From positions 240,566-304,565 of the forward strand of contig NZ_CDDF01000011.1 of the NCBI RefSeq assembly GCF_000819865.1: a stretch of DNA of 64,000 nt, read 5' to 3'. A program made the translations under genes and the position numbers. This DNA comes from Aeromonas eucrenophila (lineage in GTDB: Bacteria; Pseudomonadota; Gammaproteobacteria; Enterobacterales; Aeromonadaceae). Below are positions 1-64,000 of the stretch, one piece after another. The number at the start of each line of letters is the position of its first letter. The first letter of the stretch is position 1. Below the pieces are notes generated by a model. The model saw nothing but the letters and a program-made list of their open reading frames with translations. It was not told where the DNA came from and did no database searches.

Positions 1-1248
1 CAGCACCCCGATCGCCTGCACGGCACAGGGTTCAGCATCACCACCAAGGACTACGGTACAGGCGCCGTGGCACCCTCGGCCTGCGTCGAGCTGACCAGCA
101 AGGGAGAGATACTGCTGAAGATCAGCGGCATGGAGATGGGCACCGGGATCCAGACCTCCCAGGCCGAGATCGTCAGCCGCTACTTTGGCCAACCGGCCGA
201 CACCATAGATCTCGCCGAAATTGCGCTCTGGGAAAGCTTCAAGCTGGAAGAGACGGACAACCCCTACACCATCTCCCAGGAACGCCAGGACGAGATGCAG
301 AAGAACCCGCGCTGGACCCTGGCCATTCCGCAGGCCTCCTCGGCCTCCATTTCCTCCTACTTCCAGAGCCACGCCACCGCGGCGGCGGCCCGCCTCCTGT
401 ATGAGCAGACGCTCTGGCCGGCGGCGACCGCCATCTGGCGCAAGCAGTACTTCGTCGGTCAGGCCGGCCTGGATCTGGGTCCCTCCAGCGAAGCGAGCTG
501 GACCCCGGCTGGCCTCACGACCCGTGGCATGCCGCCACTGCCGCTCTCTCTGCTGGCGACCCATGCCCACGCCAACGGCCTCATCACAGGGGCCATGGTG
601 CACACCTTCAACCGCTGGGCCTGGGCCGAGTGCGACTTCACCATCGAGGGTCAGAGCAAGCGCCTGCCCATCGATGCGCTGGCGCTGCGCTACGGCGAGG
701 GTGCCAGCAGCGAGAAACGGGCACAGGCCGATGGCAACGGCTATCAGCTGCTCGAGCGCACCCAGGCCCACTACCCCAGCACCAGCCTGAACAACGCCAT
801 GGTGACCTATTACGCCCCCTGCGCCACCCTGGTCGAGATCGCACTGGAGAAGGGCTCGGGCAAGGTGCATATCCTGTCTGCGCACAGCTGGCTGGACGCC
901 GGCCGGGTCATAGTCCCCGAACTGGTGGAAGGCCAGATCCAGGGCGGTCTCGCCATGGGCGTCGGTCATGCCCTCTATGAATACTTGCCACCAGGACAAG
1001 AGGGGCCGGGCAACGGCACCTGGAACCTGAACCGCTATCAGGTGCCGCTGGCCCATCAACTGCCGGTCTGGAACCTGACCCACACCCTGCTGGATCCCCT
1101 CTCCCCCACCGATGCCACCAAGGGCATAGGCGAGGTGGTGATGATCCCCGTCGTCGCCGCCCTGGTCGAAGCCATCTATCAGGCGAGTGGCACCCGCTTC
1201 TATCATCTTCCCGTCACTGCAACCGACATTCAGAAGGCCATCCAATGA
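1..1248 (+). CDS. Xanthine oxidase-family molybdopterin-binding subunit (5' end outside window)
   Basis: This is the C-terminal 415 residues of a molybdenum hydroxylase large subunit; the frame is open from base 1, so the start lies upstream. The family hydroxylates aldehydes or N-heterocycles at a MoCo centre. The family's active-site Glu is visible in KGIGEVV (Glu codon at 1132-1134), and the GLAMGVGHALYE stretch is typical of the MoCo-binding half. The stop overlaps the start of the [2Fe-2S] subunit (ATGA), so the two are translationally coupled. The cytochrome c two genes down suggests electrons leave through a respiratory cytochrome rather than NAD, as in nicotinate, isoquinoline or membrane aldehyde dehydrogenases. 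The substrate cannot be told from sequence. Confidence 0.88.
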   Translation, partial: QHPDRLHGTGFSITTKDYGTGAVAPSACVELTSKGEILLKISGMEMGTGIQTSQAEIVSRYFGQPADTIDLAEIALWESFKLEETDNPYTISQERQDEMQKNPRWTLAIPQASSASISSYFQSHATAAAARLLYEQTLWPAATAIWRKQYFVGQAGLDLGPSSEASWTPAGLTTRGMPPLPLSLLATHAHANGLITGAMVHTFNRWAWAECDFTIEGQSKRLPIDALALRYGEGASSEKRAQADGNGYQLLERTQAHYPSTSLNNAMVTYYAPCATLVEIALEKGSGKVHILSAHSWLDAGRVIVPELVEGQIQGGLAMGVGHALYEYLPPGQEGPGNGTWNLNRYQVPLAHQLPVWNLTHTLLDPLSPTDATKGIGEVVMIPVVAALVEAIYQASGTRFYHLPVTATDIQKAIQ

Positions 1249-1775
1249 TCACCGTAAACATGACCATCAACGACCGTCTCATCGGCCCGATCGACGTGGA
1301 TGACAACACCATGATGATCGACTTCCTGCACGAGTATGTGAACCTGACCGGTACCAAGTTCGGCTGTGGCGTCGGTGTCTGCCATGCCTGCACCATAGTC
1401 GTCGACGGAGCGGATGGCACCAGCGAGAGCGTGCGCACCTGCATCAACGGGGTAGGTCGCTTCAACGGCCAGCGCATACGCACGGTGGAAGGTCACGCCA
1501 AGCGCAACAGCCTCGGCAAGGTGATCGCCCTGAGTCCGGTGCAAAAGACCTTCCTCGATCACTTCTCCTTCCAGTGCGGCTGGTGCACCTCGGGCTTCGT
1601 CAACGAGACCACTGTGCTGCTCGAGCGCCTGCGCAAACAGCCGGTGGCCATGGCCGATCTCGAATCCACCATAGAGGGGGCACTCAAGGATCACGTCTGC
1701 CGCTGCACCGGTTACAAGAAGTATTACGAGGGGGTCAAGGCCATGCTCATCTCGGAGGGGGTAGTACGCACATGA
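1245..1775 (+). CDS. [2Fe-2S] subunit of XDH-family hydroxylase
   Basis: Small iron-sulfur subunit of 176 aa, the usual length for the stand-alone family. It has all eight cluster cysteines: C41, C46, C49 and C66 for the plant-ferredoxin-type cluster (CGVGVCHAC), and C111, C114, C152 and C154 (CGWC, CRC) for the helical-bundle cluster. It passes electrons from the MoCo subunit encoded just upstream. The ATGA overlaps at both ends (1245-1248 and 1772-1775) tie it to both neighbours in one translationally coupled operon. No twin-arginine signal is seen on this subunit. Confidence 0.93.
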   Translation: MITVNMTINDRLIGPIDVDDNTMMIDFLHEYVNLTGTKFGCGVGVCHACTIVVDGADGTSESVRTCINGVGRFNGQRIRTVEGHAKRNSLGKVIALSPVQKTFLDHFSFQCGWCTSGFVNETTVLLERLRKQPVAMADLESTIEGALKDHVCRCTGYKKYYEGVKAMLISEGVVRT

Positions 1776-2989
1776 TGCTCTCCAGACTCACATTCGCACT
1801 GCTGCTTGGCGCAGGCACAGTGCACGGGGCCGAGGCACAGGATCCCCTGGTGGCACAGGGAGCCTACCTCTCCAAAGTCGGTGACTGCGCCGCCTGCCAC
1901 ACCACAGAAGGCGGTCAGAAGTACGCAGGGGGGCTCGGCTTCGAGACCCCCTTTGGCGTCGTCTACTCCACCAACATCAGCTCGGACAAGACCCAGGGCA
2001 TCGGCCAGTACAGCTACGAGCAATTTCGCGAGGTGATGCACAACGGCGACGCCCCCAAGGGACGCCTCTACCCCGCCATGCCCTACACCTCCTATCATCT
2101 GGTCACGGATGAGGACATGAAGGCGCTCTACGCCTACTTCATGCAGACCAAGCCCGCCGCCACCCCGAACCGGGATAACGGCGTCTCCTTCCCCTTCAAC
2201 ATACGTACCGGTCTGCTGGCCTGGAACCTGGTGGAGCACGACGACAGCCCCTTCCAGCCGGATCCGGCCAAGAGCAGCAACTGGAACCGGGGCCGTTACC
2301 TGGTGGATGGGCTGGGCCACTGCGGCGAGTGCCACACGCCGCGCAATGTCTTTATGGGGATGGATCAAGCCAACTACCTCAAGGGCAACATGATCGAGGG
2401 GGTGATGGCGCCGGAGATCACCGCCACCGAGCTCAGGCGCCAGGGCTGGACCCATGACTCCCTGACCAAGCTGCTGCGCAAGGGCTACTCGGTCAAGGGC
2501 AGCGTCTTCGCCGGCATGTACCCCGTGGTCGAGAAGAGCTTCGCCTACCTGACCGACGAGGACATGCACGCCGTCACCAGCTATTTGCTCGACAGCGACA
2601 CCCCGCTGCCGGTGCCGACACCCAAGCCGGTCACACTGGATAACGCGCATCCCGGTTATGCGCTCTACAACAGCTATTGCGCCGGGTGCCACGGCCAGGA
2701 GGGTCAGGGCAAGCCGAACGTGACGCCGTCCATGTACACCAACGCCACCCTGGATCAGAAGACGCCGACCAACACCCTGGCGGTACTGCTGCGCGGGATC
2801 CCGGCCCAGAGCTACAGCCAGACCGAGCGCTTCGCCCCCATGCCAAGCTACGCCAAGGAGCTCAATGAACAGCAGCTGGCGGATCTGGTGAACTTCCTGC
2901 GCCAGACCTGGGCCCACCAGCCCTCTACCCTGAGCGCCGACGACATCAAGGCGCTCAGGCAGGAGATCGTCGGGACGCACGATGAGTAA
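1772..2989 (+). CDS. Tri-haem cytochrome c, electron-accepting subunit
   Basis: 405-residue c-type cytochrome with a signal peptide (hydrophobic core about residues 5-15, likely cleavage after AEA near residue 22). It has three CxxCH haem sites: CAACH (39-43), CGECH (184-188) and CAGCH (303-307). This is the architecture of the cytochrome subunit of membrane alcohol/aldehyde dehydrogenases and of the cytochrome part of NicB-like hydroxylases. The chosen ATG at 1772 overlaps the upstream stop; a second ATG follows directly at 1775. The longer upstream frame lies inside the [2Fe-2S] gene and was discarded. Its likely role is to carry electrons from the molybdenum hydroxylase to the respiratory chain in the periplasm. 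Confidence 0.92.
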   Translation: MMLSRLTFALLLGAGTVHGAEAQDPLVAQGAYLSKVGDCAACHTTEGGQKYAGGLGFETPFGVVYSTNISSDKTQGIGQYSYEQFREVMHNGDAPKGRLYPAMPYTSYHLVTDEDMKALYAYFMQTKPAATPNRDNGVSFPFNIRTGLLAWNLVEHDDSPFQPDPAKSSNWNRGRYLVDGLGHCGECHTPRNVFMGMDQANYLKGNMIEGVMAPEITATELRRQGWTHDSLTKLLRKGYSVKGSVFAGMYPVVEKSFAYLTDEDMHAVTSYLLDSDTPLPVPTPKPVTLDNAHPGYALYNSYCAGCHGQEGQGKPNVTPSMYTNATLDQKTPTNTLAVLLRGIPAQSYSQTERFAPMPSYAKELNEQQLADLVNFLRQTWAHQPSTLSADDIKALRQEIVGTHDE

Positions 2990-3971
2990 CGCCCAGCTGG
3001 AGGTGCTGCGCCAGAGCCTCGCCTGGCTCGCCCAGGGAAAATGCATCTGGCTGTGCAGCATAGTCGACACCTATGGCTCGGCCCCCCGTCCAAAGGGGGC
3101 CCTGTTCGCCACCGACGGCACGAGCCGCAGCGGCTCCATCTCCGGTGGTTGCATCGAGGATGCCTTCGTCGCCATGCTGGCAAGGGGGGAGCATGACTCA
3201 ACCCTGAGCCTGCTGGACTATGGTGCCCATCTCGCCCCCGATGGCAGCGCGTTCGAGCTGCCCTGCGGTGGCCGCATCCGGCTGCTGGTGGAGCGCCTCG
3301 CAGGGGACGAGGCCATGGCGGATCTGGATGAGTGGCTGACCCGACTGCAAGGGGGCCTCCCCTTCGTGCGGGAGCTGCAGCTTGAGCAAGGAGTTCGCCG
3401 CTATCTCGCAGGCGAACAGCTGGATCTGGGCAAGCAGGACGAGCCAGGCAGGGTGCGGCTCGCCTACGCCCAGCGCTGGCGCCTGCTGCTGCTCGGCATC
3501 AGCCAGGTGAGCGAGCAGGTGGCACGGCTCGGCCAGGCCGCCGGGTTCGAGGTACGGTTGTGCGATACCCGTGAGCAGTACCGCGCCGACTGGCACTGGG
3601 GGCCTGAGCAGGGCGGCATAGCCGTGGAATGGTGCGATCCCGAGCGCTTCGTCGAGCGCCATGCCACGGCCCAGAGCGCCGTGCTCGCGCTGGCACACGA
3701 TCCCAGGATCGACGACGCCGGCCTGATGGCGGGGCTCGAGTCCGAGGCCTTCTATCTCGGCGCCATGGGCTCCATCCGTACCAGTGCGCGTCGGCTGGAG
3801 CGGCTGCAGCGGGTTTGTGAGGCGAGCCAGGACCAGCTTGCGCGGATCCATGCGCCGATCGGACTGCCCATCGGCAGCAAGACCCCCATCGAGATCGCCA
3901 TCGCCGTGCTGGCCGAGCTGATCGCCGTGCGCCAGGGCATCACCTTGGAGCGCACCGCCCATGTGGCCTGA
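2982..3971 (+). CDS. XdhC/CoxI-family MoCo maturation protein
   Basis: 329 aa with the two-part layout of XdhC proteins: an N-terminal XdhC/CoxI domain (GSAPRPKGALFATDG, then SGGCIEDAF) and a C-terminal Rossmann-like part (about residues 160-300; YLGAMGSIRTSARR). Family members bind and sulfurate the molybdenum cofactor and insert it into xanthine dehydrogenase-type enzymes. The start overlaps the cytochrome gene by 8 nt. Placement after the structural genes and before a MocA-type transferase makes a maturation role for this operon's hydroxylase very likely. Confidence 0.92.
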   Translation: MSNAQLEVLRQSLAWLAQGKCIWLCSIVDTYGSAPRPKGALFATDGTSRSGSISGGCIEDAFVAMLARGEHDSTLSLLDYGAHLAPDGSAFELPCGGRIRLLVERLAGDEAMADLDEWLTRLQGGLPFVRELQLEQGVRRYLAGEQLDLGKQDEPGRVRLAYAQRWRLLLLGISQVSEQVARLGQAAGFEVRLCDTREQYRADWHWGPEQGGIAVEWCDPERFVERHATAQSAVLALAHDPRIDDAGLMAGLESEAFYLGAMGSIRTSARRLERLQRVCEASQDQLARIHAPIGLPIGSKTPIEIAIAVLAELIAVRQGITLERTAHVA

Positions 3972-4015
3972 GCCAAACCAGTCACTGCATGGACTCATAT
4001 TGAGGAGCCTCCCAG

Positions 4016-4582
4016 ATGCCGCCTGAACGGGTTGCCCTGCTGCTGGCCGCTGGCTTCTCCCGCCGCTACGGCAGCGACAAGCGCCTCGCGGGCTCACCAC
4101 CGCTGATCCTGCGCACCCTCTCTACCCTGCTCCCCTGTCATGACCGCGTGCTGGTGGTACTGCGCCGCGACGACGAGGCGCTGCGCCGCCTGCTGGCGGA
4201 CTCCGGTGCCGAGCTGACCCAGGTCCCCCTCGACGGCGGTCTGGGGGACAGTCTGGCCCACGGTGTGCGGACCTTGTTGAGCCAAGGTCGTCCCATCCAC
4301 AGCCTGACCATAGCCCTGGCCGACATGCCCCACCTCTCGTCCACCAGCTTGCAGGCGATCCAGGCCGCCCAGTCGGGCCTGGAGATAGTGCGTCCCCTTC
4401 ACCTGGGACAACCCGGCCACCCCGTCAGCTTCCCCGCCGACCTGCTGCCCGAGCTCGCCAACATCGGTGGTGAGCAGGGAGCGCAGAGCATAGTGGCGCG
4501 TCACAAGACGCGCCTGCGCTGCCTGCCACTCAACGATCCCGGCTGCGTGCAAGACATCGACTGGCCAAGCGACCCGCTCTGA
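4016..4582 (+). CDS. mocA: MocA-like molybdenum cofactor nucleotidyltransferase
   Basis: 188 aa with the nucleotidyltransferase signature at the N-terminus, LLAAGFSRRYGSDKRL, and a later ALADMPHLS motif (metal/nucleotide-binding Asp). MocA attaches CMP to molybdopterin to make the MCD cofactor used by xanthine dehydrogenase-family enzymes, and MobA is its GTP-using paralogue. MocA is preferred because the gene ends a hydroxylase operon and follows xdhC. A GAGGAG ribosome-binding site (4002-4007) sits 8 nt from the ATG. The 44-nt gap to xdhC holds no terminator, so it is probably the last gene of the same transcript. Confidence 0.85.
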   Translation: MPPERVALLLAAGFSRRYGSDKRLAGSPPLILRTLSTLLPCHDRVLVVLRRDDEALRRLLADSGAELTQVPLDGGLGDSLAHGVRTLLSQGRPIHSLTIALADMPHLSSTSLQAIQAAQSGLEIVRPLHLGQPGHPVSFPADLLPELANIGGEQGAQSIVARHKTRLRCLPLNDPGCVQDIDWPSDPL

Positions 4583-4671
4583 CCCACCGACCTCTCCTTT
4601 ATTGGCAGTTGCTCTCACTGCCAAAGGCCAATTTAATCGATATTCCCACCAATAAATTGCCGTGCTACAGA

Positions 4672-4698
4672 TAAAAAAAGCCCCGCACGAGGCGGGGT
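4672..4698 (-). terminator. Intrinsic terminator downstream of the GH20 gene
   Basis: Minus-strand hairpin with stem CCCCGC/GCGGGG and a 5-nt loop, followed on that strand by seven T residues. It lies 135 nt past the hexosaminidase stop codon and lacks a T-run on the plus side, so it serves the minus-strand gene. Confidence 0.8.
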
Positions 4699-4756
4699 CA
4701 CAAGTAATGAAAAACAGACAATACACACACACAACAAAGGTTCACACGCACAGTCA

Positions 4757-4814
4757 ACCTTTCCCAAACCCGATGACACCTCGGCCTTGGGAAAGGTGGG
4801 TCTTGCGACCCACC
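4757..4814 (-). repeat. Two overlapping hairpins in the 3' untranslated region of the GH20 gene
   Basis: One inverted repeat pairs 4757-4767 with 4787-4797 (11 bp, ACCTTTCCCAA arm). A second pairs 4795-4802 with 4807-4814 (8 bp) and, on the minus strand, closes with a GCAA tetraloop. They share bases 4795-4797, so they compete at their base. Both are transcribed after the stop codon and before the intrinsic terminator. Function unknown; they may protect the mRNA 3' end. Confidence 0.6.
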
Positions 4815-4832
4815 CTGTGCTCATGACAACTA

Positions 4833-7496
4833 TCAGTTCAGTTCGGTGACGCGGCTGCTGCGCTTGCCATCGAAGCTGGTGGTACGCAGGTAGACCTTGC
4901 CCGTCACGCTCGGCTTGGCCGCGGCGTCATAGGCGGTCCAGGTCTTGCCATCCAGGCTGTACTGGATGGGCAGGCCCGGCAGATCCACGTTCGCTTCCAG
5001 CACGCCGTTGACCAGCTTGGCACCCGGTACGGAGAGGCGGTATTCCACCCCGGCCTGATCCAGCTTCGGCAGTTGGCGCTGACCCAGCAGGTTGGCGAAC
5101 TGGTTCCACTCCTTGGCCAGGGTCGCCTTGTTGACGAACTTGGTCTCGCCGGAGAACTCGCGGCCCTTCACGTACGGCAGCTCGAAGCCACCCTGGTGCC
5201 AGGCACGCTCGGCCACCGAGAAGATGCGCGGGTAGACCATGTACTCATACTGGGCGTCGGTGCGCACCGTCTCGCTCCACAGCTGGCCGGACATGCCCTT
5301 GAACTTGACGGCATCCTGGTCACCCTTGGCGACGAAGTGGTTGCCATCGCGGTCAACCGAGGTCTCGGCGTTCTGCGGCAGGTTCTCAGGGGCGAAGGCG
5401 AACACCTTGCGGGTGTCGTTGAAGCGGGTCGCCCAGTAGTAGCCACGCTCGGCCGGGTGTACCTCGTTCGGGAAGTCGAAGTAGAGGTAATCCGGGTTGG
5501 AGAGCACTACGTCATAACCGTTGTGCGCCCACTTCATCGCCTCGTTGAAGCCACCCCAGTAGAGGGTTTCCCAGAAGTTGACCCGGGTCTTGTCGGTGGC
5601 GAAGACGCCGGCATTCTTGGCGTACTTCAGACCATCTTCCCACGCCTGCAGGGTGGAGAAGCCGTGGCCCTTGACCATCTCGCTCACTTCCTTGGCGAAG
5701 TAAACCGGCAGCTCGGCCACGTCCTTGATCTTGCCATCGGCAATCATCTTCTGGCACATGGGGGACTTGCCAAACGGCTTGTCCTGCTTGCTCCAGTCGG
5801 TGTTGCCCTTCCAGGCCACCAGCTCTTCTTTCTTGGTGGTGGCCGGATCCTGATAGCCACCGCCCAGCATGATGTTTTTGGCCTCATCACCACCGTAGTG
5901 CCAGGCGGTCAGCGGCTGACCGGCGGCCTGGTGCATCTGGGCCACTTCATCCATCACCTTGGCGACGAAGGTGGCGGCACCCGGCTGACAAGGATTGATG
6001 AAGGACATCTTGTCGTAGAACTGCACCGAGGTGACGTTGGAGGTATCCGCCGGGTCGGTCAGACGATACTGGTTGGCTTCGGCTTCTTTACCCTCGGCCA
6101 TCAGCCGCTTGTAACGCGCCTCCATGGAGACCACGGCGGCACGGGCGTGCGCCGGCATGTTGATCTCGGGCACCACGGTCACGCCGCGCGCCTTGGCGTA
6201 GCGCACCAGCTCGATGTAATCGTTCTTGCTGTAGAAACCGGTGCCCTGGTTGTCGCTGCCCGGGCCTGAACCCAGCTGCGGCAGTATGCACTTGGTCTCG
6301 GACAGATCGTGGCAACGCTCGCTACCGACCTCGGTCAGCTCCGGCAGGCCCGGGATCTCGAGGCGCCAGCCTTCATCGTTGGTCAGACCCAGATGCAGCA
6401 CGTTGAGCTTGGTGGCGGACATCTGATCGATCAGCTTGTGCAGGGTTTGTGGGCTTCTGAAATGACGGGCCACGTCGGTCTGCATGCCACGGTATTCGAA
6501 GCGCGGCGCATCCTCGACGCTCATCTGGCTGACCAGCTTGTCGTCGACTCCCAGCAGGGAGATCAGGGATTGTGCGCCCCAGAAGGCCCCCTCGATATCC
6601 TTGCCCTGAATGACGGTGCCCTTCTGGCCTATGGTCATGTCATAACCTTCGGCCTGCTTGACCTTGCTGCCGAGCTTGATGGTGACCGGGTAGCCGGTGT
6701 CGGAGAGGGTGACACCCAGCTTGGTCAATTCAGCCTTGATGACCTCGGCACGATCGCTTGGCAAGTCCAGCGCATTGAGCTTGATGCTGGAGAAGTCCAC
6801 CTGCGGGCCCGCTTTCACCACCTGCTTGTAGGGGGTCGGCAGGATGCGATCGTCTATCTGTTTGGCCGGCAGCAGGCTGCTGGTCTGGTTCGCGTCGAAG
6901 CGAGTCTCGCTGGTCATCAGGATGTTGTTGTCATCCTTGGTGCGCTTCCAGCCGTCGGCCGGCATCGGCTTCTCGTAGGTGGTGGCGTCGTTGATGTTGC
7001 TCATGCTGGCGAGCACCTTGGGTTCGGTACCCTCGGCGGTCACATACCAGCTCGGCATGATGTCGCTTTCAAACAGTACCCAATATTCCACCACCAGCGG
7101 CACTTCGACGGTGGCATCCTTGGCAAAGCCCTGGAACTTGTCGGTCGGGCTCATCCGGTAGAGATCACCGGTCAGGTGGGTGATGGTGAACTGGTCGTTG
7201 TCGACCCGCTGGATGCGGCGGATGGAGGATACATAGATGCTCCAGTCCTTGGAGGTCACGTCGGCACCTGTGTTGGTCAGGTGCAGCTTGGCAACCCCGC
7301 AACTCGCCCATTCGGAGCCGAGCGCCTGGCAATCCAGGCCTGCGCCGGCACCGTCGTTGGTGACGACTTCGTACTTGACGACCAGGTTATTGGCGAGGGA
7401 ATCCACCACGGCTTGCTTGGCGGCATCGGCTGCCTGCACTTGGGTGGCACAAATAGTAGACATGGCAATGGCTAACAGAGAATGTTTCAAGTTCAT
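4833..7496 (-). CDS. chb: Secreted GH20 beta-N-acetylhexosaminidase (chitobiase)
   Basis: 887 aa with a signal peptide (hydrophobic core about 5-16, cleavage near residue 22, VQA-AD). The layout matches Serratia chitobiase: an N-terminal carbohydrate-binding CHB_HEX domain, a GH20b domain (about 215-330), the catalytic TIM barrel (about 335-770) and a C-terminal immunoglobulin-like domain. The catalytic Asp-Glu pair is D537-E538 in HYGGDEAKN, close to D539-E540 of the Serratia enzyme. It removes terminal GlcNAc from chitobiose and chito-oligosaccharides. It lies downstream of nagE on the same strand, so it supplies GlcNAc for PTS uptake. There is no lipobox, so periplasmic or secreted rather than lipid-anchored. 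Confidence 0.95.
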   Translation of the reverse strand: MNLKHSLLAIAMSTICATQVQAADAAKQAVVDSLANNLVVKYEVVTNDGAGAGLDCQALGSEWASCGVAKLHLTNTGADVTSKDWSIYVSSIRRIQRVDNDQFTITHLTGDLYRMSPTDKFQGFAKDATVEVPLVVEYWVLFESDIMPSWYVTAEGTEPKVLASMSNINDATTYEKPMPADGWKRTKDDNNILMTSETRFDANQTSSLLPAKQIDDRILPTPYKQVVKAGPQVDFSSIKLNALDLPSDRAEVIKAELTKLGVTLSDTGYPVTIKLGSKVKQAEGYDMTIGQKGTVIQGKDIEGAFWGAQSLISLLGVDDKLVSQMSVEDAPRFEYRGMQTDVARHFRSPQTLHKLIDQMSATKLNVLHLGLTNDEGWRLEIPGLPELTEVGSERCHDLSETKCILPQLGSGPGSDNQGTGFYSKNDYIELVRYAKARGVTVVPEINMPAHARAAVVSMEARYKRLMAEGKEAEANQYRLTDPADTSNVTSVQFYDKMSFINPCQPGAATFVAKVMDEVAQMHQAAGQPLTAWHYGGDEAKNIMLGGGYQDPATTKKEELVAWKGNTDWSKQDKPFGKSPMCQKMIADGKIKDVAELPVYFAKEVSEMVKGHGFSTLQAWEDGLKYAKNAGVFATDKTRVNFWETLYWGGFNEAMKWAHNGYDVVLSNPDYLYFDFPNEVHPAERGYYWATRFNDTRKVFAFAPENLPQNAETSVDRDGNHFVAKGDQDAVKFKGMSGQLWSETVRTDAQYEYMVYPRIFSVAERAWHQGGFELPYVKGREFSGETKFVNKATLAKEWNQFANLLGQRQLPKLDQAGVEYRLSVPGAKLVNGVLEANVDLPGLPIQYSLDGKTWTAYDAAAKPSVTGKVYLRTTSFDGKRSSRVTELN

Positions 7497-7549
7497 AACT
7501 GCTGCTCTCGTTTGAAGTAAAGGTTGGATTTTCTTGGCTTTTTTTATAT

Positions 7550-7569
7550 GGGGCCCCTAGGCGGGGCCC
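7550..7569. repeat. GC-rich hairpin between nagE and the hexosaminidase gene
   Basis: Seven-bp stem GGGCCCC/GGGGCCC around a 5-nt loop. On the minus strand it is not followed by a T-run, so it is not a standard intrinsic terminator for nagE. It may be a processing site or partial terminator between two co-oriented genes. Confidence 0.5.
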
Positions 7570-7617
7570 TCAGTTATGTCAACAATGGACTTAGACTTGA
7601 GGCGAGCTTGCGCTCTA

Positions 7618-9072
7618 TTAACGCAGGGCTTTCATTTCACCGGCGATGATTTCGGCCAAGGGGCCCAGAATCACCTGCAGGTTTTGCTCACCGAGCTTGA
7701 CCACACCGGCCGCGCCCAGGGCTTTGAGCTTGCGCTCATCGACGATGCTGCGATCCTTCAGGGTCAGACGCAGACGAGTGATGCAGGCATCGATGGTGAC
7801 CAGGTTCTCTTGGCCGCCCAGCACTTCCAGATACTGGCGAGCCAGTTCGGTGCGGTCGGTAGTCTGAGCCTGTACCGGCACGGCTTCGTCATCTTCGCGA
7901 CCCGGGGTTTTCAGGTTGAACTTGACGATCACGGCGCGGAAGATAGCGTAATAGAGACCGAAGAACACCAGGCCCTGTACCAGCAGCATGTACCACTGGG
8001 TTGCCAGCGGGTTGCGGCTGGAGAGCACCATATCCACCAGACCGGCACTGAAGCCGAAGCCAGCGATCCAGTGCATGCTGGAGGCGATGAACACGGAGAT
8101 ACCGGTCAGCAGGGCGTGGATGACATAGAGCACCGGCGCCACGAACATGAAGGAGAACTCGAGCGGCTCGGTCACACCGGTGAAGAAGGCGGCAAAGGCG
8201 GCTGCGATCATGATGGATGCAACTTTCTCTTTGTGCTCTTTCTTGGCGGAGTGGTAGATGGCCAAGGCGGCGCCTGGCAGACCGAACATCATGATCGGGA
8301 AGAAGCCAGCCTGATACATGCCGGTGGTGCCGATAACGGCCTTGCCAGCATCGATGGAACTTTGACCACCCAGGAAGTTCGGGATGTCGTTGATGCCAGC
8401 CACGTCAAACCAGAACACGGAGTTCAGGGCGTGGTGCAGACCCACCGGGATCAGCAGACGGTTGAAGAAGGCGTAGATGCCCGCACCGGTGGAGCCCATG
8501 CTGACGATGGATTCGCCGAAGCTCACCAGGCCACCATAGATAACCGGCCAGACCGCCATCAGGATGAAGGAGACCACGATCATCACCACGGAGGTCACGA
8601 TCGGCACCAGACGACGACCGGAGAAGAAGGCCAGCGCCTTGTGCAGCTCGACGCTGCTGAAGCGGTTATACAGCTCGGCAGCGATGACACCACAGAGGAT
8701 ACCGACAAACTGGTTGCTGATCTTGGCAAAGGCAGCCGGAACCTGATCGGCCGGGATACCCTTGATCTGGGCAACTGCGCCCGGGCTCAGCAGGGTGGTG
8801 ACTACCAGGAAACCGACCAGACCGGCCAGCGCGGCAGAACCATCTTTATCCTTGGACATGCCATAGGCGACGCCCACCGCGAACAGCACGGGCATGCTGT
8901 CGATGATGGCGGCACCCGCCTTGATCAGGAATGCTGCGACAGGACTGCCGCCGCCCCAACCGTTCGGGTCAATCCAATAGCCAATCCCCATCAGGATCGC
9001 TGCGGCAGGCAATACCGCTACCGGCACCATCAGGGCACGGCCGATCTTTTGCAAATAACCGAGAATGTTCAC
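7618..9072 (-). CDS. nagE: N-acetylglucosamine-specific PTS EIICB
   Basis: 484-aa membrane permease. The EIIC domain (about 1-385, about ten hydrophobic segments, TEPLEF motif at 302-307) is followed by a short linker and an EIIB domain whose phosphorylated cysteine is C430 in DACITRLRL. It imports GlcNAc as GlcNAc-6-phosphate. The E. coli NagE carries a third EIIA domain (648 aa in total); this protein ends after EIIB, so phosphate must come from a separate glucose-type EIIA. It is divergent from nagBAC across a 271-bp control region, and the hexosaminidase gene follows on the same strand. Confidence 0.93.
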   Translation of the reverse strand: MNILGYLQKIGRALMVPVAVLPAAAILMGIGYWIDPNGWGGGSPVAAFLIKAGAAIIDSMPVLFAVGVAYGMSKDKDGSAALAGLVGFLVVTTLLSPGAVAQIKGIPADQVPAAFAKISNQFVGILCGVIAAELYNRFSSVELHKALAFFSGRRLVPIVTSVVMIVVSFILMAVWPVIYGGLVSFGESIVSMGSTGAGIYAFFNRLLIPVGLHHALNSVFWFDVAGINDIPNFLGGQSSIDAGKAVIGTTGMYQAGFFPIMMFGLPGAALAIYHSAKKEHKEKVASIMIAAAFAAFFTGVTEPLEFSFMFVAPVLYVIHALLTGISVFIASSMHWIAGFGFSAGLVDMVLSSRNPLATQWYMLLVQGLVFFGLYYAIFRAVIVKFNLKTPGREDDEAVPVQAQTTDRTELARQYLEVLGGQENLVTIDACITRLRLTLKDRSIVDERKLKALGAAGVVKLGEQNLQVILGPLAEIIAGEMKALR

Positions 9073-9136
9073 GGTTCCTCTCCTTAGTTGATGTTTTTTT
9101 AGAAATTAAGTGCTTATCACGTTCGACGCATAAGCC

Positions 9137-9149
9137 ATCAAGGCTTGAT
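9137..9149. repeat. 13-bp palindrome in the nagE-nagB control region
   Basis: A perfect inverted repeat, ATCAAGGCTTGAT, 65 bp upstream of nagE and outside the two NagC-like sites. No regulator is assigned. Confidence 0.4.
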
Positions 9150-9165
9150 TGGCAGTCTATGGGTT

Positions 9166-9186
9166 TTATTTCGCTGCGCAAATTAA
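9166..9186. promoter_or_regulatory. Candidate NagC operator 1 (nagE-proximal)
   Basis: Imperfect palindrome TTATTT-N8-AAATTA centred at 9175.5, the TTT/AAA-with-spacer pattern of NagC boxes. It pairs with the second site 95 bp away. In E. coli, NagC binds two operators in this same nagE-nagB interval and represses by looping. Confidence 0.7.
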
Positions 9187-9198
9187 TAAACCAACTTT

Positions 9199-9214
9199 CG
9201 TGATCCTTATCACT
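9199..9214. promoter_or_regulatory. Candidate CRP site
   Basis: CGTGA-N6-TCACT, one mismatch per half from the TGTGA-N6-TCACA consensus, centred at 9206.5 between the two NagC-like sites. A CRP site between the operators is what the E. coli nag switch also has. Confidence 0.62.
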
Positions 9215-9260
9215 CAACAGAGATAAAGGTAACGGATAGATGTGGCTTAGTTCGCAATCT

Positions 9261-9280
9261 TTATTTACGCTATGAAACAA
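9261..9280. promoter_or_regulatory. Candidate NagC operator 2 (nagB-proximal)
   Basis: TTATTT-N8-AAACAA centred at 9270.5, 73 bp upstream of the nagB start. It has the same spacer length as operator 1, and the centre-to-centre distance is 95 bp, near nine helical turns. Confidence 0.65.
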
Positions 9281-9343
9281 CTTAAATCCATCTTAAATCC
9301 TTGCCGTCGATAGACTGCCGCAACCCGTACAGAGGTATACATA

Positions 9344-10144
9344 ATGCGCCTGATCCCGTTGAAGTCTGCCAGCCAAGTCGGTCTCTGGTCTGCCCGCTAC
9401 ATCGTTGACCGCATCAATGCGTTCAAGCCCACCAGCGATCGCCCCTTCGTACTGGGTCTGCCCACCGGCGGCACACCGCTCAACACCTACAAGCGCCTGA
9501 TCGAACTGCATAAAGCAGGCGAAGTGAGCTTCGAGCACGTGGTCAGCTTCAACATGGACGAGTACGTCGGCCTGCCCAAAGAGCACCCTGAGAGCTACCA
9601 CAGCTTCATGTACAACAACTTCTTCAACCACGTCGACATTCGCCCGGAGAACATCAATATTCTCAACGGCAACGCGCCGGATCTGGCGGCCGAGTGCAAG
9701 CGCTACGAAGAGAAGATCAAGTCCTACGGCAGGATCAACCTGTTCATGGGCGGCGTCGGCAACGACGGTCACATCGCCTTCAACGAGCCGGCCTCCTCCC
9801 TGGCCTCCCGCACGCGGGTCAAGACCCTGACCGAGGATACCCGCATCGCCAACTCCCGCTTCTTCGGTGGCGACATGGAGCAGGTGCCCAAGCTGGCGCT
9901 GACCGTGGGCGTGGGTACCCTGATGGATGCCGAAGAGATCCTGATCCTGGTCATCGGCCACGCCAAGGCCCAGGCCCTGCAGGCCGCCGTGGAAGGTTGC
10001 GTCAACCACATGTGGACCATCTCCACCCTGCAACTGCATCCGAAGGGCATCATGGTGTGTGACGAGCCCTCCACCATGGAGCTGAAGGTCAAGACGGTGC
10101 GCTACTTCCAGCAGTTGGAAGCCGACAATATCAAGCACCTGTGA
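9344..10144 (+). CDS. nagB: Glucosamine-6-phosphate deaminase
   Basis: 266 aa, exactly the length of E. coli NagB, and full length. It converts glucosamine-6-phosphate to fructose-6-phosphate plus ammonia. The proton-acceptor D72 is in NMDEYVGL, and the [14 protein letters not shown] motif carries the Asp-His-Glu active-site group. It is the first gene of nagB-nagA-nagC, with nine bases between nagB and nagA. Expression should respond to NagC and CRP through the sites upstream. Confidence 0.97.
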
Positions 10145-10153
10145 GGAGCCTTC

Positions 10154-11299
10154 ATGTACGCACTGACTAATTGCACTATCTATACCGGCAGCTGCGTGCT
10201 GACCGGCCACGGCGTACTGATCGAGGGCGACAGCATTGTCGCCATCGTGCGCGAGGCCGAACTGCCCGCCGAGGCACAGCAATATGATCTGCACGGCGCC
10301 AACCTGAGCGCCGGCTTCATCGACGTGCAGCTCAACGGCTGCGGTGGCGTCATGTTCAACGGTCACATCACCACCGAGACCCTGGCCATCATGCAGGCGG
10401 CCAACCTCAGATCCGGTACCACCAGTTTCCTGCCGACCCTGATCACCAGTCCGGATGCGGACATGAAGCAGGCGGTGGCGGTGACCCGCGACTACATGGC
10501 GGCGCACCCCAACGAGGTACTCGGCGTCCATCTGGAGGGGCCCTACACCAACCTCAAGCGCAAGGGCATTCACCCGGCCGCGCAGATCCGCCAGCCCGCC
10601 GACGAGATGATCGACTTCTTCTGTGCCAACAGCGACGCCATCGCCAAGATCACCCTGGCACCGGAGCGCAACAAGCCGGAGCACATCCGTCGTCTGGTCG
10701 AGGCGGGCATTCTGGTCTCCGCCGGTCACACCGCCGCCAGCTATGAGCAGGCCATGGCCGGGTTCGATGACGGCATCGGCTTCGCCACCCACCTCTACAA
10801 TGCCATGACGCCGACCCTGAACGGGCGCGAGCCAGGGGTTGTGGGCGCCATCTATGATCGCAAGGATGTACACGCCGGCATCATAGTCGACGGTCATCAC
10901 GTGCACTGGGCCACAGTGCGCCTGGCACACAAGATCCTGGGCGAGCGACTGGTGTTGGTTACCGATGCCACCGCCGCCGCTGGTGCGCCGAAAGGCTTTG
11001 AGAAGTTTGATTTTTGTGGCGCAACCGTCTATTTGCGTGATGGTCAGTGCGTCGATGAGAATGGTACACTCGGCGGTTCCGCCCTCACCATGATTGAAGG
11101 GGTGGAAAATCTGGTCAAACAGGTCGGATTACCGCTCGATGAAGCACTGAGAATGGCCACCCTTTACCCCGCTCGCGCCATTGGATGGGACTCACGTCTC
11201 GGTAGTATCCAGGTCGGAAAAATTGCCAACCTCACCGTCTTTGATCAGGCCTTCACGGTCTGCGGGACCGTGGTTAACGGACACTACACACAACAGTGA
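10154..11299 (+). CDS. nagA: N-acetylglucosamine-6-phosphate deacetylase
   Basis: 381 aa (E. coli NagA is 382). An amidohydrolase-fold enzyme that deacetylates GlcNAc-6-P made by NagE, giving the substrate for NagB and removing the NagC inducer. Visible landmarks are the metal-site region [28 protein letters not shown] and the catalytic Asp in [17 protein letters not shown] ribosome-binding site precedes the ATG. nagC starts 4 nt after its stop, so the two are co-transcribed. Confidence 0.97.
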
Positions 11300-11303
11300 C
11301 ACT

Positions 11304-12518
11304 ATGACTGGCGGACAAATAGCAAACGTAGATCTTATCAAGCAGGTGAACAGTGCGGTCGTCTATCGGCTCATTGACCTGCAAGGACCCATCTCGCGCG
11401 TCAAGATTGCCGAACTGAGTCAGCTGGCCCCAGCCAGCGTGACCAAGATCACCCGGCAACTGATCGAGCATGGGCTGATCAGGGAGACCTCGCCGCAGGC
11501 CTCGACCGGTGGGCGGCGCGCCATCTCCCTGACCACCATCAAGCATCGCTTTCAGTTTGTCTCTGCCAAGCTTGGCCGTGGTTACCTGCAGCTGAGTCTG
11601 TATGATCTCGACGGCAAGGAGCTCGATCAGCACATCACCGAGGTGACCGAGATCGAGCAACAACCCGTGGTCGACATGCTGCTGCGGGAAATTGGCGCCT
11701 TCATCGATGCCAATCGCGAGCGCAGCCGCAACCTCATCAGTGTCGCGCTGACCATGCCGGGTCTGATCAACCCGGAATCCGGCATGGTCATCTACACCCC
11801 CACCTATCAGATCCGCAACTTAGGCTTGGCCAAGCTGCTGGAGCACCACTTCAACCTGCCCTGCTACGTGGGCAACGACACCCGCTCACTGGCGCTGGCC
11901 GAACACTTCTTCGGCGAGTCCCGTGACTGCATGGACTCCATTCTGGTGAGCGTGCACCAGGGCACCGGCTCCGGCATCATCACCAAGGGCAAGGTGTTCC
12001 TCGGTCAGAACCGCAACGTCGGCGAGATAGGCCACATCCAGGTCGAACCCCTCGGCAAGCGCTGCCACTGCGGCAACTTCGGCTGCCTGGAGACCATCGC
12101 CTCCAACGAGGCCATTGTCGACAAGGTCAAGGAGCTCATCAGCCGTGGCCATCTGAGCAGCTTGCAGGAGAAGCACATCACCATCCAGGAGGTGTGCAAG
12201 GCTGCGGTAGCGGGGGATGAACTGGCCCGCAGCGTGATCGAGAACGTGGGAGAACATCTGGGCCGGGCCATCGCCATCACGGTCAACCTGTTCAACCCGC
12301 AGAAGGTGCTGATCGCCGGTGAAATCACCGCCGCGGAAGAGATCCTGATCCCGGCCATTCGCCGCTGCGTCGAGCATCAATCCCTGCCGAGCTTCCACCG
12401 TGGCTTGCCCATCGTGAAGGCGCGCTTCCAGAACCAGCCCACTATAGGCGGCTTCGCCCTGGTCAAGCGCTCCCTGCTGGAGGGTGACCTGCTGCAAATC
12501 ATCATGGAGCAGAAGTAG
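11304..12518 (+). CDS. nagC: ROK-family repressor of the nag regulon
   Basis: 404 aa (E. coli NagC 406). It has an N-terminal winged helix-turn-helix (about residues 8-70, PASVTKITRQLIEHGLI) and a ROK sugar-binding domain with the zinc-binding CHCGNFGCLE motif. GlcNAc-6-P binding releases it from DNA. The ATG at 11304 was chosen because it follows the nagA stop by 4 nt and gives the family N-terminus; a longer frame from 11181 runs inside nagA. It probably represses its own operon and nagE through the two operators at 9166-9280. Confidence 0.95.
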   Translation: MTGGQIANVDLIKQVNSAVVYRLIDLQGPISRVKIAELSQLAPASVTKITRQLIEHGLIRETSPQASTGGRRAISLTTIKHRFQFVSAKLGRGYLQLSLYDLDGKELDQHITEVTEIEQQPVVDMLLREIGAFIDANRERSRNLISVALTMPGLINPESGMVIYTPTYQIRNLGLAKLLEHHFNLPCYVGNDTRSLALAEHFFGESRDCMDSILVSVHQGTGSGIITKGKVFLGQNRNVGEIGHIQVEPLGKRCHCGNFGCLETIASNEAIVDKVKELISRGHLSSLQEKHITIQEVCKAAVAGDELARSVIENVGEHLGRAIAITVNLFNPQKVLIAGEITAAEEILIPAIRRCVEHQSLPSFHRGLPIVKARFQNQPTIGGFALVKRSLLEGDLLQIIMEQK

Positions 12519-12537
12519 TTTTCTCCTTTATTACCAA

Positions 12538-12567
12538 ATAAAAAGGCAGCCTAGGCTGCCTTTTTAC
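12538..12567. terminator. Terminator after nagC
   Basis: A-run, then stem GGCAGCC/GGCTGCC, then T-run. It ends the nagBAC transcript 20 nt past the stop and could work in both directions. Confidence 0.85.
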
Positions 12568-12792
12568 TGTTTAACATCCCGAAGTGTCTGCCAGGTGTTT
12601 ATTTAATGGTCAAACTATCTAATTAGACACAAACAAGCGCCCTCCCCGCTCGTCTCCCGGCAACACAGCCACCTGCCGTCTATCTTATCGGGTCCATGGA
12701 CCCAAAAGCCGCACGCTTATCAACCCGGCTCGATTGCTACATATCAGGCTTGCGAGTCACCAGGACATAAAAATCCCAGCGCCCTTCTTCCA

Positions 12793-12826
12793 ATAAAAAT
12801 GGCAGCCCATCGGCTGCCATTTTTAT
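12793..12826. terminator. Bidirectional terminator downstream of the eptA remnant
   Basis: ATAAAAATGGCAGCC pairs with GGCTGCCATTTTTAT around a CATC loop. On the minus strand it lies 20 nt past the stop codon of the eptA remnant, that is, where the terminator of the original gene would be expected. Confidence 0.8.
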
Positions 12827-12846
12827 CTGTGGATATCGACTCAGAC

Positions 12847-12951
12847 TCAGCCCCCGCGGCAGGGCTTGAACATATCCAGTGCGCCGTCGTACACCTTGGT
12901 TTGTACATCCATGATGCCGAGCATGGTATGGATAACAACAGGTTGTCGCTG
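12847..12951 (-). pseudogene. Degenerate second copy of the eptA 3' end
   Basis: The last 25 codons plus stop of eptA are present again 120 bp downstream of the intact stop. Within the conserved 78 nt only three bases differ from the intact gene, and all three are silent (Ala GCA/GCG, Gln CAA/CAG, Asp GAT/GAC). Beyond MLGIMDVQTKVYDG the copy breaks down with a 5-nt length difference but shares CAGGTTGTCG again. The silent-only changes suggest a relic of a formerly functional, diverged eptA allele or paralogue rather than random decay of a fresh duplicate. The natural-looking terminator follows this copy, not the intact gene. Confidence 0.8.
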
Positions 12952-12966
12952 CGTATGAGCCATAGA

Positions 12967-14586
12967 TCAGCCCCCGCGGCAGGGCTTGAACATATCCAGC
13001 GCGCCGTCGTACACCTTGGTCTGTACGTCCATGATGCCGAGCATCGAGTGGAACAGGTTGTCGTGGGAGAAGCGCTTGGCAGCCGCCTCCTGGCGCAGGC
13101 AGTTCTGATCCAGCTGACGGTCGCTTTGCAACTGGGGGGAGAACCAGGTCAGCAGCGGTACCCGGGTCTGATCATCCGGCGCAAACTTGTAGGGGGTGCC
13201 GTGCAGATAGAGCCCCAAGGCCCCCAAGGATTCGCCGTGATCCGACAGATAGACCATCCCCACGTTGTACTGGCTCTCCAGGGTCTTGAGCTTGGCGATG
13301 AGCTGAGACAGCACCTTGTCGGTATAGCGGATGGTGTTGTCGTAGGTGTTGACCAGCTCCTCGTTGCTGCAGTTCTCGATGTCGCTGCGCGGACAGTCGG
13401 GGGTAAAGAAACGATCCTCTGCCGGATAGCGGCGATAGTAGGTCGGCCCATGGCTGCCCATCAGGTGGAAGGCGACCACCTTGTTCCCGCTCTTCATGTC
13501 GCTGATCTGCTGATCCAGCCCCTGCAACAGCACTTCGTCGTAGCAGGAGTCACCCTGGCAGTAGTCGGGGAACTGCTTGGGCTGGATCTCGATGGTGGGC
13601 ACGTTCTTGCACACCCCCTTGCAGCCGCCGTCATTCTCCTTCCACAACACGGAGACACCGGCGTGCTGCAGCACATCCAGCAGGCCATCTCGGGATTTGG
13701 CCACCGTTTCATCGTATTCATGGCGAGTCAGGTTGGAGAACATGCAGGGCACAGAGACCGCCGTGGCGGTGCCACAGGAGCGCACATCCTTGAACGAAAC
13801 CAGCTCCTGCTCCTTGCCGATGAAGCCGTTGGTCTCTTTCTGGTAGCCGTTGAGGGAGTAATTCTTGCTGCGCGCCGTCTCGCCTACCACCAGGAACATC
13901 AGGGTCGGCTTGTCGCTCTTGCTCACCACCTTGGCATCGGTACCGATCGGCTCGTAAGGGACGGGGGTGGCGAACACCACATCCCGGGCGTAGCGATAGA
14001 CTCCCCCGACATAGTTGGAAGGCACTATTTCTTTGAGCAGGCTGTGATTGTTGCGCCCGACCGAGGCGTAGTCCTGGTAATAGAGGGCGGCGACCCCGAA
14101 CAGGAACAGCAAGGAGAGCGCTATGCCCCCGAGGCGCAGGCCAAGCCCCTTGAGCCAGGAGCTCGGGTATTCAATCTTGATGAGCAACAGGCAGAGCACC
14201 GGCAGCACCGCGGTCAGCAGGAACCAGAGCATGATCGAAAGGTTGAGGTAGGAGGTCGCCTCCCCGCGGTTGGTCTCGATGACGTTTTGCATCATACCGG
14301 CATCGAAGATGATGCCGTATTTCAGCATCGCATAGCTGACGATGGAACCCGTCATGATCAGCAGGATGAAGAACGGCTTGAGCAGATACTTGAAGGTGAA
14401 GGGCAAGAAGACGGCATTGAGCGCCGCCATCAACACGAAGGGGATCGAGAGGGCGAAACCGGCTTTGACGTGTTCCAGATCGGTGAGAATACGGTAAAAG
14501 TGCAGGAAGATGGGCCAGTTGAAGACCAGTGCAAACAGCAGCACCAGCAACAGATTAACCTTCATCACTCCCAGAGTGAGACGCAT
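12967..14586 (-). CDS. eptA: Lipid A phosphoethanolamine transferase, MCR-3-like
   Basis: 539-aa inner-membrane enzyme with five predicted N-terminal transmembrane helices (about residues 10-170) and a periplasmic alkaline-phosphatase-fold domain. Active-site residues line up with the MCR/EptA family: E236 in GETAR, the nucleophile T275 in CGTATAVS, and D449-H450 in SDHGESLG. Long stretches (VGETARSKN, GTATAVSVPCMFSN, PDCPRSDIENC) match what I recall of MCR-3. It adds phosphoethanolamine to lipid A, lowering polymyxin binding. A GGAG site lies 7 nt from the ATG. No two-component genes are adjacent, so its control is not evident. It could be a silent or low-level chromosomal relative. Confidence 0.92.
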   Translation of the reverse strand: MRLTLGVMKVNLLLVLLFALVFNWPIFLHFYRILTDLEHVKAGFALSIPFVLMAALNAVFLPFTFKYLLKPFFILLIMTGSIVSYAMLKYGIIFDAGMMQNVIETNRGEATSYLNLSIMLWFLLTAVLPVLCLLLIKIEYPSSWLKGLGLRLGGIALSLLFLFGVAALYYQDYASVGRNNHSLLKEIVPSNYVGGVYRYARDVVFATPVPYEPIGTDAKVVSKSDKPTLMFLVVGETARSKNYSLNGYQKETNGFIGKEQELVSFKDVRSCGTATAVSVPCMFSNLTRHEYDETVAKSRDGLLDVLQHAGVSVLWKENDGGCKGVCKNVPTIEIQPKQFPDYCQGDSCYDEVLLQGLDQQISDMKSGNKVVAFHLMGSHGPTYYRRYPAEDRFFTPDCPRSDIENCSNEELVNTYDNTIRYTDKVLSQLIAKLKTLESQYNVGMVYLSDHGESLGALGLYLHGTPYKFAPDDQTRVPLLTWFSPQLQSDRQLDQNCLRQEAAAKRFSHDNLFHSMLGIMDVQTKVYDGALDMFKPCRGG

Positions 14587-14807
14587 AACAATACTCCGAC
14601 AAGCCAGTAGATCTTGAGGCCCTGCATGGGGGCTCAGTTTTGGGCATCCCAGTCACCTTTCTCTCATCCCGAGCAAACGAAAGGTGATGGGCACAGCGGC
14701 CCGGATACAGGGTGAGCATAAGAAGGCAAACTTAAGCGGGAATTAAGAGATGACCAAAAAAGGGATTGATTGAATCCCGATGACACTTTCAAGACAAAAA
14801 TAAGACA

Positions 14808-14838
14808 TAAAAAAACGGCAGCCCAGGGCTGCCGTTTG
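14808..14838. terminator. Terminator downstream of yebC
   Basis: A-run, stem ACGGCAGCC/GGCTGCCGT with a CAG loop. On the minus strand the A-run becomes the T-run. It lies past the degenerate yebC tail copy. Confidence 0.8.
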
Positions 14839-14900
14839 CATTCGTTTTATCCGCAGACTCGGTGCATCACAGGGATCCGCGCCTGCATGCGTCCCCTGAT

Positions 14901-14955
14901 TTAGAGGGTTGCTGCGACTTCGTCGGAGGTGATCTCGTTGTGATACCCCTCCTGC
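14901..14955 (-). pseudogene. Degenerate second copy of the yebC 3' end
   Basis: A 70-bp-period copy of the yebC end. It still reads YHN...SDEVAATL plus a TAA stop on the minus strand, with silent changes at the Thr (ACG/ACC), Ala (GCG/GCA) and Tyr (TAC/TAT) codons and a few replacements (GSI to EIT). About 20 nt after each stop also match (CATGCGC region). It looks like the tail of a diverged yebC allele placed directly behind the intact gene. Confidence 0.75.
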
Positions 14956-14970
14956 GCATGCGCTCCTGAC

Positions 14971-15711
14971 TTAGAGCGTTGCCGCGACTTCGTCGGAGAT
15001 GGAGCCGTTGTGGTACACCTCCTGCACGTCGTCCAGATCTTCGAGCATGTCGATGAGACGCATCAGCTTGGGGGCAGTCTCGGCATCCAGCTCGGCTTCG
15101 GTGGACGGGATCATGGTCACTTCGGCGTTCTCTGGCTTGAAGCCGGCGGCTTCCAGCGCATCCAGCACAGTGCCGAAATCGTTCGGAGTGGTGTACACCT
15201 CGATGGAGCCATCCTCTTCGGTGACTACGTCATCGGCACCGGCTTCCAGCGCCGCATCCATCAGGGCATCTTCATCCACACCGACGAAGGTCAACAGCCC
15301 TTTCTTGCTGAACAGGTAGGCCACGGAGCCGTCGGTGCCCAGGTTGCCGCCGCTCTTGCTGAAGGCATGACGCACTTCGGCCACGGTACGGTTACGGTTG
15401 TCGGTCAGGCACTCTACCATCACGGCGGAGCCAGCCGGGCCATAGCCTTCGTACACGATGGTTTCGAGCTGCTCGCCATCGCCACCACCGGCGCCACGCT
15501 GGATGGCGCGGTTGATGGTTTCGCGGGTCATGTTGCTGGTCAGGGCCGCCGTCACCGCCGCACGCAGACGCGGGTTGTTCGCCGGATCCGGATCGCCGAT
15601 GCGGGCCGAGGTGGTGATCTCGCGGATCAGCTTGGTGAAGATTTTACCGCGCTTGGCGTCTTGTGCCGCCTTGCGGTGCTTGATGTTGGCCCATTTGCTG
15701 TGACCTGCCAT
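14971..15711 (-). CDS. yebC: YebC/PmpR-family protein
   Basis: 246 aa, full length for the family, with the signature N-terminus [14 protein letters not shown] and the conserved YEGYGP...[15 protein letters not shown] core. Family members act as transcriptional regulators or, as shown for some, help ribosomes through stalling motifs; the role here is not fixed. It sits 73 nt behind aspS on the same strand, a widespread arrangement. A GC hairpin (15759-15776) in the gap may reduce read-through. Its own 3' end is repeated just downstream. Confidence 0.96.
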
Positions 15712-15758
15712 AAAAACTCTCCGTTATAATTTTAACTCGATGAGATAGTCTGATAATG

Positions 15759-15776
15759 CGGGCCGCAAGTGCGGCC
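15759..15776. repeat. Hairpin between aspS and yebC
   Basis: GGGCCGCA/TGCGGCCC inverted repeat with a 2-nt loop and no clear T-run on either side. A weak terminator or processing site in the aspS-yebC transcript. Confidence 0.45.
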
Positions 15777-15784
15777 CGTCTGGT

Positions 15785-17575
15785 TTATTCGGCGCCTTCG
15801 ACGTCCGCCTTGGCATCGGCCTTGGCGACGGTCGCAATGGCCAGCTCGGTCAGCTGGGCCTGGTTGGCAAAGCTCGGAGCGTCTGTCATCAGACAGGCGG
15901 CCGCGGTGGTTTTCGGGAAGGCAATCACGTCGCGGATGTTGTCGGTGCCGGTCAGCAGCATGCTCAGACGATCCAGACCGAAGGCCAGGCCGGCGTGCGG
16001 CGGGGTGCCGTATTTCAGCGCATCCAGCAGGAAGCCGAACTTCAGGCGCTGCTCGTCCGGGGTGATCCCCAGGATGTCGAACACGGTGGACTGCATCTCG
16101 CTGTTGTGGATACGGACAGAGCCGCCGCCCACTTCGTAACCGTTGATCACCATGTCGTAGGCGTTGGCGTAGGCACCCAGCGGGTTTGCCTTCAGCTCGT
16201 CCGGACCCAGGTTGCTCGGGGCGGTGAAGGGGTGGTGCATGGCCGCCAGGCCGCCTTCGCTGTCTTCCTCAAACATGGGGAAGTCGATGACCCACAGCGG
16301 TTTCCAGCACTGCTCCACCAGACCCAGATCGCGACCCACCTTCAGACGCAGGGCGCCGATGGCGTCACAGACGACCTTCTTGCTGTCGGCGCCGAAGAAG
16401 ATGATGTCACCATCGGCTGCGCCGGTGCGGGCCAGGATCTCGCGCACTATCTCGTCAGACAGGAACTTGGCGACCGGAGACTGCACGCCCTCGAGGCCGT
16501 TGGCTGCGGTGTTGACCTTCATCCAGGCCAGGCCCTTGGCACCGTAGATGCCGACAAACTTGGTATATTCGTCGATCTGCTTGCGAGACAGCTCGGCGCC
16601 GCCCGGGACTTTCAGGGCTGCCACACGGCCTTTGGGGTCGTTGGCCGGGCCGGCGAACACGGCGAACTCGACCGCGGTCAGCAGATCGGCCACGTCCACC
16701 AGCTCCATCGGCAGGCGCAGGTCCGGCTTGTCGGAGCCAAAGCGACGCATGGCTTCGTCGAAGGTCATCACCGGGAAGTTGCCCAGATCCACGGCCAGCA
16801 CGTGTTGCCACAGCTGGCGGATCATCTCTTCCATCAGCTCGCGCACCTGGGGTGCGGTCATGAAGGAGGTCTCCACGTCGATCTGGGTGAATTCAGGCTG
16901 ACGGTCGGCACGCAGGTCTTCGTCGCGGAAGCACTTGACGATCTGGTAGTAGCGATCGAAGCCGGACATCATCAGCAACTGCTTGAACAGCTGCGGGGAC
17001 TGCGGCAGGGCGTAGAACTTGCCCTTGTGAACACGGCTCGGCACCAGGTAGTCACGGGCCCCTTCCGGAGTGGCCTTGGTCAGCATAGGGGTCTCGATGT
17101 CGAGGAAGCCCTGCTCGTCCATGAAGCGGCGCACGAAGGCACTGGCCTTGGCACGGGTCTTCAGGTACTTGGCCATCTCGGGACGGCGCAGGTCCAGGTA
17201 GCGATACTTGAGGCTGATCTCTTCGCTGTTGACCTGGTTGAAGTCCAGCGGCAGCGGCTCGGCGCGGTTGATGATGGTCAACTCGTGGGCGAACACCTCG
17301 ATGGCGCCGGTGGCCATGTCGTTGTTGCGCTGGGACTCGGGGCGCGAGCGGACCACGCCGGTCACCTGAATGCAGAACTCACCGCGCAGTTCGGAGGCCA
17401 GGGCGAAGGCGTCCGGCTTGTCCGGATCGAAGAACACCTGCACGATCCCTTCCCGGTCGCGCATGTCGATAAAGATGAGACCGCCCAGGTCACGACGACG
17501 ATGGACCCAACCGCACAATGTAATGGTCTGCCCAGCATGGGCCTCATTGACCTGTCCGCAATAGATAGAGCGCAT
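15785..17575 (-). CDS. aspS: Aspartyl-tRNA synthetase
   Basis: 596 aa (E. coli AspS 590). An N-terminal OB-fold anticodon-binding domain ([20 protein letters not shown]) and a class II catalytic core with a GAD insertion. Motif 2 [18 protein letters not shown] and motif 3 [13 protein letters not shown] are intact. The start at 17575 gives the family N-terminus MRSIYCGQV and follows a GGAAGAAG ribosome-binding site; the frame is open further upstream, but that extension does not look like AspS. yebC follows on the same strand. Confidence 0.97.
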
Positions 17576-18017
17576 GGACTTCTTCCTTCGAAATTGTAGA
17601 GAGACGGTTTTGGGTCGCCGGGCACGACTGGCAAGCACCGCCTGTCTCACAGCTGGCCAGATCCTGCTTCTTACCCGGTTTGAAATCAATCTCGTACCCT
17701 TCGGCTCCTCTGAGCCGAAGATTTGCCGCCACGATTTGCCACCCATGTTGGCTCGACCTGCGTGACCGACAAGGGGTCAAAGAGCCGGAGCGAGGACATC
17801 GGCAAGCATCGTTGTTTAGCCAGTTCATGGCCGCCATCGTCGCCACCATAGGCGCACGACCCCATGAGGCACAACAAATTGGCAAACAAAAGGGTTGGCA
17901 TTATAGAGGAAAACCCCTATTTGGGTAAAATAGCCCGCAGCCTCCTTTGCCCTGTTTTTTCTTGTCCTGGCGCAAAAAGCAGAGCAAAACAAGATAAATC
18001 CGCCGACAGGAGTCGTG
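17576..18017. other. 442-bp divergent gap between aspS and yecE
   Basis: No gene was recognised. A perfect 9-bp hairpin (17699-17720, CTTCGGCTC arm, 4-nt loop) lies in the likely aspS leader. On the minus strand a TATAAT hexamer at about 17900-17905, with TTTACC 18 nt upstream, is a plausible aspS promoter, implying a leader of about 320 nt. Confidence 0.45.
17699..17720 (-). repeat. Perfect hairpin in the aspS leader
   Basis: CTTCGGCTC pairs with GAGCCGAAG around a 4-nt loop. No T-run follows, so it is not an obvious terminator. It is about 125 nt upstream of the aspS start codon. Confidence 0.5.
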
Positions 18018-18878
18018 ATGAGCCTCTATTTGGGTCTGCCGCAGTGGTCACATTCGGCCTGGCCCGGTCAGCTGTTGGGGGTCAATGCCAAGCCCGCCGA
18101 ACACCTCGCCCACTATGCCCAGGTGTTCAACACGGTGGAAGGCAACACCACCTTCTACGCCTCCCCGACGCCGGACACGGTGCAGCGCTGGGCCGATGCG
18201 GTGCCCGCCCACTTTCGCTTCAGCTTCAAGTTTCCGCAGACCATCAGCCACCAGAGCGATCTGGTGAGCGCAGGCAAGCTGGTGACAGACTTTATCCGCC
18301 TGCTGGCGCCGCTGCACGACAAGCTGGGGCTGCTCAAGCTGCAGCTGCCCGCCCGCTTCGGCCCCGCCGGCTTGCCGCGCCTTGCCACCTTCTTCGAGCG
18401 CCTGCCCGGGGAGTTCACCTATGCCCTCGAGGTGCGTCACCCCGATTTCTTCGCCAAGGGCGAGGCGGAGCGCGCCCTCAATCGGCTGCTGATGGCGCGC
18501 GGCATCAACCGCATCATGCTCGACAGCCGGCCGTTGTTCTCGGTGCCGGCCAGTACCGCAGCAAAGAGTGCCGCCATGATAGACGCTCAGGGCAAGAAAC
18601 CCAGGCTGCCGGTGCACCTGCTCGCCACCGCCAATGCCCCCGTGGTGCGCCTCATCGGCCTGCCGGATCCGGCTGCCAATCACCCCTTTCTGCCGCCCTG
18701 GCTGCCCCATTGGCAGCAGTGGCTGGCCGAGGGCAAGGATCTCTACCTCTTCATTCATAGCGCCGACAACGTGCAGGCACCGGAGCTGGCCCGCCAGGTG
18801 AGCCGTCTGCTCGGCCAGCAAATGGCCCCCTGGCCGGGGGAAAACGATCGCGCGCGCCAGGGCCTGCTGAACTTTTAG
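18018..18878 (+). CDS. yecE: DUF72 (YecE) protein
   Basis: 286 aa spanning one DUF72 TIM-barrel-like domain (N-terminal LGLPQWSHSAW, then FNTVEGNTTFYASP and FRFSFKFPQTISH). The biochemical role of the family is unknown. In E. coli yecE also lies near aspS and cmoAB, as here. ATG 18018 is preferred over GTG 18015 because it has better spacing from CAGGAG (18008-18013). Confidence 0.9.
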   Translation: MSLYLGLPQWSHSAWPGQLLGVNAKPAEHLAHYAQVFNTVEGNTTFYASPTPDTVQRWADAVPAHFRFSFKFPQTISHQSDLVSAGKLVTDFIRLLAPLHDKLGLLKLQLPARFGPAGLPRLATFFERLPGEFTYALEVRHPDFFAKGEAERALNRLLMARGINRIMLDSRPLFSVPASTAAKSAAMIDAQGKKPRLPVHLLATANAPVVRLIGLPDPAANHPFLPPWLPHWQQWLAEGKDLYLFIHSADNVQAPELARQVSRLLGQQMAPWPGENDRARQGLLNF

Positions 18879-20002
<1,124 letters not shown>

Positions 20003-20005
20003 GCC

Positions 20006-20983
20006 ATGATCGACTTCGCCAATTTTTATCAACTGATCGCCAAGAACCGGCTGAGCCACTGGCTGCACACCCTGCCCGCCCAGTTGCACGCCTGGCAACA
20101 CGACAACCTGCACGGGGATCTGCCGCGCTGGAATCGCGCCCTCAACAAGCTGCCGAACATCGCCCCCGGCCATGTCGAGCTGATCGATCGGGTCGAGATC
20201 GGCAGTGCCGACAGCCTCGGCGAGGGGGAGCGCAAGAAGACCGAGAGCCTGCTGCGCCAATTCATGCCCTGGCGCAAGGGCCCCTTCCACGTCCACGGCA
20301 TCCACATCGACACCGAGTGGCGCTCCGACTGGAAGTGGGATCGGGTGCTGCCCCACATCAGCCCGCTCACGGGACGTTATGTGCTGGACGTCGGCTGTGG
20401 CAGCGGTTATCACCTATGGCGCATGGTTGGCGCTGGCGCCAAGCTCGCGGTCGGCATCGACCCCAGCCCTTTGTTCCTGTGCCAGTTCGAGGCTATCCGT
20501 CACTTCGCCGGAGGGGATCAGCGCGCTCATCTGCTGCCCCTCGGCATCCAGGAGTTGCCCGAGCTGCGGGCCTTTGACACCGTCTTCTCCATGGGGGTGC
20601 TCTATCACCGCAAATCCCCCATCGAGCACATAGAGCAGTTGCGCAACCAGCTCAAAGACGATGGCGAGCTGGTGCTGGAGACGCTGGTGATAGAGGGTGG
20701 AGTCAACGACGTACTGGTGCCTACCGACCGTTACGGCAAGATGCGCAACGTCTGGTTCATCCCCTCAAGCGCGGCGCTCAAGCTCTGGGTCGAGCGCAGT
20801 GGCTTCAAGGACGTGCGTATAGTGGACGAGAATATGACCAGTACCGACGAACAGCGTCGTACCGACTGGATGATTAATGAGTCCCTGAGTGACTATCTGG
20901 ACCCCGCAGATCCGGCACTCACGGTGGAAGGATATCCGGCACCCAAGCGTGCCGTACTGATCGCCAGGAAGGCCAAAGACTAG
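20006..20983 (+). CDS. cmoB: tRNA U34 carboxymethyltransferase
   Basis: 325 aa (E. coli CmoB 323). It uses the carboxy-SAM made by CmoA to finish cmo5U34 on tRNA, letting one tRNA read several codons. The SAM-binding motif [15 protein letters not shown] and the N-terminal FMPWRKGPF segment are intact. It is co-transcribed with cmoA (3-nt gap). The next gene begins 52 nt downstream and may belong to a separate transcript. Confidence 0.97.
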
Positions 20984-21035
20984 CCGATGGCGCCTGCGGA
21001 AGTTACACTGACCCAATTCCAGGAAGCACAGTTAA

Positions 21036-21824
21036 ATGAATGACATGAAAAGCAAATTAAAAGGAATGACCCTGCTCTCCCTGCTCAGTCTCGGCGGGTG
21101 TGTCAGTATGGAGAAAGCGCCTCCGGTTCCGACCCTGACGCTGGCCGAACTTCGCAACGAGATTGCCCTGAGCGAACAACGCCTGCAAACATCCATGGAA
21201 CAGCAACAGAAGCAGTATGTGCAGCAACAGCACCTGCTGGTTCAGCTCAACACCGATGTCACCAACATGAAAGAGTCCGTGAATAAAGTCGACAGCAAGC
21301 TGGCTACCCTGCCACCCGAGCCACCCAAGCCCATGGTGATCCCGACCGAGAAGTGTGCGGCGCCGAGCCAGGGCCACACCGTCGATGGCAAGCTGCTGGT
21401 GGGTGAAGCCGAGTGGATCTGGGTGGATGCGGCCAACGACGCCTTCCAGGCGCGGGTCGATACCGGTGCCACCACCTCCTCCATCAGCGCCCAGGAGATC
21501 ACCATCTTCGAGCGCAACGGCAAGAACTGGGTGCGCTTCTTCCTGAGCCATCAGGAGATGGACGACAAGATCCAGATCGAGGCGCCGCTGGTGCGCCACG
21601 TGCGGGTGCGTCAGGCCTCCGCCGACGATCTCGACCGCCGTCCCGTGGTACGCCTCACGGTGCGCATCGGTGACATGACCGAGAAGGCCGAATTTACCTT
21701 GAAAGATCGCAGCGACATGACCTTCCCCGTGCTGCTGGGCCGTGAATTCCTGAAGGACATCGCCGTGGTCGACGTGGCCCGCGAATATATCCAACCAAAA
21801 CCCAAGCTCAAGGATGTAAAATAA
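21036..21824 (+). CDS. Lipoprotein with retropepsin-like (RimB/PF05618-type) protease domain
   Basis: 262 aa with a lipoprotein signal (LSLGGC, lipidated C22), a Gln-rich coiled-coil segment (about 45-95) and a C-terminal retropepsin-like domain. The domain carries the Asp-Thr-Gly motif at 142-144 (VDTGATTSS) and GREFLKD near the end. The family is often called ATP-dependent zinc protease in databases, but the visible motif is that of an aspartic protease. It is the first of three tightly linked genes with a 7TM transglutaminase-like protein and an ATP-grasp ligase. In such amidoligase gene sets the protease is proposed to remove or mature an amide-linked modification. Confidence 0.82.
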   Translation: MNDMKSKLKGMTLLSLLSLGGCVSMEKAPPVPTLTLAELRNEIALSEQRLQTSMEQQQKQYVQQQHLLVQLNTDVTNMKESVNKVDSKLATLPPEPPKPMVIPTEKCAAPSQGHTVDGKLLVGEAEWIWVDAANDAFQARVDTGATTSSISAQEITIFERNGKNWVRFFLSHQEMDDKIQIEAPLVRHVRVRQASADDLDRRPVVRLTVRIGDMTEKAEFTLKDRSDMTFPVLLGREFLKDIAVVDVAREYIQPKPKLKDVK

Positions 21825-21827
21825 TCC

Positions 21828-23366
21828 ATGGTTTCCCGTAAGCCGTTCTATTTGCTGGTCGCCCTGCTGTACATTGTCGGCCTGGGAATGACGTTTTATC
21901 ACCATGTCGCGCTGGACGTGCCGCTCACGCCGGGCGAGAAACGTCAGATCTGGTCCATTGAAGCCAAGCTCGAATTCGAGGCGACCGGCGAGCCGGTCAT
22001 CGCCTCCCTGGCCATCCCGGGTACCCAGCCCAACTTCACTCTAATGAACGAGAACGCCGCCAGCCCCGGCTACGGCCTGTCGTTTGTCGAGAAAGACGGT
22101 GACGCCCGTGCCGAGTGGTCCATTCGTACCGCCTCCGGCCGCCAGGAGCTCTACTACCGGGTTGACATGATGGCCGACGCCAATGCCAAACCGGCCGCCA
22201 ATCCCCAGCCTCCGGCCATCGAGAAGCAGATCGAGAGTGAGCCCTACGCCACCGCGATGAAGCAGATCCTGGAGCGCGCCCAGGAGCGCTCCGCCGACGG
22301 CTATACCCTGACCCGCGAGATCATCAAAGAGATCGAGAAGCAGGAACAGAACGCCGAGCTGCTGAAATCCCACAAGAGCCGTGCCAACCTGATCGCCGAG
22401 CTGCTCAACAACGCCGAAGTACCAGCCCGGGTGGTCCATGCCCTCAATCTGGAAGACGGTCGCCGTCGCCAGGAGCTGATCGACTATCTGCAGGTGTTCA
22501 ACAGCCCGACTGACTACAAGCTGTTCAACCCCCAGACCGGCGAACAGGGCCAACCGGCCAACCTGCTGCTGTGGGAATACAACTCGGGCGCCCTGCTTGA
22601 CGTGACCGGCGGCCACAACTCCCGCGTGACCTTCTCGATGATCGAGCAGGAGCAACCGGTGAACGTGGCACTGGCACAGAAGTTCGAGAAGTCCGAGATC
22701 ATGAACTTCTCCATCCACAGCCTGCCGCTGGAAGAGCAGGCGCTGTTCAAGGGCCTGCTGCTGATCCCCATCGGCGTCCTGATGGTGGTGTTCCTGCGGG
22801 TGCTGGTCGGTATCAAGACCTCCGGTACCTTCATGCCGGTGCTGATCGCGGTCGCCTTCATCCAGACCTCGCTCATCACCGGTCTGGTGGGCTTCCTGCT
22901 GATCGTCGGCACCGGCCTTATCATCCGGTCTTACCTCTCAAGGTTGAACTTGCTACTGGTGGCCCGAATATCGGCGATCATCATCATGGTGATCTCGATG
23001 ATCGGCGTCTTCTCCGCCCTGGCCTTCAAGCTGGGTCTGACCGACGGCATGAAGATCACCTTCTTCCCGATGATCATCCTCTCCTGGACCATAGAGCGGA
23101 TGTCCATCCTGTGGGAAGAAGAGGGTCCCAAAGAGGTGGTACGCCAGGGCGGCGGCTCCCTGCTGGTGGCGGTGATCGCCTACCTGGCCATGGATAACGA
23201 GCTCATTCGTCACCTGACCTTCAACTTCCTCGGCCTGCAGCTGGTGCTGATGGCGACCGTGCTGTTGATGGGTAACTACACCGGCTACAAGCTGAGCGAA
23301 CTCAAGCGCTTCAAGCCGCTGGTGGACGAGATGAAGTCCGGCAGTACCCCGGGTAAGGACAAGTAA
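21828..23366 (+). CDS. Inactive transglutaminase fused to 7TM domain
   Basis: 512-aa inner-membrane protein. An N-terminal helix (about 6-27) anchors a periplasmic transglutaminase-like domain (about 30-295), followed by seven hydrophobic segments from about residue 305. This is the known inactive transglutaminase/7TM architecture of the ATP-grasp-linked triad. It starts 3 nt after the upstream lipoprotein gene and ends 3 nt before the ATP-grasp gene, so the three are one translational unit. It probably presents the periplasmic substrate or senses it. The substrate is unknown. Confidence 0.85.
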   Translation: MVSRKPFYLLVALLYIVGLGMTFYHHVALDVPLTPGEKRQIWSIEAKLEFEATGEPVIASLAIPGTQPNFTLMNENAASPGYGLSFVEKDGDARAEWSIRTASGRQELYYRVDMMADANAKPAANPQPPAIEKQIESEPYATAMKQILERAQERSADGYTLTREIIKEIEKQEQNAELLKSHKSRANLIAELLNNAEVPARVVHALNLEDGRRRQELIDYLQVFNSPTDYKLFNPQTGEQGQPANLLLWEYNSGALLDVTGGHNSRVTFSMIEQEQPVNVALAQKFEKSEIMNFSIHSLPLEEQALFKGLLLIPIGVLMVVFLRVLVGIKTSGTFMPVLIAVAFIQTSLITGLVGFLLIVGTGLIIRSYLSRLNLLLVARISAIIIMVISMIGVFSALAFKLGLTDGMKITFFPMIILSWTIERMSILWEEEGPKEVVRQGGGSLLVAVIAYLAMDNELIRHLTFNFLGLQLVLMATVLLMGNYTGYKLSELKRFKPLVDEMKSGSTPGKDK

Positions 23367-23369
23367 CAG

Positions 23370-24335
23370 ATGTGGTTCTGGCAGAAATACACCAGTCCGT
23401 GGAGCCTGTCCCAGGCAGGCATCCTCGGCATGAACAAGCGCAACCACTCCTACATCAGCCGTTACAACCCGCGCAGCCTCTACCCGCTGGTGGATGACAA
23501 GCTGCAGACCAAGCGCATCGCGCTGGATGCAGGAGTCACGGTGCCGGAGCTTATCGGCACCATCCGCGAGCAACACGACGTGACCCGGATCACGACGCTG
23601 GTCAAGGATTGGCCCGGCTTCTGCATCAAGCCGGCCCGCGGCTCAGGTGGCAAGGGGATCCTGGTGATCCTGCGCCAGGAAGACGGCCTGTTCTACAAGC
23701 CCAACGGCAGCGCCAGCAATGGTCAGGACCTGGAGCGCCATGTCTCCAACATCCTGGCGGGTCTCTATTCCCTCGGCGGCAAGCCCGACGTGGCGCTGGT
23801 GGAAGGCCTCATCAACTTCGATGATGTCTTCGACGGCTACTCGTTCGAAGGGGTACCCGATGCCCGGGTGATCATCTTCAAGGGCTTCCCGGTGATGGCC
23901 ATGATGCGCCTCTCCACCGCGGCTTCCGACGGCAAGGCGAACCTGCACCAGGGCGCCGTGGGGGTGGGTCTGTGCCTGCGTACCGGCCGCGCGCTGCGGG
24001 CGGTGCAATTTGGCAACCCGCTGCGCCACCACCCGGACACCGGCCTCGATCTCTACGATCTCAAGGTGCCCCACTGGGATACCCTATTGACGCTGGCGGC
24101 CTCCTGCTACGAGATGTCGGGCCTCGGCTACATCGGCACCGACATGGTGCTCGACAAGTTCCGCGGCCCCATGCTGTTGGAGCTCAACGCCCGTCCCGGC
24201 CTCGCCATCCAGATCGCCAACGGCCGTGGCCTGGTGCCGAATCTCAAGACCATCGAGAAGCTCGGCCAGGTCAAGATGAACGTGGAGCAGCGAGTCAACT
24301 TCGCCAAGGATCACTTCGGTATCTTCGACGACTAG
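23370..24335 (+). CDS. ATP-grasp alpha-L-glutamate ligase-like protein
   Basis: 321 aa, RimK-like ATP-grasp fold (CIKPARGSGGKGILVI nucleotide loop; LELNARPGLAIQIAN with the metal-binding Glu and Asn). It likely forms amide or peptide bonds between an amino acid, possibly glutamate, and a small molecule or peptide in the cytosol. It is the last gene of the retropepsin/7TM/ATP-grasp operon and is followed by a strong terminator. The product of the pathway cannot be inferred from sequence. Confidence 0.87.
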   Translation: MWFWQKYTSPWSLSQAGILGMNKRNHSYISRYNPRSLYPLVDDKLQTKRIALDAGVTVPELIGTIREQHDVTRITTLVKDWPGFCIKPARGSGGKGILVILRQEDGLFYKPNGSASNGQDLERHVSNILAGLYSLGGKPDVALVEGLINFDDVFDGYSFEGVPDARVIIFKGFPVMAMMRLSTAASDGKANLHQGAVGVGLCLRTGRALRAVQFGNPLRHHPDTGLDLYDLKVPHWDTLLTLAASCYEMSGLGYIGTDMVLDKFRGPMLLELNARPGLAIQIANGRGLVPNLKTIEKLGQVKMNVEQRVNFAKDHFGIFDD

Positions 24336-24358
24336 GCAGCCCCCTGTCTGTATCCAGT

Positions 24359-24388
24359 AAAAACGCGCCATCTGGCGCGTTTTTTTAT
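24359..24388 (+). terminator. Terminator after the ATP-grasp gene
   Basis: Stem ACGCGCC/GGCGCGT with an ATCT loop, followed by seven T residues. It closes the three-gene operon. Confidence 0.88.
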
Positions 24389-24668
24389 GCCGGTAGCGGC
24401 CCGATAGCCTGGGCTGAGTGCGGCGCCATCAGCACTATGCCGATCCCCATCACATCCCCTCACCGGGGCGCTTCAACGGCGCAGGAGAAGGGGATAAGCT
24501 GCCAGAGCGGCTGTGCCTCCGGGCAGGCAATCCTCATCATTTCAGCCGCTTGCGGGATGACTCACACACACTGCCATACACGAGGCGCGCGCCTAATCTC
24601 GGCGACAAAGTGCGCTCCCGATGGTAGATTAATGAAATCAAATAGATAGCAACGATCGGGTTCCCCTT
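24389..24668. other. Gap upstream of oxyR
   Basis: No gene was recognised between the ATP-grasp terminator and oxyR. A short plus-strand open frame at 24418-24627 has no ribosome-binding site or recognisable protein and is not called. The oxyR promoter should lie here. Confidence 0.5.
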
Positions 24669-25586
24669 ATGCAACGTTGGCCCAGCCTGAAACAGCTGCA
24701 ATATCTGGTCGCTCTCGATGAGCACAAGAACTTCAACCGTGCCGCCAAGGCCTGCCATGTCAGCCAGTCCACCCTGAGTACCGGGATCCAGACCCTGGAA
24801 GACATGATGAACCTGCAACTGGTGGAGCGGGATCACAAGAGCTTCATCATGACGCCGGTGGGCATGGAGATAGTCGCACGGGCACGCAACCTGCTGTCCG
24901 ACGCCCGGGATCTGATGGAGCTCGGCCAACTGCAGGGCGGCGTCATGCACGGCACCGTCCGGCTCGGTTGCATCCCCACCATAGCCCCCTTCCTGCTGAG
25001 CAAGCTGCTGCAGGTGTGCGGCAAGGAGTATCCGGAGCTGGAGCTGCTGCTGCGGGAAGACACCACCACCAACCTGCTCAAGCAGCTGGAGCAGGGGCAG
25101 CTCGACTTGCTGATCCTGGCGCTGCCGGTGGAGATCGGCGGTTTTCACAGCAAGATGGTGGGCATAGATCCCTTCCACATGGTGATGCCGTCTCACATGG
25201 CGGCGGGCCTGCACATGCCGTTTGACTACAAGGAGCTGCCCAACCAGAGCATCTTCCTGCTGGAGCGGGAACACTGCCTGACCGAGCATGCGGTGAGCGC
25301 CTGCCGGCTGCGGGACAAGAGCAAGATCAACCCCTTCGCCGCCACCAGTCTGCACACCCTGGTACAGATGGTGGGCGCCGGTCTCGGCACCACCTTCCTG
25401 CCGCAGATGGCCATAGATGCAGGCATCCTCGACAACTCGGATCTGGTGGCCATTCCCCTGCCGGGAGAGAAGCCCTATCGCGAGATCGGTCTGGTATGGC
25501 GCCCCAGCACCACCCGGGTGCAGACCTTCTACAAGCTCGCCGAGTTGCTCACACCGCTGATCGAGCCCAAAACAGAGGCCGAATAG
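24669..25586 (+). CDS. oxyR: OxyR, peroxide-sensing LysR-type regulator
   Basis: 305 aa (E. coli OxyR 305), with an N-terminal helix-turn-helix (about 1-60) and a LysR substrate-binding domain. The redox pair of OxyR is present as C203 and C212 in EREHCLTEHAVSAC, with the same 9-residue spacing as C199/C208 in E. coli. ATSLHTLVQMVGAGLG also matches OxyR. It activates catalase and peroxiredoxin genes on oxidation. No target gene is adjacent. The Cys pair separates it from ordinary LysR proteins. Confidence 0.92.
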   Translation: MQRWPSLKQLQYLVALDEHKNFNRAAKACHVSQSTLSTGIQTLEDMMNLQLVERDHKSFIMTPVGMEIVARARNLLSDARDLMELGQLQGGVMHGTVRLGCIPTIAPFLLSKLLQVCGKEYPELELLLREDTTTNLLKQLEQGQLDLLILALPVEIGGFHSKMVGIDPFHMVMPSHMAAGLHMPFDYKELPNQSIFLLEREHCLTEHAVSACRLRDKSKINPFAATSLHTLVQMVGAGLGTTFLPQMAIDAGILDNSDLVAIPLPGEKPYREIGLVWRPSTTRVQTFYKLAELLTPLIEPKTEAE

Positions 25587-25698
25587 CCGATTGTTGTTAG
25601 CAGCTTTTAACGCCAAGCGGGGAATTTTGTTATTGGCATTCAGGTTCCAAGCAGCAACACTGGCTATGATGGGTTGCGTGCCCTATCAAGGAGTTCCG

Positions 25699-26145
25699 AT
25701 GTTTCGCACCTTGCTACCGCCCCTGCTGGCCCTGCTGATCACCGCCTGCTCCAGCACACCCGAGCCGCCGCCCCCGCGTCAGAGCGGCGCCTTCGACGGC
25801 TTCTATCAGCAGTGGCGCGGCGTGCCCTATCGCATGGGCGGCACGGACAGAGCCGGTCTCGACTGCTCCGCCTTCACCCAGCTCGCCTACCAGCATGTGC
25901 TGGGGTTCGAGCTGCCCAGGACCACCGAATCCCAGGCTAGCCTCGGCAGACCGGTGGATCGCTACCGCCTGCAATACGGCGATCTCGTGTTCTTCAAGAC
26001 CGGCTGGCAGCAGTATCACGTCGGTATCTACACCGGGGCGGGGGAGTTTATCCACACGTCCACCAGCAAGGGGGTGATCCGCTCCCGGCTCGACAACGTC
26101 TACTGGAACAGCCGCTACTGGCAGGCCAGACGCCTGACGCAATAG
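25699..26145 (+). CDS. NlpC/P60-family lipoprotein, peptidoglycan endopeptidase
   Basis: 148-aa lipoprotein (lipobox LITAC, lipidated C17) with a short Pro-rich linker and an NlpC/P60 domain. The catalytic triad is visible: C56 in LDCSAF, H107 in YHVGIYTG and H119 in FIHT. Enzymes of this type cut D-Glu/Dap bonds in peptidoglycan stems. In length and layout it matches E. coli NlpC. The start at 25699 follows AAGGAG and gives a proper signal peptide; the longer frame from 25591 does not. A terminator follows. Confidence 0.9.
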   Translation: MFRTLLPPLLALLITACSSTPEPPPPRQSGAFDGFYQQWRGVPYRMGGTDRAGLDCSAFTQLAYQHVLGFELPRTTESQASLGRPVDRYRLQYGDLVFFKTGWQQYHVGIYTGAGEFIHTSTSKGVIRSRLDNVYWNSRYWQARRLTQ

Positions 26146-26173
26146 CCACTGTTTGAGAACGAAAGCGCGATAA

Positions 26174-26201
26174 CGAAAAAGGCCCCGACGGGCCTTTTTC
26201 C
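26174..26201. terminator. Bidirectional terminator between convergent genes
   Basis: AAAAAGGCCC/GGGCCTTTTT hairpin between the NlpC/P60 gene and the convergent 97-aa ORF. It can serve both. Confidence 0.85.
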
Positions 26202-26218
26202 ATTGGAGCTTCACCGAC

Positions 26219-26512
26219 TCAATGCTTGCGGTGCCAGCGCGGTGAGACAGCCCGCTCGCCCCAGGGGGTCACGCAGGGCAACAGGGCTCCTTCGATCACC
26301 CCGTCGCTGCTGGCCAGCGCCTCGGCAATCTTCTCGTGGAGCAGCCGCAGCAGGTTCTTCTCCTGCTCGGCCAGGGAGTGGCCGGCGGCAAAATATTCGC
26401 GCTGATGCCGCGACGCCAGCTTCTGGGCAAACTCATAGGTGTTGAAACACTCCGGCATCCGCTCGATCACATCGTCCAGCCGGGCCAACAGGCTGTGCAG
26501 TTCCCTGGTCAT
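26219..26512 (-). CDS. Conserved hypothetical protein, 97 aa
   Basis: Not recognised. A soluble, helical, charged protein with two cysteines (C22 in MPECFNTYEF, C80 in LLPCVTPWGE) and a basic tail (PRWHRKH). It has GGAG 8 nt upstream of its ATG, codon use like its neighbours and a shared terminator downstream, which together support a real gene. No membrane segment or signal peptide is seen. Confidence 0.65.
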   Translation of the reverse strand: MTRELHSLLARLDDVIERMPECFNTYEFAQKLASRHQREYFAAGHSLAEQEKNLLRLLHEKIAEALASSDGVIEGALLPCVTPWGERAVSPRWHRKH

Positions 26513-26684
26513 AGGCAGCTCTCCATGTTGTTGATAACCAAAAACTACCTCTTATTGGATAATCAACCAATCGAGAGCCCCCGGAACTGTGGCACCGAGC
26601 ACAGTTTCCAAGGCTCCTGGCCCCACTCATCCCCTGACCCCGGGCACGATGTTTACAAAGCCGCAACAAGGCGTTAGAGTCAGA

Positions 26685-26700
26685 CCGACTAATCAGTCGG
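26685..26700. promoter_or_regulatory. Candidate TetR operator upstream of the aldehyde dehydrogenase operon
   Basis: CCGACTAATCAGTCGG: perfect 6-bp arms around 4 bp, 24 bp before the first start codon. This size and symmetry suit the TetR-family repressor encoded second in the operon. Confidence 0.6.
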
Positions 26701-26723
26701 CCATTTTTCGAGCGGAGCATGCC

Positions 26724-28154
26724 ATGGAAGCGATACGAATGCAGTCCTCAACCGACAAGTTCTCCCTGCCCGGGCAGTTGCTCCGCCTCAAGCAGGCCTG
26801 TCAGGCCCATCCCATGCCGAGCCTGGATGAGCGTCGCACCCATCTGCTGCAACTCAAGGGCGCCCTGCTCGCCCATCAGCAGCCCCTGTGCGATGCCCTG
26901 GCCCGGGACTATGGCCAGCGCAGCGACTATGACTCCTTGATCGCCGACATCCTGCCCTGCGTCATGCAGATCAATTACAGCCTCAAGCGGCTTAAGGGCT
27001 GGATGAAACCCCAGCGTCGCCACGCCGGGCTGCTGCTGGCCCCCGCCAGGGTCGAGGTGCATTACCAGCCCCTCGGGGTAATCGGCATCATGGTGCCCTG
27101 GAACTTCCCGGTGATGCTGAGCCTCGGCCCCCTCATCGGCGCCATCGCCGCCGGCAACCGAGCCATGCTCAAGCTCTCCGAATTTACCCCCCACACCAAT
27201 GCCGCCCTGCGTGCCCTGCTGGCCGAGGTGTTCGATGAGAGTCAGGTGTGCGTCATCGAGGGGGATGCCGAAGTGGCAGCCGCCTTCAGCACCCTCCCTT
27301 TCGATCACCTGCTGTTCACCGGCTCGACCGCCGTGGGCAAGCGGGTGATGGCCGCCGCCGCCCCCCAGCTCACCCCGCTCACCCTGGAGCTCGGCGGCAA
27401 GAGCCCCTGCCTCATCGCCCCCGGCATGCCCATCCCCCTGGCGGTGGAGCGGATGATCTTCGGCAAGAGCCTGAACGCCGGCCAGATCTGCGTGGCCCCC
27501 GACTATGTGCTGCTGCCCCGTGGGCGGGAGCAGGCCTTTATCGAGGCGTATCGCAACCACTTCGCCCGCCTCTACCCCAAGGGGTTGGCGAGCCCGGATC
27601 ATGGCGCCATCATCAACCCGCAGCAGTATCAACGCCTCATCGACTGGCTGGCCGAGGCCGAGCAAGCGGGAGCCGAAGTGCATCCTTGCGCCTCCCCGGC
27701 CCGGGATGATGCCACCCGGCGGCTGGCCCCTCACCTGCTGACCGAGGTGCCCGCCCACTGCCAGCTGATGCAGCAGGAGATCTTCGGCCCGCTGTTGCCG
27801 CTCATTCCCTACGATGACATCGACGAGGCGCTCGCCTACATCACAGCTCGCCCCCGCCCCCTGGCCCTCTACCTGATGAGCCTGGATCCCGCGCTACAAG
27901 AGAGGGTCACTCGCGAGACCCACGCCGGCGGCATGGCCATCAACGAGAGCCTGTTCCAGGTAGCGGCGGATGATGCCCCCTTCGGCGGCGTCGGCCCCTC
28001 CGGCATGGGCCACTACCACGGTCACGAGGGCTTCCTCACCTTCTCCAAGGCCAAGACGGTGCTGCGCCGTGGCAAATTCAGCACGGGCGCGCTGATACAC
28101 CCCCCCTATCGGCGCTGGTATCAGCGGCTGATGATGACCCTGTTTCTGCGCTAG
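26724..28154 (+). CDS. Coniferyl-aldehyde-dehydrogenase-type NAD(P) aldehyde dehydrogenase
   Basis: 476 aa, the length of the coniferyl aldehyde dehydrogenase (CalB) branch, which is shorter than most aldehyde dehydrogenases. The catalytic Cys is C256 (GQICVAPDY) and the general-base Glu E222 (LELGGKSP); PWNFPVMLSLGPLIGA is the cofactor-binding stretch. It oxidises aldehydes to acids; the real substrate may be a fatty or aromatic aldehyde. The start at 26724 comes after the candidate operator and a purine-rich GGAGC. The tetR gene follows after 9 nt. Confidence 0.9.
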   Translation: MEAIRMQSSTDKFSLPGQLLRLKQACQAHPMPSLDERRTHLLQLKGALLAHQQPLCDALARDYGQRSDYDSLIADILPCVMQINYSLKRLKGWMKPQRRHAGLLLAPARVEVHYQPLGVIGIMVPWNFPVMLSLGPLIGAIAAGNRAMLKLSEFTPHTNAALRALLAEVFDESQVCVIEGDAEVAAAFSTLPFDHLLFTGSTAVGKRVMAAAAPQLTPLTLELGGKSPCLIAPGMPIPLAVERMIFGKSLNAGQICVAPDYVLLPRGREQAFIEAYRNHFARLYPKGLASPDHGAIINPQQYQRLIDWLAEAEQAGAEVHPCASPARDDATRRLAPHLLTEVPAHCQLMQQEIFGPLLPLIPYDDIDEALAYITARPRPLALYLMSLDPALQERVTRETHAGGMAINESLFQVAADDAPFGGVGPSGMGHYHGHEGFLTFSKAKTVLRRGKFSTGALIHPPYRRWYQRLMMTLFLR

Positions 28155-28163
28155 GAGAGCCCC

Positions 28164-28742
28164 ATGACCGACAAGCGCCGCCAGATCCTGGATGCCGCCC
28201 TCGCCCTGTGCGCCGAGGATGGCCTGCAGGGCGCCGCCACCGCCCGCATCGCCAAGGCCGCCGGGGTGGCTAACGGTACCCTGTTTCACCACTTTCCGAG
28301 CAAGGAGCTGCTGATCCAATGCCTCTATCAAGACGTCAAAGAGCGCCTCGGCGCCGCCATCAGCGAGGCGGATCCCACCCTGCCGCTCAAGGAGCAGGCA
28401 CGCCACTACTGGCGCCAGGCCATGGGCTGGATGCAGGAGAACCCCAACGAGCTCAGGTTCGTGCTGGGGTTCTTCCACTCCCCGCTGCTGGCCAGATCCT
28501 TGCGCAGCCAGATCCTGAGGGATACTTTGCGCTTTCTGCCGCTGCTGCTGGCGCAGGGCCAGGCCAGCGGTGAGCTGATGCGAGCCCCCGAGGCCCTGAT
28601 GCTGGAGGTATGTCAGAGCCAGTTTCTGGCCTGCGCCTCGCTGTTTGTCGACAGTCCGGAGCTCGGGCAAGACTCCCACTGGCAGGCCAGCGCCTTCGCC
28701 CTGTTCTGGTCTGCCATTTCGGGGGCCCGGGATGACGCTTGA
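28164..28742 (+). CDS. TetR/AcrR-family repressor
   Basis: 192 aa with an N-terminal TetR helix-turn-helix (TARIAKAAGVANGTLFHHFPSKELLI, residues about 26-51) and a variable ligand-binding C-terminus. It lies inside the operon it probably controls, via the palindrome at 26685-26700. AGGAGAG precedes the ATG. Its end overlaps the next start by 11 nt. The inducer is unknown but is likely an aldehyde, alcohol or acyl compound, given the neighbours. Confidence 0.9.
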   Translation: MTDKRRQILDAALALCAEDGLQGAATARIAKAAGVANGTLFHHFPSKELLIQCLYQDVKERLGAAISEADPTLPLKEQARHYWRQAMGWMQENPNELRFVLGFFHSPLLARSLRSQILRDTLRFLPLLLAQGQASGELMRAPEALMLEVCQSQFLACASLFVDSPELGQDSHWQASAFALFWSAISGARDDA

Positions 28743-29241
28743 TAGCCTGCTCGCCGCCGGCCGCCGTGGCTGGATCGCCGCCCTGTTGTGGGTGATCGGC
28801 CGCACCCTGTGCCGCGCCGCCCGGATCGATGAGGCGGTGCACCGCGAACTGGCCCCCCTGCCGGAGGGACTGCTCATCCGGCTCGAGGTGTTCGGCCTCC
28901 CCCCGGGGCTGCTCATCCACAAGGCTGCCGACGGCTGGCGCTGCGGCCCTCCTCGCCAGAGTGGCGGCAAGGGGCAGTCGCTGCGGGTGTGTTTCAAGCA
29001 TCCGGCCATCGCCTTTCGGGTGCTGAGCTTTCGGCTCGGGATCAATCAGGCCTTCTGTGAGAACCGGCTGCTGGTGGAGGGAGATCTGGTGGTCGCCATG
29101 CACTTGGTGCGCGCGCTGGAGCAGTTGCAGGCCCTGATCCTGCCCGCCTTCATGGTGCGACCCTTGCTGCGCCACTATCCCAATCCGTCTCGCAAGCTGA
29201 GCCGCGCGGGCCGCATCTACCTGGGTCTGTTGACCGGTTGA
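28732..29241 (+). CDS. SCP2-like sterol/lipid-carrier domain protein
   Basis: 169 aa, tentatively an SCP2-type lipid-binding protein. The middle part (about 50-135: GLLIHKAADGWRCG, then VCFKHPAIAFRVLSF and ENRLLVEGDLVVAMHLVRAL) follows the pattern of bacterial SCP2 domains. It is encoded between an aldehyde dehydrogenase/TetR pair and an alcohol dehydrogenase, with ATG 28732 overlapping tetR. A carrier of hydrophobic substrate for the two dehydrogenases is a reasonable inference. The C-terminus is basic (RKLSRAGR) and may touch the membrane. Confidence 0.65.
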   Translation: MTLDSLLAAGRRGWIAALLWVIGRTLCRAARIDEAVHRELAPLPEGLLIRLEVFGLPPGLLIHKAADGWRCGPPRQSGGKGQSLRVCFKHPAIAFRVLSFRLGINQAFCENRLLVEGDLVVAMHLVRALEQLQALILPAFMVRPLLRHYPNPSRKLSRAGRIYLGLLTG

Positions 29242-29258
29242 ACGAAAGGATGAACAAG

Positions 29259-30443
29259 ATGAGCCGCTATTACGATTTCTTCTGCCCGGTCAAGCTGATG
29301 GCGGGGGAGCAGGCACTGGAGCAGCTGGCCGGCGAGTTGCGGGCGCTGGGGGCGACTCGCCCGCTGCTGCTCACCGACAAGGGGGTCAGCGGCAGCGGGC
29401 TCGCCACGCTGGTGACCCGGCTGCTGGCCGAAGGGGGGCTGCCGATAGCCGCCAGCTGGGACGAGATCCCGGCCGACTCCTCCACCGCCGTGGTGGAACA
29501 GATCGCCGCCCACTATGGCGCACAGAACTGCGACAGTCTGGTGGCCCTCGGCGGCGGCTCCGTCATCGACACCGCCAAGGCGGTCAACATCCTCGCCACC
29601 TTGGGGGGTAACCGGCTGCTGGACTATGCCGGGGCCGACAGCCTGACCCGGCCGCTCAAGCCACTGGCGGTGGTGCCGACCACCGCGGGCACGGGCTCCG
29701 AGGTCACCCAGGTAGCGGTCATAAGGGATGAAGGGAGCGGGCGCAAGGTCCCCTTCACCTCCCCCTTCCTGCTGCCCCGGCTGGCGGTGCTGGACCCGCG
29801 CCTCACCCGTGGCTTGCCGCTGCCCATCACCGCCGCCACCGCCATGGATGCCATGACCCACGCCATCGAGGCCCTCATCGGCAACGCCCGAAATCCGGTC
29901 AGTGACGCCCTGGCCCTGGGGGCGGTGGAGAAGATAGCGGGTGCCCTGCCCCAGGTGCTGGCACAGCCAGAAGACAGCCAGCTGCGGCTGCAACTGGCGG
30001 AGGGCTCCACCCTGGCAGGCATGGCGTTTTCCAACTCCATGGTGGGGCTGGTGCACGCCCTCGGCCACAGCCTGGGGGCCCGTTGTCACCTGCCCCACGG
30101 CCTGTGCATGAACCTCTTCCTGCCCGCGGTGCTCGACTACAACAGGCCCGAGATCGATGAAGAACTCACCCGCCTGCTGCTGCCGCTGGCGGGAGCCGAG
30201 CGCTTCGCCACCACCCCGGCCGCCCTGCGGCCCCAGGCCAGTCTGGATGCCATCAATAGCCTGCGCGATACCCTGTGGGAGGCAGTGCGACTGCCGCGTA
30301 CCCTGGCGGAGGCGGGGGTGACGGATAGATCTGTGCTCCAAGATATCCGGGATCTCGCCATCAACGACGGCGCCCTGCTCTACAACCGCAAGGATGCCGA
30401 CAGGGATCAGTTGCTGGCGCTGTTGGAACAGCTGTGGGAATAA
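29259..30443 (+). CDS. Iron-containing (group III) alcohol dehydrogenase
   Basis: 394 aa with the Fe-ADH fold: N-terminal nucleotide-binding half (GGGSVIDTAKAVN, residues about 95-107; TTAGTGSEVTQ) and a C-terminal metal site (HALGHSLGARCHLPHG with two His). It interconverts alcohols and aldehydes with NAD(P)H. ATG 29259 is chosen because AGGA lies 8 nt upstream; in-frame starts at 29250 and 29238 lack good spacing. It is the last gene of the aldehyde/alcohol operon and probably works with the aldehyde dehydrogenase on the same substrate series. Confidence 0.9.
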   Translation: MSRYYDFFCPVKLMAGEQALEQLAGELRALGATRPLLLTDKGVSGSGLATLVTRLLAEGGLPIAASWDEIPADSSTAVVEQIAAHYGAQNCDSLVALGGGSVIDTAKAVNILATLGGNRLLDYAGADSLTRPLKPLAVVPTTAGTGSEVTQVAVIRDEGSGRKVPFTSPFLLPRLAVLDPRLTRGLPLPITAATAMDAMTHAIEALIGNARNPVSDALALGAVEKIAGALPQVLAQPEDSQLRLQLAEGSTLAGMAFSNSMVGLVHALGHSLGARCHLPHGLCMNLFLPAVLDYNRPEIDEELTRLLLPLAGAERFATTPAALRPQASLDAINSLRDTLWEAVRLPRTLAEAGVTDRSVLQDIRDLAINDGALLYNRKDADRDQLLALLEQLWE

Positions 30444-30532
30444 CGTGCTAATCAGCTGGGCTGGCACAGCACAAGATCCCGTCCCATGCCAGTCCGGGAC
30501 TGGCATGGGCTCCCGGAGGATGGCGCCAGGGA

Positions 30533-31435
30533 TCAGGGGGCGTCGCTGAATACCCCGGTGGAGAGGTAACGGTCCCCCCGATCGCATATGATGGCGACCA
30601 CCACCCCTTGTTCGAGGTCGGCGGCCACCCGCAGGGCACCGGCGACGGCGCCCCCCGAGCTGACCCCGCAACAGATCCCCTCTTCCCGCGCCAGTCGGCG
30701 CATCATGGCCAGGGACTCATCGAGCGTCACGTCCAGCACCCGATCCACCCGCGCCGGCTCGAAGATGGTGGGCAGGTAGGCGGCGGGCCAACGGCGGATC
30801 CCCGGGATCTGGCTCCCCTCTGCCGGTTGCAGGCCGACTACCTCGATGGCCGGATTCTGCTCCTTGAGGTAGCGGGAGACCCCCATGATGGTGCCGGTGG
30901 TGCCCATGGCACAGACGAAGTGAGTGATTGCCCCCCCGCTCTGGTGCCAGATCTCGGGGCCGGTCGACAGATAGTGGGCATCCGGGTTGGCCGGGTTGTT
31001 GAACTGATCCAGCACCAGCCCCTCGCCGCGCGCCTGCATGGCCAGGGCGAGGTCTCGCGCCCCCTCCATGCCATCGTCCACCAGCACCAGCTCGGCACCA
31101 TAGGCCAGCATGGCATCGCGCCGCTCCTGGCTCATGGTGCTCGGCATGATGAGCCGCATCCGGTAGCCCCGCACCGCCGCCACCATGGCCAGGGCGATGC
31201 CAGTGTTGCCTGAGGTCGCCTCGATGAGCCGGGCCCCAGGCGATAAGTGACCACTCGCCTCCGCCGCCTTGATGAGGTTGAGCGCCGGCCTGTCTTTGAC
31301 CGAGCCGGCGGGGTTGTTGCCCTCCAGCTTCACCAGCAGGGTCACCCCGGGATGGGGATTGATGCGCTGCAGCCGCAGCAGCGGGGTATTGCCTATCAGG
31401 GCATCCAGGGTGGCGAAGGCCATAATGGGATCCAT
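30533..31435 (-). CDS. cysM: Cysteine synthase B
   Basis: 300 aa (E. coli CysM 303). PLP enzyme making cysteine or S-sulfocysteine from O-acetylserine and sulfide or thiosulfate. The PLP lysine is in PAGSVKDRPALNLI and the phosphate loop is SGNTGIALAM; EGICCGVSSGG near the end also matches. CysM is preferred over CysK by these motifs and the short length. The first ATG (31435) or the one five codons in (31423) may be used. It is convergent with the Fe-ADH gene and divergent from the GNAT gene. Confidence 0.93.
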   Translation of the reverse strand: MDPIMAFATLDALIGNTPLLRLQRINPHPGVTLLVKLEGNNPAGSVKDRPALNLIKAAEASGHLSPGARLIEATSGNTGIALAMVAAVRGYRMRLIMPSTMSQERRDAMLAYGAELVLVDDGMEGARDLALAMQARGEGLVLDQFNNPANPDAHYLSTGPEIWHQSGGAITHFVCAMGTTGTIMGVSRYLKEQNPAIEVVGLQPAEGSQIPGIRRWPAAYLPTIFEPARVDRVLDVTLDESLAMMRRLAREEGICCGVSSGGAVAGALRVAADLEQGVVVAIICDRGDRYLSTGVFSDAP

Positions 31436-31597
31436 CCTCTGTTAACTGTTCTATACCTTGGGCTATCGGCCATTTGCAGGCGGAGCCAGTGTAAGGGAGC
31501 GCCCTTCGCCGACAAAGCGGAGGACGGTCGAAAAGCCCGGTTGGCAAAGTGTCGCCAGCATGCTCTGATCATTTTTCTCATCGTTTCAGGAGCCAAC

Positions 31598-31855
31598 ATG
31601 AGTGACATCCTTCATCAGCCCGACCAGCAGCAGTTCGTCTGCGTGGTGGACGGCCAGCTCTCCCGCCTCGCCTATCGCCGACTGGATGCCAGCACCGTCG
31701 AGGCCTACAGCACCCAGGTCCCCTCGGAACTGAGGGGGAAAGGGATCGCCGATCGGCTGGCGCGCAGCTTCTACGACTGGAGCCAGGCAGAGGGGCTGAC
31801 CATCATCCCCACCTGCAGCTACATCGACGTCTGGCTGCGCCGCCATGGGAGCTGA
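31598..31855 (+). CDS. Small GNAT-type N-acetyltransferase (YjdJ-like)
   Basis: 85 aa, a minimal acetyltransferase domain. The acetyl-CoA loop region is VPSELRGKGIADRLARSFYDW, shown here as VPSELRGKGIADRL, followed by ILP-type PTCSYIDVWLRRH. Similar short proteins (YjdJ/Gtn-like) are widespread; the substrate is unknown. CAGGAG precedes the ATG at 31598; the longer upstream frame overlaps cysM and is rejected. The next gene starts inside its 3' end (11-nt overlap). Confidence 0.85.
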   Translation: MSDILHQPDQQQFVCVVDGQLSRLAYRRLDASTVEAYSTQVPSELRGKGIADRLARSFYDWSQAEGLTIIPTCSYIDVWLRRHGS

Positions 31856-32459
31856 GGCGCAACTGCGGCTCCCACCGCAAACCGGACCTGAGGCGGCGAC
31901 AGAGCAGCGGCTGCAGGCACAGACCGAAACCTTGCTGCGGGCCGACTCAACACGCATGGCCTGTCTGCGGGCGGCGCGGGAGCTGGACTTGCCCGACTGG
32001 GCACTCGGCGCCGGCTTCGTGCGAAATCTCGTGTGGGATCACCTGCACCACAAGTCCGAGCCGACTCCCCTCAACGACATCGACCTCATCTATCTGGATG
32101 CCAGTGATCCCCAAGGGCTGGCGGAGGCCGATCACGAGGCCTGGCTGGCGGCCCGATTACCGGCTCAGTGCTGGGAGGTGCGCAACCAGGCCCGCATGCA
32201 TGTGCGGCAACAGGTGCCCCCCTTCGTCAGCTCGCTGTCGGCCCTCAGCCACTGGGTGGAGATCCCCACCTGTATCGGGGTCAGGTTACTGCCCGGTGAC
32301 GAGTTCGAATGGCTGGCGCCCTATGGCTTTGGTCATAACTGGTCATTGCGAGTGGACGCCAACCCCAGATGCCGCCAGGAGAGCCAGGTGTTCGTGCGGC
32401 GCGTCCTCGACAAAGGGTGGCAGGCCATCTGGCCCGACCTTGTGGTGACCTGGCCATAA
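31845..32459 (+). CDS. Nucleotidyltransferase-family protein (DUF925 type)
   Basis: 204 aa. It has a predicted minimal nucleotidyltransferase fold (LPDWALGAGFVRNLVWD, then NDIDLIYLD giving the DxD metal pair) and the later NQARMH and PTCIGVRL motifs of the DUF925/COG3575 family. The substrate is unknown. It overlaps the acetyltransferase gene by 11 nt, so the two are co-translated. No terminator lies between its end and the SulP gene 72 nt away. Confidence 0.82.
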   Translation: MGAEAQLRLPPQTGPEAATEQRLQAQTETLLRADSTRMACLRAARELDLPDWALGAGFVRNLVWDHLHHKSEPTPLNDIDLIYLDASDPQGLAEADHEAWLAARLPAQCWEVRNQARMHVRQQVPPFVSSLSALSHWVEIPTCIGVRLLPGDEFEWLAPYGFGHNWSLRVDANPRCRQESQVFVRRVLDKGWQAIWPDLVVTWP

Positions 32460-32531
32460 CGGCGTTGCAATGCTTTGACAACCTTGGGCACACTAGAGCC
32501 AAAAGCTGTTTATAACTCAATGGGTTAAATA

Positions 32532-34355
32532 ATGCGCGACTTCTTCTCTCTCGAACGCTGGCTGCCGGGCCTCGCCGCCCTGTTGCAATATCAGCGGGCC
32601 TGGCTGGTGCCGGACCTTCGCGCTGGCCTGTCGGTGGCTGCGGTAGCATTGCCTGTGGCCATCGCCTATGCGGAGCTCGCCGGGGTCGGCGCCATCGTCG
32701 GCCTCTACTCCTGCATCTTGCCCATGCTGGTCTACGCCCTGTTTGGTACATCCCGCCAACTCATCGTCGGCCCGGACGCCGCCACCTGCGCGGTGATCGC
32801 CGCCGTGGTGACGCCGCTCGCCGCAGGGGATGCCACCCGCCAGTGGCAACTGGTGATGACCATGACCGCCATGACCGGCTTCTGGTGTCTGATCGCTAGC
32901 CGCTTCAAGCTGGGGGTGCTGGCGGACTTCCTCTCCCGCCCCATCCTGATGGGGCTGCTCAACGGGGTGGCCATCACCATCATGGTGGGCCAGCTCTCCA
33001 AGATCTTCGGCTTCACCTTCAGCGAGCGCTATCTCATCGAGCGGATCTTGAATGGCACCAACTACATCACCCAGACCCATCTGCCCACCCTGGCCATGAG
33101 CCTGACCGCCCTGCTCACCCTGCTGCTCGCCAAGCGCTACAAGCCATCCTGGCCCTCCTCCATGGTGGCCATGGTGGTGACGGCTGCCCTGGTGTGGTCG
33201 CTGGATCTCGCCCGCTTCGACATCGCCACCCTGGGGGCCATCGGCTCCGGTCTGCCCGAGCTCCAGATGCCGGAGTTTCCCCCCGGCCTGATGCGGGAGC
33301 TGGTGTTGCCGGCCCTGAACCTTGCCATGGTGAGTTTCGTCTCCATGATGCTCACCGCCCGCAGCTTCGCCGCCAAGAACGGCTACGAGATCGATGCGGA
33401 CAAGGAGTTCCGCGCCCTCGGGATGGCGAACCTGGCCTCGGCCCTCTCCCAGGGCTTTGCCATCAGCGGCGCCGATTCGCGCACCGCGGTCAACGACGCC
33501 AACGGCGGCAAGAGCCAGCTGGTCTCCATCATCGCCGCCCTCGTCATCGCCCTGGTCACCTTCTACCTGACGGCGCCGCTGCAATACATCCCCACCGCCG
33601 CCCTCGGGGTGGTGCTGGTGATGGCCTCCCTGTCGCTGACCGATTTTCGCGGCCTCTGGGCCCTGCGCCACTCGGACCGTGCCGCCTTCTGGCTCGCCCT
33701 CATCACCTTTATCAGCGTGCTGACCATGGGGGTGATCCCGGGGATCACCCTCGCCGTCCTGCTTGGCCTGTTCCAGTTCCTGCGCAACGTGATGCGACCG
33801 ACGGATCAACTGCTCGGCATGGATGACGAAGGGGTGGTGCGCACCCTCGGCGACAACGAGCAGGCCAAGGCCATCCCCGGCATCCTGGTCTATCGCTTCA
33901 ACTCGCCGCTCACCTACTTCAACGCCCCCTACTTCAAGCGGCGGGTGCTGGCGCTGCTGGTGCAGGACCCCCATAGCCCCCAGTGTCTGGTGATCGACGC
34001 CGTCGCCTGCTTCACCCACCAGGACATCAGCGTGATGAGCATGGTGGGGGAGCTGCACAAGGAGCTCAAGCGGCGCGGCATTCACATGGTGATGGCCGGT
34101 CGCCATGGCCAGATGAGCCACTGGCTGCAGCAGGCCGGGATCCGGGTCGGCGACGAGGGGATCACCCTCTGCCCCGACATGTATCAGGCGCTGCGCATGA
34201 CCCGCTGCTACCGTGAGCCGGTGTTCAAGGACGACGAGGCAAAGGAGAGCACCACGGATGCCCTGCTCTCCCGCTGGCCCCAGGACGAGGCGCTGCCGGA
34301 CTCGGCGCGGCTCACCCTGCCTTCCGAGCAGGAGGCCGGCGCTACCCCGGCCTGA
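32532..34355 (+). CDS. SulP-family anion transporter with STAS domain
   Basis: 607 aa, an inner-membrane SLC26/SulP transporter. About a dozen hydrophobic segments (residues about 20-410; signature GLYSCILPMLVYALFGTSRQ, shown as PMLVYALFGTSRQ, and the NGGKSQL region) are followed by a cytosolic STAS domain (about 450-560; GILVYRFNSPLTYFNA, LVIDAVACFTH). Substrates of the family include sulfate, bicarbonate and dicarboxylates. The proximity of cysM hints at sulfate but is not proof, as the two are on opposite strands. Confidence 0.9.
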   Translation: MRDFFSLERWLPGLAALLQYQRAWLVPDLRAGLSVAAVALPVAIAYAELAGVGAIVGLYSCILPMLVYALFGTSRQLIVGPDAATCAVIAAVVTPLAAGDATRQWQLVMTMTAMTGFWCLIASRFKLGVLADFLSRPILMGLLNGVAITIMVGQLSKIFGFTFSERYLIERILNGTNYITQTHLPTLAMSLTALLTLLLAKRYKPSWPSSMVAMVVTAALVWSLDLARFDIATLGAIGSGLPELQMPEFPPGLMRELVLPALNLAMVSFVSMMLTARSFAAKNGYEIDADKEFRALGMANLASALSQGFAISGADSRTAVNDANGGKSQLVSIIAALVIALVTFYLTAPLQYIPTAALGVVLVMASLSLTDFRGLWALRHSDRAAFWLALITFISVLTMGVIPGITLAVLLGLFQFLRNVMRPTDQLLGMDDEGVVRTLGDNEQAKAIPGILVYRFNSPLTYFNAPYFKRRVLALLVQDPHSPQCLVIDAVACFTHQDISVMSMVGELHKELKRRGIHMVMAGRHGQMSHWLQQAGIRVGDEGITLCPDMYQALRMTRCYREPVFKDDEAKESTTDALLSRWPQDEALPDSARLTLPSEQEAGATPA

Positions 34356-34477
34356 ATCAGGCGATCCTGCAGTCACTTGCGGATGGCAGGATCTGCCATT
34401 GCACCGCTCAGGCTCTTGGTGTTAAATGCCCGTCCAGATGGCGCTGACGAGCGCCATCCTCCCTATTTGGATAAGCC

Positions 34478-35836
34478 ATGCAGACTCAATCCCACGCGGG
34501 CCCGGGCTCCCTCTTCGCCCTGACCTGGCCACTGTTCATCGATCTCGCCCTGCACTTCCTGACCGGGGCCCTCAACACCTTCATGGTGGGACACGTCTCC
34601 TATCAGGGGGTCGCGGCGCTGGCGGTCGGCAACCAGGTGTTCGATCTCGCCATCACCCTGTTCAGCTTCGTCAGCATCGGGACCAGCGTGGTGATCACCC
34701 AGTATCTGGGAGCCGGCGACAAGGAAAAAGCCCGGGTGGTGATCCACACCGCCATCGGCTTCAACCTGCTGGTGGGACTGGTGGCGGCGGTGGGGGTCAT
34801 CGCCGGGGCCAGCACCATGCTGGCGCTGATGAACCTGCCCGCCAACCTGATGGGGGATGCCACCCTTTATTTGCAGATCATCGGCCTCTGTCTGCTGCCG
34901 GAGGCGGCGGCACTCTGTCTGGCCGCCACCCTGCGGGCCCACGGTCACACCCGTCAGGCCATGTACGTGACACTCATCGTCAACCTCATCACCTTCGTCG
35001 GCAACCTGCTGCTGCTCTACGGCTGGTTCGGCCTGCCACAACTGGGAGTGGCCGGGGTCGCCATCAGCACGGTGGCGGGCCGCATCGTCGGCGTGGTGCT
35101 GCTGGTGTGGCTGGTCACCCGCAAGACCGGCATCAAGCTGCGCTTGCCCGAGATCGTTCGCCCGAGCAAGGCCATGCTGGACAAGGTGCTGCACATCGGC
35201 CTGCCGGCGGCGGGGGAGAACCTCTCCTGGATGCTGCAGTTCATGGTGGTGACGGCCTTTGTCGGCCTGCTCGGTGACAAGGCGCTGGCGACCCAGTCCT
35301 ACTTCTTCCAGATCTGCCTGTTCATCCTGCTGTTCGGCCTCTCCATTGGCCTTGGCAACGAGATCATCATCGGCCACCTGGCCGGCGCCCGCCGTTTCGA
35401 GCAGGCCTACAACCAGCTGATGAAGAGCCTCAAGCTCGGCCTCATCGTCACCACCGTTATCGCCATCGCCGCGGCCCTGAACGGCCGCGCCATCATCAGC
35501 CTGTTCACCGACGATGCCGACATCATCACCCAGGTGGCACAGCTGTTTCTAATCAGCCTCATCCTCGAACCCGGTCGCACCTTCAACCTGGTGGTGATCA
35601 ACGCCCTGCGCGCCACCGGGGATGCCCGTTTCCCGCTCTACATGGCGCTCGTCTCCATGTGGGGGATTGCCGTTCCCCTCGCCTATTTCCTTGGTATCAT
35701 GCAGGGCTATGGCCTGGTAGGCATCTGGCTGGCGCTCGCCTGTGACGAATGGGTGCGCGGTCTGGCCATGTTCTGGCGCTGGCGCAGTCGCCGCTGGCAA
35801 AACAAAATCCTTGTCGAAACATCTGTGGAATCATAA
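34478..35836 (+). CDS. MATE-family efflux transporter
   Basis: 452 aa with about twelve transmembrane helices and the MATE layout of two six-helix halves (first half FLTGALNTFMVGHVSYQG, second half GLPAAGENLSWML). It is nearest to the bacterial NorM/VmrA/YisQ group by eye. It exports cationic drugs or metabolites using an ion gradient. The end of the upstream SulP gene is 122 nt away. The gene for a small secreted protein begins 8 nt past its stop, so those two are probably co-transcribed. Confidence 0.9.
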   Translation: MQTQSHAGPGSLFALTWPLFIDLALHFLTGALNTFMVGHVSYQGVAALAVGNQVFDLAITLFSFVSIGTSVVITQYLGAGDKEKARVVIHTAIGFNLLVGLVAAVGVIAGASTMLALMNLPANLMGDATLYLQIIGLCLLPEAAALCLAATLRAHGHTRQAMYVTLIVNLITFVGNLLLLYGWFGLPQLGVAGVAISTVAGRIVGVVLLVWLVTRKTGIKLRLPEIVRPSKAMLDKVLHIGLPAAGENLSWMLQFMVVTAFVGLLGDKALATQSYFFQICLFILLFGLSIGLGNEIIIGHLAGARRFEQAYNQLMKSLKLGLIVTTVIAIAAALNGRAIISLFTDDADIITQVAQLFLISLILEPGRTFNLVVINALRATGDARFPLYMALVSMWGIAVPLAYFLGIMQGYGLVGIWLALACDEWVRGLAMFWRWRSRRWQNKILVETSVES

Positions 35837-35844
35837 GCGGAATC

Positions 35845-36438
35845 ATGATGAAGAAAATCGGACTCTTGCTGGCAGCGATCCTGCTCAGCCCACTGGCCAT
35901 GGCGCAGACCGCGCCCAAAGCCCCCAAGGCACCCGCCCCCCAAACTTGGTACGTGGCCCCCATCGCCATCGATGAGACCAACGAGGCGCAGAAGGCGCTG
36001 ACCAAGGAATTCATGGCTCAGATGATCAAGACCATCAAGATCAACGAGTACCAGACCGGCAAGGCGGTCGGCAAGACCAAAGATCCCAAGTGGCTGATCC
36101 GCACCAAGCTGATGCACGCCAGCACGGAGCCCCTGGTGGGCAAGAAACATCCCCAGGCGCTCACCTACGGCAAGGGCACTCCCACCCAGGAGATCGTCGG
36201 CGAGCTCATCATGAACGGCACGCTCGTGGCCCATGTGGGTCAGGGCTGGCGTGAGCCCATAGTCCCCGGCACCCCGGTGGCCGAGAAGATCACCATCGCC
36301 AATTACCAGTACGCCATCGGCGACGAGGCCAAGGCGCCGGATCTGGAAGAGCTGGCGGCGCAGATCGGCTTCGAGGTCGGCAAGGTGATCGCCCGTGACG
36401 GCCAACCCCTGCCCGAGAAGAAAAAGAAGAAAGAGTAA
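35845..36438 (+). CDS. Secreted hypothetical protein with poly-Lys tail
   Basis: 197 aa with a signal peptide (MMKKIGLLLAAILLSPLAMA, cleaved near residue 20), a short Ala/Pro/Lys linker and a single alpha/beta-looking domain. The extreme C-terminus is LPEKKKKKE. The family is not recognised. ATG 35845 was taken (35848 is the alternative); a longer frame into the MATE gene lacks a signal peptide start. Periplasmic location is inferred from the signal peptide. Confidence 0.75.
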   Translation: MMKKIGLLLAAILLSPLAMAQTAPKAPKAPAPQTWYVAPIAIDETNEAQKALTKEFMAQMIKTIKINEYQTGKAVGKTKDPKWLIRTKLMHASTEPLVGKKHPQALTYGKGTPTQEIVGELIMNGTLVAHVGQGWREPIVPGTPVAEKITIANYQYAIGDEAKAPDLEELAAQIGFEVGKVIARDGQPLPEKKKKKE

Positions 36439-36456
36439 AATCCATCCGCGTTGCAA

Positions 36457-36480
36457 CAAGGGGCCTGTGGCCCCTTTTTG
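36457..36480 (+). terminator. Terminator after the secreted protein gene
   Basis: AAGGGGCC/GGCCCCTT stem with a TGT loop and five T residues, 19 nt beyond the stop codon. Confidence 0.88.
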
Positions 36481-36711
36481 CTGCCTGCGGCTGTCATCCC
36501 CTGGTCATAAACGTGACGTCCCTCCCGATTTAACGCACTCCCCCTTACTCATAAGCCCCTTATCAGCTTGCGATTCAATCAGTTAAAAAACCGTGGCGGC
36601 GGGCGGCGAACCATTGGCGCCGAATTTGAAGCGGATCACATTTCTTCGTCGGGGATAGGGGTAGTTTGAAGGTCAAGGCACAATCAAACGAAACAAAGGA
36701 GGCTCCATTAC

Positions 36712-36927
36712 ATGTTCCCAGAGTACAGAGAACTCATCTCTAAACTGAAGAGCAGTGATGTCCATTTCCAGAAGAAGTTTGACTTGCACAACGACCTGGA
36801 TGAGGAGATTAGAAAACTGGAAAAGCATCACGCCAGCGATTACAGCTCCGAGGTGAAAGATCTGAAAAAACAGAAGCTTAAACTGAAAGAGGAGATATAC
36901 GACATCCTCAGACAACATCCACATTAG
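36712..36927 (+). CDS. YdcH-like DUF465 protein
   Basis: 71 aa, matching the DUF465 family in length and pattern: EYRELISKLKSSDVHFQK, then a helical hairpin rich in Lys/Glu (LDEEIRKLEKH; KDLKKQKLKLKEEIYDIL). Role unknown; abundant small helical proteins of this type occur across proteobacteria. A near-perfect AAAGGAGG ribosome-binding site precedes the ATG, so strong translation is likely. It stands alone between two terminators, and the 232-bp upstream gap should hold its promoter. Confidence 0.93.
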   Translation: MFPEYRELISKLKSSDVHFQKKFDLHNDLDEEIRKLEKHHASDYSSEVKDLKKQKLKLKEEIYDILRQHPH

Positions 36928-36964
36928 ACGCCTCGACGAATACCCGGATAAGCAACTTATCCCC

Positions 36965-36993
36965 CAGCCCGGCCCGCAAGCCGGGCTTTTTAT
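36965..36993 (+). terminator. Terminator after the DUF465 gene
   Basis: AGCCCGGC/GCCGGGCT stem, CCGCAA loop region, then TTTT. Confidence 0.87.
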
Positions 36994-37172
36994 TGCCAGT
37001 TGCCTACGTCTCTCCCACCTGGAGCCATCAGTCATCACAGGGCTTGGTGACAGCCCTCAAGCCGGTTAACATCTTCCCTCTCTGCACTCCCTGCTCCGCT
37101 CGGGTATCGTCGCGCGATCCTGGCCGGACCGGAGTCGCCACTGCGCCCCTCGCGACCAACAAGGACCCGGAC

Positions 37173-38981
37173 ATGCCAAGGCTCGACAGCATTCATCTCT
37201 ATCCCATCAAATCGACCGCAGGCATGCCGCTGACCCGTGCCCTGGTGACTGAAGAGGGCCTACAAGGCGATCGCCGCTACATGGTGGTCAAGCCGGACGG
37301 CAGCTTCATCACAGCCCGCACCCATCCCCAGTTGCAGCTGGTGGTGGCCGCCCCCGTCGAGGGCGGCTTGCAGTTGCGCTACCCGGGCCTGGAGCCCCTC
37401 AGCCTGCAAGAGCAAGCATTCAGCCTGGCCCCGCAGGCCACCGGCGTCTGGGGCGACAGCTTCCAGGCCCTGCACACCCAGGATCGGGCCGATGCCTGGC
37501 TGAGCCGGGTGGCGGGGGAGCCGGTCCGGTTGCTCTGGCTCGGGGAACGCTCCGATCGCTTCCGGGCCAAAACAGGCACCAGAGTCAGCTTCGCCGACGG
37601 TTATCCGCTGCTGCTGATCGGCCAGGCTTCCCTTGAGGATCTCAACCTGAGATCCGATGCCTTGCACCAGATGAGCCAGTTCAGGACCAATCTGGTGGCA
37701 AGCGGCGCGCGCCCGTTCGAGGAGGACGGCTGGAAGCGGATCCGCATCGGTGAGGTGGAGTTCCTGGTCGCCAAGCCCTGCAGCCGCTGCATCATGACCA
37801 CGGTGGAGCCTGGCAGCGATCGCTTCAACGCCCTCAAGGAGCCGCTCGCCACCCTCACCCGCTATCGTCGCGGCGAGGATGGGGAGGTCTACTTCGGCCA
37901 GAATCTGGTGGCCCTGAACGAGGGCTGGATTGAAGCGGGCAGCGAGATAGAGGTGCTGGAGCGCGCCCGTCCGCCGGTCTACCCCAACGGGGCGCCGAAG
38001 AAGCGTGAGCTGGTCTGCGTGGCCCGCGAACCCTTGGCGCGGGATCTGGAGACCTTCTGGTTCGAGGCCGCCGACGGCGAGCCCCTGCCGGACTATTTGC
38101 CCGGTCAGCACCTGCCCGTCAGCCTCGACATCAAGGGGGAGCGGCTGCAACGGCGCTACACCCTGAGCTCCACGCCGGAGCAACCGGAGCGCTACAGCAT
38201 CAGCGTCAAGCGCCTCGGTGACGGTCGCATCTCCCCCTGGCTGCACAGTCAGCTCAAGGTCGGTGACCGCCTGCTGGCCAGCGCCCCCGCCGGTGACTTC
38301 CACCTGGGGACAGAGCGCAAGTTGCTGCTGCTCTCGGCGGGATCCGGCGTCACCCCCATGCTCGCCATCGCCCGCACCTTGCAATTGCGCCATGAACTCG
38401 ACGAGGTGCACTTTATGCACCTGTGCCGCAGCGAAGCCGACATCCCGGCCGCCGCCGAGCTGCATGCCCTGAGTCAAGCCGGGATGCAGCTGACCCTGAT
38501 CCTGAGCCAACCAGATGGCCATTGGCAGGGATTGAGCGGCCGCCTGAGCCAGGCCCATTTCGCCAGGATCCCGGAGCTGCTAGCAAGGGACGTCTTCCTG
38601 TGCGGCCCCCACGGCTTTATGAGCGAGGCGGTCGCTCAGCTGCGTGAACTGGGAGTGCCTGCCGAGCGCATCAGGCAGGAGAGCTTCGGCGGCGCCATCC
38701 TTTCGGTGGCCCGCCCCCACCAGGCGGTGCAGCTGCGCATCGGCGAGCAGAGCTTTGCCGGCAACAACCAGGGCACTGTGCTGGATCAGGCCCACAAGCA
38801 GGGGGTGGAGCTGCCCTGGAGCTGCCGCGCCGGCATCTGCGGCAGTTGCAAGCAAACCCTGCTGTCGGGAGAGGTGGATCATCCGGAGGCACCGGCCATC
38901 ACCGCCGCCGAGCGGGCCGAGGGCAAGATCCTCACCTGCTGCGCCGTACCGCTCACCGATCTGGTGATCGGACCCCGATAA
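37173..38981 (+). CDS. MOSC - flavin reductase - ferredoxin fusion protein (YcbX-like)
   Basis: 602 aa in three parts. Residues about 1-270 are a MOSC N-domain plus MOSC domain (LYPIKSTAGM at the start; KPCSRCIMTTVEPGSD around the molybdopterin-binding region). Residues about 280-510 are an FAD/NAD(P) ferredoxin reductase (RRYTLSSTPEQPERYSISVK, shown as RRYTLSSTPEQPE, and LLLLSAGSGVTPMLAI). Residues about 520-602 are a plant-type [2Fe-2S] ferredoxin (CRAGICGSC ... C). E. coli YcbX has only MOSC plus ferredoxin and reduces N-hydroxylated bases. The built-in reductase here would let NAD(P)H drive a MoCo reductase in one chain. ATG 37173 follows AAGGA. Confidence 0.9.
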   Translation: MPRLDSIHLYPIKSTAGMPLTRALVTEEGLQGDRRYMVVKPDGSFITARTHPQLQLVVAAPVEGGLQLRYPGLEPLSLQEQAFSLAPQATGVWGDSFQALHTQDRADAWLSRVAGEPVRLLWLGERSDRFRAKTGTRVSFADGYPLLLIGQASLEDLNLRSDALHQMSQFRTNLVASGARPFEEDGWKRIRIGEVEFLVAKPCSRCIMTTVEPGSDRFNALKEPLATLTRYRRGEDGEVYFGQNLVALNEGWIEAGSEIEVLERARPPVYPNGAPKKRELVCVAREPLARDLETFWFEAADGEPLPDYLPGQHLPVSLDIKGERLQRRYTLSSTPEQPERYSISVKRLGDGRISPWLHSQLKVGDRLLASAPAGDFHLGTERKLLLLSAGSGVTPMLAIARTLQLRHELDEVHFMHLCRSEADIPAAAELHALSQAGMQLTLILSQPDGHWQGLSGRLSQAHFARIPELLARDVFLCGPHGFMSEAVAQLRELGVPAERIRQESFGGAILSVARPHQAVQLRIGEQSFAGNNQGTVLDQAHKQGVELPWSCRAGICGSCKQTLLSGEVDHPEAPAITAAERAEGKILTCCAVPLTDLVIGPR

Positions 38982-39013
38982 GGGTGGGTGCGAGGGCCAT
39001 GTGTCCCAGAAAG

Positions 39014-39043
39014 CAAAACGGCTGCCCAAAGGCAGCCGTTTTT
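39014..39043. terminator. Bidirectional terminator between the MOSC fusion gene and htpX
   Basis: AAAACGGCTGCC/GGCAGCCGTTTTT hairpin lying between convergent genes. Confidence 0.88.
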
Positions 39044-39056
39044 GATGGCGATACGC

Positions 39057-39929
39057 TTAACCGCGCAGGGCGGCGATGCGCTGCTCGATGGGCGGGTGGC
39101 TCATGAACAGCTCGCTCACGGAGCGCTTGCCGTTGATGCCAAAGGCCATCATGGTGCCCTCCATCTGCGGCTCGGCACCGCGGGAGAGACGCTGCAGCGC
39201 GGCGATCATCTTGTCGCGACCGGCCAGCTTGGCGGCGCCCGCATCGGCGCGGAACTCACGCTGACGGCTGAACCACATGACGATCATGGAGGCCAGCACA
39301 CCGAAGATCATCTCCAGCACGAAGACGGTGATCATGTAGGCGAAGCCACCGGAGCTGCTGCTCTCTTCGCTGTTGCTTGAGCTGAAAAAGTTGCTGATGA
39401 CGCCGGCCACGATGCGGGCGAAGAACATCACGAAGGTGTTCACCACCCCCTGGATCAGGGTCAGGGTCACCATGTCACCATTGGCCACGTGGCTCACCTC
39501 GTGGGCCAGCACGGCTTCCGCCTCGTCACGGCTCATGCTGTAGAGCAGGCCGGAGGAGACGGCCACCAGCGAGTCGTCGCGACGGGCACCGGTGGCGAAG
39601 GCGTTCATCTCGGGGGAGTCGTAGATCCCCACCTCCGGCATCTTGATGCCTGCCTCGCGCGCCTGACGAGCCACTGTGCTCACCAGCCAGTGCTCGGTCT
39701 CGTTACGGGGTTGCTCGATGACCTGGACACCATAGCTGCGCTTGGCCATCCACTTGGACATCAGCAAGGAGATAAAGGAACCCCCAAAACCGAACACGGC
39801 GCAGAACACCAACAGACCGGAAATGCTGGACTTGTTGATCCCCAGAACCGAGAACAGGATATTGAGTACCACCCCCAGCACCAGCATGACGGCCAGGTTG
39901 GTCACCAGGAATAGCATAATTCGCTTCAT
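39057..39929 (-). CDS. htpX: HtpX membrane zinc protease
   Basis: 290 aa (E. coli HtpX 293). M48 metalloprotease of the inner membrane that degrades damaged membrane proteins. Two N-terminal helices (about 5-30 and 35-58), the zinc motif HEVSH at 143-147 and a later E in [12 protein letters not shown]. The start at 39929 gives the family N-terminus MKRIMLF; the extra upstream frame is not conserved-looking. Two more hydrophobic segments follow the zinc motif. Confidence 0.96.
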
Positions 39930-40042
39930 ATTGACTCCTTGTGAGATATAGATGCGTGGTCCGGGCCGATTCGCTGCCGGCCTGCTACCACACCAGCTCC
40001 AGATAATAGATAGATCCGATGAATGTTTGCTGAATGTCGGGT

Positions 40043-40723
40043 TCAGAGCAGAGGAGAAATATCGAGACACCCGCGCAAGTCAGCCTCGAGTGGATTGTTT
40101 ACAAAGGGCATTTCACCCAAAAATGGCGCCGGTAGCAAGCCCCTCAGGGTATCCAGATTCTCCTGGTAGTGGCTCATGCGATCATCCAGCCGGTTGATCA
40201 CCCAGCCCGCGATCGGCAGGTCCATGTTGCGGATGGCGGCGAAGGTGAGCAGCGCATGGTTGAGGCAGCCGAGCTTGGCCCCCACCACCACTATCACCGG
40301 CAGATTCTCCTGCCTGACCCAGTCCGACAGCAGATAGGTTCTGTCCAGCGGTAAAAACCAGCCCCCCGCCCCCTCGACGATCACCAGTTCGGCGCCGGCC
40401 TGCTCGATGGCACGCAGCCCCGCGGACAAGCCGCTCAGGGGGATGGATTCACCCACCTCGCGAGCCGCAATATGGGGCGCGATCGGGGGCTCATAGGCAA
40501 AGGGATTGACCAGATCGTAGGGCAGCGGCAGGCTGGCGGCAGCCTGCAGCAGCAGGGCATCCTGGTTGCGCAGCCCCTCGGCGGTGCGGGCGCAGCCCGC
40601 CGAAATGGGTTTGTAACCGGCGCATGAGATGCCCTGGGCGGCGAGTTCCCGCAGCAGGGTGCGGGCGACCAGCGTCTTGCCCACGTCGGTGTCGGTGCCG
40701 GTGATGAAGAAGGATTTGACCAT
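40043..40723 (-). CDS. bioD: Dethiobiotin synthetase
   Basis: 226 aa (E. coli BioD 225). ATP-dependent ring closure of diaminopelargonate to dethiobiotin. The P-loop is GTDTDVGKT at the N-terminus; [11 protein letters not shown] is the second substrate-binding loop. It is the last gene of bioB-bioF-bioC-bioD. Unlike the tightly packed bioBFC genes, it is separated from bioC by 169 bp holding repeats. Confidence 0.96.
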
Positions 40724-40892
40724 GATGACTCCTCAACGCAATACAGGGTGAGAACCTGAGCCACTCACCCGCGTTTCTATGATGTTCGGTGGCGAGCCCG
40801 CTCCGCTTATGAGCGGGCGGAATCGCTTATGGGCGGATCAGCCGGCCTTCTGACGAACGAGTCGGCCCTCTATTGACGAACGAGTCGGCCCT
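40724..40892. other. 169-bp repeat-bearing spacer between bioC and bioD
   Basis: It contains two extra 23-bp copies of the bioC 3' end (40851-40896) and, further down, two diverged copies of a CGCTTATG-GCGG motif (about 40806-40837). No gene is seen. Confidence 0.6.
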
Positions 40893-40915
40893 CTATTGAC
40901 GAACGAGTCGTCCAA
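40851..40915. repeat. 23-bp tandem repeat made from the bioC 3' end
   Basis: TGACGAACGAGTCG recurs at 40851, 40874 and 40897 with an exact 23-bp period. The last of these is the true end of bioC (Leu-Val-Arg-Gln-stop on the minus strand), and the other two lie beyond the stop. The copies are essentially identical, pointing to recent slippage. Confidence 0.85.
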
Positions 40916-41711
40916 GGCAGACCTGGTAGCTGGCGGCCAGCAGGCCATCCGGCTGACGGAATTGCTCATAGGCCTCCTCCAGGCGCAGCAGGCGCTGACG
41001 ATTGCCAAGACCAGGCTGGCGTCCGTCGTTGAGCTGGCTGGCGCCTATGCCCTTGAGGTCCCGCAGCAGGCCGGTCAGCTCCGGGTAGGCGAGGGACCAG
41101 GTCTGGCACGCCAGTTCCGGGGCGGGGAAACCCCCGTCGCTGAGGGCGCGGCGCAATTGTGGCAGGCTGAGGAAGCGATTGACATGGGGACGCTCGTCAA
41201 CTGTGCGCCAGGCCTCACGCAACTGCCACAGGGAGTCCGAGAGCAGGGTCGAGAACAGCAGCTGGCCGCCGGGCTTGAGCACCCGATACAACTCGGCGAA
41301 GGCCTGGGCCGGCCGCTCGCACCACTGCAGGGCCAGGCTGGAGAAGACCCAGTCCAGGCTCTGGTCGGCGAAGGGCAACTGCTCCGCATCGCCGCACAGC
41401 AGCAGGGCGCCGCTGCCCCGTTGGGCCGCCTGCGCCAGCATGCCGGGGGCGAGATCCAGCCCGTGCAGCCGCTGGCAGCGATCAGCAAGGGCAGGCAGGA
41501 AGAAGCCGGTGCCGCAGCCAAGATCCAGACCCACTTCCGGCAAGGCACCAGTCAGAGGTGAGCCCGCCGACATCATGGCCAGCAGGGCCTGCCCTACCTC
41601 CTGTTGGAACTTGGCATGGGCGTCGTAGTGACGGGCGGCGGCGCCGAAGCGGCGCGCCAGCTGCACCTTGTCGACCCGCTGAAAGGCGTCCCGAGATTGA
41701 GGCTCATGCAT
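40893..41711 (-). CDS. bioC: Malonyl-ACP O-methyltransferase
   Basis: 272 aa. SAM-dependent methyltransferase that caps malonyl-ACP so the fatty acid machinery can build pimeloyl-ACP for biotin. SAM motif VGLDLGCGTGFFLP (about residues 58-71), then LHGLDLAPGML. ATG 41711 overlaps the bioF stop by 8 nt, so it is coupled to bioF. A longer upstream frame lies inside bioF and is rejected. The last codons are repeated downstream as a 23-bp tandem array. Confidence 0.94.
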   Translation of the reverse strand: MHEPQSRDAFQRVDKVQLARRFGAAARHYDAHAKFQQEVGQALLAMMSAGSPLTGALPEVGLDLGCGTGFFLPALADRCQRLHGLDLAPGMLAQAAQRGSGALLLCGDAEQLPFADQSLDWVFSSLALQWCERPAQAFAELYRVLKPGGQLLFSTLLSDSLWQLREAWRTVDERPHVNRFLSLPQLRRALSDGGFPAPELACQTWSLAYPELTGLLRDLKGIGASQLNDGRQPGLGNRQRLLRLEEAYEQFRQPDGLLAASYQVCLGRLVRQ

Positions 41712-42921
41712 GGTGCGACTCCCCGGCAGGGGCCGGGCAGAGGGCTGCACCTTGGCAAGGGCCCAAGCCATCGAGCAGGCGATCGACATCCTGCGCGCTG
41801 TGGGCAGCGCAGAGGGTGATGCGCAGCCGCGCCGTGCCCGCCGGCACCGTCGGCGGGCGAATGGCACCGACCCAGAGGCCGCGCTCTCGCAGCCGCCCGC
41901 TCAGGGCCAGCGCGGGTACGCTCTCCCCCACCAGCAGCGGCTGGATCGGAGTCTCGCTCGCACCCAGCGTCCAACCAAGCTGGCTGGCCCCCTGCCGGAA
42001 GCGGGCGATGAGCGAGCCAAGATGGGCGCGAGCCTCATCGGCTTCCCGCACCAACACAATGCTCGCACTCACCGCGCAGGCCTGGGCGGCGGGCATATGG
42101 GTGCTGTAGACGTAGGGACGGGCGAAGTTGACCAGATAGTCCACCAGGGTGCGGCTGCCGCCGACGAAGGCCCCGGCCACCCCGAGCGCCTTGCCGAAGG
42201 TGCCCATCTGGATGTGGACGCAAGCCGGGTCAACACCTTGCGCCGCCAGGGTGCCGCGCCCCTCTGGCCCGAGCACCCCGATACCGTGGGCATCGTCGAT
42301 CATCAGCCAGTTGCCGCTCTGGGCGGCCAGGGCTGCGAGCTCGCGCCAAGGCCCCTGATCCCCGTCCATGCTGAACACCCCCTCGGAGACGATGAGGCCC
42401 CGGTTTGGCTCCAGCTGCCGCTCGAGCGCCGCCATGTCGTTGTGGGCGAAGCGCCTCATCTTGCAGGGCAGCTGGCTGCCCATCTCCTGCAGGGAGGCGT
42501 GGTTTAGCCTGTCCTGCCACAGCAGGTGATCCTTGCCGAGCAAGGCTTTGAGCACCGCCTGGTTGGCGGAGAAGCCGCAGTTGAACAGCAGCACCGCCTC
42601 CAATCCAAGCCAGTCGGCGATCTGCTCCTCCAGTGCTTGATGGGCGCGGCTGTAGCCGGTCACCAGGGGGGAGGCGCCGGATCCCGCGCCATAACGATCG
42701 ACCCCGGCCTTGAAGGCGGTCTTGATAGCCTCATGGCTCCCCAGCCCCAGGTAGTCGTTGGCGGAGAAGTTGAGGTAGTCGCACCCTCCCACCCGTAGCC
42801 GGGCACCGCTGGCCCCCTCGGTCGGGATGCGCCGGCGCAGCAGGGCCTCCTGCTCGCGGGCGACCAGTGCCTCCCGCAGCGCAAAGGGGCCTGGTTCGGC
42901 AGTCAGATACACAGGTTTCAT
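41704..42921 (-). CDS. bioF: 8-amino-7-oxononanoate synthase
   Basis: 405 aa, slightly longer than E. coli BioF (384) at the N-terminus. PLP-dependent joining of pimeloyl-ACP/CoA with alanine. The PLP lysine is in [26 protein letters not shown] carries the cofactor-binding Asp-His. Its ATG overlaps the bioB stop by 4 nt, and its own stop overlaps bioC, so bioBFC are translationally coupled. Confidence 0.95.
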
Positions 42922-44030
42922 ATCGATTTTGCAGCAGATTGCACTGCTACTCTATCCGTCCCACTATGACGGGTCGCGTCATAGAACAGCTCGTCGCCAA
43001 GGGTTTCCCTTGTCACCTGGGCCAGCAGCTCCTTTTCTTGCACCGCATCCGGCTTCTGGGCGCGCTGGGCGGGGCGAATACCGAGCCGCTTGAACAGCTG
43101 CATGTCGGTACTCTCGTCCGGGTTCGGCGTGGTCAGCAGCTTGCAGCCGTAGAAGATCGAATTGGCACCCGCCATGAAGCACATGGCCTGCATCTGCTCG
43201 TTCATCTTCTCCCGCCCGGCGGAGAGGCGCACGTGGGAGCTCGGCATCATGATGCGGGCCACGGCGATGGTGCGGATAAATTCGAAGGAGTCGAGGTTCG
43301 CCTGGTTCTCCAGCGGCGTGCCCTTCACCTTGACCAGCATGTTGATGGGCACGCTCTCCGGGTGGCGCGGCAGGTTCGCCAGCGCCATCAGCAGGCCAGC
43401 GCGATCCTTGGCCTGCTCCCCCATGCCGACGATGCCGCCGGAGCAGACCTTCATGCCGGCGCCGCGCACGTGCTCCAGGGTGTCCAGCCTGTCCTGATAG
43501 GTGCGAGTAGTGATGATGTCACCGTAGAACTCCGGCGAGGTGTCGAGGTTGTGGTTGTAGTAGTCGAGCCCGGCGGCACCCAGACGCGAAGCCTGATCCG
43601 CGGTCAGCATACCGAGCGTCATGCAGGTCTCCATGCCGAGCCCCCGCACCTCCTCGACCATCCGCAGAATGTAGGGCATGTCTTTTTCCTTGGGGTTACG
43701 CCAGGCGGCACCCATGCAGAAGCGCGACGAGCCGTTGGCCCTCGCCTCGCGGGCCCGCTCCAGCACCTTCTCCACCTCCATCAGCCGCTCGGTCTCGAGG
43801 CCGGTGTGATAACGGGCGCTCTGGGGGCAGTACTTGCAATCCTCCGGGCAGGCCCCCGTCTTGATGGAGAGCAGGGTGCTCACCTGCACCTCGTTGGGAT
43901 CGAAATGGGCGCGGTGCACCGTCTGGGCCTGAAACAGCAGATCGTTGAATGGCAGGGCAAACAGCGACTGCACCTCGGCGAGGGTCCAGTCGTGACGAAG
44001 GGCGTGACCACCCTGGGTGAGAGCATTCAT
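42918..44030 (-). CDS. bioB: Biotin synthase
   Basis: 370 aa (E. coli 346; the extra length is mostly a C-terminal tail rich in Arg/Ala/Gln). Radical SAM enzyme inserting sulfur into dethiobiotin. The CxxxCxxC cluster motif is CPEDCKYC; later Cys in [19 protein letters not shown] and the R in [13 protein letters not shown] fit the second [2Fe-2S] site. The start at 44030 gives [15 protein letters not shown]; the open frame further upstream runs into the control region. First gene of bioBFCD, controlled by the BirA-type operator upstream. Confidence 0.95.
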
Positions 44031-44176
44031 ACATGGCTTCCGATTGTTATAAGTGGGATCCTGCGCCGGCCATCCAGGATGAGCGACCGCAGAACCCGCC
44101 ATGCCCCGCACGCAATCCTGAGTGTGCGAAGCCAAGTGGCTGAAATTGTTGGCTAGTGTAGAGAGCGCGCGTAGAC

Positions 44177-44208
44177 TGTCAACACCGACCAGATTAATCA
44201 CATTGACA
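44177..44208. promoter_or_regulatory. BirA-type biotin operator
   Basis: Inverted repeat TGTCAA-N20-TTGACA in the bioA-bioB divergent region, 12 bp before bioA. The 20-bp spacing equals that of the E. coli operator (TGTAAA-N20-TTTACA). Biotin-loaded BirA would repress both directions. Confidence 0.8.
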
Positions 44209-44220
44209 ACAGAACAAATA

Positions 44221-45495
44221 ATGACCAATCAAGAATTCGACCTGCACCACGTCTGGCACCCCTATACCTCCCTCACCCATCCCCTGCCCTGCTACGAGGT
44301 GGCCAGCGCCAAGGGCGTGACCCTCAGCCTGAGCGATGGCCGTACCCTGGTGGATGGCATGAGCTCCTGGTGGGCCTGCATTCACGGCTATCAGGTGCCG
44401 GAGCTGGATGCGGCGGCGAGCGCTCAGCTCGGCAAGATGTCCCACGTGATGTTTGGCGGCCTGACCCATGCCCCCGCCATCGAGCTGTGCCGCAAGCTGG
44501 TGGAGATTACCCCGGCCGGGCTGGATCGGGTGTTCCTCGCCGATTCCGGCTCGGTGGCGGTGGAGGTGGCGCTCAAGATGGCCCAGCAGTACTGGCATGC
44601 CAAGGGCACCCCCAGATCCCGCTTCCTCTCCCTGCGCGGCGGCTATCACGGAGATACCTTCGGCGCCATGAGCGTCACCGACCCCGACGGCGGCATGCAC
44701 GAGCTCTACAAGGGCTTCTTGCCCGAGCAGCTGTTTGTGGAGGCGCCGAGCTGCCGTTTCCACGCCGACTGGAACGAGGAGTGCGTGGTGGAGCTGGCCA
44801 CCCTGATGGCGGATCACCACGAGGAGATCGCCGCCATAGTGCTCGAGCCCATCGTCCAGGGGGCAGGGGGCATGCGCTTCTATCACCCCCGCTACCTGCA
44901 GTGGGTGCGCGCCCTGTGCGACGAGTTCGGGGTGCTGCTCATCGCCGACGAGATTGCCACCGGTTTCGGCCGCACCGGCCAGCTGTTCGCCTGTGACTGG
45001 GCGGGGATCAGCCCGGACATCATGTGCCTTGGCAAGGCGCTCACCGGCGGCTACCTGACGCTCTCTGCCACCCTCACCACGGAGCGGGTTGCCCGCACCA
45101 TCTGTGACGGCAAGGCGGGGGTCTTTATGCACGGGCCCACCTTTATGGGCAATCCGCTGGCCTGCGCCGTGGCCAACGCCTCCATCGAGCTGCTGCTGGC
45201 TTCTCCCTGGCAGGAGCGGGTGCGCGCCATCGAGCATCAGCTCAGAACCGAGCTGGTGGCCCTGACCCTGAACCCGGCGGTGGCGGATGTTCGGGTGCTG
45301 GGGGCCATCGGGGTGGTGGAGATGAAGGAGCGGGTCGATGTGGCGCGCATCCAGCGCAAGTTTGTCGAGCTGGGGGCCTGGATCCGGCCCTTCGGCAAGC
45401 TGGTCTATCTGATGCCCCCCTTCGTCATCTCCCCGTCGGAATTAACCGTGCTGACCACCGCCATCACCCAGGCCATCGCCAGCGGCGACTACTGA
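44221..45495 (+). CDS. bioA: Adenosylmethionine-8-amino-7-oxononanoate aminotransferase
   Basis: 424 aa (E. coli BioA 429). PLP enzyme using SAM as amino donor to make diaminopelargonate. PLP lysine in [28 protein letters not shown] at the substrate site and [14 protein letters not shown] with the cofactor Asp are intact. ATG 44221 lies 12 bp after the BirA-type operator; the frame extends upstream through the operator without a plausible start. Divergent from bioBFCD. Confidence 0.96.
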
Positions 45496-45507
45496 GCCAG
45501 CATGAAC

Positions 45508-45536
45508 AGGCCCTGCATGGGAGTGCAGGGCCTTTT
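45508..45536 (+). terminator. Terminator after bioA
   Basis: GGCCCTGCA/TGCAGGGCC stem and TTTT, 13 nt beyond the stop codon. Confidence 0.87.
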
Positions 45537-45630
45537 GACTCTTTTTCATCAGAATGTGAGCGAGACACCAGAACCCGGCAGATTGGAAGAGTAGACTGCG
45601 TGGGTTTGACCCAACAGATGTACCTTTCCC

Positions 45631-46443
45631 ATGCGCCTCTCCATCACTGCCAAGATCAATTTTTTCCTGCTGTTCATCTTCTCCATGGTATTGGTGTTTT
45701 CCGCAGCCTATCAGGCGGTGCGCGAGCGCGATCTCATCCTGACCCTCATCAAGGAGCAGAGCCACGAGCAGACCGAGGCCTACTTCGACGGCCTCAACAT
45801 GCTGATGCTGACCGACAAGATGGCGGCCCGCGATACCCTGCGTGGCAAGTTCCTCGAGCACGCCCACGTGGAAGACGCCCGCATAGTGCGCGGCGCACCG
45901 GTCAACAAGCAGTACGGGCCGGGTCGCGAGACCGAGGCGCCCAAGGACAGATTCGATGCCCTGGCGCTGGCGGGCAAGGCCAGCGTGGAGGTGGTCAACG
46001 ACGGCATGCACAGCAGGCTGGTGGTGACCCGTCCACTGCTGGCCCAGAAAGATTTTCGTGGCACCGACTGCACCAGCTGCCATCAGGTGGCGGAGAACAC
46101 CGTGCTGGGAGCGGTGCGATTCGACTACTCCCTCGACACCCTGTTCACAAGGGTCGAGCAGAATATTCTCACCTCGGCCTTGAGCCTCACCGTCATCTTC
46201 GGGCTGGGTCTGCTGCTGACCCTCTGGGTCATCCGCACCTGGATAGTCCGCCCCCTCAACCAGCTGACCCGCTCCATGGAAGAGGCCACCGATCGCCATG
46301 ACTTCGGCCATCGGCTCGAGGGGGACGAGGGGGACGAGATAGGCAGAGTCGCGCTGGCCTACAACCAGATGCTCGACAGCGTGGAGCGCCAGCTCGGCAA
46401 GCGCCCCATCTCCCCGGAGCGAGACAAGAAAAACCAAGGCTGA
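45631..46443 (+). CDS. Membrane haem-binding (CxxCH) sensor-like protein with HAMP domain
   Basis: 270 aa. One N-terminal transmembrane helix (about 8-28), a periplasmic domain with one c-type haem site CTSCH (147-151), a second helix (about 181-203) and a HAMP domain (about 204-257). It ends within 15 residues of HAMP, with no kinase, cyclase or chemoreceptor output. The layout is that of the sensory half of a haem-containing chemoreceptor or histidine kinase. It may act as a stand-alone partner or be a relic. The promoter should lie in 45537-45630. Confidence 0.85.
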   Translation: MRLSITAKINFFLLFIFSMVLVFSAAYQAVRERDLILTLIKEQSHEQTEAYFDGLNMLMLTDKMAARDTLRGKFLEHAHVEDARIVRGAPVNKQYGPGRETEAPKDRFDALALAGKASVEVVNDGMHSRLVVTRPLLAQKDFRGTDCTSCHQVAENTVLGAVRFDYSLDTLFTRVEQNILTSALSLTVIFGLGLLLTLWVIRTWIVRPLNQLTRSMEEATDRHDFGHRLEGDEGDEIGRVALAYNQMLDSVERQLGKRPISPERDKKNQG

Positions 46444-46711
46444 GCGGGAGAACGTCACCGCCTGCGGGCTCTCGCCAGGCCCCGTAAGGCGCCTGCCTGT
46501 GCGCCGCCCTGCTCGCCCCCCGTTTTTACCGCCCACCTCGCGGGCGATCTGGGCCGACAACCCCGCAAACGACCGATATTTTTGCTTGGTTTTATCAAAC
46601 CCCCGCGGGTAAGATTGACGGCTTAGTCTGCCAGCCAGGGCCCTTCATGCCCCGGCCAGACCCCTAGTGTTGTAAATAGCGCTGCAAGAACAAGCTGGAG
46701 ACAAAATTTCG
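46444..46711. other. Gap upstream of asnS
   Basis: No gene was recognised in these 268 bp. The part before 46560 is very GC-rich, the rest AT-richer (TATTTTTGCTTGG region), and it should hold the asnS promoter. No clear -35/-10 pair with normal spacing was found. Confidence 0.45.
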
Positions 46712-48112
<1,401 letters not shown>

Positions 48113-48134
48113 GCCGCGAGCAGTGCCACATTGC

Positions 48135-48167
48135 AAAAAAGCCGACCTCTGGGTCGGCTTTTTTTAT
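48135..48167 (+). terminator. Terminator after asnS
   Basis: AAAAAAGCCGACC/GGTCGGCTTTTTTT hairpin, 23 nt past the stop. Confidence 0.9.
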
Positions 48168-48204
48168 GGTTCGCAGGCCGCGCGCCGGGACCCCGGCTAC
48201 TTCC

Positions 48205-48987
48205 TCAGACTCGATAACGTGCGGCGGCATGGGCCTGCCGGATATCGGAGAACAGGGCCTTGCGCGCGCCTTCGAAGTCATCCCAGCGGCTCGCCTCGTG
48301 CAGCGGCGGTATGGTGACCAGCTCGCGGCGATCGAAACCGACCAGGGCCGCGTCCACCAGCTCACCCACCTCCATCACCTCCGGCAGGCTGTCGGGATCG
48401 ATGCCGGATCGCGCCCAGATCTCGGTGCGGGTCGCCGCCGGCAGCACCGCCTGCACATAGACACCGTGGGGTGAGAGCTCCTGGTTCATGCCCTGAGACA
48501 GGTAGAGCACGAAGGCCTTGGTCGCACCGTAGAGCGTCATGCCAAATTCCGGGGCCAGCCCGACCACGGAGCCGATGTTCACTATGCTGCCCGCGCCGGC
48601 TTGCGCCAGCCGCGGGGCGATGGCGGCGGCCAGCCGTGCCAGCGCCGTGGTGTTGAGGGCCATCAGCTGATCTATGCTGGCGGCGCTCTGCTCGATGAAG
48701 CGCCCCACCTGCCCGGCCCCGGCGTTGTTGATCAGGATACCGATGCTAGCGTCATCGCGCAGGCGGGCCTCGACCCTTTCCAGGTCTTGCGATTGGGTGA
48801 GATCTGCCGGCAGTACATCGACGGCGACGCCACACTCCTGGCGCAGACGGGTGGCGAGCGTCTCCAGCCTGGCCTGATCGCGGGCGACCAGCACCAGATC
48901 GTGGCCGCGCCGTGCGAAGCGGTCAGCGTAGGTGGCACCGATGCCGCTGGAGGCGCCGGTAATAAGCACTGCGGGATTCGTAGTCAT
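48205..48987 (-). CDS. SDR-family oxidoreductase
   Basis: 260 aa classical short-chain dehydrogenase. NAD(P)-binding TGASSGIG (about 10-17), NNAG, and the catalytic YGATK. ILINNAGAGQVGRFIEQ and the R-rich coenzyme loop (ARDQAR) suggest NADP. The substrate is unknown. It lies 97 nt downstream of the old-yellow-enzyme gene on the same strand, so the two may form an electrophile or carbonyl-reducing pair. Confidence 0.88.
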   Translation of the reverse strand: MTTNPAVLITGASSGIGATYADRFARRGHDLVLVARDQARLETLATRLRQECGVAVDVLPADLTQSQDLERVEARLRDDASIGILINNAGAGQVGRFIEQSAASIDQLMALNTTALARLAAAIAPRLAQAGAGSIVNIGSVVGLAPEFGMTLYGATKAFVLYLSQGMNQELSPHGVYVQAVLPAATRTEIWARSGIDPDSLPEVMEVGELVDAALVGFDRRELVTIPPLHEASRWDDFEGARKALFSDIRQAHAAARYRV

Positions 48988-49084
48988 GATGGGGTTCTCT
49001 CGATGAAGATGCGGTGGCTGCCCACTCGGGTGCAGCCGATGGCATGACGAGGCCGCACCGCCCTGGCACGACCTCGCCGACGGG

Positions 49085-50179
49085 TCATGAGTCGCTGGCT
49101 CCCGCCAGGGCCGGATAGTCGATGTAACCCTCGGCGCCGCCGCCGTAGAGGGTCTCGGGTTTCAGCGCGGCAAGGGGAGCGCCGAGGGCCAGCCGCGCCA
49201 CCAGATCCGGATTGCTGATAAAGGGGCGCCCAAAGGCAAACAAGTCCGCCTTGCCCTGGCTCAGATAGGTGTTGGCCAGCGCCAGGTCATAGCCGTTGTT
49301 GGCCAGATAGGTCTGCTTGAAGCGGCGGCGCAGGGAGCCAAAGTCGAAGGGGGCCAGCTCCCGGGGACCGCCGGTGGCCCCCTCGATCACGTGCAGATAG
49401 ACGATGCCAAGCGCGCTGAGCCGCTCGACCAGATAGTCGTACTGCGGCTGGGGATCGCTGCAGGAGATGCCGTTGGCCGGCGAGACCGGGGAGAGACGCA
49501 CCCCGGTGCGATCGGCCCCAATCTCCTCTGCCACCGCGGCGGTGACCTCCAGCAACAGACGCGCGCGATTCTCGATGGAGCCACCATAGGCATCGGTGCG
49601 CAGGTTGGCCCCATCCTTGAGGAACTGCTCCAGCAGGTAGCCGTTGGCGCCGTGCACCTCGACCCCGTCGAAGCCCGCCGCCATGGCGTTGGCAGCCGCC
49701 TGACGAAAGTCATCGACGATGGCAGGGAGCTCCTCCAGGGTCAGTGCCCGTGGCGCCGACACCTCGACGAAGCCGTTGTTGACGAAGGTCTTGGTCTCGG
49801 CGCGGATCGCCGAGGGGGCCACGGGGGCGGCGCCCTGCGGCTGCAAATCGACGTGGGAGACCCGGCCGACGTGCCAGAGCTGCACGAAGATCTTGCCTCC
49901 CTTGGCATGCACCGCATCGGTCACCTTGCGCCAGCCTGCTACCTGCGGCTGGGTGTAGAGGCCGGGGGTGTCCTGATAGCCCTGGGCCTGGGCGGAGACC
50001 TGGGTCGCCTCGGCGATCAGCAGGCCCGCCGTGGCTCTCTGGCTGTAATAGGTGGCGGCAAATTCGCTCGGCACCAGGCCGGGACCGGCGCGATTGCGGG
50101 TGAGCGGGGCCATCACGATGCGATTGGCGAGGGTGATGGGGCCGAGGGGATAGGTCTCGAAGAGCGTCTTGTCTGTCAT
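49085..50179 (-). CDS. Old yellow enzyme-family alkene reductase (NemA-like)
   Basis: 364 aa, full-length OYE barrel. FMN-binding VMAPLTRNRA at the N-terminus, FVQLWHVGRVSH, and the substrate-site motif FDGVEVHGANGYLLEQF. It reduces activated C=C bonds and nitro compounds with NADPH. Divergently encoded from a TetR-family regulator, the same arrangement as nemR/nemA in E. coli though not as one operon. Confidence 0.93.
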   Translation of the reverse strand: MTDKTLFETYPLGPITLANRIVMAPLTRNRAGPGLVPSEFAATYYSQRATAGLLIAEATQVSAQAQGYQDTPGLYTQPQVAGWRKVTDAVHAKGGKIFVQLWHVGRVSHVDLQPQGAAPVAPSAIRAETKTFVNNGFVEVSAPRALTLEELPAIVDDFRQAAANAMAAGFDGVEVHGANGYLLEQFLKDGANLRTDAYGGSIENRARLLLEVTAAVAEEIGADRTGVRLSPVSPANGISCSDPQPQYDYLVERLSALGIVYLHVIEGATGGPRELAPFDFGSLRRRFKQTYLANNGYDLALANTYLSQGKADLFAFGRPFISNPDLVARLALGAPLAALKPETLYGGGAEGYIDYPALAGASDS

Positions 50180-50309
50180 GTCTCGCCTCTGTCAGTTGAA
50201 GGCCGGGTCTGGTGTGGAAGCGGGCGCCTGCCAAAACCGCTCAGGCGTATCCATGATGGCGCAGGTCGGGCAATCACGCCCGCTCGCCGCTGCCGGATCG
50301 AACGCCATT

Positions 50310-50331
50310 AAAGATGACGATCATCATCTTT
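50310..50331. promoter_or_regulatory. Candidate operator for the divergent TetR regulator
   Basis: 22-bp near-palindrome with outer arms AAAGATGA and TCATCTTT; only one symmetric position pair mismatches. It is centred between the alkene reductase and tetR starts. A further GATGATGA half-site follows about 20 bp on. Confidence 0.6.
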
Positions 50332-50414
50332 GCAGTCAAGTGTTTTGATGATGACCGACATCAATGTATATTGGGCATCACATTACTCGCACCAATTAAG
50401 AGAGATCACCGGCG

Positions 50415-51011
50415 ATGAGGGTCACCAAGGCACAGGCACAGGCGAACCGGGCACACATAGTCGAGACTGCCGCCAGGCTGTTTCGGGAGCGGGGTTACGA
50501 CGGTGTGGGGGTGGCGGATCTGATGGCCGCCGCCGGCTTTACCCATGGCGGCTTCTACAAGCACTTCCCGGCCAAGGCGGATCTGATGGCGGAGGCCGCC
50601 ACCTGCGCCTTCGAGCAGAGCGCCGAGAAGACCCGCACCCTGGACGCCCCCTCGTTTGTCAGCCACTACCTGTCCCGGGAGCACCGCGACGGCCCGGGGG
50701 ATGGCTGCATCATGGCCGCCCTGTGCGCCGATGCGGCCCGTCAGCCAGCGCAGATCAAGGCCGCCTTCGCGACCGGTATCGAGACCCTGCTGACCCGCGC
50801 AGGGACACTCGGCGAGGTGGATGGCGAACATGACGAGGCGGCCCGCCGGGCCAGGGGCATAGCGCTGATGGCGCAGATGATAGGCGCCATAGTGCTGTCG
50901 CGCGCCTGCCCGGATGACTCGCCACTGGCCGATGAGATCCTCGCGACCTGCGGCGACGCCATCCTCTCCCGCCTCCCCTCGGCCGCTGCCGCGCCAGACG
51001 ACAATCAATAA
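50415..51011 (+). CDS. TetR-family repressor divergent from the alkene reductase
   Basis: 198 aa with an N-terminal TetR helix-turn-helix (GVADLMAAAGFTHGGFYKHF, about 32-51). It contains several cysteines (for example GCIMAALCADAAR), compatible with electrophile sensing as known for NemR, but no specific sensor Cys can be assigned. It probably represses the alkene reductase-SDR genes and itself via the palindrome at 50310-50331. A terminator follows. Confidence 0.88.
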   Translation: MRVTKAQAQANRAHIVETAARLFRERGYDGVGVADLMAAAGFTHGGFYKHFPAKADLMAEAATCAFEQSAEKTRTLDAPSFVSHYLSREHRDGPGDGCIMAALCADAARQPAQIKAAFATGIETLLTRAGTLGEVDGEHDEAARRARGIALMAQMIGAIVLSRACPDDSPLADEILATCGDAILSRLPSAAAAPDDNQ

Positions 51012-51017
51012 CGAATG

Positions 51018-51043
51018 AAGGGCGGGCCTTGTCCCGCCCTTTC
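51018..51043 (+). terminator. Terminator after tetR
   Basis: AAGGGCGGG/CCCGCCCTT stem with a short loop and a weak T-run. Confidence 0.75.
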
Positions 51044-51279
51044 TGGGCCTTGCTCCTAACACCTGACCTATCCCCGCCCCCGAATTGATAGCCACGCCTG
51101 ATATGGCGCCCCATTCATGCCCCCGGCTCCACCCTTCATCTCGCCTTGGGCTCTAAGGCAACGCCTGCTCCGATCTTCCCTCTCCCGGCTCGCGGCAAGC
51201 CCCTTTGCCGCGCCATTTCCCTCCTTTTATCGCCTCAGACCGTAGTTTTTATGCACTTAAATCGAAAAAAGATGAGTTG

Positions 51280-51293
51280 TTGAAGCACTTCAA
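51280..51293. promoter_or_regulatory. FNR-like palindrome upstream of dcuB
   Basis: TTGAAGCACTTCAA: perfect outer arms, differing from the FNR consensus TTGAT-N4-ATCAA at one base per half. Centred 123 bp upstream of the dcuB start, where anaerobic activation would be expected. Confidence 0.4.
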
Positions 51294-51298
51294 ATTTT

Positions 51299-51342
51299 TA
51301 CCCCTTTAGGGTAGGCAGAATAACCACTAACCCTTTAGGGGC
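51299..51342. promoter_or_regulatory. Duplicated CCCTTTAGGG near-palindrome
   Basis: TACCCCTTTAGGGTA (51299-51313) and a second CCCTTTAGGG (51331-51340), 29 bp apart. TACCCCT resembles the NarL/NarP heptamer; nitrate control of dcuB is known in E. coli. The assignment is tentative. Confidence 0.4.
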
Positions 51343-51409
51343 AAATAACAACAAACAATGTCGTCCTGGGCGCTGCGCCTTCATGGACCGAATCACACGA
51401 GGTAATGGA

Positions 51410-52753
51410 ATGATCTTCATGGAATTTATGGTGGTACTCGGCTGTTTGCTGCTGGGTACCCGTTTCGGGGGCATGGGACTGGGTCTCATCAGCGGCATAG
51501 GCCTGTTCCTGCTGACCTTCGTGTTCGGCCTCACCCCGGGTGAGCCACCGGTGCAGGTGATGCTCACCATACTGGCGGTGATCGGTTGCGCCGCCACCCT
51601 GCAGACCGCGGGCGGCCTCAACCTGATGATGCAGATTGCCGAGCGCCTGCTGCGCCGCCACCCGCAATACATCACCATCCTGGCCCCCCTCACCACCTGG
51701 ACCCTCACCTTCCTGTGCGGCACCGGCCACGTGGTCTACACCATGTTCCCCATCATCTCCGACATTGCGCTGCAGAAGAATATCCGCCCGGAGCGCCCCA
51801 TGGCGGTGGCGTCCGTCGCCTCCCAGATGGCGATCTGCGCCTCGCCGGTGTCGGTGGCCGTGGTCTCCATGGTCTCCATCCTGGCGGCCGGTCACGGCAT
51901 AGGTCAGGCCTACAGCCTGCTCGACATCCTGATGATCGCCATCCCCTCTTCCCTGTCCGGCGTCATAGTCGCGGCCCTGTGGAGCCTGCGCCGCGGCAAG
52001 GATCTGGACAAGGACGAGGAGTTCCAGGCCAAGATCAAGGATCCGGAGCAACGCGCCTTCATCTACGGCGGCGGTGAGACCCTGCTCAACACCAAGTTCC
52101 CGAAAGAAGCCTACTGGTCGACCTGGATCTTCTTCGCCGCCATCGCCGCCGTGGTGGTGCTGGGGGCCGACGCCTCCCTGCGCCCGGTGTTCGAGATCGG
52201 CGGCAAGACGGGCCCCCTCTCCATGAACCTGGTCATCCAGATGATGATGCTGATCGCCGGCGCCGTGATCCTGATGCGCTGCAAGGTCAAGCCGGGTGAC
52301 ATCTCCAACGGAGCCGTATTCAAGGCGGGCATGGTCGCCATCTTCTCGGTGTTCGGGGTCGCCTGGATGAGCGAGACCTTCTTCCAGGCCCACATGCCAC
52401 TGCTCAAAGAAACCCTGGCCCACGTGGTGCAGGCCCAGCCCTGGACCTATGCCCTGGTGCTCTTCCTCATCTCCAAGCTGGTGAACAGCCAGGCCGCCGC
52501 GCTCACTGCCATCGCCCCCATGGGGCTGGCGCTGGGGGTCGAGCCCAAGCTGCTGATCGCCTTCCTGCCGGCGAGCTACGGTTACTTCGTGCTGCCGACC
52601 TACCCGAGCGATCTGGCCTGTATCGGTTTCGACCGCACCGGCACCACCCGCATCGGCAAGTACATCATCAACCACAGCTTCATCATTCCGGGCCTGATCG
52701 GGGTGGCCACCTCCTGCAGCCTGGGTTATGTGCTGACCAGCATACTGCTGTGA
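51410..52753 (+). CDS. dcuB: Anaerobic C4-dicarboxylate transporter DcuB
   Basis: 447 aa (E. coli DcuB 446), an inner-membrane fumarate/succinate antiporter. Family stretches include LCGTGHVVYTMFPIISD, NIRPERPMAVASVASQM, SKLVNSQAAALTAIAP and LPTYPSDLA. It exchanges fumarate for succinate during fumarate respiration. DcuB is favoured over DcuA by similarity across the whole protein and by the FNR/NarL-like sites upstream. ATG 51410 follows GAGG; the frame opens 27 nt earlier without support. Confidence 0.9.
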   Translation: MIFMEFMVVLGCLLLGTRFGGMGLGLISGIGLFLLTFVFGLTPGEPPVQVMLTILAVIGCAATLQTAGGLNLMMQIAERLLRRHPQYITILAPLTTWTLTFLCGTGHVVYTMFPIISDIALQKNIRPERPMAVASVASQMAICASPVSVAVVSMVSILAAGHGIGQAYSLLDILMIAIPSSLSGVIVAALWSLRRGKDLDKDEEFQAKIKDPEQRAFIYGGGETLLNTKFPKEAYWSTWIFFAAIAAVVVLGADASLRPVFEIGGKTGPLSMNLVIQMMMLIAGAVILMRCKVKPGDISNGAVFKAGMVAIFSVFGVAWMSETFFQAHMPLLKETLAHVVQAQPWTYALVLFLISKLVNSQAAALTAIAPMGLALGVEPKLLIAFLPASYGYFVLPTYPSDLACIGFDRTGTTRIGKYIINHSFIIPGLIGVATSCSLGYVLTSILL

Positions 52754-52790
52754 CGCGCTTTCACACCCATCGGCATTACTGATGCCACTC

Positions 52791-52826
52791 AACAGGCCTC
52801 CGTTTGCGGGGCCTGTTGTCTTTCTG
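52791..52826 (+). terminator. Terminator after dcuB
   Basis: AACAGGCC/GGCCTGTT stem, 11-nt loop, then TCTTTCT. Confidence 0.75.
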
Positions 52827-52909
52827 CCCTCTGCGCCCGCCCTACGGATTTTGCCAAGGCCCCCTTGGGCGGGTAGCATGCCTCCCTCTTTCCCTTCTGG
52901 AATCACACC

Positions 52910-53581
52910 ATGTCTCGCGTCATCGCACTCTGGAGCGGCGGCAAGGATGCCATGCAGGCGCTCTGCCATGCCCGCGATCAGGGCCATCAGGTGGTGGCTC
53001 TGGTCACCTTCGCTCCGCCCAACCCCAGCTTCCTCGCCCATCCCCTGCCGCTGGTGCGGCGCCAGGCGGAGGCCCTGGGCCTGCCCCACCGGCTGGTCAC
53101 CATAGAGGCCCCGTTCGAGCAGAGTTACGAGCAGGCGCTGGCCGACTTGCGGCAGGAGTGGCAGATCGAGGGGGTGGTCACCGGCGACATCGACAGCGTG
53201 GCCGGGGCACCTAACTGGATCCGCGAGCGCTGCCGCCCGCTCGGCCTCGCCGTCCATACCCCGCTCTGGCAGCAAACTCGCGTGGCGCTGCTGGCGGATC
53301 TGCTGGCCCGCGGCATCAAGGCCCACCTCTCCTGCGTCGATACCAGGGTGCTGACCCCGGACTGGGTGGGACGGGCGCTGGACGCCGCCACCCTGGCCGA
53401 ATTGCAGGCGCTGGCGGCGCGGCAGGGTTTCGATGCCTGCGGCGAGCAGGGGGAGTACCACAGCATGGTGACCGACGGGCCAGGGTTTGCGGCGCCCCTC
53501 CCCCTCAGCGGCTGGCGGGTAGCGCGGCAGGATCACCTCGCCTATCTGGCGGAAGATGGCGAGAGCCATCTAGTCAGTTAG
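52910..53581 (+). CDS. PP-loop ATPase, diphthine-ammonia-ligase-like family
   Basis: 223 aa, single domain of the adenine-nucleotide alpha-hydrolase superfamily. The PP-loop is LWSGGKDAMQALCHA at the N-terminus; VTGDIDSVAG and GEQGEYHSMVTDGP near the end are the family signature (MJ0570/DUF71, related to the eukaryotic diphthamide amidase). Bacteria lack diphthamide, so the true substrate is unknown. The gene stands alone, and its last codons are repeated downstream in a tandem array. Confidence 0.88.
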   Translation: MSRVIALWSGGKDAMQALCHARDQGHQVVALVTFAPPNPSFLAHPLPLVRRQAEALGLPHRLVTIEAPFEQSYEQALADLRQEWQIEGVVTGDIDSVAGAPNWIRERCRPLGLAVHTPLWQQTRVALLADLLARGIKAHLSCVDTRVLTPDWVGRALDAATLAELQALAARQGFDACGEQGEYHSMVTDGPGFAAPLPLSGWRVARQDHLAYLAEDGESHLVS

Positions 53582-53719
53582 ACATTAATCAGTTAGGCAT
53601 TAATCAGTTAGGCGCTAGCCATCTAGTCAGTTAGGCATTAGTCAGTGAGGCGTTAGCCATCTAGTCAGTTAGGCATTAGTCAGTGAGGCGTTAGCCATCT
53701 GATCAGTTAGGGCTGCGCC
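53565..53719 (+). repeat. Tandem repeat made from the 3' end of the PP-loop ATPase gene
   Basis: Units begin GCCATCTAGTCAGTTAG at 53565 (in the gene, containing its stop), 53618 and 53656, with a diverged one at 53694; periods are 53, 38 and 38 bp. The first interval holds a nested 15-bp repeat (CATTAATCAGTTAGG). Every unit repeats the Ser-His-Leu-Val-Ser-stop coding end. Confidence 0.88.
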
Positions 53720-53735
53720 AGACCATCCAATTTCC

Positions 53736-53766
53736 ATAAAAAACGGGAGGCCTGGGCCTCCCGTTT
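53736..53766 (-). terminator. Terminator of the dcuC-M20 peptidase transcript
   Basis: ACGGGAGGCC/GGCCTCCCGT stem with a TG loop; on the minus strand six T residues follow. It lies 21 nt past the peptidase stop. Confidence 0.85.
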
Positions 53767-53787
53767 GCACTGCTTTTATTCGATATG

Positions 53788-54927
53788 TCAGCGTGCCAGC
53801 TTGGTCAGCACCCGCTTAAGCAGACGAATGCGCGGCGCTATGCTGTCCAGCAGCAGGAACTCGCTCTGTGAGTGGAAGCCACCCCCCATGGGGCCGAAGC
53901 CGTCCAGCGACGGCACCCCGGCCGCGGCGGTGAAGTTCGCATCCGAGCCGCCACCGGCCTCCAGCCAGTTGAAGGGGATCCCCTCCTCCGCCGCCGCGTC
54001 CTCCACCAGCCTCATCAGCCCCTGAGTGTCCTCGTTGGGGCGCATCGCCGGCTTGAAGGTCTGGCGCTCCACCTCGACCCGGCAACCGCGTAGGAAGGGG
54101 TTGTTGGCCATGAAGCCGAGCCGCTCGTGCACGGCGGCGGCCTCGTCGTTGCTCCAGAAGCGCAGATCGACGATGGCCTCGGCGAAGTCCGGCACCACAT
54201 TGACCCCTGTGCCCCCCTGCACTACCCCCACGTTCATGGTGGTACCCGTCTCCAGGTTCACCTGCTCGTTGATGGCCAGCACCCAATTCGCGAGTTCTGT
54301 GATGGCGGAGATCCCCTCGGCCAGGGCCGAGCCCGCGTGGGACGCCTTGCCGTGGAAGCGGATGCGGTACTTGGCGTTGCCCTTGCGGGCGCTGATGAGA
54401 TCCCCGCTCGGGCGGGCCGCCTCGGCCACCAGCACGCAGCCGCTCTGCTTGGCCTTCTCCACCAGCCACTCCTTGGACCAGGGGGAGCCAATCTCCTCGT
54501 CGCAGTTGCAGCAGACCAGCACCCGGAGCTTGGCCAGCACCGCCGGATCCAGGGCCTTGAGGGCATACCAGGTGGAGAGCAGACCGCTCTTCATGTCCGA
54601 GACGCCGGGGCCGAAGGCCTGATCGCCCTCCACCTTGAGCGGCCGTTTGGCGGCAGTCCCCTCCGGGAATACCGTATCCATGTGGCCCACCAGCATGACG
54701 TCATAGTGGCTGGCGCCGGGGGCATTGGTGATCTCGAGGCAGGGGCCGCACTCATCGGCGAACTGGTGGCGCACCACCTGCCAGCCGATGGCCTCATATT
54801 TTTCGGTCATGATGTCGGCCACTTTGGCCACCCCGGCCGGGGTACGGGTGCCGCAATCGAGGTTGATCAGCGGGGCGAGATCCGCCAGGTAGGTATCGAG
54901 GGAAAAGCCGTTAAGTGAGTCTGTCAT
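53788..54927 (-). CDS. M20-family peptidase (glutamate carboxypeptidase type)
   Basis: 379 aa, an M20 zinc exopeptidase with a catalytic domain split by a lid domain. Metal-ligand motifs are visible: VGHMDTVFPEG, GVSDMKSG, CNCDEEIGS and a C-terminal His in GGFHSQSEF. The CPG2-like layout suggests release of C-terminal glutamate or similar amino acids. There is no signal peptide, so it is cytosolic. The start at 54927 is chosen because GGAG lies 6 nt upstream; other in-frame ATGs at 54930-54939 overlap that site. It follows dcuC by 85 nt on the same strand. Confidence 0.88.
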   Translation of the reverse strand: MTDSLNGFSLDTYLADLAPLINLDCGTRTPAGVAKVADIMTEKYEAIGWQVVRHQFADECGPCLEITNAPGASHYDVMLVGHMDTVFPEGTAAKRPLKVEGDQAFGPGVSDMKSGLLSTWYALKALDPAVLAKLRVLVCCNCDEEIGSPWSKEWLVEKAKQSGCVLVAEAARPSGDLISARKGNAKYRIRFHGKASHAGSALAEGISAITELANWVLAINEQVNLETGTTMNVGVVQGGTGVNVVPDFAEAIVDLRFWSNDEAAAVHERLGFMANNPFLRGCRVEVERQTFKPAMRPNEDTQGLMRLVEDAAAEEGIPFNWLEAGGGSDANFTAAAGVPSLDGFGPMGGGFHSQSEFLLLDSIAPRIRLLKRVLTKLAR

Positions 54928-55012
54928 CATCATCTCCATGTCGTGGGAAGGCAGGCCTCCCATCCAATAGCCGAGTGAAAAGAGCGGACGGCCCGGGCCA
55001 TCCGCCAGCTGA

Positions 55013-56389
55013 TTACATAAACAGCAGGTAGTTGAGTGCCAATGCGGTCACCAGGGCGCCCGCCATGGGCACGCTGGTGCGTTTCACCACCACGAAGGGA
55101 GAGACCTTGGCGATGCCGGCGCAGGCGATGAGCACGGCGGCGATGGGGGAGATGCTGCGGCCGATACTGGAGGCGAGCTGCATGGGCAGCAACATGGTCA
55201 CCGCCGGCACCCCGAACTTGGCCGCCACCGCGGGGGCCAAGGTGGAGAAGCTCAGGAAGGCGGCGTTGCCGGAGCCCATGATGACCGCGGCCACCATGAT
55301 GAGGCCCACCATCACCAGCGTCATCAGGCCGCTGCCGATGCCGGCGTTGCTGGCGGAGTGGAGCAGGGTGTCGATGGCGCCGATGGCCTTGAGGGATTCC
55401 GCAAACAGTTCGGCGCAGACAATGAGCGCCACGACGGGGCCGAACACCTTGCCCATGCCGTCGAGGAAGCTCGACAGTCCGGCCATGGCGGTGCGCACCG
55501 AGCGGCTACGCAGCAGCTCGCACAGCATGCCGATGAACACCGACAGCAGCATGGCCACCTCCACGCTCATCTTGATGTCGTCCTCCAAGAGCTTCGAGAA
55601 GGTCATCATCAGCACGAAGGGGATGATGGGCAGCAGGGCATACCAGGTCGGCGCCTTCACCTCGTCCGTCCCCTGCTCGTCGAGCTCCGCGTGATCGCCA
55701 CGGTGCAGGGCGGGATCCCAGCCATCCTGGCGATCGCAGTGCCGCTGCCAGAAGAAGTGCAGCACCATGGTCACCAGCAGCATGGGGGCCACCAGCCAGA
55801 TCTGGTAATCCACGAAGTAGCTGGTCGGATCCAGGCCGGACTGGCCGGCGGAGAAGATGGCGTTGGTCTGGGTCGGGCCAATCTCGAACGCCTGGGAGGT
55901 GGCGATGACGCCACAGGCGGAGGCCGAGCTGATGCCGAGGTTGCGCATCACAGGGTACATGGTGACCATCAGCAGCAGACCGAGGCCGGTGGCCGAGGTG
56001 ACGAACAGGGAGACGAACACCGCCACCAGGTAACAGATCGCCAGCATCAGGTAGCTGGACTGGATGCCCGCCACCGGCTTGACCGCCACCCGCACCAGGG
56101 CCTGGGAGGCGCCGATGTGGGACATGTAAGTCGCAAAGCCCGCCACCGCCATGATGGTGAGGCCAAGCCCCGCCGCTCGGTAAGAGAAGATCCCCTTGAA
56201 CACCTCGAACAGGTCGAACAGGGCGAAGCCGGTGCTCTTGTCGGCGGGCAGTATGGGGTGCAGACCCAGCCAGTAGGCCAGGGTGAAGAGGCTCATCCCC
56301 GCCAGCGCCAGCACGGCCTGCGGGTTGTAGTCCTTGACGATGCCGTAGATCACGGCCATCAGCACGAACGAGACGAATAAGAGTTCCAA
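55013..56389 (-). CDS. dcuC: Anaerobic C4-dicarboxylate carrier DcuC
   Basis: 458 aa (E. coli DcuC 461), about twelve transmembrane helices. Family landmarks include GFATYMSHIGASQALVRVA, SLFVTSATGLGLLLMVT and AVIMGSGNAAFLSF. It exports succinate during fermentation or exchanges dicarboxylates. A consensus FNR box lies 60 bp upstream of its start codon, pointing to anaerobic induction. The M20 peptidase downstream suggests dicarboxylate or amino-dicarboxylate metabolism as the common theme. Confidence 0.92.
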   Translation of the reverse strand: MELLFVSFVLMAVIYGIVKDYNPQAVLALAGMSLFTLAYWLGLHPILPADKSTGFALFDLFEVFKGIFSYRAAGLGLTIMAVAGFATYMSHIGASQALVRVAVKPVAGIQSSYLMLAICYLVAVFVSLFVTSATGLGLLLMVTMYPVMRNLGISSASACGVIATSQAFEIGPTQTNAIFSAGQSGLDPTSYFVDYQIWLVAPMLLVTMVLHFFWQRHCDRQDGWDPALHRGDHAELDEQGTDEVKAPTWYALLPIIPFVLMMTFSKLLEDDIKMSVEVAMLLSVFIGMLCELLRSRSVRTAMAGLSSFLDGMGKVFGPVVALIVCAELFAESLKAIGAIDTLLHSASNAGIGSGLMTLVMVGLIMVAAVIMGSGNAAFLSFSTLAPAVAAKFGVPAVTMLLPMQLASSIGRSISPIAAVLIACAGIAKVSPFVVVKRTSVPMAGALVTALALNYLLFM

Positions 56390-56673
56390 AATGCGCTCCT
56401 GTTAAGATATCGAGGGGCGGAATCTAGTGGCCGATCCCGTCTTCTCCCTTGATCCCCATCAATAAAGATGGATTGGATGCACATTTAAAGAATAAAACAC
56501 CAACTAAATCACAAAAATCAGTCGTTAAATTTGACGTCAGCGCATTAAGATCCAGTTGCATAGCGTCAGGCCCCGCAACCTCCACTTTTTTTGCTCTGGA
56601 TCAACGTCCGTTGGGGGTGAACTGGCCAAGATGCCCGTCGACACAAGGCGACCATTTCGCACCGGAGAGAGTT
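56390..56673. other. Divergent gap between dcuC and the 104-aa gene
   Basis: It holds the FNR box and an AT-rich stretch (56455-56540) that should contain both promoters. No gene was recognised. Confidence 0.5.
56449..56462. promoter_or_regulatory. Consensus FNR box upstream of dcuC
   Basis: TTGATCCCCATCAA matches TTGAT-N4-ATCAA exactly. Centred at 56455.5, 66 bp upstream of the dcuC start; an activating class II position (-41.5) would put transcription start about 25 nt before the ATG. Confidence 0.78.
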
Positions 56674-56988
56674 ATGACAAACCAGGCCACCGCAGAGAGC
56701 ATCCACTGCGACTACAAGCTGTGGGACATCCTCATCGAGTCTGCAAAGGAGCGCACCACCATTCGTTACTCCAAGCTGGCCAAGCAGGCCGGGCTGGAGG
56801 GCAGCCAGGACGAGCTGCGCACCCTGCTGCAACGCATCCGTATGTACTGCACCGAACACGAGCTGCCCACCCTCTCCGCCATCGTCGTGGATGACGTGGG
56901 CAAGTACGCCGGCCTCTCCTCCAGCCTGCCAAACGCCCCCTGGGAGCGTGCCCGGGTATTCGATTACCAGTGGCCTCTCTCGCCATAA
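56674..56988 (+). CDS. Conserved hypothetical protein, 104 aa
   Basis: Family not named. The N-terminal part (YKLWDILIESAKERTTIRYSK) looks helical, followed by a short helical segment and LPTLSAIVVDDVGKYAG. This pattern (a YxxLA-type helix, a lone Cys, then sALVV and a Gly turn) recalls small domains seen near restriction or repair genes, but that is weak. GAGAG precedes the ATG at 56674; an open frame extends upstream through the promoter region. Its 3' end is duplicated beyond the AT-rich insertion. Confidence 0.78.
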   Translation: MTNQATAESIHCDYKLWDILIESAKERTTIRYSKLAKQAGLEGSQDELRTLLQRIRMYCTEHELPTLSAIVVDDVGKYAGLSSSLPNAPWERARVFDYQWPLSP

Positions 56989-57244
56989 GCCCAGATCTCA
57001 GGGAAAAACACTACAAAACGCGCCACTCGGCGCGTTTTCTGTTTCCGGGCGGCCTATGGCTGGTCGGACTGGTGGCAGAAAAAGCCCGGCAACGGGGCGC
57101 CGCCGTTGCCATCGCGGGATCGGGATCGGGATCGGGATGCCAGAATCGGGCCTTCGCGTGATATCGCGCCTTTGCATTTCGGGCCCAGGCCCAGCGATTA
57201 AAGATCCCCATGGCCACCACCCTCTATGGCATCAAGAACTGCGA
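56871..57244. repeat. Left copy of long direct repeat (374 bp)
   Basis: Runs from the last third of the 104-aa gene, through its terminator, to codon 12 of a broken yffB copy. The right copy is 58658-59019. They differ by a 12-bp length change (two extra GGGATC units here) and about a dozen substitutions by eye. Between them lies AT-rich DNA of 1413 bp. Confidence 0.93.
57014..57042 (+). terminator. Terminator after the 104-aa gene
   Basis: AAAACGCGCC/GGCGCGTTTT hairpin followed by CTGTTT. The same terminator is present in the right repeat copy at 58799-58827. Confidence 0.82.
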
Positions 57245-57269
57245 GACGTTAATGATGGAAGGACCATGA
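57210..57269 (+). pseudogene. 5' fragment of yffB left of the insertion
   Basis: The first 11 codons match yffB (MATTLYGIKNC). The frame then enters the inserted DNA and ends at a TGA after 19 codons. A duplicate start left by the insertion event; the intact gene is at 58985. Confidence 0.85.
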
Positions 57270-57307
57270 ATAATAGGCTGAGTAGCCATAGCCACCAATT
57301 AGAACAG

Positions 57308-57964
57308 TCAACGTTTACTCTTTGGGTCCATTTTCCAGCACACATATGTTCTGATAACCCATTCTAAATAAACCCACTGCAATATGTCAGATAGGCCTAG
57401 TGTACCATGACGCCAATAAATTTTGAATCCCATCAAGTCAATACCTGAGTAAGGAATCTCTATAATTCCTTGCGGCTCTTCAGGGTAGTAGAAATAAAGA
57501 AAATTACCAATTATGTCTGAAAAAACAGCGAACCAAGGTTTGAAGCTCAATTTTTCAGGAAAGAGATCTGGAATTGGGGGATACGCAGGTAAACGCTTCC
57601 ACCCTCTAGAATGTCTACTCGCGAGACTATTCAATAAAAAATTTCTTGCATTTGGTACATAGCCATTACCTGCATCGAGCATTACAGGTACGACTCTAGA
57701 TATGGCATCAGGGATCAGCTCACCATGCCTCCAATCCCTGTCTGAATTTTGGGTTTTTAACTGCTCTGCATTGGGATTCAGATAGCTTAAACTTCCTTTC
57801 AGATAATCAGGAGTAACGGTACTACAACCTTGAGATATGTATTTTATAAATAATTCTTCAACCTCGACCGCACTTATTTTTTCATTTTCCCTGCGACCAT
57901 CACCGTTAGTAATGGCAGCCTGTACTATATCGATAGCTAGAACTATAGCACTCACATCTGACAT
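57308..57964 (-). CDS. Hypothetical protein of AT-rich island, 218 aa
   Basis: Not recognised. Soluble-looking, no signal peptide. The N-terminal half is helical (SAIVLAIDIVQAAITNGDG), the C-terminal half aromatic-rich (NFLYFYYPEEPQG, WVYLEWVIRTYVCW). GGAG lies 5 nt upstream of the ATG, supporting translation. Low-GC codon use unlike the neighbouring genes points to transfer. It follows the Rap1a/Tai-like gene by 123 nt on the same strand. Confidence 0.7.
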   Translation of the reverse strand: MSDVSAIVLAIDIVQAAITNGDGRRENEKISAVEVEELFIKYISQGCSTVTPDYLKGSLSYLNPNAEQLKTQNSDRDWRHGELIPDAISRVVPVMLDAGNGYVPNARNFLLNSLASRHSRGWKRLPAYPPIPDLFPEKLSFKPWFAVFSDIIGNFLYFYYPEEPQGIIEIPYSGIDLMGFKIYWRHGTLGLSDILQWVYLEWVIRTYVCWKMDPKSKR

Positions 57965-58087
57965 AGCTACTCCATCAGCTATATGTATGAAGAATGTAGA
58001 AGCTAATCATAACCCTATCCTTAATACTCAATAAACCATTAAAGAACGACTACATGAATGTTTGATTTCATCAATCCTTTAGTCCCA

Positions 58088-58432
58088 CTAAAGTTTTTGT
58101 AAATAGTTTTTGCAACCATATTTTTCATATAACGCCATGGCAGCTCCTTCGGATGCAAAAGCATACCCTTTATCCCCCTTAAATTTCGTCCACCCTAAAA
58201 ATGTTTCCTTCAATTCTTGAAAGCTATAGATTTTACGTGGAGGGCTCATACAGGTTGAATTTTCATAAATACCTGTCAAAAAGCCATGACAGAAGGCCTG
58301 CTCATCAGCCTCTCCACTACACCATTTCTCAAGATCTGTTGTTAAAATGGCATGATTATCTACATCATATTTAGCTAGTGTTGAATTTTGCCCCATCAAT
58401 AACAGCACGATAGCAACGAAGAATGATTTCAT
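58088..58432 (-). CDS. Small secreted protein resembling Rap1a/Tai immunity proteins
   Basis: 114 aa with a signal peptide (MKSFFVAIVLLLMGQNSTLA, about 20 residues) and a mature domain with four cysteines: WCSG, FCHGFLTGIYE, CMSPP and YGCKNYL. The order C...CxGFLxGI...C.P...AL...C is that of the Rap1a/Tai family of periplasmic immunity proteins that block type VI amidase effectors. The match is by pattern only. GGAG lies 9 nt upstream of the ATG. No effector gene is present in the window, so it would be an orphan immunity gene. Confidence 0.6.
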   Translation of the reverse strand: MKSFFVAIVLLLMGQNSTLAKYDVDNHAILTTDLEKWCSGEADEQAFCHGFLTGIYENSTCMSPPRKIYSFQELKETFLGWTKFKGDKGYAFASEGAAMALYEKYGCKNYLQKL

Positions 58433-58657
58433 TGTTCATTACTCCACATTAACCCCTAAGAAGGGGGGCGTAAGCATGCTCTCTTTTTACTCTATCTAGT
58501 CGCTATAATACGATGAGCACTTGAAAGACTAATACCCGTCGTTTAGCCACCGATACCTTCGTTATACCTTGCGAAAGCAAGTCTAGCATTTCTTGCTGCT
58601 TATCCATCACCATCGGCTTACAACTCTTATAGACCTTTTGTGCTTTGCCAAAGAGAT

Positions 58658-58775
58658 CCTCTCCGCCATCGTGGTGGATGACGTGGGCAAGTACGCCGGC
58701 CTCTCCTCCAGCCTGCCGGGCGCCCCCTGGGAGCGTGCCCGGGTATTCGATTACCAGTGGCCTCTCTCGCCATAA
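58658..58775 (+). pseudogene. 3' fragment of the 104-aa gene right of the insertion
   Basis: Encodes the last 38 residues of the 104-aa protein with one visible replacement (PNAP to PGAP) and a silent GTC/GTG change, but no start of its own. It joins directly to AT-rich insert sequence. Confidence 0.85.
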
Positions 58776-59019
58776 GCCCGGATCTCAGAGACAAACCCTA
58801 CAAAACGCGCCACCTGGCGCGTTTTCTGTTTCCGGGCGGCCTCTGGCTGGTCGGACTGGTGGCAGAAAAAGCCCGGCAACGGGGCGCCGCCGTTGCCATC
58901 GCGGGATCGGGATGCCAGAATCGGGCCTTCGCGTGATATCGCGCCTTTGCATTTCGGGCCCAGGCCCAGCGATTAAGGATCCCCATGGCCACCACCCTCT
59001 ATGGCATCAAGAACTGCGA
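58658..59019. repeat. Right copy of long direct repeat (362 bp)
   Basis: Counterpart of 56871-57244. It includes a headless 3' fragment of the 104-aa gene (to the stop at 58773-58775), a second copy of the terminator and the intact yffB start. Confidence 0.93.
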
Positions 59020-59335
59020 CACCATCAAGAAGGCCCGCAAGTGGCTGGACGAGACCGGCGTCGACTACCGTTTTCACGATCACAGGGCCGACGGCCTGGA
59101 TCCCGCCCAGCTGGATCTGTGGCTGGAGCGCCTCGGCTGGGAAGCCCTGCTCAACACCCGCGGCACCACCTTTCGCGCCCTGCCGGATGAAGACAAGCAG
59201 GGGCTCGACAACGGCAAGGCCCGCGCCCTGCTGCTGGCCCAGCCCGCCATGATCAAGCGCCCGCTGCTGGACAAGGACGGCGAGCTGCACCTGGGCTTCA
59301 AGGCCGATCACTATCAATCCCTCTTCTCTCGTTAA
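58985..59335 (+). CDS. yffB: ArsC/Spx-family thioredoxin-fold protein YffB
   Basis: 116 aa (E. coli YffB 118). Thioredoxin-like fold of the ArsC/Spx family with the single N-terminal cysteine C11 in YGIKNCDTIKKARKWL and the later LLAQPAMIKRPLL motif with the conserved Arg and cis-Pro. Its function in vivo is unknown; glutathione-dependent reductase activity has been suggested. Here as in E. coli it sits directly before dapE (22-nt gap). The start is intact despite the duplication just upstream. Confidence 0.93.
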   Translation: MATTLYGIKNCDTIKKARKWLDETGVDYRFHDHRADGLDPAQLDLWLERLGWEALLNTRGTTFRALPDEDKQGLDNGKARALLLAQPAMIKRPLLDKDGELHLGFKADHYQSLFSR

Positions 59336-59357
59336 ACTTTTCGCTTAAGGAACGCCG

Positions 59358-60485
59358 ATGTCGGATGTCATCGCACTGGCCAAGGATCTGATCCGCCGCC
59401 CCTCAGTTACCCCCCTGGACGAGGGGTGCCAGACCCTGATGGCGGCGCGCCTCGAGCGTCTGGGCTTCGTCATCGAACCCATGGTGTTCGAGGACACCAC
59501 CAACCTCTGGGCCCGTCGTGGCACCCAAGGTCCGCTGTTCTGCTTCGCCGGTCACACCGACGTGGTGCCGGCCGGGCCGCTGGACAAGTGGCACACCCCG
59601 CCGTTCGAGCCGACCATCCTGGACGGCATGCTGTACGGCCGTGGCGCCGCCGACATGAAGGGATCCCTGGCCGCCATGGTGGTGGCCACCGAACGCTTCG
59701 TGACTGCCAACCCGGATCACTCAGGCTCCATCGCCTTCCTCATCACCTCGGATGAAGAGGGCCCCTTTATCAACGGTACCGTCCGGGTGATAGAGACGCT
59801 GGAGGCGAGAGACGAGAAGATCCGCTGGTGCATCGTCGGCGAGCCCTCCTCCACCGCCCTGGTGGGGGACGTGGTGAAGAACGGCCGACGCGGCTCCATC
59901 ACCGGGGATCTGGTGGTGCGCGGGGTGCAGGGCCACGTGGCCTACCCCCATCTGGCGGACAACCCCATCCACCGTGCGGCCCCCGCCCTGGATGAGCTGG
60001 CCAGCACCGTCTGGGATCAGGGCAACGCCTACTTCCCCCCCACCAGCTTCCAGATAGCGAACATCCAGGCCGGCACCGGTGCCTCCAACGTGATCCCCGG
60101 CGAGTTGCACGTGCAGTTCAACTTCCGCTTCAGCACCGAGCTCACCGATCAGGCGATCCGCGAGCAGGTCGAGGCCCTGCTGACCCGTCACGGGCTGGAT
60201 TTTGAGATCAAGTGGACCCTCTCCGGCCAGCCCTTCCTGACCGACACCGGCGAGCTGCTGGCGGCGGCCGTGGGGGCCATCGAATCCGTCAACGGCCAGC
60301 AACCGGCCCTGCTCACCACGGGCGGCACCTCCGATGGGCGCTTCATCGCCCCCACCGGCGCCGAGGTGATCGAGCTGGGTCCGGTCAACGCCACCATTCA
60401 CAAGGTGAACGAGTGCGTGAAGGCCCAGGACCTCGATCTGCTGGCGGACATGTACCAAGGGGTGCTGGAGCGGTTGCTGGCATGA
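59358..60485 (+). CDS. dapE: Succinyl-diaminopimelate desuccinylase
   Basis: 375 aa (E. coli DapE 375). Dizinc hydrolase in lysine and diaminopimelate synthesis. Metal motifs [33 protein letters not shown] and [11 protein letters not shown] are all present. It starts 22 nt after yffB, and its stop overlaps the next start by 4 nt. Confidence 0.97.
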
Positions 60486-61171
60486 CCCAGGATCAGCTGC
60501 TCGGGCTGGACGACAGCCACCTCATCCTGGTGGGGCGCGGCCCCCACCGCCTGACCGCCGCCACCGCGGCGGCCTTCAACGACATGCAGGTAGCCGCCGC
60601 CCATGAGGGGCACAACCTGCAGGCCGCCTCCAGCTGGCGCGGCTTCGAGCGCCAGCTCGCCATCTGGAATGGCAAGTGGCGCGGCGAGCGCCCATTGCTG
60701 GACGCCAACAACCAGCCGCTGGATGCGCTGCAGCTGACAGAAACCGAGCGGCTGCACGCCATCCTGCGCTGGAGCGCCCTGCCCGGCACCAGTCGCCACC
60801 ACTGGGGCACGGATCTCGACATCTACGATCCCGACTGCCTGCCCACGGGCACCAAGCTGGCGCTGGAGCCCTGGGAGTACGAGGAGGGAGGCTGGTTCGG
60901 CGAGCTGAGCGCCTGGCTCGGGGATCACATGAACGACTTCGGCTTCTTCCTGCCCTATGCCCAGCTGAGTGGCGCAGGCAGCGGGGTCGCCTACGAGCCC
61001 TGGCACCTCAGCTTCGCCCTGGAGTCCGCCGATCAGCGGCTGGATCCCGATGCGCTGGCGCTTTGCCTGCAACAGGCGGATATTGAAGGCAAGGCGTGCA
61101 TACTGGCCCATCTGGACGAGATCCTGGCCCGTTACGTCACCCCCTGTCTCGACACGAGGCATCACTTATGA
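60482..61171 (+). CDS. M15-family D-Ala-D-Ala carboxypeptidase-like protein
   Basis: 229 aa. An M15/VanY-like zinc peptidase domain: [13 protein letters not shown] carries the His and Asp metal ligands, and YEPWHLSF near the end supplies the third His. There is no signal peptide, so a cytosolic muropeptide-recycling role is more likely than cell-wall work. ATG 60482 overlaps the dapE stop (ATGA). A small ORF starts at its stop codon and resembles its own C-terminus. Confidence 0.88.
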
Positions 61172-61254
61172 AGATGGGGCATATTGACCGGCTCGACGAG
61201 CTCCTGAGCCGTTATGACGTCAACGCCGGTCGCACAGAAAGGAGAAAACCATGA
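61168..61254 (+). CDS. 28-aa ORF, duplicated tail of the M15 peptidase
   Basis: Starts at ATG overlapping the M15 stop (ATGA, 61168-61171) and ends in a TGA overlapping the DUF2897 start (ATGA, 61251-61254). Its middle, HIDRLDELLSRYDV, resembles the M15 C-terminal [10 protein letters not shown], so the segment appears to be a diverged copy of the preceding gene end, about 80 bp apart. Whether it makes a functional peptide or only couples translation is unknown. Confidence 0.5.
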   Translation: MKMGHIDRLDELLSRYDVNAGRTERRKP

Positions 61255-61397
61255 GTCTGTGGTTATGGATAGGCCTGCCGCTGTTGTTCCTGCTCGGCCT
61301 GTTTCTCAATGCCATCAAGGACATGAAGCGGCTCGAAAAACAGCTGCCCAAATATCGGGACAAGATCCGGGAAGTCAAAGACGACGAGGACGACTGA
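61251..61397 (+). CDS. DUF2897/YpfN-like small membrane protein
   Basis: 48 aa. One transmembrane helix (about 3-20, WLWIGLPLLFLLGLFLNA), a basic stretch (IKDMKRLEKQ) and an acidic end (KDDEDD). The same layout, and a gene of this type after dapE, are seen in E. coli ypfN. AAAGGAG lies 6-7 nt upstream of the ATG. Function unknown. Confidence 0.85.
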   Translation: MSLWLWIGLPLLFLLGLFLNAIKDMKRLEKQLPKYRDKIREVKDDEDD

Positions 61398-61689
61398 TCT
61401 CCCCGCAGGGGCCCTGCCGGCGCCCCTGCTTACCTTTTTGCCCCTCCTGCTCGCCCCCTTGCCAACCCGCTCCCCGCTAGGGGGAATCCGCCGTTTTGCT
61501 GCCCGAAGCCTGGCACCAAATGTCACTCCCTGTCAGCGTTTTACCCCCTTGGCACCGATTGCCCTCTCTGCGTAAAAACAGCACGGTAAACGTAAAAAAC
61601 TGCAAATTGATGCACAATTAAGCCACACAAAGGGGTCCGAACTGCATATAATGTGCCTGTTTTTGCGGAGCGCTACGAGGAGTTCGCCA

Positions 61690-63417
61690 TTGGATGCCAC
61701 CACCATCAACAATTTCTTCTTTATCGGTGCCTTGTTGGTGGGATGCAGTGTCCTGTTAAGCGCGCTCTCCTCCCGGCTCGGCATTCCCATTCTGGTCATA
61801 TTCCTCGCCGTCGGCATGCTGGCCGGTGAGGACGGTCCCGGCGGCATTCACTTCGCCAACTACTCCACCGCCTATCTGGTAGGCAACCTGGCGCTCGCGG
61901 TCATCCTGCTCGATGGCGGCATGAAGACCCGGGTCTCCTCGTTTCGGGTCGCGCTCTGGCCCGCCCTGTCGCTCGCCACCGTCGGGGTCGCCATCACCAC
62001 GGCCCTGACCGGTTTCGCCGCCGCCTGGCTGTTCGACCTCAACCTGATACAGGGCATGCTGATCGGCGCCATCGTCGGCTCCACCGATGCGGCGGCGGTG
62101 TTCTCCCTGCTCGGCGGGCGCAGCCTGAACGAGCGGGTCAGCGCCACCCTGGAGATAGAGTCCGGCAGCAACGATCCCATGGCGGTGTTTCTCACCGTCA
62201 CCCTGATCGAGGTGCTGGCCACCGCCCAGCAGAGTCTGGATCCCGGCTTCCTGCTGCTGCACCTGCTGCAGCAATTTGGCATGGGGGCCGGTATCGGTCT
62301 CGGCGGTGGCTGGCTGCTGTGGCGCCTCATCAACAGCGCCAAGCTGGCCCCGGGCCTCTATCCCCTGCTCACCGTCAGCGGCGGCCTGCTGATCTTCGCC
62401 CTCACCACGGCGGTGGGGGGCAGCGGCATCCTCGCCATCTACCTCACCGGCCTGCTGCTCGGCAACCTCTCCCTGCGCAGCCGCAGCACTACGCTGTCGG
62501 TGCTGGACGGCCTGACCTGGCTCAGCCAGATCGGCATGTTCCTGGTGCTCGGCCTGCTCGTCAATCCGAGCGAGCTGCTGCCCATCGCCCTGCCGGCCCT
62601 GGCCCTGGCGATGTGGATGATACTGTTCGCCCGCCCGATCTCGGTCTGGGTCGGCCTGCTGCCGTTCAAGAACTTCGCCCCTCGCGAGCGCTGGTTCATC
62701 TCCTGGGTGGGCCTGCGCGGCGCCGTGCCCATCATATTGGCGGTCTTCCCCATGATGGCGGGGCTGCCAAACGCCCAGCTCTACTTCAACGTCGCCTTCT
62801 TCGTGGTGCTGGTCTCCCTCATCCTGCAGGGCAGCTCCCTGCCGCTGGCATCAAAGCTGGCGCGGGTCGAGGTGCCGGCGCCGCCCTCCCCCATCAACAG
62901 ATCCGGTCTCGAGATCGATCTCGACAGCCAGTGGGAGACCTTCGTCTATCGCCTGAGCGCCGAGAAGTGGTGCATCGGCTCCCCCCTGCGGGAACTGCGC
63001 ATGCCGGAGGGCACCCGGATCTGTGCCCTGTTCCGGGGCCAGGAGCTGTTGCACCCCTCGGGCAGTACCCGCCTGCAGTCCGACGACATCCTCTGCGTCA
63101 TCGGCCACGAGCGCGACCTCCCCGCCCTCGGCCAGCTGTTCAGCCAGGCCCCCGAGCAGGATCTGGGCCCGCGCTTCTTCGGTGACTTCCTGTTGGAGGC
63201 GGCCGCCAGACTGGCGGATCTCGCCCCGCTGTACGGGCTGGATGTGAGCGAGGTAGCGGATCAGACGCTGGGCAACTTTATCGCCGGACAGTTGGGCGAT
63301 AATCTGGTGGTTGGTGACCATTTCGCCTGGCAGGGCCTGCTCTGGACGGTGGCGGAGATGGAAGAGGGCGAGCCTCGCAAGATAGGGGTACGCTTCCTGG
63401 AAGAAGACCCCGTCTAG
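61690..63417 (+). CDS. nhaP2: K+(Na+)/H+ antiporter NhaP2 (CvrA)
   Basis: 575 aa. CPA1 antiporter with about twelve helices (about 5-395; [16 protein letters not shown] and [10 protein letters not shown] carry the ion-site acidic residues), then a cytosolic RCK_C-type domain and a CorC/HlyC-like domain (about 405-575). A TTG start at 61690 is chosen: GAGGAG lies 8 nt upstream and the protein then begins at [12 protein letters not shown] like Vibrio NhaP2. The longer frame from 61651 lacks a ribosome-binding site. It likely protects against high potassium at alkaline pH. Confidence 0.92.
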
Positions 63418-63548
63418 GGCCGGCCAGCTTGAATGAGGCCGCCAGCGCCGCGGCTTATGGTGATAATAAGGTTCAGAGCAGCACATCTTCCTGATCCACG
63501 GATTTTTGCAAGACAGTGGACAGGTTTTTAGCGAGAAGGGAGTCGATT

Positions 63549-64000
63549 ATGCCTTACCAAACCCTGTTGTCAGGTCTCACCCCTCCCTCGCCCAAGCTGG
63601 GCCTGATCGAGGGCTTCTTCGGCAAGGGCTGGAGCTGGGACGCCCGCGCCCGCTACGCCCAGTGGCTGCCCCGCCACGGTTATGGCTTCTATATCTACGC
63701 GCCGAAAGAAGATGGCTATCTGCGCAAGCACTGGGCCCAGCCCTGGCCCGCCCAGCAGCTCGACGATCTGCGTCGCCTCGCCCAGCAGTGCCGTGACAAC
63801 GGCCTCGCCTTCGGCATCGGTCTGAGCCCCATGGGCGCCCATCACGACTACGATCGCAAGCGCCCGGCCCTGCTGGAGAAGCTGCGCGTCATCGAGCAGG
63901 AGCTCAAGCCTGATATACTGGCGGTGCTGTTTGACGACATGAAGGGGGACACCCCGGATCTCGCCCACTGGCAGCTCACCATGGCCCACGACATAGCAGC
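63549..64000 (+). CDS. GH84-type beta-N-acetylglucosaminidase (3' end outside window)
   Basis: First 150 residues of a GH84 enzyme. LGLIEGFFGKGWSWDARARY is the family's opening motif, YIYAPKEDGYLRKHW carries the substrate Lys-Asp pair, and the catalytic Asp-Asp is in LAVLFDDMKGD. It removes terminal beta-GlcNAc from glycans or muropeptides, adding to the GlcNAc theme of the nag region. No signal peptide is seen. AAGGGAG lies 6 nt upstream of the ATG. The gene runs past the right edge. Confidence 0.9.
   Translation, partial: MPYQTLLSGLTPPSPKLGLIEGFFGKGWSWDARARYAQWLPRHGYGFYIYAPKEDGYLRKHWAQPWPAQQLDDLRRLAQQCRDNGLAFGIGLSPMGAHHDYDRKRPALLEKLRVIEQELKPDILAVLFDDMKGDTPDLAHWQLTMAHDIA

Follow-up and report, generated by a model that had tools for sequence, protein, structure and literature searches.

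A possible record of overlooked DNA duplication and exchange at the ends of Aeromonas genes

Roughly one gene in 60 across the sampled Aeromonas genomes is followed by an extra copy of its own 3' end. These tail copies, first described from the window (the whole stretch of 64,000 nucleotides that was analysed), are confirmed and occur more widely than first noted. They are structured as repeats, are biased towards the 3' ends of genes, are restricted to the genus in our sample and are patchily distributed; at one locus they share an altered start, and they carry an excess of silent differences. The best explanation, for which we judge the balance to be about even, is that small tandem duplications that end at or just past the stop codon do no damage to the gene, disappear again by exact reversal and pass between strains and species through homologous recombination.

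Tail copies in the window

12795..12826, minus strand: terminator-like hairpin and T run (by eye), behind the eptA copy and not behind the eptA gene
12847..12948, minus strand: extra eptA tail copy; 91 of 102 aligned positions equal to 12967-13063
12967..14586, minus strand: eptA-like gene; the repeated part is its tail, 12967-13063
14885..14955, minus strand: extra yebC tail copy; repeats 14956-15025 at 83%, in tandem, with a period of 70-71 bp
14971..15711, minus strand: yebC-like gene
40851..40910, minus strand: bioC end as exact 23-bp units, 2.6 copies; the bioC-like gene is 40893-41711
53558..53711, plus strand: tail array of the PP-loop gene (15-, 23- and 38-bp units; last codons and stop); gene 52910-53581, PF01902
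56871..57247, plus strand: 377-bp stretch, first copy; it spans the 104-aa gene's tail, the intergenic DNA and the beginning of an ArsC-like gene
57248..58657, no strand: AT-rich cargo of about 1.4 kb between the two copies of the 377-bp stretch
57308-57964, minus strand: cargo ORF without Pfam match
58088-58432, minus strand: cargo ORF with a weak Rap1a match, below the cut-off
58658..59022, plus strand: second copy of the 377-bp stretch, running into the intact ArsC-like gene 58985-59335
61178..61231, plus strand: decayed M15/VanY tail copy (limits approximate); peptidase gene 60482-61171, PF02557

The preliminary description held that at least five genes are followed by copies of their own last codons and stop, and that a sixth, the 104-aa gene at 56674, has a larger version with cargo. 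For eptA and yebC this is borne out by the agreement listed above. The final base of the stop codon is also the end of the eptA repeat; the copy has three differences from the gene in the last 78 bp, all silent, and its 5' part is altered. A similar order of copy, then hairpin, is seen at eptA in relatives. The copies of bioC and the PP-loop gene hold as well, in the form of short-period arrays. For the bioC repeat the window is the only source; the PP-loop array has a 38-bp unit in 3.6 copies at 53577-53711, and arrays like it are present in four other genomes. The M15 copy exists, but is weak and decayed in the window: its strict score is 28 and its soft score 45, neither of which is reached by any of 1000 shuffles, and 5 of 30 orthologues in the genus have a clear tail copy in the same place. 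The larger version at the 104-aa gene was recovered as a 377-bp repeat (56871-57247 vs 58658-59022, 93%) around the AT-rich DNA. A second cargo case, at C11:73710-78881, has the ends of both convergent genes repeated.

Scale of the pattern

In the tail scan, the last 150 bp of each gene were compared with the next 400 bp, and a score of at least 50 counted as a hit. The Aeromonas sample is made up of stretches of genomes, one genome per species, with the deep-branching members G009, G027 and G029 left out; the control taxa belong to the same family, order and class, together with E. coli. A tail copy within 400 bp behind the gene was found for 20 of 1156 Aeromonas genes vs 0 of 854 in the control taxa (Fisher p=2.7e-5, one spurious antisense ORF dropped). 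Heads served as a further control and gave a single hit among 1156 Aeromonas gene starts (p=1.9e-5, with one ORF, itself a tail copy, left out). Shuffled tails yielded 0 of 424 hits in the same scan; random internal windows gave 0 or 1 hit per group in one draw, and 1/244 and 3/212 in another. The hits amount to 2/55 in the window (eptA and yebC) and 8/369 in other stretches of the same contig; bioC (37), the PP-loop gene (38) and M15 (28) score below the cut, and the copy at the 104-aa gene lies outside the scan distance.

Chance is ruled out by the shuffles, the head control and the cross-genus control, the hits in random internal windows being few, not zero. The initial impression that several tail copies in 64 kb exceed chance is well supported, and the comparison with 5' ends and random positions, on which that impression was to stand or fall, did not refute it in these samples. 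A scan for all proximal repeats detected 22 stop-spanning clusters, plus 5 mixed ones, across the 1.264 Mb searched in Aeromonas, and 1 across 1.0 Mb from control taxa. In the same scan, start-spanning clusters numbered 2 vs 2, intergenic-only ones 8 vs 16 and those within genes 10 vs 8. Because intergenic-only and within-gene repeats are not raised, the excess sits at gene 3' ends and, within the sample, in Aeromonas; a general surplus of repeats in the genus was not seen.

Repeat structure and junctions

The tail-scan query ends at the stop codon by design, and the end points of repeats were thus taken from the self-comparison of the window and from the all-repeat scan. In six events of the latter (eptA, L033, L034, L037, L045 and L140) the repeat reaches exactly to the final base of the stop codon or one base further. 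Among the events listed, spacers are mostly shorter than 60 bp, arrays of three tails exist, and periods are not generally multiples of three, which speaks against in-frame extra stops as the function. Very young copies were rarely encountered. Spacers of at least 10 bp between gene stop and copy were compared with the DNA that follows the copy at 38 loci; at 14 of these the two are alike at p<=0.03, and the others are short or diverged. The fliP and eptA junctions appear to share short words at the stop (two loci, by eye), and at fliP-fliQ the tail copy lies inside an operon.

The 40 bp behind the copy were compared with the three nearest no-copy relatives and reach at least 0.80 to one of them in 6/6 fliP loci and 7/9 eptA loci; at those loci the corresponding stretch behind the gene does not exceed 0.60. 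Such matches number 1/7 for yebC, 0/7 for zupT and 0/4 for flhB; at the yebC locus of G024 it is the DNA behind the gene that better matches a no-copy relative (0.90). Over 33 loci, downstream DNA compared with the nearest relative favors the copy side in 18, and the gene side does at least as well in 15. As a driver, the palindrome behind eptA is ruled out, its exact pattern occurring in 2 of 254 loci; so is loss of SbcCD as the cause, since all 12 genomes checked (7 Aeromonas, 5 others) have SbcD above the cut-off.

Divergence and distribution of the copies

Pooled dN/dS between copy and gene is 0.23 (48 pairs), or 0.22 in 42 pairs. Simulated neutral decay gave means of 0.30-0.46, and the observed 0.23 lies below all 40 runs in each of three mutation models; when transitions and AT are strongly favored, the minimum over the 40 runs, 0.24, comes close to it. 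The values for yebC (0.46) and flhB (0.35) fit plain decay, and for eptA alone the observed 0.16 is reached by some simulated runs. With yebC and flhB excepted, this indicates, though not finally, that the differences between copies and genes are too often silent to stem from simple decay. Between genomes, pN/pS amounts to 0.18-0.42 for copies and 0.01-0.17 for genes.

The last copy is nearer to the gene of another species than to its own gene at 18 of 33 loci, with 4 ties, a count biased upwards by choosing the best of about 23-30 others. The last zupT copy of G017 scores 0.95 to the gene of G002 vs 0.82 to its own; relative to the flhB gene of G032, the copy of G000 reaches 0.88 and its gene 0.80. 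When the nearest no-copy relative is taken as the reference, the gene is closer at 20 of the 33 loci and the copy at 10, with 3 ties, and for 8 of 10 eptA copies the best match is their own gene. Three of the 6 fliP carriers, as well as G022 and G023 at eptA, have a gene ending in TGA and a copy ending in TAA; TAA is the stop codon in several, not all, no-copy relatives. On a tree of 26 genomes, the eptA copy accounts for 7 changes with 8 carriers (mean for shuffled labels 7.0). Presence is hence patchy among species, yet an altered start of the eptA copy with a 3-bp insertion is common to seven genomes.

Origin of the tail copies

Two readings had been offered at the outset, tandem duplication that is tolerated and then decays, and incoming alleles; signals of both are present, and neither suffices alone. 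According to the combined explanation favored here, a duplication with a period of about 50-280 bp would begin within the last 50-200 bp of the gene and end at the stop codon or some tens of bases past it. The reading frame of the gene would stay complete, and the old tail, its stop and the downstream signals would remain behind as the copy. Short repeats may give rise to such units through replication slippage or end-joining. If the two tails recombine, the copy would vanish without trace; homologous recombination in or behind the gene would pass it between strains and species, and other functional alleles may overwrite it in the same way. Exchange and overwriting by functional alleles would make many copies look like alleles, not junk, and their distribution patchy. 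Slippage alone explains neither the restriction to the genus nor the unraised intergenic and in-gene repeats. We raise only tentatively the further idea, on balance doubtful, of a process specific to Aeromonas: 3'-end duplications as small recombining loci that originate at stop codons, travel with the gene end from species to species, are renewed by functional alleles, at times trap cargo between the tails and disappear by exact reversal.

It is conceivable, if rather unlikely, that the copies stem from incoming alleles. When DNA of another Aeromonas strain is taken up, the end of the donor gene would pair with the resident gene and the non-homologous end would join illegitimately upstream of the resident tail, which sets the donor tail and some donor downstream DNA before the native tail. 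The surplus of silent differences agrees with this, as do the TGA/TAA pairs, the values for zupT of G017 and flhB of G000, and the cargo case, which requires added DNA. Against it, no spacer of an eptA carrier was found behind the eptA stop of no-copy genomes (30 loci, by eye), the nearest no-copy relative is mostly closer to the gene, most eptA copies are nearest their own gene, and the TGA at the fliP joint could derive from the duplicated unit itself.

Pure tandem duplication with neutral decay, tolerated only at 3' ends since the gene stays intact there, appears improbable. A selection filter of this kind can give the 3' bias, and the tandem arrays, the spacers resembling downstream DNA and the values for yebC and flhB all fit; yet pooled dN/dS is too low, repeats end at the stop or one base past it in the six events named, copies track functional alleles, and the pattern is restricted to the genus in the sample. 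That the copies are kept for a function in the untranslated 3' part of the RNA, for example as a protective hairpin ahead of the terminator, is very unlikely: by eye, the stems of yebC copies look better paired than those of the gene in several species, but folding gives z=-1.7 for the window yebC copy and z=+0.8 for the eptA copy, eptA presence is no less patchy than shuffled labels, and the fliP copy lies within an operon. An origin as scars left by site-specific integrated elements, which would restore the end of the gene, is hardly credible, the two cargo cases (window 56871-59022 and C11:73710-78881) notwithstanding, because many unrelated genes are affected, spacers are mostly short, and the two window cargo ORFs show no integrase match, all of which speaks against an element with a fixed attachment site.

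If true in complete strain sets, the pattern would provide a natural record of harmless small duplications with the gene itself as the reference, in which rates of formation, reversal and between-species exchange become measurable. Tail duplication would also offer a simple way for new DNA to settle beside core genes while leaving them unbroken. It raises the question of what sets Aeromonas apart from its closest relatives.

Comparison with known systems

Among the top-ranked matches of a literature search, mostly outside subscription papers, no account of the gene-tail copy pattern was found. Replication slippage between short repeats yields short tandem duplications, which are expected anywhere in a genome. 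The Aeromonas copies resemble these in their tandem units, in arrays of 2-3 units and in possible microhomology at two joints (by eye); they differ in gathering at gene 3' ends, in one sampled genus, and in being diverged and allele-like. Homology-facilitated illegitimate recombination, described for the integration of small linear DNA and for conjugation in E. coli, could set a donor tail before the native tail by one homologous and one illegitimate joint; no donor DNA was identified at the Aeromonas tails, and the available part of that report contains no genome-wide tail pattern (PMC3240628). In pneumococcus, according to the available part of another report, natural transformation produces merodiploidy (PMC3784515); transformation would be the shared source of duplication, but there it covers part of the chromosome, in contrast to a gene end of about 100 bp in Aeromonas. 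The Neisseria tpsC cassettes, whose role in antigen variation or toxin immunity has been examined for one gene, tpsA, are pieces related to the gene's 3' end that sit behind it and can recombine with it, as far as the available text of that study goes (PMC3848433). Unlike such alternative 3'-end cassettes, the Aeromonas copies lie behind many housekeeping genes and encode the same protein end (dN/dS 0.22 in the 42 pairs).

Repeated gene ends in the window

Four of the genes for which the preliminary description had named a tail copy, i.e. an extra copy of the gene's own 3' end and stop codon behind the intact gene, indeed possess one:

12967-14586, minus strand: eptA, gene with repeated tail

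Behind its stop codon come an 18-bp spacer and then a second version of the last 97 bp (identical at 91 of 102 aligned positions); in a self-comparison the repeat stops at the final base of the stop codon. A terminator-like hairpin lies behind the copy. The yebC gene has a tandem copy of 70-71 bp at 83%, the end of bioC is an exact array of 23-bp units, and the PP-loop gene ends in a 38-bp array with 15- and 23-bp units inside. The copy behind the fifth gene, M15, is weak in the window, but clear copies occupy the equivalent site in 5 of 30 orthologues (best 78/95). Away from gene ends, positions 18982-19119 hold an intergenic direct repeat of two to three units with a spacing of 57-58 bp.

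Frequency of tail copies in Aeromonas and in control genomes

The window covers bases 240566-304565 of contig C11 in a genome of 4.54 Mb, which belongs to a group of 37 genomes that form one genus in the search; its Aeromonas relatives include aquatica, media, caviae, salmonicida, veronii, dhakensis, sobria and others. Genes came from a home-made caller; the final 150 bp of every gene served as query against the 400 bp that follow it, and matches with a score of at least 50 were counted; as a control, gene starts were compared with the 400 bp upstream. Tail copies were found for 8 of 369 genes on the same contig outside the window, 2 of 55 within it, 7 of 352 in the Aeromonas genome G014 and 4 of 381 in five further Aeromonas genomes; one match in G014 is an antisense artefact, whose later removal leaves an Aeromonas total of 20/1156. 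At the same cut-off none was found in another genus of the family (0/289), twenty other genomes of the order (0/330), two genomes of the class (0/66) or E. coli K-12 (0/169). Fisher tests, which serve as a guide because genes are not fully independent draws, give p=2.7e-5 for Aeromonas against all others (0/854) and p=0.02 against the same family alone.

Head repeats number 2 of 369 on the contig of the window and zero in all other groups; in one of the two the caller had taken a tail copy for an ORF; the other overlaps the tail of the preceding gene. Shuffled tails gave no match in any group. Random internal windows gave 0 or 1 per group in one draw, and 1/244 in the own genome and 3/212 in G014 in a second. 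In these samples, the possibility that 3' tail copies are no commoner than repeats at 5' ends or elsewhere was not borne out (3' versus 5' ends, p=1.9e-5).

A second scan took all proximal direct repeats without centring on gene ends. Stop-spanning clusters amount to 22, plus 5 mixed ones, in 1.264 Mb of Aeromonas versus 1 in 1.0 Mb of controls; four of the mixed clusters belong to stops by their neighbours, the fifth lies at a start. Because the other classes are not raised (start-spanning 2 versus 2, intergenic only 8 versus 16, within genes 10 versus 8), the excess concerns gene ends, not repeats in general. An exact 88-bp intergenic repeat, 130 bp apart (L043:13006-13223, same contig as the window), is among the few very young duplications. 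On contig C5 of the own genome (272899-273890), a gap of about 220 bp separates the two pieces of the main SbcD family match; it is one piece in the other eleven genomes searched.

In a gene-matched control, no tail copy occurs at 26 eptA-like loci outside Aeromonas or at 20 more distant eptA-like loci within the family. Of 27 close eptA loci from named genomes of Aeromonas, 6 have one, although these species are largely those of the 30-locus set described below and are no new sample. The pattern is real, specific to 3' ends and, within our sample, to Aeromonas. Among the matches listed in a literature search of limited reach, it was not found.

Structure of the repeats across species

With a tail copy called at a score of at least 40, copies are present in 9/30 loci of eptA, 7/24 of the zupT-like gene, 8/31 of yebC, 6/30 of fliP (one beside a run of N), 5/29 of flhB and 5/30 of M15. 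The PP-loop gene has none at this score; short arrays scoring 31-38 occur in 5/28 loci, including the genome of the window.

Along the strand, the gene and its stop are followed by the spacer, the tail copy and then the DNA that directly adjoins the gene in relatives without a copy; in fliP this DNA runs on to fliQ. The order is clear in 6/6 fliP and 7/9 eptA loci, where identity to a near no-copy relative is at least 0.80 for the 40 bp behind the copy and at most 0.60 for the 40 bp behind the gene. It is not clear in yebC (1/7), zupT (0/7) and flhB (0/4), and in yebC of G024 the gene-side downstream DNA matches the relative better than the copy-side. Among 38 loci with spacers of at least 10 bp, 14 have a spacer related to the sequence that follows the copy (p<=0.03), which is what a tandem unit extending past the stop should produce; in 4, the spacer is related to the part of the gene upstream of its tail. 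By eye, the fliP unit seems to start at an internal GGATGATG, which also ends the gene, so that the gene's TGA may derive from the joint; the stop of the copy is TAA in 3 of 6 carriers, and no-copy relatives use TAA, TAG or TGA.

In some species the eptA stop, or that of its copy, is immediately followed by a palindrome that resembles a REP element (L013:3255-3280, L021:3129-3154). In several species, the 5' half of the yebC copy (e.g. L254, L232, L231) seems, by eye, to contain stems peculiar to the lineage, which look like quasi-palindromes that have become more perfect.

Divergence and origin of the copies

Of the two accounts in the preliminary description, tandem duplication tolerated and followed by decay can explain the 3' bias by tolerance alone, because a duplication at the 3' end keeps the frame intact; tolerance alone cannot account for the restriction to the genus. 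Copies differ from their own genes with a dN/dS of 0.22 (42 pairs) or 0.23 (48 pairs); by gene, the 42-pair set gives 0.16 for eptA, 0.17 for zupT and 0.46 for yebC. Simulated decay after tandem duplication, in which the copy evolved neutrally and the gene under constraint (40 runs per mutation model), has mean values of 0.46, 0.35 and 0.30 with increasing transition and AT bias, and no run in any model went down to 0.23 (minimum 0.24). Taken singly, zupT lies under all simulated runs, eptA does not at the stronger biases, and yebC and flhB are compatible with decay. Between genomes, pN/pS is 0.18 to 0.42 for copies and 0.01 to 0.17 for the same codons of the genes. We conclude that constraint on the copies is relaxed without being absent; in the simplest account, a large part of their divergence arose while the sequence was functional.

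Exchange of alleles would supply such divergence. As a general explanation, import of alleles beside native tails meets mixed evidence: of 33 cases measured against the nearest no-copy relative, 20 have the gene as the nearer sequence and 10 the copy, with 3 ties. The best match of the copy is another species' gene in 18/33 (4 ties), a count biased by choosing the best of many. The closest relative of the eptA copy is its own gene in 8/10. A common altered start (CTGTTGCCCCGCACC-like) marks seven eptA copies, which come from the tree's two main branches and otherwise track functional alleles. Copy presence in eptA requires 7 changes for 8 carriers on a 26-genome tree (shuffled labels: mean 7.0, with 316/500 as low as observed). 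The values are 3 for 5 in zupT, 5 for 6 in yebC, 4 for 6 in fliP and 5 for 6 in M15, where two carriers come from soft scoring only. The common start and patchy distribution point to repeated loss, to interspecies transfer, or to the two together; a copy would disappear without trace if the two tails recombined. The frame that best suits these data is tandem duplication followed by recombination, and allele import probably contributes at some loci.

Cargo between repeated ends

The 104-aa gene at 56674 is, as had been described, a larger version with cargo: a 377-bp repeat, which runs from the gene tail across the intergenic DNA into the start of the ArsC-like gene that follows (intact at 58985-59335), lies on either side of 1.4 kb of AT-rich DNA. 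A cargo ORF (58088-58432) has a weak Rap1a-type immunity match under the Pfam cut-off and adjoins an ORF without a match. Two other genomes (G004, G025) have a different ORF, LysR-like by eye, between the two genes, and G003 has AT-rich DNA ahead of the ArsC-like gene, with no 104-aa gene found within 1.5 kb. Inserts at this site vary by species (L267, L264, L282), examples being a LysR-like ORF and AT-rich DNA. Elsewhere on the contig of the window (C11:73710-78881; L036:13710-18881), two convergent genes flank about 2.9 kb of cargo that includes a gene for a beta-barrel-like protein, and each of the two gene ends is repeated (92 bp at 99% and 200 bp at 91.5%), an arrangement like that of the 104-aa gene.
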